A stretch of DNA of 20,195 nt from a virus: the IMG/VR virus record IMGVR_UViG_3300018080_000697, positions 1 through 20,195 of that record; one strand, 5' to 3'. Within the stretch, counting starts at the first letter, position 1, and the number at the start of each line of letters is the position of its first letter. Shown here in pieces: positions 1 through 20,195 of the stretch. The notes under the pieces were generated by a model that worked only from the letters and a program-made list of their open reading frames with translations, searched no databases and was not told where the DNA came from. The position numbers and the translations under genes are program-made.

Positions 1-963
1 AGCTTCAAGAAAAACCTCAAGGAGCGGCTCACGGCCCGGGGCTGGTTCGCGCCCGATGGCGAGGACGCATGGGTCACCCTCCCGGACGGCACGCGGCGAA
101 AGCGGCTCACGCCCTGGCGCCTCGACACCATCTTCCGGGCCAATGTGCAGAGCGCCTACCAGGTGGGCCGGTTCAAGCAGATGCAGGACGTGAAGGAGCG
201 GCGGCCCTACTGGCAGTACAAGGCCATCCTGGACAAGGCCACCCGGGACGAGCACGCGGCCATGCACAACAAGGTTTATCACGCGGACCACCCGGTCTGG
301 GACCAGTGGTACCCGCCCAACGGCTTTAATTGCCGCTGCTACGTCAAGACCCTGTCTGAAAAGCAGCTCAAGGCCCGGGGGCTCAAGGAGCAGAAAAAAG
401 GGGTCCGGAAAAAGCCCGACGAGGGGTGGCGGTACAATGTGGGCCAGGCGGGTTTAGACGAATGGAAACCGGATGTTGGAAAATACAGCGAAAAAGCCAA
501 AGTTCTGTTGACTGCGGATCTTCAGAGAGTGTTTTTCGAGGGGATGGAATTGGATGAAGAAATCGAGGCGTTTATCCGAAACAGGCGAGATCTCCCAGAC
601 GCGCTCAGACCGTTTATCACACCCCATACCGTGGAAGACTACAAAGGGTTGGGCGCAAAAATTTACATGACACCGGATGGAAAGGCCGGGTATGCCATCA
701 CCAGGGATAAAGAGCTCATCTCCTTGTTTTCTAAACCAGGGGCCCACCTTGGCTCTTCCGCAGTGACTGAGGCCATTGAAAGGGGTGCTGAAAAACTGGA
801 TTGTTTTGATGGAAAATTACCCGGATTTTATGCTGACATGGGCTTTGAGGAAATGAAGCGATTGTCTTGGGATGATCGGTACGCCCCCGAAGGCTGGGAT
901 TATGAAGCGTTTGGGCGCCCAAATGTTGTATTTATGCAGCTTGCAAAACGGAGGAAGCGATGA
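1..963 (+). CDS. MuF-like minor head protein with GNAT-like C-terminal extension (5' partial)
   Basis: The reading frame is open from base 1, so the true start lies upstream. The first ~120 residues match the end of the Mu F / SPP1 gp7 head morphogenesis domain. The signature is the run from WQYKAILDKATRDEHAAMHN to HPVWDQWYPPNGFNCRC, with the closing NCRC motif. These proteins sit at the portal and are needed for head assembly or DNA delivery. From about base 460 the composition becomes more AT-rich and the protein changes character. Residues encoded at ~640-950 read like an N-acetyltransferase (GNAT) fold: GYAI strand, GSSAVTEAIERGAEKLDCFD helix-strand, FYADMGF, then APEGWDYEAFGRPNVVFM. MuF domains are known to carry exchangeable C-terminal effector domains, so this extension may be an injected enzyme; that part is inference. 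The stop overlaps the next gene by ATGA. Confidence 0.85.
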   Translation, partial: SFKKNLKERLTARGWFAPDGEDAWVTLPDGTRRKRLTPWRLDTIFRANVQSAYQVGRFKQMQDVKERRPYWQYKAILDKATRDEHAAMHNKVYHADHPVWDQWYPPNGFNCRCYVKTLSEKQLKARGLKEQKKGVRKKPDEGWRYNVGQAGLDEWKPDVGKYSEKAKVLLTADLQRVFFEGMELDEEIEAFIRNRRDLPDALRPFITPHTVEDYKGLGAKIYMTPDGKAGYAITRDKELISLFSKPGAHLGSSAVTEAIERGAEKLDCFDGKLPGFYADMGFEEMKRLSWDDRYAPEGWDYEAFGRPNVVFMQLAKRRKR

Positions 964-1190
964 AGAAAAACCAGGGGACCGAATCTTTTCAGAAGAGAGA
1001 GTCAGCGTATGCCGACGATCTATTCGGAGTGATTCAATGCAGGGAGTGCAAGCATAAACGTAAGGGACGGCGGTGCAAGGCCTTTGAATGGATACCTTCT
1101 GACATTCTCACCGGCCGCCACGATCACCGCAACCCCTACCCAGGGGACCACGGGATCCTCTTTGCGCCGAAAGAGAAGGAACAGGTATGA
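960..1190 (+). CDS. Small Cys-rich protein paired with the MuF C-terminal domain
   Basis: This 76-residue protein has a likely metal-binding core, CRECKHKRKGRRCKAF (CX2CX8C), followed by an IPSDILTG-H-DH-PYPGDHGILF segment. I recognise this as a recurrent small family found beside phage and mobile-element genes, but I do not know its function. The start is well supported: GGAGGAAG lies just upstream and the ATG overlaps the MuF stop (ATGA). Its own stop overlaps the protease start in the same way, so all three genes are translationally coupled. Its position directly after the added MuF domain suggests it travels with that domain, as partner, regulator or immunity factor; this is inference. 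Confidence 0.75.
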   Translation: MKKNQGTESFQKRESAYADDLFGVIQCRECKHKRKGRRCKAFEWIPSDILTGRHDHRNPYPGDHGILFAPKEKEQV

Positions 1191-2284
1191 CCCACTTCAA
1201 CGGCTTTGACGACTGGATCGAGATATTCCGGGGCGGTCCCCAGACCGACTCGAACGGTGTGACCCACGACGGCGACCGGCTCATCGAGCAGGCCGTGCGG
1301 TCGTTCGACATATCGCAACACGAACCGCCCCTGGTGATCGGGCACCCTACGGACAATGCGCCCGCCTTCGGGTGGGTGGCGGCCCTCAAGACGGCCGTCC
1401 AGGACGGGGTCCGGTCTCTGTTGGCCAAGTTCGGGCAGGTGGTGCCCGAGGTGGAAACCGCAGCAAAACAGGGGCTTTACAAGAAGCGATCGGCCTCTTT
1501 TTACCCGGACGGCAGGCTAAGGCACGTGGGCCTTTTGGGCGCGGCCCCGCCAGCGGTCAAGGGGCTGGCCGATCTCAAATTTGAGGCCGATGAGGAGAGC
1601 TACATTTTTCAGGAGGACCTGGCCCGAACCGGGGGTGGCGGCGATCCCGCTATCACCGACGCGGACAGGGCCAAAACCCAAAAGGAGGACGTTATGGAAT
1701 TCAGCATCAAGGACATGCTTGAGTTGATCAAGTTCGGGAGGGCTTCTCGGGAGCCGGATCAGCCGGATCAGACGGATCCCGACGGAAACAGCTTCACCGA
1801 AACCGACCTGGAGGCCGCCAAAAAGGAGGCGGCTGAGGACGCGGCCCAGGCCGAGCGCGAAAAGGTGGAGGCCGAGTTCGCGGAAAAGGCCAGGAAACAG
1901 GCCAGAGCACAGCGCCGGGCCGAGATCTCGGACTGGTACGACCAGAACCTGGAAGCCGGCAAGGTGATCCCGGCCTGGGACAAGTTGGGGCTCAAGGCCT
2001 TTATGCAGAGCCTGGACGCGGAAGAGGAGATCTCCTTTTCCGAGGATAGCAAGACCAACCGCCTGGAATGGTTCAAGTCCTTTTTGGCCGCCGTGGGCCA
2101 GGTGGTCGATTTCAAGGAGGTGGCTTCGCGGGATCAGGACGTCTTGGGCGGCAACCCCCAGGCCAAATTGATACAGCTGGCCGAGGCCAAGGCCAAGGAC
2201 GGCGTGGACTTTCAGACCGCCATGATGGAAGCGGGCCGGGAGCATCCCGAGCTGGTAAGTGACATCATGGCCATTGAGAAGTAA
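1187..2284 (+). CDS. Mu I-like prohead protease with C-terminal scaffold
   Basis: This 365-residue protein resembles the Mu-like prophage I protein, a capsid maturation protease. The N-terminal half carries the family segments FDISQHEPPLVIGHP, FGWVAALK and KKRSASFYPDGRLRHVGLLG followed by APPAVKGL. The Ser and His in that last stretch are the likely catalytic pair by family analogy. From about residue 170 the sequence becomes a charged, Ala/Glu/Lys-rich helix (ETDLEAAKKEAAEDAAQAER), the usual scaffolding region that guides capsid assembly and is then degraded. The start overlaps the preceding stop by ATGA, with GAAGGAA upstream. A short GATC nonamer array encodes EPDQPDQTDPD at the protease-scaffold boundary. 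Confidence 0.85.
   Translation: MTHFNGFDDWIEIFRGGPQTDSNGVTHDGDRLIEQAVRSFDISQHEPPLVIGHPTDNAPAFGWVAALKTAVQDGVRSLLAKFGQVVPEVETAAKQGLYKKRSASFYPDGRLRHVGLLGAAPPAVKGLADLKFEADEESYIFQEDLARTGGGGDPAITDADRAKTQKEDVMEFSIKDMLELIKFGRASREPDQPDQTDPDGNSFTETDLEAAKKEAAEDAAQAEREKVEAEFAEKARKQARAQRRAEISDWYDQNLEAGKVIPAWDKLGLKAFMQSLDAEEEISFSEDSKTNRLEWFKSFLAAVGQVVDFKEVASRDQDVLGGNPQAKLIQLAEAKAKDGVDFQTAMMEAGREHPELVSDIMAIEK
1694..2284 (+). CDS. Internal in-frame start for a separate scaffold protein
   Basis: An ATG at 1694, in frame with the protease gene (codon 170), is preceded by a strong ribosome binding site, AAAGGAGG, at 1681-1688. It would yield a 196-residue product starting MEFSIKDMLELIKFG and comprising only the helical scaffold half. 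Nested scaffold genes are established in phage lambda (C/Nu3) and Mu (I/Z). The sequence supports the same arrangement, but expression of the short form is inferred. Confidence 0.6.
   Translation: MEFSIKDMLELIKFGRASREPDQPDQTDPDGNSFTETDLEAAKKEAAEDAAQAEREKVEAEFAEKARKQARAQRRAEISDWYDQNLEAGKVIPAWDKLGLKAFMQSLDAEEEISFSEDSKTNRLEWFKSFLAAVGQVVDFKEVASRDQDVLGGNPQAKLIQLAEAKAKDGVDFQTAMMEAGREHPELVSDIMAIEK
1753..1779 (+). repeat. GATC nonamer array (9-bp period), coding copy
   Basis: Three 9-bp units, GCCGGATCA, GCCGGATCA and GACGGATCC, stand in tandem inside the protease-scaffold gene and encode an acidic Pro/Asp linker. The same GATC-centred nonamer word recurs at 9729, 15754 and 16407, so this is a dispersed family rather than an isolated low-complexity linker. 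Confidence 0.65.
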
Positions 2285-2299
2285 AGGAGGAGCACGATC

Positions 2300-2692
2300 A
2301 TGGCTTATAACGCAGAAGGAATTGACCTTTCATTTGCCGCCGGTGAAGACCTCAGCTCTCACCAGTACCGGTTCGTACATCTGGCTGACAATGACACCGT
2401 GGATCTGATGGATTCCGGTGCGGAATTTCCGGTCGGTATCCTGCAAAACGCGCCTGAAAGCGGCGAAACGGCCGTGGTTCGGGTGGCCGGGATCAGCAAG
2501 CTGGTGATGAATGCTGCGGTGGCCGTCGGTGCCCTGGTGAAAGCGGAGTATGTCGGGGCCACGGACAACGGCAAGGGCGATGCCGCCGACACCGAGGGCG
2601 ATATCGCGCGCGGTGTGTGTTTGATGGCATCCGGGGCGGAAGACGACGTGGGCACCGTGCTCCTTTGCGTCAACGAAACGAGCGTGCCCTAA
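2300..2692 (+). CDS. Capsid decoration/cement protein (DUF2190-like)
   Basis: This 130-residue protein has the small beta-rich sequence typical of DUF2190 capsid cement proteins. It opens with a SFAAGEDLSSHQYRFVHLAD segment, continues with FPVGILQNAPESGETAVVRV, ends with a VGTVLLC strand, and lacks Cys/His catalytic patterns. Such proteins stabilise the expanded capsid from outside. It lies between the protease-scaffold and the major capsid gene, the standard position. An AAAGGAGG ribosome binding site overlaps the upstream stop codon region and precedes the ATG by a normal distance. Confidence 0.75.
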   Translation: MAYNAEGIDLSFAAGEDLSSHQYRFVHLADNDTVDLMDSGAEFPVGILQNAPESGETAVVRVAGISKLVMNAAVAVGALVKAEYVGATDNGKGDAADTEGDIARGVCLMASGAEDDVGTVLLCVNETSVP

Positions 2693-2800
2693 ACGCGGAT
2701 GGAACAATGACCATTGAATATTGAGTATTTAAAAGAAATTTGCCTAATTAAATATTCAATATTCAATAAACAATCTTCAATTTTAAGGAGGATTTGACCC
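2693..2800 (+). promoter_or_regulatory. AT-rich leader of the capsid gene with 20-bp inverted repeat made of TTGAATA heptamers
   Basis: This 108-bp gap is strikingly AT-rich compared with its flanks. Bases 2713-2732 and 2748-2767 form an inverted repeat of 20 bp with one mismatch and a 15-nt loop. Both arms are built from TTGAATA-type 7-bp units, and the array continues to ~2784. No T-tract follows the stem, so it does not look like an intrinsic terminator. AAGGAGG at 2785-2791 provides the capsid ribosome binding site. The hairpin might protect or process the highly expressed capsid mRNA; that is inference. The same word recurs at 12128-12155. Confidence 0.7.
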
Positions 2801-3802
2801 ATGCTGCCGACTCCCAAAAGCGCACATATTGACGCGGCTTTGAGCAACATCAGTATCGCGTTTAAAAACCAGAATTTCATTGCGGATCGCGTGTTTCAGA
2901 CCGTGCCGGTCAACAAGCAGAGCGATTATTTTTACCAATTCCTCAAGGGCGCCTGGTTCCGTCTCGATGCGGGCGTGAGAGGCCCGGGCGCACAGGCCAG
3001 GACCAGCGGATACCCGATCACCAGCACCACCTATACCTGCATCGAGTACGCCCTCAAGCATCAGATCCCGATCGAACTGATCAACAATGCGGACGAGGTG
3101 CTCCGGCCGGTCACCACGGGGATCAACTTCGTGACCAACGCGATCCAGCTCAAAAAAGAGAAGATCGTGAGCGACCTGGTCACCACGGCGGGCAACTGGA
3201 CATCATCCAACGATGCCGAGGGCGGCTGGGCGGCGGGTGCATCCAATACCTTCATCGAAGATATGTTGACCGCGATGGAGACGGTCCGGAAGTTGATCGG
3301 CGTCAAGCCCAACTGCCTGCTCATGGATTCCAAGACCCTCAATGAGCTCAAGCAGGAATCGACCCTTCTGGACAAGATCAAATACACCGGGACCCAGGGA
3401 AAACCCGCTGACGTGACCGCGCAGACCCTGGCGGCCCTGTTTGAGCTGGACGAGGTGCTGATCGGTCAGGCCATCTACTCCAGCGACGAGGAAACCGTGG
3501 CCGGGACTGAATTTACGGCCGTGGACCTGTGGGAGACCACGGCCACCAAGGGGAGCGCGTTTCTCTACTACCGGCCGCCCACGCCAGGGGTAGAGGTCCC
3601 GGCTGCCGGATACCTCTTCAACTGGAAGGGGGATCAGGGGCAGGAAAGCCTCAAGGTGCCCACGGGCGGGTCGTATCGCTCGGTCCGAAAGTGGTGGGAC
3701 GACGACACCAAGAGCTATTTTGTCGAGGCCAATGAGTGCTTTGACGCCAAGGTGGTCGGTGCCGACGCCGGGTATCTCTTTTATGACACCATTAGCACCT
3801 AA
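2801..3802 (+). CDS. Major capsid protein
   Basis: This 333-residue protein has the features of an HK97-fold phage capsid protein. The N-terminus, LPTPKSAHIDAALSNISIAF followed by FIADRVFQTVPVNKQSDYFY, is typical of major coat proteins. A long spine helix with LKKEKIVSDLV follows, then the axial-domain segment NCLLMDSKTLNELK and the late YKxTQGxPADVT and DEVLIGQAIY segments. It follows a decoration gene and precedes head-completion genes. The sequence is not close to the Mu T capsid, although the neighbours are Mu-like, so the capsid may come from another phage lineage. The start has a clear AAGGAGG ribosome binding site. Confidence 0.9.
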   Translation: MLPTPKSAHIDAALSNISIAFKNQNFIADRVFQTVPVNKQSDYFYQFLKGAWFRLDAGVRGPGAQARTSGYPITSTTYTCIEYALKHQIPIELINNADEVLRPVTTGINFVTNAIQLKKEKIVSDLVTTAGNWTSSNDAEGGWAAGASNTFIEDMLTAMETVRKLIGVKPNCLLMDSKTLNELKQESTLLDKIKYTGTQGKPADVTAQTLAALFELDEVLIGQAIYSSDEETVAGTEFTAVDLWETTATKGSAFLYYRPPTPGVEVPAAGYLFNWKGDQGQESLKVPTGGSYRSVRKWWDDDTKSYFVEANECFDAKVVGADAGYLFYDTIST

Positions 3803-3813
3803 AGGGGGTTTCC

Positions 3814-4005
3814 GTGAGGATCCAGTATGAAGGCCCGAGGGCGTCCATTCGAGTGACGCCCTACGGCGCGCATAAAAAAGGCGCGGTCAAGGACTACCCG
3901 GACGACTTTGGCGAGGCATTGATCAGGACCAGTAAACGCCAGAAATTCAGCCGGGTGGACGCCAAGTTATCCGCAACTAAACCACGAAAGGCGAAGAAGA
4001 AATAG
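3814..4005 (+). CDS. Small basic head-region protein of unknown function
   Basis: This 63-residue protein starts at a GTG preceded by a G-rich ribosome binding site (AAAGGGGG) just after the capsid stop. It contains VTPYGAHKKGAVKDYPDDFG and ends in a Lys/Arg-rich tail (KPRKAKKK). Small proteins at this place, between capsid and connector genes, are common in Mu-like heads, but I do not recognise a function. Its stop is immediately followed by the ATG of the next gene, so the two are coupled. Confidence 0.65.
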   Translation: MRIQYEGPRASIRVTPYGAHKKGAVKDYPDDFGEALIRTSKRQKFSRVDAKLSATKPRKAKKK

Positions 4006-4458
4006 ATGGCCTACAGCGTACAAGCCGACCTGTTGATGCAGATCAGCGAGACCGAGCTGATCGAGCTGACGGACGATGCCGGGGCGGGCGCGGTCGATGA
4101 CGATGTGGTCGACCGCGCTATCGCCGATGCAGACGAAGAGATCGACGCCTATGTGGGGGTCAAATATTCGCTGCCGTTTGACAGCACCCCCGGGCTGATC
4201 CGTCGCATGTCCGTGGATCTGGCCGTCTGCAACCTCTATGCCAGGCGGGACGACACCATCCCGGCGTACAGGAAAGAGCGGTGCGATGCCCACCGGAAGT
4301 TGCTGGAGAAGATCGCCCTGGGCCAGCTCAAGCTGGATGCCGCTGATCCGGATCAGGACTCGGATTTCGGGGTTAAGACCACGTCGGACAAGGACGATCG
4401 GATCTTCTCCATCGGTAGAGGTTCGGACAACTCCTCCGGGAGTTTGGATAATTACTGA
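4006..4458 (+). CDS. gp36-like head-tail connector (DUF1320)
   Basis: This 150-residue protein matches the Mu gp36 / DUF1320 family. An N-terminal helix with LLMQISETELIELTDD leads into a VVDRAIADADEEIDAYVG segment, then YSLPFDSTPGLIRRMSVDLA and a YARR-x-YRKERCDAHRKLL helix. The family forms part of the connector between head and tail. The C-terminal ~30 residues are acidic and Ser-rich, probably disordered. The start directly abuts the preceding stop. A GCGCANN repeat array begins immediately after its own stop codon. Confidence 0.85.
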   Translation: MAYSVQADLLMQISETELIELTDDAGAGAVDDDVVDRAIADADEEIDAYVGVKYSLPFDSTPGLIRRMSVDLAVCNLYARRDDTIPAYRKERCDAHRKLLEKIALGQLKLDAADPDQDSDFGVKTTSDKDDRIFSIGRGSDNSSGSLDNY

Positions 4459-4520
4459 CGCAAAGCGCAGAGCGCATGGCGCATAGCGTTCGCCATGCCC
4501 TTTGCGCCTTGCCCCATGCG
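4459..4520 (+). repeat. GCGCANN heptamer element, two opposed arms
   Basis: The element begins at the base after the gp36 stop. The left arm (4459-4488) is a run of GCGCANN heptamers (GA, TG, TA endings). After a 2-bp centre, the right arm (4491-4520) is the same heptamer phase on the opposite strand. Aligning one arm with the reverse complement of the other keeps the 7-bp register throughout. It occupies the leader of the next gene, leaving no recognisable ribosome binding site there. Confidence 0.8.
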
Positions 4521-4523
4521 ATT

Positions 4524-4991
4524 ATGGCCGGAGCAGCCTTTCAAATTACGATACACCAGGCCAGGGTGCAGGCCCTGTTCAAGCGGCTGGCCCAGCGCAT
4601 GGACGACATGACCCCGGTCATGGCCGAGATCGGCGAGATCGTGACCGAGTCGGTCCAGCGCAATTTCGAGGAGCACCGGAGCCCTGAGGGCGAAAAATGG
4701 AAAGAGCTGTCGCCTGCCACGGTCATCAGCAAGGTCTTGCGGGGCCGCAACACGGACGACATCTTGATTGACAAAACCACGCTCATCAAGTCGATTCACC
4801 CCAGGGCCTCAAAAGACCGGGTCCGGGTGGGTACGGATGTCATTTACGCGGCCATCCATCAGTTCGGGGGCGAGACCGGCAAGGGACACGCAGTGGATAT
4901 GCCGGCCAGGCCCTTTTTGGGTATCCGGGCCGAGGACTGGCCCGAAATCGAGGACACGATTAACGATTGGCTTACAGCGGCTACACCATAG
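4524..4991 (+). CDS. Mu G-like virion morphogenesis protein (Phage_tail_S)
   Basis: This 155-residue protein fits the Mu G / phage virion morphogenesis family. It has an N-terminal helix with VQALFKRLAQRMDDMTPVMA, IGEIVTESVQRNFEEHRSPE-GxKWKELSPAT, then LIKSIHPRASKDRVRVGTD, YAAIHQFGGE and PARPFLGI. These proteins complete the head-tail junction. The frame is open further upstream to an ATG at 4476, but that ATG lies inside the heptamer element. The start at 4524 just past the element gives the normal family N-terminus. Neither start has a good ribosome binding site, so translation may depend on the upstream gene. Confidence 0.8.
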   Translation: MAGAAFQITIHQARVQALFKRLAQRMDDMTPVMAEIGEIVTESVQRNFEEHRSPEGEKWKELSPATVISKVLRGRNTDDILIDKTTLIKSIHPRASKDRVRVGTDVIYAAIHQFGGETGKGHAVDMPARPFLGIRAEDWPEIEDTINDWLTAATP

Positions 4992-5845
4992 AGCAGATCG
5001 AGGACGCCATTGTGGCGGCGCTTGAAGCGGATGGCACCTTGAGCGGGTATGTCAAGACGTTTGACCGGCTCCCCTGGGAGCGGTCCGACGAGGTGGAGAA
5101 GCTGATCCGACGCTACCCGGCTCTCTTGGTGACCTATGCCGGAGGCGATGACGATAACGCGGTCAATGCCGTGTGTGATCACCGGGGCCGATTTTCCGTG
5201 TGGTGTTGCGCCAAGAACCTCCGGTCGCCCTCCGCAGCCGCCAGGGGCCCTGTATCCGGTGAAAAGGGCGTCTATGATCTGATCCACGACACCCTGTCGT
5301 GTCTGAATTTCGTGGATCTCGGGACCAGCATCCTGTCCTGTACCGGCGCCAAGGTGCAACCCCTGGCCGCCTCTCCCAGGGTGACCGTTTTTGCGTGTGA
5401 ATTTGAGGTGGTCTGGCGGCGATATTATACCGACGGAAACATCACCTGGCAAGTGCCGGATATCCTGTCCGTGGATGATGCGGCCGTGAGCGGGACCCCC
5501 AAGGTGCTCCGTTTTTGGCATTGGGGTCAGTGGTATTATACGAAAGCCTATCCCGTCATATCGGCGGAGCTCAACGGGTCCGGAGACGATGCGGGCCCCA
5601 GCTGTTACACCCTGGAGGATACCGCCCTTTCCGGGAGCCCCGCGTTGATCGCATTTGTCAGCGGCGGATCGACCTATTACGTGAAGGGGTATCCCATAGC
5701 GGCCGGTCTGAACCATTGCTGCGGAGACATAAACCTGGCCATTACCCTGTATGGGGATGCGGCCATGAGCGGGACCCCGAGGGTGCTGAAAATGGTCATT
5801 GACGGCACGCCCTTTTATACCAAGGCCTATCCAACCAAAGCATAA
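4967..5845 (+). CDS. Mu gp37-like tail terminator with triple-repeat C-terminal extension
   Basis: This 292-residue protein probably starts at the TTG at 4967, overlapping the previous gene by 25 bp (GAGGAC upstream). The first ~155 residues resemble the Mu gp37 (DUF1834) tail terminator: IEQIEDAIVAALEADGTLSG, YPALLVTYAGGDDDN, GRFSVWCCAKNLRS and GVYDLIHDTLSCLNF. The rest is an extension of three ~46-residue repeats beginning near residues 168, 215 and 261. Each is built around D-A-x-SGTPKV, then G-x-W/P-YY-x-KAYP. The same three repeats form a stand-alone protein at 17953-18420. Tail terminators normally lack such an extension, so it is probably displayed at the neck as a ring. Its function is unknown. 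Confidence 0.75.
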   Translation: MAYSGYTIEQIEDAIVAALEADGTLSGYVKTFDRLPWERSDEVEKLIRRYPALLVTYAGGDDDNAVNAVCDHRGRFSVWCCAKNLRSPSAAARGPVSGEKGVYDLIHDTLSCLNFVDLGTSILSCTGAKVQPLAASPRVTVFACEFEVVWRRYYTDGNITWQVPDILSVDDAAVSGTPKVLRFWHWGQWYYTKAYPVISAELNGSGDDAGPSCYTLEDTALSGSPALIAFVSGGSTYYVKGYPIAAGLNHCCGDINLAITLYGDAAMSGTPRVLKMVIDGTPFYTKAYPTKA

Positions 5846-5860
5846 GGAGGAGATAAACCC

Positions 5861-6781
5861 ATGCTGATACAAAAATCACAAGTCGCCTGCGAGATCGAGG
5901 CTGTGGAAGGGACGGCGGAGACCTTGGTCGCCGCAGATGCGTTTTTGTGCTTCAACCCGAAGTTTACCCCGTCCATCGAGGCCCATGAGCGCAACCCGGT
6001 ACGGTCCAACCTGTCTCCGTACCCGTCGGCAATGGGCCGCAGACAGGCCACCTTGGAATTTGATGTGGAGCTGGTCGGAACATCCGGCGCAGGCGATGCC
6101 ATCCACTATTCAGACGCCCTCCAGGGGTGCGGGGTTTCGGAGACCCTGTCGGCCAGCACGTCCGCCACCTATAAGCCGGACTCCAGCAGCCCGCCCAGCG
6201 TGACCATCGCGCTGTACATGGACGGTAAATGTTACAAGCTCTGGGGCGCGCGAGGCACGGCCAGGCTCGATTTGGAAGCGGGCAAACCGGGCATGATCCA
6301 TATGATCTTCACGGGGGCGGATTTCTCGGAATCCGACGCCGCGCTTTTGAGCGGTGTGAGCTACAATGATATCATGCCGCCCGCGTTTTTGAGCGCCAGT
6401 CTGACCATAGACTCTTATGCCGCCAACGTGGGCAAGGTGTCCCTGGACCTGGGCAACACCGTGACGCTCCGGGAGGATGCCAGCGAGGCGAGCGGTCATG
6501 AGAGCGCGGTCATTACCGAGCGAAAGCCCACGCTAAGCTTTGATCCGGAAAATGTCCTGGTCGCCAGCGAAGATTTCCTGGGCAACTGGCGGTCTGGCAG
6601 TGAAATGGCCTTTTCCATGAGCATCGGCTCCGACGCCGGGAACACCATCGGGATCACTGCGCCTAAGATACAATACCAGGACGTCGCCATGAACGACCGA
6701 AAAGGATGGAGCATTTACGATATTTCAGGCCTCTGTGTGGGGGACAGCGGCGACGACGAGTGGCAGGTTCAGATAACCTGA
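5861..6781 (+). CDS. Phage tail tube protein
   Basis: This 306-residue, beta-rich, acidic protein follows the tail terminator and precedes the tail chaperones, the standard place of the tail tube gene. Recognisable segments are the opening QKSQVACEIEAVEGTAETL, SNLSPYPSAMGRRQATLEFD, a central KLWGARGTARLDLEAGKPG segment and VITERKPTLSFDPENVL. The repeated beta-hairpin pattern suggests two tube-type domains. No contractile sheath gene accompanies it, so the tail is probably non-contractile. GGAGGAG lies just upstream of the ATG. A short GATTTCA heptamer array starts at its stop codon. Confidence 0.75.
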   Translation: MLIQKSQVACEIEAVEGTAETLVAADAFLCFNPKFTPSIEAHERNPVRSNLSPYPSAMGRRQATLEFDVELVGTSGAGDAIHYSDALQGCGVSETLSASTSATYKPDSSSPPSVTIALYMDGKCYKLWGARGTARLDLEAGKPGMIHMIFTGADFSESDAALLSGVSYNDIMPPAFLSASLTIDSYAANVGKVSLDLGNTVTLREDASEASGHESAVITERKPTLSFDPENVLVASEDFLGNWRSGSEMAFSMSIGSDAGNTIGITAPKIQYQDVAMNDRKGWSIYDISGLCVGDSGDDEWQVQIT

Positions 6782-6800
6782 TTTCAGATTTCAGATTGAC
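6780..6800 (+). repeat. GATTTCA heptamer array at a stop codon
   Basis: Three units, GATTTCA, GATTTCA and GATTGAC, start within the tail tube TGA stop codon and fill the gap up to the GGAGG of the next gene. It is the shortest heptamer array in the window, with its own word. Confidence 0.6.
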
Positions 6801-6811
6801 GTGGAGGACCT

Positions 6812-7087
6812 ATGGGGAAAACGGTGAAGGTGGGGCCGGGGATCGAGATCCGGGCCTTGACGTGGGGGGAAAAAAGGAAATTGAAAGAAGAGGGGTTTGA
6901 CCTGAGCGGTCTGGATCCCCAGGTGGACAACGACGCCCTGGTGGAGCGGGTCATACACCTCAGCACAGGGCGGTCCGTGCAGGATACCCTGGCCGTCGCA
7001 GAGGTGTATGCGCTCTTCAGGGAGATTTTTAGGCTCTCCTTTGTGGGCGAAGATGAAGCAAAAAACTCCGATGGGCGGCCAACTTAG
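6812..7087 (+). CDS. Tail assembly chaperone, zero-frame product (gpG-like)
   Basis: This 91-residue protein lies between the tail tube and tape measure genes, where lambda-type phages encode the tail chaperone G. It begins VGPGIEIRALTWGEKRKLKE and has a helical C-terminus ending in LFREIFRLSFVGEDEAKNSD. A GGAGG ribosome binding site precedes the ATG. Its TAG stop sits inside the loop-stem of a hairpin directly downstream of a slippery A AAA AAC. The protein is therefore probably the shorter of two products, the longer being made by -1 frameshifting. The family assignment rests on position and the frameshift signal more than on residues. Confidence 0.75.
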   Translation: MGKTVKVGPGIEIRALTWGEKRKLKEEGFDLSGLDPQVDNDALVERVIHLSTGRSVQDTLAVAEVYALFREIFRLSFVGEDEAKNSDGRPT

Positions 7088-7401
7088 CCGCCCATGACAA
7101 GCTCTACGACTGCCGGGCCTGCCGTGTTGAGAAAATGGATGGCGCCCGATTTTGCGAGCAGGATGCGCCCTTTCCGCTGTTTGAAATTGACAGGAAACCG
7201 TTTTTCAGGTGCCCGGTCCAGGAGATCACCGGACAGAGTCGGGAGGCCTTGAGTCTGTACGTTTTTTATCAGCGCGGGCATCTGCCCACGGCAGGCGGCA
7301 TCATGGACCAGCCCAACAAGATGATGGATCAGATTAGGATCATTGAAAACGTGGTGGAGGAAGTGCGCAGAGAGCGCAGAGCGCAGAGCGCAAAGAGGTA
7401 A
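6812..7401 (+). CDS. Tail assembly chaperone, -1 frameshift fusion (gpGT-like)
   Basis: Slippage at A AAA AAC (7060-7066) moves ribosomes from the 6812 frame into the -1 frame, which is open without interruption from 7066 to the TAA at 7399-7401. The fusion would be 196 residues: 85 shared, then 111 new. The new part starts LRWAANLAAHDKLYDCRAC and contains a Cys cluster (CRAC-x-CE, then FRCPVQEITGQSREALSLYV). This is the analogue of lambda gpGT, which recruits tube subunits to the tape measure protein. The last ~12 residues (RRERRAQSAKR) are encoded by a GCGCAGA heptamer array and are not expected in the family. Confidence 0.8.
7060..7095 (+). promoter_or_regulatory. Programmed -1 ribosomal frameshift signal
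   Basis: The heptamer A AAA AAC (7060-7066) is in the correct X XXY YYZ phase of the 6812 frame (codons GCA-AAA-AAC). After a 4-nt spacer comes a perfect 9-bp stem, ATGGGCGGC (7071-7079) with GCCGCCCAT (7087-7095), closed by a 7-nt loop. The zero-frame stop lies within this stem-loop and the -1 frame stays open for 111 codons. All three components expected of tail-chaperone frameshifting are present. Confidence 0.85.
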
Positions 7402-7437
7402 GCGTTCGCCATGCTCTATGCGCCATGCGCTTAGCGA
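7365..7437 (+). repeat. GCGCANN heptamer element, two opposed arms
   Basis: The left arm (7365-7404) repeats GCGCAGA several times and spans the end of the frameshifted chaperone and its stop codon. The right arm (from 7405) starts TTCGCCATGC and contains TATGCGCCATGCGC. That is the exact reverse complement of the unit pair GCGCATGGCGCATA found in the element at 4459. The central AGCGTTCGCCATGC is also shared with that element. It fills the gap before the tape measure start. Confidence 0.8.
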
Positions 7438-7443
7438 GATATC

Positions 7444-10400
7444 ATGCCGGACAACAAAGTCGAAATCATCATCAGCGCCAAGGACATGGCCTCCGGGGTC
7501 TTTCGGGATGTTCAAAAGGACATGCAGACCCTGGCAAAGAAGACCGTGAGCCAGGTGGACGCCATCAAGTCGCGGGTCCTGGGGCTCCAGGGCGCGCTCG
7601 TGGGCCTGGCCGGGGGGTACGGGCTCAAGCGGCTGGCCGAGAGCTCGCTCGATGTGGCCAGCTCCTTTGAGCAGATGGAAATCAAGCTGGATGTCATGAC
7701 CCGGGGAAAGGGCCCCGAGACCCTGGACCGGATCAACCAGTGGGCGCTCGATATGCCGGTCAACACCCGCGAGGCCGTGGACACCTTCACCTTGATGCAG
7801 GCGATGGGTTTGGACCCCACCATCGAAAAGATGGAGGTCCTGGTGGACGTGTCCAGCATCTTCGGCGACGACGCCATGCCGAGGGTGGCCCGTGCCTTGG
7901 GCCAGATGCAGACCCTGGGAAAACTCAGCGCCGAGGAGCTGAACCAGCTGGCCGAGGCCGGGATCAATGCGCGGAAATACCTCACCGAAGCCTTTGGCAT
8001 GACCGTGGAGGAGCTGCAACGGTCCAAGGTCTCCATTGACCAGATCGTGGACGCCATCTGGCGGGGCCTGGACGCCGAGTACTCGGGGGCCGCCAAAAAG
8101 GCCCAGAACACCTGGCGCGGCATGGTGACCACCTTCAAGAGCTATTTCGAGGAGCTCCAGCGGGAGGTCATGGCGGCAGGGGTGTTTGATGAGCTCAAGG
8201 ACCAGCTCGGCAGCATCAACGCGGAGATGGCCTCGTGGATCCAGACCAATGAGACGCTGATCCAGCAGAAGGTGCCAGAGTATATCGCCCAAGCCAAGGC
8301 GGCCCTCCAGGGCGTCTGGGACGTGATCTCCTATGATCCGGCCATTATCGAGTACGGCCTTATCGGCCTGGCCCTGGGGGGCAAGAAGGGTGCTTTTTTG
8401 GCGGGGGGGATGGCCCACCTTACGACTTGGGCTGAGACTTTTGGTAAGGCAATGGGCCTGGTCGCTTCAGGGCACCTGGAGTTCTCCCAGGTCGCCCAGG
8501 CCAACTTCAAGGAGCTCCAGGCCCTGGTGAACCAGTTTGACACGGACCCGGTCCGGTCCGAGATGGCCCAGACCGTGGCCGAACTGGAAAACCAGGTGCA
8601 GGCCATGCAGGAGAAGGTCTATGGCGGGGACCCGGCCGAGCTGATCCCGTTCACCGCTGTGACCGAGGACGCGGAAAAGGAACTGGCGGCCCTGGAAGCC
8701 AAGCTGGCCGAGGCCAGGGCCAGGCTGCGGAATTACGCCGAATCGAGCGAGCTTCAGGCCGTCATGGAGGCCCAGACCCGGATCATGGAGGAGGCGGTCC
8801 GGACGACCACCACCACCGACACATCGGACACCACGACCAACAGCACCCGCAACGAATTTATAAACCTCCAGCAAAGCCTCCATGTGGAGAGCGAAAAGAT
8901 TGAAAAAGAGCACCGGGCGTTCCTGACCGAGCTCCGACAGGCGAGTCACGAAAAGGACCTGCTGCTCCTTCAGGAGGCGATGGACGCCGAGACCCGGGCC
9001 ATCGAGGAGGGGCTGGCCCAACAGGCCGCAGCCCGGGAAGCGGCCGAGGCCGATATGTCGACCATCCGGCAACAGGCCCTGGCCAAGGAGCTGGAGCTCC
9101 TGGACCAGGCCATGCGCGAGGAGACCCGGTACATCGAGGAGGCCCTGGAGGGGACCAAAGACAAGAGCGAAGACCTGTTCGCGGACATGGACCAGGCCAT
9201 GCAGGGGTGGGCGGCCTCCTGGTCCGGTAGCCTCAATGACATGCTCTGGGGTGCGGACATGACCTTTTCCGATATTCTGGAATCATTTGCAAAAATGATC
9301 ACCCAGATGCTCCTCCAGAAGGCCGTGATCGAGCCGCTTTTCGAGGAGGGCAGCGGTTTGCTCGGTGGGCTTTTTGATGTGATCGGCGGGCTTTTAAGCG
9401 GGGGCAGCGCCCAGGGCAACGTGTTTGACCAGGGCGAGATGGTGCCCTTTGGCAAAGGCGGAGCGTTTGAAACTCGGAACGCGGAACGTGGAACGCGGAT
9501 TGTGCCGTATGCCAATGGCGGAGCTTTTGAAACGCGGAACTCAAAACTCGGAACTCGGATTGTGCCGTATGCGATGGGGGGTATTGTGGACCGGCCGACG
9601 CTGTTCCCGATGGCCACGGGCGTGGGGCTCATGGGTGAGGCCGGGCCGGAGGCGATCCTGCCGCTTACGCGGATGCCGGACGGGGATCTGGGGGTGCGGG
9701 CGCAAAGCGCAGAGCGCATGGCGCATGGAGATCCGACCGATCTGGCAGATCCGACCGATCGAAAAGCGAGAGCAACCACGCAGAGCGAATCCTACATCCG
9801 GGAGGTGTTTGAAAGCGTCAATCGGCTGGTGGAGGAGACGGAAAAGGAGAACATCGAACGCTCAACGTCCAACATCGAATTTTTAATGAATACGGTGGAG
9901 GCCTCCGAGGCCACCCAAATTCAACATCTCATATCCAGCATTCAGCATTCAGCCCCCCTAACGCCTAACGCCTCAGGCCTTGCGCCTCTCTTTGACATGC
10001 CAGAGGTACCGGCAATGGCCGAAGAGACGCGGCGGATCCTGGAGACCGTGAACCGGGAGTCGCAAGGCGCAGAGCGCATGGCGCATAGCGAGTTTTTTGT
10101 GCGGGAGGTGTTTGAGGGGATTAACCGGACGGTCCAGGCCTCCGAGGCCACCCACATCCAGGATTTGGTATCCAGCATCTATCAACCAACAGCTCATATC
10201 GAATCCCTAACGAATACGGTGAGTCGGGAGACGCTTGGCGCTATGCCCTATGCGCTTAGCGAAAAAACACGGACCACGGACCACGGACAACCCGTAACCA
10301 TCCACCTGACCATCAACGCCCTGGACGCCCGGAGCGTGGTGGAGCTTATGGAACAAAACCCCGAGGCCGTGGTGGGGCCGCTGTCAAACGAACTCCAGGC

Positions 10401-10446
10401 CGGAAACCGAACCCTGACGCGACTCCTCAAAGTCGCCACGGTGTAA
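7444..10446 (+). CDS. Tape measure protein with repeat-derived C-terminal insertion
   Basis: This is the longest tail gene before the fibres (1000 residues) and it sets tail length. Residues ~70-270 are the tape-measure N-terminal domain, with SSFEQMEIKLDVMTRG, DAMPRVARALGQMQTLGKLS, EELNQLAEAGINARKYL and KNTWRGM-like motifs. Residues ~470-600 are a long charged helix with an internal duplication (LLQEAMDAETRAIEE / LLDQAMREETRYIEE). The lambda H-like C-terminus is recognisable at SFAKMITQMLLQKAVIEPLF, GNVFDQGEMVPFGKGGAF and LMGEAGPEAILPLTRMPDGD. It resumes at PVTIHLTINALDARSV. Between these pieces (about residues 676-715 and 750-948) lie stretches encoded by heptamer and nonamer arrays plus a duplicated REVFESVNRLV module. 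No good ribosome binding site precedes the ATG; the leader is a repeat element. Confidence 0.9.
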   Translation: MPDNKVEIIISAKDMASGVFRDVQKDMQTLAKKTVSQVDAIKSRVLGLQGALVGLAGGYGLKRLAESSLDVASSFEQMEIKLDVMTRGKGPETLDRINQWALDMPVNTREAVDTFTLMQAMGLDPTIEKMEVLVDVSSIFGDDAMPRVARALGQMQTLGKLSAEELNQLAEAGINARKYLTEAFGMTVEELQRSKVSIDQIVDAIWRGLDAEYSGAAKKAQNTWRGMVTTFKSYFEELQREVMAAGVFDELKDQLGSINAEMASWIQTNETLIQQKVPEYIAQAKAALQGVWDVISYDPAIIEYGLIGLALGGKKGAFLAGGMAHLTTWAETFGKAMGLVASGHLEFSQVAQANFKELQALVNQFDTDPVRSEMAQTVAELENQVQAMQEKVYGGDPAELIPFTAVTEDAEKELAALEAKLAEARARLRNYAESSELQAVMEAQTRIMEEAVRTTTTTDTSDTTTNSTRNEFINLQQSLHVESEKIEKEHRAFLTELRQASHEKDLLLLQEAMDAETRAIEEGLAQQAAAREAAEADMSTIRQQALAKELELLDQAMREETRYIEEALEGTKDKSEDLFADMDQAMQGWAASWSGSLNDMLWGADMTFSDILESFAKMITQMLLQKAVIEPLFEEGSGLLGGLFDVIGGLLSGGSAQGNVFDQGEMVPFGKGGAFETRNAERGTRIVPYANGGAFETRNSKLGTRIVPYAMGGIVDRPTLFPMATGVGLMGEAGPEAILPLTRMPDGDLGVRAQSAERMAHGDPTDLADPTDRKARATTQSESYIREVFESVNRLVEETEKENIERSTSNIEFLMNTVEASEATQIQHLISSIQHSAPLTPNASGLAPLFDMPEVPAMAEETRRILETVNRESQGAERMAHSEFFVREVFEGINRTVQASEATHIQDLVSSIYQPTAHIESLTNTVSRETLGAMPYALSEKTRTTDHGQPVTIHLTINALDARSVVELMEQNPEAVVGPLSNELQAGNRTLTRLLKVATV
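9457..9576 (+). repeat. 60-bp tandem duplication containing AAC(G/T)CGG heptamers
   Basis: Two 60-bp units (9457-9516, 9517-9576) encode GGAFETRNAERGTRIVPYAN and GGAFETRNSKLGTRIVPYAM. Inside each are four phased heptamers: AACTCGG, AACGCGG, AACGTGG, AACGCGG in the first, and AACGCGG, AACTCAA, AACTCGG, AACTCGG in the second. The duplicated block splits the conserved Gly-rich region of the tape measure C-terminus. Confidence 0.85.
9700..9761 (+). repeat. GCGCANN heptamers followed by GATC nonamers, coding
   Basis: A single-arm GCGCANN array (9700-9728) encodes AQSAERMAHG. It runs directly into a GATC nonamer array (9729-9761: GATCCGACC, GATCTGGCA, GATCCGACC, GATCG) encoding DPTDLADPTD. Two of the window's dispersed repeat families are therefore placed end to end inside one gene. 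Confidence 0.75.
9850..9984 (+). repeat. Three heptamer words in succession, coding
   Basis: Four AACNNNN units occupy 9850-9877 (AACATCG, AACGCTC, AACGTCC, AACATCG). Five ATTCAGC-type units occupy 9919-9953 (ATTCAAC, ATCTCAT, ATCCAGC, ATTCAGC, ATTCAGC). Four CCTAACG-type units occupy 9957-9984 (CCTAACG, CCTAACG, CCTCAGG, CCTTGCG). Each keeps a strict 7-bp phase although the words are unrelated. All are within the tape measure insertion. Confidence 0.7.
10061..10090 (+). repeat. GCGCANN heptamer array, left arm only, coding
   Basis: Units following CGCAAG read GCGCAGA, GCGCATG, GCGCATA and GCG, encoding SQGAERMAHS in the tape measure protein. The matching opposite-strand arm lies about 145 bp further on at 10231-10261. 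The two arms bracket the second copy of the REVFE module. Confidence 0.75.
10231..10295 (+). repeat. GCGCANN right arm followed by CACGGAC heptamers, coding
   Basis: Bases 10231-10261 carry the opposite-strand GCGCANN arm (CTATGCCCTATGCGCTTAGCG). Bases 10268-10288 are three perfect CACGGAC units, followed by AACCCGT (10289-10295), which matches the word used at 12211. They encode LGAMPYALSEK and RTTDHGQP just before the tape measure sequence resumes. Confidence 0.75.
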
Positions 10447-10480
10447 CCGTTGAACCGTGAACCGTGAACCCCTGAACCTC
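10444..10480 (+). repeat. GAACCGT heptamer array starting at the tape measure stop codon
   Basis: The array begins at the TAA stop codon (TAACCGT) and continues GAACCGT (10452-10458), GAACCGT (10459-10465) and GAACCCC. It fills the whole gap before the DUF2460 gene, leaving no visible ribosome binding site. Confidence 0.75.
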
Positions 10481-10486
10481 TAAATT

Positions 10487-11074
10487 ATGGCTTTATATCC
10501 TGAAAACAGCACGATCCCTTTTAAGAACCCGATCCAGATGAGGCTTCGGTTCAAGACCTTGACCAATGCCTTTGACGACCTGGGGGAGGAACGGCGGAAG
10601 CGGAAGTTTTTGTATCCCCGCCGGGATATCACCCTGGCCTATGAGTGGCTGTCCGTGTCCGACGCCCAGACCCTGTGGGAGTTTTACGTGGCCCGAAGCG
10701 GGCCCTATGAGGCGTTTAATTTCTTTTTGCCATCGCCCGACACCTATACGGGCGAGTACGTGGGGTCGGGGGACGGGTCCACCACGGTCATGAATTTGCC
10801 AAGCAAGAGCGGGAGTAGCACCACGGTCTATCTCGATGGGGTGGAAAAGACCGGCGGGGGCACGGATTACACCTTCGGCTCTGGCACGGGTGAGGATGGG
10901 GCCGACAAGATCACCTGGGTGGCGGCCCCGGCAGCGGCCCAGCGGGTGACCTATGACTTCACCGGGTACCTGAAGGTGCGGTCCCGGTTCAAGGAGGATT
11001 ACTTGGATTTTGAAACCTTTTACGGCCTGCTCTGCTCGATGGGCGTGCCATTACAGGGGCTTCTGAATGCGTAG
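10487..11074 (+). CDS. Distal tail protein, DUF2460 family (GTA gp12-like)
   Basis: This 195-residue protein has the two halves of DUF2460: an N-terminal segment with RRKRKFLYPRRDITLAYEWL and DAQTLWEFYVARSGPYEAFN-FFLP, and a C-terminal beta region ending FKEDYLDFETFYGLLCSMGV. In siphophages and in Rhodobacter gene transfer agents this family forms the first ring below the tail tube. The middle GSGDGSTTVMNLPSKSG-x-TVYLDGVEKTGGGTDYTF stretch is a common insertion. A repeat array rather than a ribosome binding site precedes the ATG. The stop overlaps the next start by 8 bp. Confidence 0.8.
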   Translation: MALYPENSTIPFKNPIQMRLRFKTLTNAFDDLGEERRKRKFLYPRRDITLAYEWLSVSDAQTLWEFYVARSGPYEAFNFFLPSPDTYTGEYVGSGDGSTTVMNLPSKSGSSTTVYLDGVEKTGGGTDYTFGSGTGEDGADKITWVAAPAAAQRVTYDFTGYLKVRSRFKEDYLDFETFYGLLCSMGVPLQGLLNA

Positions 11075-12125
11075 CATCGACGCGGCTATCATCACCCAGC
11101 TCCAGGCGATGGAACTGACCCCGGTCCACCTCATCGATATGACCATCGACGGGGCCCATTATCGGTACACGGACTGCGACGTGCCGATCCGAAAGCCTAA
11201 TTTTGCGTATAATTTCCGCAATTCCCAGGACGGGTGGACCGGGTCCAATATTACGGTGACCCAGAACAGCGATTCGGTGCTCCTGACCACCAACAACCCT
11301 GACCCCCAGTGGTACCTCCAACCCACGGATTTTTCGGGCGCCGATAACCCAGTGGTCCAGGTTCGAGTCAAACGGACTGCCGGCACAGGCTGGGATGGTC
11401 AGACATTTTACCGCACATCCGGGCACACTTATTCCAGTTCCTACAGAAACCGGATTTACCCTGCCCCGGACGGCATTGACGACGGGTATGTGGTGATGAC
11501 CTACAACATGGGGGATCTGCTATACGGCGGCGACGACTGGCTTACCAACGACATCACTGGTTTAAGATTTGACTTCGGGTCAAATGCGCCCGACACCTTT
11601 GAGGTGGACTGGATCCAGATCGGAGGGCCGCTTTTCAGCCCGCTTCCCTTTTCAATGGACCCAATCCAGTACTCCTCGGTTCGGATCGTTGACCAGGCCC
11701 GGATCAAGGTGGACAACCTGGACAGCGTCATGACCGCCCTCTTTGTGGGGGGCACGCCCGAAGGCTCGGAGGCGGTCATCGAGCTGGGCCTGATCGACGC
11801 GGACGGGTGCCTGGCCGGCGGCGAGACCGTGACGCTCTTCGAGGGGACCATCGACGCCTGGGTCCTGGACGAGGGGACCGTCAAGATCACCCTGGCCTCG
11901 CTCATGGCCCGGTGGAGCCAGCGGACCTTGAGCACGCACAGCGCCTCGTGCCGGTGGAAGGATTTCAAGGGGACTGAATGCGGGTACTCCGGTTCCGAGG
12001 ACTGGTGCGACCGGACGTACACCCGCTGCGAGGCCCTTAACAACCAGGCCCACTTCGGGGGCTTCCGGTGGCTGCCCAGCTTGATGGACAAGGAAATCTG
12101 GTGGGGGAGGAGTAGGAGCGTTTGA
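11067..12125 (+). CDS. Tail hub protein, DUF2163/BR0599 family, with jelly-roll insertion
   Basis: This 352-residue protein opens with AIITQLQAMELTPVHLIDM-TIDG and ends with the diagnostic BR0599 C-terminus: CRWKDFKGTECGYSG, a CDRTYTRCEA segment, and FGGFRWLPSLMDKEIWWG. It corresponds to the gp13 hub of gene transfer agents and the lambda L position. The Cys pattern suggests an iron-sulfur or disulfide site, as in lambda L. Residues ~45-190 (NFRNSQDGWTGSNITVTQNS to FEVDWIQIGG) are an insertion resembling a carbohydrate-binding jelly-roll domain, not needed for the hub itself. The gene overlaps its upstream neighbour, so it is coupled to it. A TTGAATA array begins at its stop. Confidence 0.8.
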   Translation: MRSIDAAIITQLQAMELTPVHLIDMTIDGAHYRYTDCDVPIRKPNFAYNFRNSQDGWTGSNITVTQNSDSVLLTTNNPDPQWYLQPTDFSGADNPVVQVRVKRTAGTGWDGQTFYRTSGHTYSSSYRNRIYPAPDGIDDGYVVMTYNMGDLLYGGDDWLTNDITGLRFDFGSNAPDTFEVDWIQIGGPLFSPLPFSMDPIQYSSVRIVDQARIKVDNLDSVMTALFVGGTPEGSEAVIELGLIDADGCLAGGETVTLFEGTIDAWVLDEGTVKITLASLMARWSQRTLSTHSASCRWKDFKGTECGYSGSEDWCDRTYTRCEALNNQAHFGGFRWLPSLMDKEIWWGRSRSV

Positions 12126-12160
12126 AATTGAATATTGAATATTGAAGATTGAATATTTTT
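12122..12160 (+). repeat. TTGAATA heptamer array at a stop codon
   Basis: Four phased units follow the TGA stop of the hub gene: TTGAATA, TTGAATA, TTGAAGA and TTGAATA (12128-12155), preceded by TTGAAA over the stop codon itself. It is the same word as the arms of the inverted repeat upstream of the capsid gene. Confidence 0.8.
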
Positions 12161-12170
12161 CGTAACACCG

Positions 12171-12197
12171 TCATTCCCGCGAAGGCGGGAATCCAGG
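12171..12197 (+). repeat. dRS3-like palindromic repeat
   Basis: ATTCCC (12173-12178), an 8-bp centre and GGGAAT (12187-12192) give the ATTCCC-N8-GGGAAT pattern of the Neisseria dRS3 repeat. The pairing extends to an 8-bp stem (ATTCCCGC/GCGGGAAT) with a 4-nt loop. The wider TCATTCCC...GGGAATCCAGG form is a widespread chromosomal repeat in Proteobacteria. Its presence inside a phage gene cluster argues for residence in a chromosome. Confidence 0.75.
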
Positions 12198-12203
12198 AGC
12201 GTG

Positions 12204-12231
12204 AAACCCGCAACCCGCAACCCGTAACCCG
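12204..12231 (+). repeat. CAACCCG heptamer array
   Basis: Four phased units, AAACCCG, CAACCCG, CAACCCG and TAACCCG, lie between the dRS3-like palindrome and the ribosome binding site of the NlpC/P60 gene. Together with the TTGAATA array and the palindrome they fill the whole 116-bp gap. Confidence 0.75.
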
Positions 12232-12241
12232 GAGCACAAAA

Positions 12242-12739
12242 GTGAACCCCAAACCCAAAAAACCCCTGTTCACCGTCTTCAAGGCCTACATCGGGGCGCC
12301 GTACGGCCTCGGGGGGTGGTCCAGGGAGACCGGATTTGACTGCGCGTCGCTGGTGTGCTCGGTCATGCGGGACCTGTACGGGGTGGCGGTGCCGGAGACG
12401 TTTGAGGGGGAGACCCGGGAGAGCTACGCCAGGCTGTGGCAGGACAACCCGGCCCTGGCCACCCGGCTTTTGATCCGGTTCGCCGTTAGCCTGGGCCAGA
12501 GCATTCCGGTCCACCAGGCCTTTGCCGGGGATATCCTCGTGATGACGCATGGCGCAGAGCGCAGAGCGCAGAGCGGACACTATGCGCCATGCGCTATGCC
12601 CTATGCGTTTTTCCTCGGAATCCACGCGGGCAACGATACATTTATGGGCGTGTTTGAAGGCCGGGGCGTGGCCCTGGCCCGGTTCGAGCAGGCCCAAATT
12701 CGAAAGGTGATCCGATGCCGATACCCGCAGCAGTCATAG
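12242..12739 (+). CDS. NlpC/P60 family cell-wall peptidase of the tail tip (GTA gp14-like)
   Basis: This 165-residue protein starts at a GTG with GGAG 7 nt upstream. An upstream TTG at 12149 would read through the repeats and produce a false N-terminus. The NlpC/P60 core shows YIGAPYGLGGWSRETGFDCA, with the catalytic Cys in FDCASLV (codon 12341-12343). It continues with AFAGDILVM and the catalytic His in FLGIHAGND (codon 12623-12625). It hydrolyses peptidoglycan during tail penetration, as lambda K does. Odd feature: a GCGCANN element (12546-12607) inserts a peptide close to HGAERRAQSGHYAPCAMPYA between GDILVM and the His strand, where relatives have a short turn. The stop overlaps the next gene by 25 bp. 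Confidence 0.85.
   Translation: MNPKPKKPLFTVFKAYIGAPYGLGGWSRETGFDCASLVCSVMRDLYGVAVPETFEGETRESYARLWQDNPALATRLLIRFAVSLGQSIPVHQAFAGDILVMTHGAERRAQSGHYAPCAMPYAFFLGIHAGNDTFMGVFEGRGVALARFEQAQIRKVIRCRYPQQS
12546..12607 (+). repeat. GCGCANN heptamer element, two opposed arms, inside NlpC/P60 gene
   Basis: The left arm is CGCATG followed by three GCGCAGA units (12546-12575). A short centre follows, then the opposite-strand arm TATGCGCCATGCGC (12581-12594) and further units to 12607. The element preserves the reading frame and shares the exact 14-bp right-arm word with the element at 7365. Confidence 0.85.
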
Positions 12740-15700
12740 CGGCCGCCAAGATCATCGCGTTCGTCGCGTCCGTGGCGTTTGCGGGCGCCAGGCTGCTGGG
12801 CATGACCTCGGACAATACCCGCAACCCCGCAGACCCGAGGGATCCGGGGCTTAAGACCAACACCCGGTCCACCCAGGAGCTGATTAAGGTCCTGTACGGG
12901 CAGCTCAAAATTGGCGGGAACGATGTTTACATGGCGGCAGGCGGCACGGACAATAAGGAGCTCTGGATTGTCCAGGCTTTGGGCGAGGGGGAATGCGACA
13001 GCATCGCCCAGGTGGAGAGCGTGGACCAGGTGTGGTTAGGGGACAAGCTTGTCTCGGAATTCGGATCCAATGCCTCATACTGGTTCCACGGGGGCACGTC
13101 CGGCCAGAGCGTGGACAGCAACCTGGCGGCCGCGTTTCCCGAATGGACCGACCCGCTTCCGTATACCTGTTACATGGTCTACAAGCTGGTGTTTCATCGG
13201 GACCTGTTTCAGTCATTGCCACAACGGACCGTGCTCCTCAAGGGCCGCAAGCTCTATGATTTCCGCGACGCCTCCACGGCCTGGTCCGACAACCCGGTCC
13301 TTTGCCTCTATGACTATCTGACCAATACCCGATACGGCATGGGGATCAGTGCCTCGGCCATCGACACCACCTCGTGGACCGCGGCGGCCAATTATTGCGA
13401 CACCCAGGGGTGGACCCTCAATATGCGCCTGATGGCCGACACCTCGGCCGTCAATATCATCGACGATATGTGCCGGCATTTCCGGGGAACCCTGGTCTGG
13501 TGGGATGGAAAATATTACCTGAGATACGCGGACCTCAATTACGAGTCCTCGGTCATGACCCTCACGGACGCCCATATCGCCCGGGACCCCAAGGGGAAGG
13601 CCCGGATCTCCATGAGCGCGCCGTCGTCCTTCGGCCGCAATGATGGGCTTCGGGTCAAGTTTGTGGACCCGGACAACGACTATGCCACGGACGATGTGGT
13701 GGTGGGCGACACCGTGGGCACCATCGGCGAGTTGTCTTTGATGGGGTGCACGGACCGGGAGATGGCCTGCAACCTGGCCGCCTATTACCTCGAGATGGAG
13801 CAGGGGCAGATCCCGCGCATTATCAGCGGCGTGTTTCGGGACGACGCCTTGCAGCTGGAGCCCCACGATATCGTGACCTTTACGAGCCAGGCCCTGGCCC
13901 TGGAGAACGAGACCATGCGGGTCCTCGACGCCCATGTGGAGGCCGACGGGCTGATCAGCCTCACCCTGCGGGGCGAGGCCCTGACGCTTTATGACGACGA
14001 CTACAATGTGGGGGATACCGATATTTACAATTGCACCCTGCCGGACCCCACCGGGCCGCCGCCCTCGGTCCAGAATGTGGCCGTGAGCGAGGAGACCTAT
14101 GATTACCGGCTCAGGACCTTTACCCGGCTCAATGTGTCGTTTGACGCCCCGGCCGATTACCCCTGGTTTGATTTCTGCGAGATCTGGGTGAGCCACGACA
14201 ACAGCACCTGGGAGCATCAGTTCAACACCACCACGGATTTCTGCATCGACAACGTGGAGGACGGCGAGGACTATTACATCCGGATTCGGGCCGTGAGCAT
14301 TCACGGGGTCAAGCAGGACACAGACGACGCCTATGTGACCCATTGGCTGGTGGGCGGGCGCTCCAATGCCCCCACATCGCTCTCCGCCCTTTACGCTGTG
14401 GTGAACGCCAACTGTGTGAATCTCTATGGGGACAAGGTATCGGACCCGGACGTGGAGCTTTATGAGTTCAGGCTGGGCACGGCGTGGGCCGGTTCCATTT
14501 TGTTGGGCGCGCTTCGGTCCCCAAACCTGTCGCTTTATGGCGTGAAGCCCGGAAGCCACACCTTCTGGGCCAACACCCTGGGCGCCAACGGAATCTATGG
14601 CGAGACGCCCCGGTCGGCCACCGTGTCGCTCCTGGCCCCGCCCGACGGGTGGACCGTGCAGAATACCGAGACCTGCGACTATGTGGTGACCCTGGAGGAT
14701 TTTACCGGGTACACGGAGGTGGATCCGGACGGGACCGTCACGGTGGCGGCCGATACCATTACCTTCACGGATTTTGACCGCAACGCCACGGCGTATGTGT
14801 ACAAGGACTTCGGGGCTGGGTATTTTTCGGGCGATTTTGTGCACCAGATGAAGCTGATCGTCTCTGATTTTGATTACACGAGCCGGGCCGCCGTGCACAT
14901 GCTGGCCAATACGGTGGACGAACTTTTCGGCATTCAGATGGGTAGCGGCGACGCCATTGGGGTGTATGTGGACGGCCCCAACGATACGAAATATGATCTG
15001 GTGCTTTTTGAAATAGACGGCGGGACCCTGTACACCTCCACGTATGAAAACCTGGGCAAGCTGGTGGATTTCCATCTGGTGATCGAGCGGGATGAAAGCG
15101 TGGGGTCTTACGGCCGGGTCACGTGCCATGTGTACGCCGATGAAACGCACACTTGGCTACTGGAAACCCTCACCCTGGATCTTCATTCCAGCAAAAAGGA
15201 CTTTCGGTATTTGTACGGGCTCTGCGCCTATGACACGGGCAGCTCCGCAGAGCTTTCAGGGACGGTGGAGGACCTCCTCCTGGACACAGACGGGGTCCAC
15301 CAGAACACCGAGCATGTCACCTATGCCTCGGACGATTATCTTACGTGCAGCCACGGGGTCACGGACTACTGGGACCTGACCGGCACCTTCACCTCCGAGG
15401 TGTACGACCTGGGGGCCTCGGGCCGGTACCTGGTCTATCTGGTGGCCGACATCGTCATGACCGGGGCCGGGACCACGTGGAACGACGTGGTGCCGTCGCC
15501 CCAGACCTGGGAGATGTTGCAGGTCAGCACCCGCAACTGGACCGATATCTTTCAATTGGACAACGGTTCGATTGTGGCCATCACCCTGAAGTACAAGGCC
15601 AACATCGGCGATGCCTGGAGCGAGGTGAACAAGATGGAGATTCTGAGCGGGATCGTCACGGGCCGGTATTTCCAGGTGGAGATCACCATCACCGACCCGA

Positions 15701-15753
15701 GCGAGAGCGTGAACGCTTTGGTGGAGAATTTTGAGTTGAAGTTTTGTCAGTAA
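12715..15753 (+). CDS. Large tail-tip / host-specificity protein (J- or GTA gp15-like) with FN3 and lectin-like domains
   Basis: This 1012-residue protein follows the hub and peptidase, the place of lambda J and GTA gp15. It opens with a hydrophobic stretch (PAAVIAAAKIIAFVASVAFA), common in this family. Residues ~50-430 are the tip body, with ELIKVLYGQLKIGGNDVYMA, DNPVLCLYDYLTNTRYGMGI, ADTSAVNIIDDMCRHFRGTL and DREMACNLAAYYLEMEQGQI. Residues ~448-535 look like a fibronectin type III domain (YYIRIRAVSIHG), and a second beta-sandwich covers ~550-640. Residues ~650-860 resemble a concanavalin-type lectin sandwich, followed by a final beta domain. The distal domains are probably the exposed, host-contacting part. 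Confidence 0.8.
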   Translation: MPIPAAVIAAAKIIAFVASVAFAGARLLGMTSDNTRNPADPRDPGLKTNTRSTQELIKVLYGQLKIGGNDVYMAAGGTDNKELWIVQALGEGECDSIAQVESVDQVWLGDKLVSEFGSNASYWFHGGTSGQSVDSNLAAAFPEWTDPLPYTCYMVYKLVFHRDLFQSLPQRTVLLKGRKLYDFRDASTAWSDNPVLCLYDYLTNTRYGMGISASAIDTTSWTAAANYCDTQGWTLNMRLMADTSAVNIIDDMCRHFRGTLVWWDGKYYLRYADLNYESSVMTLTDAHIARDPKGKARISMSAPSSFGRNDGLRVKFVDPDNDYATDDVVVGDTVGTIGELSLMGCTDREMACNLAAYYLEMEQGQIPRIISGVFRDDALQLEPHDIVTFTSQALALENETMRVLDAHVEADGLISLTLRGEALTLYDDDYNVGDTDIYNCTLPDPTGPPPSVQNVAVSEETYDYRLRTFTRLNVSFDAPADYPWFDFCEIWVSHDNSTWEHQFNTTTDFCIDNVEDGEDYYIRIRAVSIHGVKQDTDDAYVTHWLVGGRSNAPTSLSALYAVVNANCVNLYGDKVSDPDVELYEFRLGTAWAGSILLGALRSPNLSLYGVKPGSHTFWANTLGANGIYGETPRSATVSLLAPPDGWTVQNTETCDYVVTLEDFTGYTEVDPDGTVTVAADTITFTDFDRNATAYVYKDFGAGYFSGDFVHQMKLIVSDFDYTSRAAVHMLANTVDELFGIQMGSGDAIGVYVDGPNDTKYDLVLFEIDGGTLYTSTYENLGKLVDFHLVIERDESVGSYGRVTCHVYADETHTWLLETLTLDLHSSKKDFRYLYGLCAYDTGSSAELSGTVEDLLLDTDGVHQNTEHVTYASDDYLTCSHGVTDYWDLTGTFTSEVYDLGASGRYLVYLVADIVMTGAGTTWNDVVPSPQTWEMLQVSTRNWTDIFQLDNGSIVAITLKYKANIGDAWSEVNKMEILSGIVTGRYFQVEITITDPSESVNALVENFELKFCQ

Positions 15754-15767
15754 GATCGGACGGATCA
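15754..15767 (+). repeat. GATC nonamer repeat at a stop codon
   Basis: GATCGGACG followed by GATC begins at the base after the TAA of the large tip gene. The same TAA-GATCGGACGGATC junction recurs at the end of the next gene (16404-16419). Confidence 0.6.
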
Positions 15768-15782
15768 TAAAGGAAAAGAATC

Positions 15783-16406
15783 ATGAGCCAAACCTGGACA
15801 GACGACGTATACGCCTCAGGGCATGTGGCCGCCACCGACCTGGCCAACATGGAGAACAATTTTGCGGCCCTGAAGAGCCTCTTTTCGGGCACGGGCGCGC
15901 CGTCCTCGATGGCCGCGTGCCACCCCTGGTTCGACACCACAAAGCATGTGCTTAAGGTGAGGGACGACGGGGATTCGGCCTGGTTGGGGCTCATGCACGG
16001 GGACGTGAACCACAAGCTCTGGGTCTACCGGAACAGCGCGCTTTCTGGCTGGGCCGTGGACTCGGCCGTGACCGACAAGGTCCTGGCCGTCAAGGGCGGG
16101 AGTACCTACACCACGGGCGCGGCCACGGCCGGGACCTGGACCCTGAGCGGGTTGACCGCCAACCACAGCCACAGCCACAGCCACGCCATCACGGCGGACG
16201 GGCAGCATTACCATTCAAGCACCGTTTATGCGGGGGCGTTTGGCGACTTTTCAGGCAGCGGAGATTACCGAACCGACACCGATCTCGACCACGACCACGG
16301 GGCCGCCACAGGCACGGACGCCACGGCCACCAATGCCACCGTGGCCAGCGCCGGCACCTGGCGGCCTGCGGCGGCCGTGGGGACGCTGCAGTATCTGGAT
16401 CTCTAA
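15783..16406 (+). CDS. Tail fibre/spike protein with HxH metal-binding motif
   Basis: This 207-residue protein starts with WTDDVYASGHVAATDLANME and NNFAALKSLFSGTGAPS, a pattern seen at the base of short phage tail proteins. The centre carries NHSHSHSHAI, and further H-x-H pairs occur at HYHSS and DHDHG. In known phage fibre tips, such as T4 gp37, HxH pairs coordinate iron in a trimeric needle, so the protein is probably a trimeric fibre or spike. The C-terminus, WRPAAAVGTLQYLDL, is a common terminal signature of such fibres. AAAGGA provides the ribosome binding site; GATC nonamer repeats lie on both sides. Confidence 0.7.
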   Translation: MSQTWTDDVYASGHVAATDLANMENNFAALKSLFSGTGAPSSMAACHPWFDTTKHVLKVRDDGDSAWLGLMHGDVNHKLWVYRNSALSGWAVDSAVTDKVLAVKGGSTYTTGAATAGTWTLSGLTANHSHSHSHAITADGQHYHSSTVYAGAFGDFSGSGDYRTDTDLDHDHGAATGTDATATNATVASAGTWRPAAAVGTLQYLDL

Positions 16407-16437
16407 GATCGGACGGATCGGTCAGATCAGACGGATC
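16407..16437 (+). repeat. GATC nonamer array at a stop codon
   Basis: Units GATCGGACG, GATCGGTCA, GATCAGACG and GATC start at the base after the TAA stop and end just before the AAAGGAG ribosome binding site. Four GATC sites are spaced exactly 9 bp apart. Confidence 0.75.
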
Positions 16438-16451
16438 AAAGAAAGGAGTCT

Positions 16452-16814
16452 ATGAGCAAAAAACTGGAACAGACCATCCGGCGGATCGTGCAGGAAGAAC
16501 TCCATCAGGCCCTCCACCGGACCATCACCATTGAGCGGGGACCGAGGCAGCAGGGGGACTCAGAGCGGGTCGTGCGGGATGAGGAGTGGCACGTCCTCGA
16601 CTTTTTGGCCGCGTACCTCCCCAAGATCGAGGGGGCTCTCAGGGGCATGCAGGAAGACGTGGACCAGGCCAAGAACGAGGCGGTCATGAACACCAAAAAG
16701 CTCCAGGTGATCGGGGAGACGCTGTTGATTGCAGAGCGCAGAGCGCAGAGCGTAGAAAGAACGCGATGCGCCATGCCCCCCCATGCGCTCTGCGGCCCGG
16801 AGGGCACCCCATGA
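16452..16814 (+). CDS. Helical protein of unknown function with repeat-derived C-terminus
   Basis: This 120-residue protein is not recognised. It starts at an ATG after AAAGGAG and is mostly helical and charged: KLEQTIRRIVQEELHQALHR, then LDFLAAYLPKIEGALRGMQE and DVDQAKNEAVMNTKKLQVIG, probably a coiled coil. The last ~27 residues, from IAERRAQSVERTRCAMPPHA on, are encoded by a GCGCANN element, so the original C-terminus has been replaced or extended by the repeat. It overlaps the next gene by ATGA. Confidence 0.65.
   Translation: MSKKLEQTIRRIVQEELHQALHRTITIERGPRQQGDSERVVRDEEWHVLDFLAAYLPKIEGALRGMQEDVDQAKNEAVMNTKKLQVIGETLLIAERRAQSVERTRCAMPPHALCGPEGTP
16731..16794 (+). repeat. GCGCANN heptamer element, two opposed arms, at a gene end
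   Basis: The left arm is GCAGA followed by GCGCAGA units and a GCGTAGA variant. After the centre come GATGCGCCATGCCCC and ATGCGCTCTGCG on the opposite-strand phase. The terminal GCAGAGCGCA and TGCGCTCTGC are exact inverted repeats, so the whole 64-bp element can fold on itself. Confidence 0.8.
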
Positions 16815-17380
16815 GGGCCTGGGTGGATCATGATGTTATCGTCTATGTCGGCCTAAACGGCCCGGTGGAGATCGGCCCTCTGCCCAAGGCGATCGGACTG
16901 GAGCGTCTCCGCTGGGACGGCGATAAAATCGTTGATTTGGCCGATCTGGACAGGATTTGGGTGCGGAATATGTGTGGGGCGTTTGAGCTCCACGCCGTGC
17001 AGGTGGCCGGGGCTCAACTTGTGACGATGACCTATCGGGATCGGAAACACCTGATGGACGATCAAGGCCGGATCAGGGTCAAAAGCGCGGAAGAGCTCGA
17101 TCAAGAGAAACAGGAAGAAACCGAGAGAATGATGAAAGCCAAACGGGATGCGGCTGTCAACAGAGCCTTGGGAGAAATACAGGACCAGATCTTATGGATT
17201 GCCAAGCTGGTTTTTGCCCTGATCGCCCATAGCCTCGAAAAAGCCGATGTGAGCGTTGAACTGAATAAAGTGGGTGATTTGGTCAAAGCCTTCCCGGGCA
17301 TGGACTACCAGGATATGTCAAAATCCGTTGAACGCTTATCGGACGCGTTATCTCAAGGAGGTCAAGGAAACAATGAATAA
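16811..17380 (+). CDS. Fibre-region protein of unknown function with amphipathic helix
   Basis: This 189-residue protein starts at the ATG at 16811, which overlaps the preceding stop (ATGA) and follows GGAGG. The frame is also open upstream, but that part only shadows the previous gene. The N-terminal ~90 residues are beta-rich (DHDVIVYVGLNGPVEIGPLP, DLADLDRIWVRNMCGAFELH). Residues ~95-125 are a charged coiled coil (ELDQEKQEETERMMKAKRDA), followed by a hydrophobic helix DQILWIAKLVFALIAHSLEK. It may be an accessory fibre or assembly protein. I do not recognise the family. Confidence 0.65.
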   Translation: MRAWVDHDVIVYVGLNGPVEIGPLPKAIGLERLRWDGDKIVDLADLDRIWVRNMCGAFELHAVQVAGAQLVTMTYRDRKHLMDDQGRIRVKSAEELDQEKQEETERMMKAKRDAAVNRALGEIQDQILWIAKLVFALIAHSLEKADVSVELNKVGDLVKAFPGMDYQDMSKSVERLSDALSQGGQGNNE

Positions 17381-17627
17381 AAAAAACCCGAAGATCACAA
17401 GTAAACAGGCGTTGATGTCCATCGCCAAACATGCCGATCCAAAAGAAGCCAGAACGCGACTCTCAACGCTGACGTCTGATGACCTGGACAGGATCGGAAT
17501 ACTACAGGCGGACTTTGATGACACTTTGAAACTGGTGGCCCGCAGGGCGTACCGTCAATTGAGGGAAAAAGACCAGATCCGGAATTTGCCAGATGTCCTG
17601 GTGGATGAGGACAATAAAGGAGAATAG
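17373..17627 (+). CDS. Small helical protein of unknown function
   Basis: The 84-residue product starts at the ATG at 17373, preceded by AAGGAGG and a second AAGGA; it overlaps the upstream stop by 8 bp. The sequence is Lys-rich and helical (KQALMSIAKHADPKEARTRL, DTLKLVARRAYRQLREKDQI) with an acidic tail. No signal or membrane segment is seen. Its gene sits in a more AT-rich stretch that runs to about 18420. Confidence 0.6.
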   Translation: MNKKNPKITSKQALMSIAKHADPKEARTRLSTLTSDDLDRIGILQADFDDTLKLVARRAYRQLREKDQIRNLPDVLVDEDNKGE

Positions 17628-17629
17628 CC

Positions 17630-17938
17630 ATGTCCCAGCCGTCTGCAAATATTTTTGGAACGTATGTGGCCCCGCAGTCTGATTATATCGACGCCAGGGT
17701 GCTCGGGGTGAACAGCGCAGAAAGCCACACCATTCCGAGTAACGCAAAATATGTGTTGTTTTCAGCGACAGATGATTTTTATTGCCTGATGGACGGGACA
17801 CCGTCCATACCATCAGCGGACGTGGAAGATGGGTCCGCGCCCGAGCTGAATCCGACGCTGAGGGATATTCAAAGTGCGTCGGCAATAGGGTTGATTTCTC
17901 CCAGGGCGTGTGTGGTGACCATGTCTTTCTATTACTAA
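17630..17938 (+). CDS. Small beta-rich virion-associated protein of unknown function
   Basis: This 102-residue protein has a strong AAAGGAG ribosome binding site. The sequence alternates short beta strands and turns: ESHTIPSNAKYVLFSATDDF, YCLMDGT, DGSAPELNPTLRDI and a final CVVTMSFYY. Similar small beta-sandwich proteins are common between tail and fibre genes, so a structural role is likely, but I cannot name a family. The stop is followed after 14 bases by the next start. Confidence 0.6.
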   Translation: MSQPSANIFGTYVAPQSDYIDARVLGVNSAESHTIPSNAKYVLFSATDDFYCLMDGTPSIPSADVEDGSAPELNPTLRDIQSASAIGLISPRACVVTMSFYY

Positions 17939-17952
17939 ATGAGGGAGGCATT

Positions 17953-18420
17953 ATGATCAAATCGTATTTCACTGAACCTTTCGGGCGGGTAGCGTATCCG
18001 GATGATTTGTTGTCGCTGTTCAATAATCCGTCCATCCTTTCGTATAACGATGCGGCGTTGAGTGGCACGCCGAAGGCTGTTCGATTTTTTTATCACGGGG
18101 CCTGGTATTATGTGAAGGCCTATCCTACGGCGGCCGCAGAGTTGGGCGGATCAGGCGACAGCGCTGGAGATGAATTTTACGCCGTTGACGATATCGGATT
18201 GTCCGGAAGCCCTGTTGTTTTTAGCGTGATATCCGGCGGCACAGAATATTTCTTTAAGGGATTTCCGGTTGTTGGCGGGTCCCCCAGTTATCATGCAGGC
18301 ACCTTTAGCCTCCCGCTGACTCAATATGTGGATACAGCCCTTTCCGGGACGCCGAGGGTGGCAAAGGCCTTGATCGGCGGGACACCCTATTACTGGAAGA
18401 TTTATCCCACAAAATCGTAA
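17953..18420 (+). CDS. Stand-alone triple-repeat protein, paralogue of the tail terminator extension
   Basis: This 155-residue protein starts at the ATG after GGGAGG. After ~29 unique residues come three repeats starting near residues 30, 77 and 124: YNDAALSGTPKAVRFFYHGA-WYYVKAYP, VDDIGLSGSPVVFSVISGGT-EYFFKGFP and YVDTALSGTPRVAKALIGGT-PYYWKIYPTKS. They align repeat by repeat with residues ~168-292 of the tail terminator, including the spacing between repeats and the final AYPTKA / IYPTKS. The DNA here is more AT-rich than the terminator copy, so the duplication is old or came from another phage. It directly precedes the lectin-fold fibre gene. Function is unknown; adhesion or decoration is possible. 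Confidence 0.75.
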   Translation: MIKSYFTEPFGRVAYPDDLLSLFNNPSILSYNDAALSGTPKAVRFFYHGAWYYVKAYPTAAAELGGSGDSAGDEFYAVDDIGLSGSPVVFSVISGGTEYFFKGFPVVGGSPSYHAGTFSLPLTQYVDTALSGTPRVAKALIGGTPYYWKIYPTKS

Positions 18421-18432
18421 AGGAGGATCAGG

Positions 18433-20195
18433 ATGGCAACGCAAAAATGGGAAATCGGAAACATAGATAATTCGCCTGTTGGGCAGGATACACCGGCCCC
18501 TGGGGCGTTTACCGTGCTCAAAGCGTCCACGGACCCGACCGATGAGCATGGTGTGGGAGATCGCGGATTCAACGATGCTCGGTATTGCCTGGAGGCAAAT
18601 AATCTGAGCGATGTTGGGGACGCGGCCACTGCGTTTGACAACATTAAGCAGGCGGCCTCCGAATCGGCCACGGGCGTGGCAGAGCTGGCCACTGACGCCG
18701 AATCCGTTACGGGGACGGCCACCGACAAGGTGACCACCCCGGCCAATATCTCTGCCAGATTGGCGGCGCCTGGGGAAATAGGAGGCACCACGCCCGGGGC
18801 TGGAAATTTTACGTCCGTAAACGCTTCGGGTCTTACCGCCTCCAAGCTGGTGGCCAGCGATGGGAGCAAAAACCTTGAAAGCGTAGAACCGACTGTGTTC
18901 GAAACCGGAGGGGCTCAGGAAATTGATGGGGATAAGCTGGATATAGATTACACCCCAACCCATTACGCCCCTGACACATCTCCGGGGGAAGTCGACAACG
19001 CAGATAATTTAAGCGCGCACCTAAAGGGGCTCGATAACGCCCTTGGCGTGTCATATGGCGTAACATGGAACGAGTCGTCTGATGCTTATGCCAGGACAGG
19101 GCTGTTGGCCGCTGTGGCGTGTGGCAGTAGCCCCGGAAATGCGCTGCTGCCGATTCAAAGACTGATGCGCCGATGCGTGGTCAGCGACGCCGGGGTGGTG
19201 CAATATTATCTGGATCCGGACGACTCGACTAAAAAGGCAGACGGGTCAACCGCCAACCTGGACGGAACAGATGGCCAGGTGATGGTTGAAATCCCGAAAT
19301 TCTATGTCCGCTATGACTACGCCGCCAACGTACACACATGGGACATATCGCTGTCACCGTTAAACGGTTTTTTTCCGCATCCTGCATTTTATAAGAATGG
19401 AGCGTGGGTGGATTATCGTTATATCGGGGCCTATGAGGGCTCCATGTATGATGCCACCGCAGGGGCAATGGTGGCCAGCGGCGATATCGCCACAGATATG
19501 TACGCGAGTGGCGACAAGCTCTGCTCCATTTCCGGGCAGTACCCCAAAACCAATGAGACCCGAGCCGAGTTCCGCGCAATGGCGGCAGAGCGTGGGACCG
19601 GATGGCGACAGATGGATTATTATCTACTGAGTGCGGTGCAATTGCTTTATTTGATCGAGTACGCGGATTTCGACAGCCAGAGCATGATCGGCCAGGGCCG
19701 GACTCAGTTATCGGGAGGCACGTGGGCGGCCTCCAGCTATATCGGGATCGGGGGACTCAGCAACGGCGACGGCAACGGCACCAACTGCGTGGATTACTCA
19801 GGCGACGCCGACGATGCCGGGGCCGATGCCGCCTATATGACCTATCGCGGTATCGAAAACTGGTGGGGGAATGTTTGGAAATGGGTCGACGGGCTGAACG
19901 TCCGGAATTATGATCCGCTTAGTGGCACCGCTTATGCGTCCTATGCCTATGCCTGCAATGACGACACGGCCTTTGCCGATGACACGGACACGGATTACGA
20001 CGAAATTGCAGATGGAGGCCTGGCTCAGGCGGATGGATATTCGTCCACTATTGTGCAGACGGTCAATGGGTTTTTGCCTTTGACGGTGGGGGCATCGAGT
20101 TCGACGAAATTGTTCGATTATTATTATACCTATTTTGACGAGGATCCTAACTCCGGCTGGCGTGTTGTGATGTTCGGCGGTGCTGCGTTTGACGG
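18433..20195 (+). CDS. Tail fibre with C-type-lectin/FGE-like C-terminal domain, putative DGR target (3' partial)
   Basis: The frame is open from the ATG at 18433 (AGGAGG upstream) through the window end, at least 587 residues. Residues 1-180 are fibre-like, with repeated VAELATDAESVTGTATDKVT and GGTTPGAGNFTSVNASGLTA segments. From about residue 200 the protein becomes a C-type-lectin/formylglycine-enzyme-like fold. Markers include MVEIPKFYVRY, YIGAYEGSM, ETRAEFRAMAAERGTGWRQM, LYLIEYADFDSQSMIGQGRT and YRGIENWWGNVWKWVDGLN. The last visible residues, PNSGWRVVMFGGAAFDG, match the lead-in to the variable region of diversity-generating retroelement targets. The template repeat and reverse transcriptase would lie downstream and are not visible, so DGR status is inferred. 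Confidence 0.8.
   Translation, partial: MATQKWEIGNIDNSPVGQDTPAPGAFTVLKASTDPTDEHGVGDRGFNDARYCLEANNLSDVGDAATAFDNIKQAASESATGVAELATDAESVTGTATDKVTTPANISARLAAPGEIGGTTPGAGNFTSVNASGLTASKLVASDGSKNLESVEPTVFETGGAQEIDGDKLDIDYTPTHYAPDTSPGEVDNADNLSAHLKGLDNALGVSYGVTWNESSDAYARTGLLAAVACGSSPGNALLPIQRLMRRCVVSDAGVVQYYLDPDDSTKKADGSTANLDGTDGQVMVEIPKFYVRYDYAANVHTWDISLSPLNGFFPHPAFYKNGAWVDYRYIGAYEGSMYDATAGAMVASGDIATDMYASGDKLCSISGQYPKTNETRAEFRAMAAERGTGWRQMDYYLLSAVQLLYLIEYADFDSQSMIGQGRTQLSGGTWAASSYIGIGGLSNGDGNGTNCVDYSGDADDAGADAAYMTYRGIENWWGNVWKWVDGLNVRNYDPLSGTAYASYAYACNDDTAFADDTDTDYDEIADGGLAQADGYSSTIVQTVNGFLPLTVGASSSTKLFDYYYTYFDEDPNSGWRVVMFGGAAFD
20165..20195 (+). other. Possible start of a DGR variable region (truncated by window end)
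   Basis: Codons for GWRVVMFGGAAFDG close the window. In DGR-diversified phage fibres, variation typically begins just after a GWR-x-FGG lead-in, at codons whose template versions are AAC or AAT-like. GCT, GCG, TTT and GAC after FGG could derive from such adenine-mutated codons. This is a positional inference from the protein family, not from a visible template. Confidence 0.35.

Follow-up and report, generated by a model that had tools for sequence, protein, structure and literature searches.

The DNA analyzed here (the window) is the whole of a 20,195-base virus record and carries the structural operon of a Mu-like siphophage, presumably temperate. The operon encodes a head maturation protease, the major head protein, a gpG-like neck protein, the tape measure, an NlpC/P60-like tail protein, and a gpJ-like tail fibre. 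Arrays of tandem 7-bp units (heptads) are scattered through it, about half of them at gene junctions and the remainder within the tape-measure and P60 genes. An Rfam search of the window was without a match. The arrays are as follows.

2694-2790: TTGAATA/TATTCAA inverted heptad hairpin in the gap between hp2300 and the major head protein gene, close 5′ of the ribosome-binding site (RBS); lag-7 identity 0.79, RNA fold z -5.0
4449-4521: GCGCANN/NNTGCGC hairpin where the Mu gpG-like gene starts; fold z -4.4
6780-6797, plus strand: GATTTCA, 2.6 copies, at a gene junction
7352-7439: GCGCAGA/TATGCGC hairpin in the gap between hp7135 and the tape-measure gene, sharing the core AGCGTTCGCCATGC with the hairpin at 4449-4521; fold z -2.4
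9460-9573, plus strand: a 60-bp repeat present twice, both copies containing an AAC(G/T)CGG heptad array, in the tape-measure gene 5′ of its GGIVDRPTLFPMA motif
9689-9740, plus strand: four GCGCANN units (GCGCAAA GCGCAGA GCGCATG GCGCATG) in the tape-measure gene
9848-9994: degenerate heptads AACATCG, ATTCAAC, CAGCATT, and CCTAACG in the tape-measure C-terminal linker; lag-7 identity 0.61 to 0.71
10041-10308: GCGCANN arm (10061-10090), a spacer of about 140 bp, the inverted arm (10231-10261), and then three CACGGAC units (10268-10288)
10436-10488, plus strand: GAACCGT/AACCGTG array at the junction of the tape-measure and DUF2460 genes
12114-12168, plus strand: five TTGAATA units at the hp11067-P60 junction; lag-7 identity 0.82
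12186-12247, plus strand: four AACCCGC units directly 3′ of an ATTCCCGCGAAGGCGGGAAT palindrome
12534-12619: GCGCAGA/CTATGCG hairpin within the NlpC/P60 gene; fold z -3.9
16716-16794: GCAGAGC/ATGCGCY hairpin at the hp16452-hp16586 junction; fold z -2.6

We counted exact runs, meaning 10 or more consecutive bases that are each identical to the base p positions away, for periods p of 2 to 30. We found 11 such runs at lag 7, compared to 0.07 expected from 30 local dinucleotide shuffles; there were three at a period of 14, a harmonic, and zero or one at each remaining period. TRF recovered the same arrays, and a threshold of 60% lag-7 identity over 28 bp delimited 15 period-7 segments between 2694 and 16771. 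The common 7-bp period reported in the first-pass annotation is therefore real. Its further claim of about ten unrelated words stands in that every named word is present, but AACNNNN (9848-9892) is weak, at 61% lag-7 identity, and the words are not all independent, since GCGCANN occurs at six sites, several of them inverted pairs (GCGCANN ... NNTGCGC). TTGAATA at 2694-2790 likewise forms an inverted pair, and GATTTCA, CCTAACG, and ATTCAGC have only 2.4 to 2.6 copies each. That the record is metagenomic is all that speaks for chance or an assembly artefact. The excess at lag 7 over the shuffled sequences already refutes this explanation, and the structure recurs in a complete chromosome, in the 10 genomes of one genus, and in further viral contigs; we hold it to be extremely improbable.

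Several arrays lie in the open frames of the tape-measure and P60 genes, and one could imagine that they mirror selected amino acid repeats of these tail proteins. Seven is not divisible by three, however, and the same words are carried by noncoding junctions. At 9690-10480, the final 800 bp of the tape-measure gene, little of the 3-bp coding rhythm is left and the lag-7 identity is 0.413, while the gene outside this region has a normal rhythm. Because the codon rhythm gives way to lag 7, we reject selected amino acid repeats as a very unlikely source, and for the same reason we read 9690-10480 as one composite block rather than as several arrays. The proteins are nevertheless lengthened. The P60 protein of the window has 14 amino acids (42 nucleotides, divisible by both 7 and 3) more than the homologues nearest to it, and this insertion falls exactly on the GCGCAGA hairpin of 12534-12619; tape-measure homologues lack at least 6 amino acids at 9460-9573. 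A search for tape-measure relatives among viral contigs found none.

The arrays act mainly as hairpin arms. They form the arms of the five hairpins for which a fold score is listed, and these folds differ from shuffled sequence with z of -2.4 to -5.0. The 5′ arm is purine rich. To place this anatomy, we examined three array-rich genomes: G001 (CP070735.1, a complete deltaproteobacterial MAG chromosome), G002 (an Acidobacteria MAG), and G003 (titled Euryarchaeota, but a MAG, so that the binning may be wrong). The purine arm came first in 15 of 16 paired arrays in G001 (15:1), in all 58 in G003 (58:0), and in 35 of 40 (35:5) in viral contigs that had been picked for GCGCA arrays. An inverted mate accompanied 23 to 67% of arrays, compared to 2 to 4% of random segments. 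G002 departs from this rule: its arrays are long and direct and lack inverted mates. Arms within one locus paired only slightly better than block-shuffled arms (z of 1.2 in G003 and 0.5 in viral loci), which suggests either fast divergence of the arms or an origin other than simple strand-switch copying. With so weak an advantage over the block shuffles, simple mirror copying was not retained as an explanation.

Related phages carry the arrays in only some cases, and array stretches are not conserved among orthologous phages, in agreement with what had been anticipated from the sequence. The gap 5′ of the head protein gene is 108 nucleotides in the window, with the TTGAATA hairpin, versus about 32 to 38 nucleotides in L003 and L004; L005 has at this place a hairpin of another word (GGGGTTA/AACCCNN), followed by a nearly identical RBS. 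At the hp16452-hp16586 junction, the GCAGAGC arms of the window correspond to AACCCTG heptads in L012 and to almost no gap in L021, and the hp11067-P60 junction is tight in the homologues L018 and L021. This pattern bears on whether the hairpins are selected RNA parts of the phage operon, acting as terminators, mRNA stabilizers, or translational control elements. The folds are strong, several hairpins sit close 5′ of ribosome-binding sites, and the window and L005 both combine a hairpin with the same RBS context at the head-protein junction in spite of their different words; similar roles have been suggested for TAACTGA repeats and for the Geobacter elements. Yet the close relatives L003, L004, and L021 do without hairpins at the same junctions, similar elements lie within protein genes, and both the words and the presence of elements turn over fast in bacteria. 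We consider a selected RNA role decidedly unlikely as the explanation.

The period scan that had been proposed at the outset was carried out on an unselected 400 kb of G001 (20 evenly spaced 20-kb pieces). Period 7 was dominant there, with 48 arrays against 0 to 7 at any period other than a multiple of 7, so that tandem 7-bp units clearly exceed other periods both in the window and in this chromosome, as in STRR-type repeats. The view of the arrays as a property of the phage is not supported. The G001 arrays are dispersed and mostly intergenic: coding sequence makes up 79% of the DNA, but crude ORFs hold only 13 of the 48. When the gaps between GCGCA triplets were left free at 0 to 5 nucleotides, we obtained 41 matches in G001 and 60 in its congener G020, the same counts as with a fixed 2-nucleotide gap; the spacing was exactly 7 bp in every match listed, whereas spacings in a control genome (G200) were mixed. 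Three consecutive GCGCANN units were found in 10 of 10 species of the G001 genus, and the reversed control gave none. Among the matches listed, the pattern of four GCGCANN units occurs in many phyla. Many of these matches are single and may reflect chance in GC-rich genomes.

Turnover of words could be followed by comparing gene junctions of G001 with their orthologues in seven other species of the genus. The flanking genes match at 67 to 85% and the gaps span 35 to 317 bp, but the heptad words differ: GATTGCG in G001, TGGAGTA-like in G009, AGTCAAA-like in G021, and almost nothing in G020. Words are also reused within a genome. The 48 arrays of the G001 sample comprise 30 distinct words, compared to a mean of 46.8 (minimum of 43) after shuffling of letters, and the neighborhoods of the arrays match one another. 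A nested palindrome of about 150 to 180 bp defines one such family; its outer arms consist of GCGCANN units and its inner arms of GGTAAAC/GGTGAAC, and it has a loop. In a search that scored 40 candidates per genome, it matched in all 10 species of the genus, with 9 to 50 matches per genome (43 in G001, 50 in G020, and 9 in G018), at unrelated places and at dozens of sites in most of the species. For the G001 element L341, many copies extend over most of its 181 bp at 76 to 86%, that is, end to end in the manner of a MITE.

These observations weigh on replication slippage as the only cause, in which a polymerase with a preferred 7-nucleotide slip would expand any 7-mer at slip-prone spots, independently at each site. 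Slippage was proposed by Mrazek and colleagues, as far as this is related in PMC4679880 and PMC4692102. It would account for a strict 7-bp step with many words, and slippage of a heptanucleotide array is documented in the phage cargo gene neuO (PMC13001214). Against it stand the reuse of words far above chance, the pairing of arrays as polarized inverted repeats, and the dispersed full-length copies, which have loops and two nested words in common. Since copies of the nested palindrome share a nonrepeat loop, slippage alone fails for that family, and as a general account it is unlikely. Of the mechanism suggested in the first-pass annotation, copying or slipping in 7-bp steps, the part that is supported is a real process favoring the 7-bp step; the part that is not supported is the separate origin of each word by slippage, given the word reuse, the polarized pairs, and the dispersed palindrome.

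A transposase of the Y1/RAYT kind (REP/BIME type) was considered as the mover of such elements and rejected, as Y1_Tnp genes do not track the arrays: arrays near these genes amount to 0.12 per kb, which is background, and G020, with the most GCGCA arrays in the genus, is without a Y1_Tnp match, though MAGs may be incomplete. No candidate enzyme for array movement was found. One can envision a dedicated machinery, new to biology, that builds or moves polarized nested heptad hairpins in many bacterial lineages and hands them to temperate phages, with words being swapped at a site but neither the 7-bp step nor the purine-first polarity changing; we regard this reading as unlikely.

The direct link between phage and bacterium lies in the GCGCA arms of the window. 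The highest identity, 94% over about 32 bp, is that of window positions 4459-4490 to an arm of L330, an element of G001; an arm with its flank at 10231-10277 matches the same element over 47 bp at 72%. No full-length bacterial match to any window element was found; the GCGCA arms alone match. Among 56 genomes of the class to which G001 belongs, a search turned up a single MCP homologue, at 44%, and no close one; a genome-wide DUF2460 scan gave no homologue. The G001 genus should therefore be seen as an example of a suitable type of host and not as the identified host. Nor do single words help, since they are patchy: CACGGAC, TTGAATA, GAACCGT, and AACCCGC from the window recur in unrelated sources, and exact three-unit arrays of CACGGAC or TTGAATA occurred in one genome each among 148 genomes of the G001 phylum.

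Taken together, we think that the window arrays are probably copies or partial copies of dispersed heptad palindromes of a host type, gained by the Mu-like phage. The phage would most plausibly gain elements during residence in an element-rich bacterial chromosome. Each element would form a hairpin, in some cases a nested one, whose 5′ side is a purine-rich array of heptads and whose 3′ side is the pyrimidine-rich complement. New copies would insert mainly between genes or where proteins tolerate multiples of 21 bp. We imagine that the arms then alter as 7-bp units are added, lost, or mutated, with the result that, among species of one genus, one word may take the place of another at a junction. 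Slippage would maintain the period, and the words would be spread by copying, through either transposition or recombination. With such palindromes in bacteria and their turnover among species and phages, a Mu-like operon would come to carry them along gene borders and within protein loops that tolerate them.

The comparison with cyanobacterial heptameric STRRs made in the first-pass annotation is a fair one, but Xanthomonas and Geobacter metallireducens provide better analogues. In Xanthomonas, GGGAATC repeats form 70 to 75 convergent pairs per genome (PMC4692102), and convergent inverted heptamer pairs near each other are present here as well. The Xanthomonas repeat (GGGAATC/GGGANTN), however, is a single G-rich word, capable of forming G-quadruplexes and not found on plasmids (PMC4692102), whereas the window has many words in a phage-borne setting and nested palindromes occur in the present system. 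The window also lacks G runs: none of its 7-bp words contains GGG, and G-tracts able to form G-quadruplexes are thus not part of this system. In G. metallireducens, dispersed elements of four or five tandem heptamers (GGGACCG in 49 copies, MTYCTGA at 16 sites) lie between and within genes of a deltaproteobacterium, a close likeness; they were read as regulatory, consist of other words, and were not reported from a phage operon (PMC2700814). The STRRs and the TAACTGA repeats of Beggiatoaceae are tandem intergenic heptamers, patchy among lineages and of unexplained origin, but TAACTGA is a direct repeat standing nearly alone in the best-studied genome, compared to polarized inverted pairs of many words here (PMC4679880). 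The published words GGGGATT, GGGAATC, and TAACTGA are not among the window array words. Heptanucleotides are the commonest repeat class in most genomes, according to a survey as summarized in PMC4679880. The neuO repeat is a 7-bp array in phage-borne DNA that keeps the frame at multiples of three units, but it is one pure AAGACTC array serving phase variation, with no dispersed hairpins (PMC13001214). New relative to known heptamer repeats are the many words, the purine-first hairpins, and the setting in a phage operon.

Heptamer repeats have been the subject of decades of single-genome reports, with no agreement on their cause. The present case joins many words in one anatomy of purine-first hairpins, nested arms, and dispersed copies. 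Orthologous sites exchange words within a genus, and such elements in phage genes lengthen proteins. Phages and congeneric genomes, considered together, offer a direct route to separating slippage from mobility.

At 12166-12200 of the window, between a TTGAATA array and an AACCCGC array, lies the palindrome ATTCCCGCGAAGGCGGGAAT; it resembles the dRS3/REP-like repeat known from Neisseria and from other bacteria as well. Elsewhere in the window, two predicted proteins (4967-5842 and 17782-18420) have in common a repeated motif like ALSGTPxxxxxxxxGxxYYxKAYPT. In contig L002, hp2300, the gene upstream of the major head protein gene, is joined to the latter at 3403-3405, with both gene ends absent relative to the window; either a deletion or an assembly error could account for this join.

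Arrays of period 8 bp are numerous alongside those of period 7 (66 versus 99) in the array-rich genome G003, and phage L020 likewise has 8-bp arrays at gene junctions. Within the window, two short arrays have a period of 9 bp.

L246-L265 (G003): 8-bp array words, AAGGCAGC
9730-9760 and 16407-16437 (window): 9-bp-period array words, related to each other, GATCCGACC, GATCGGACG

These 9-bp arrays are an analogue of the 7-bp ones, with the reading frame preserved.
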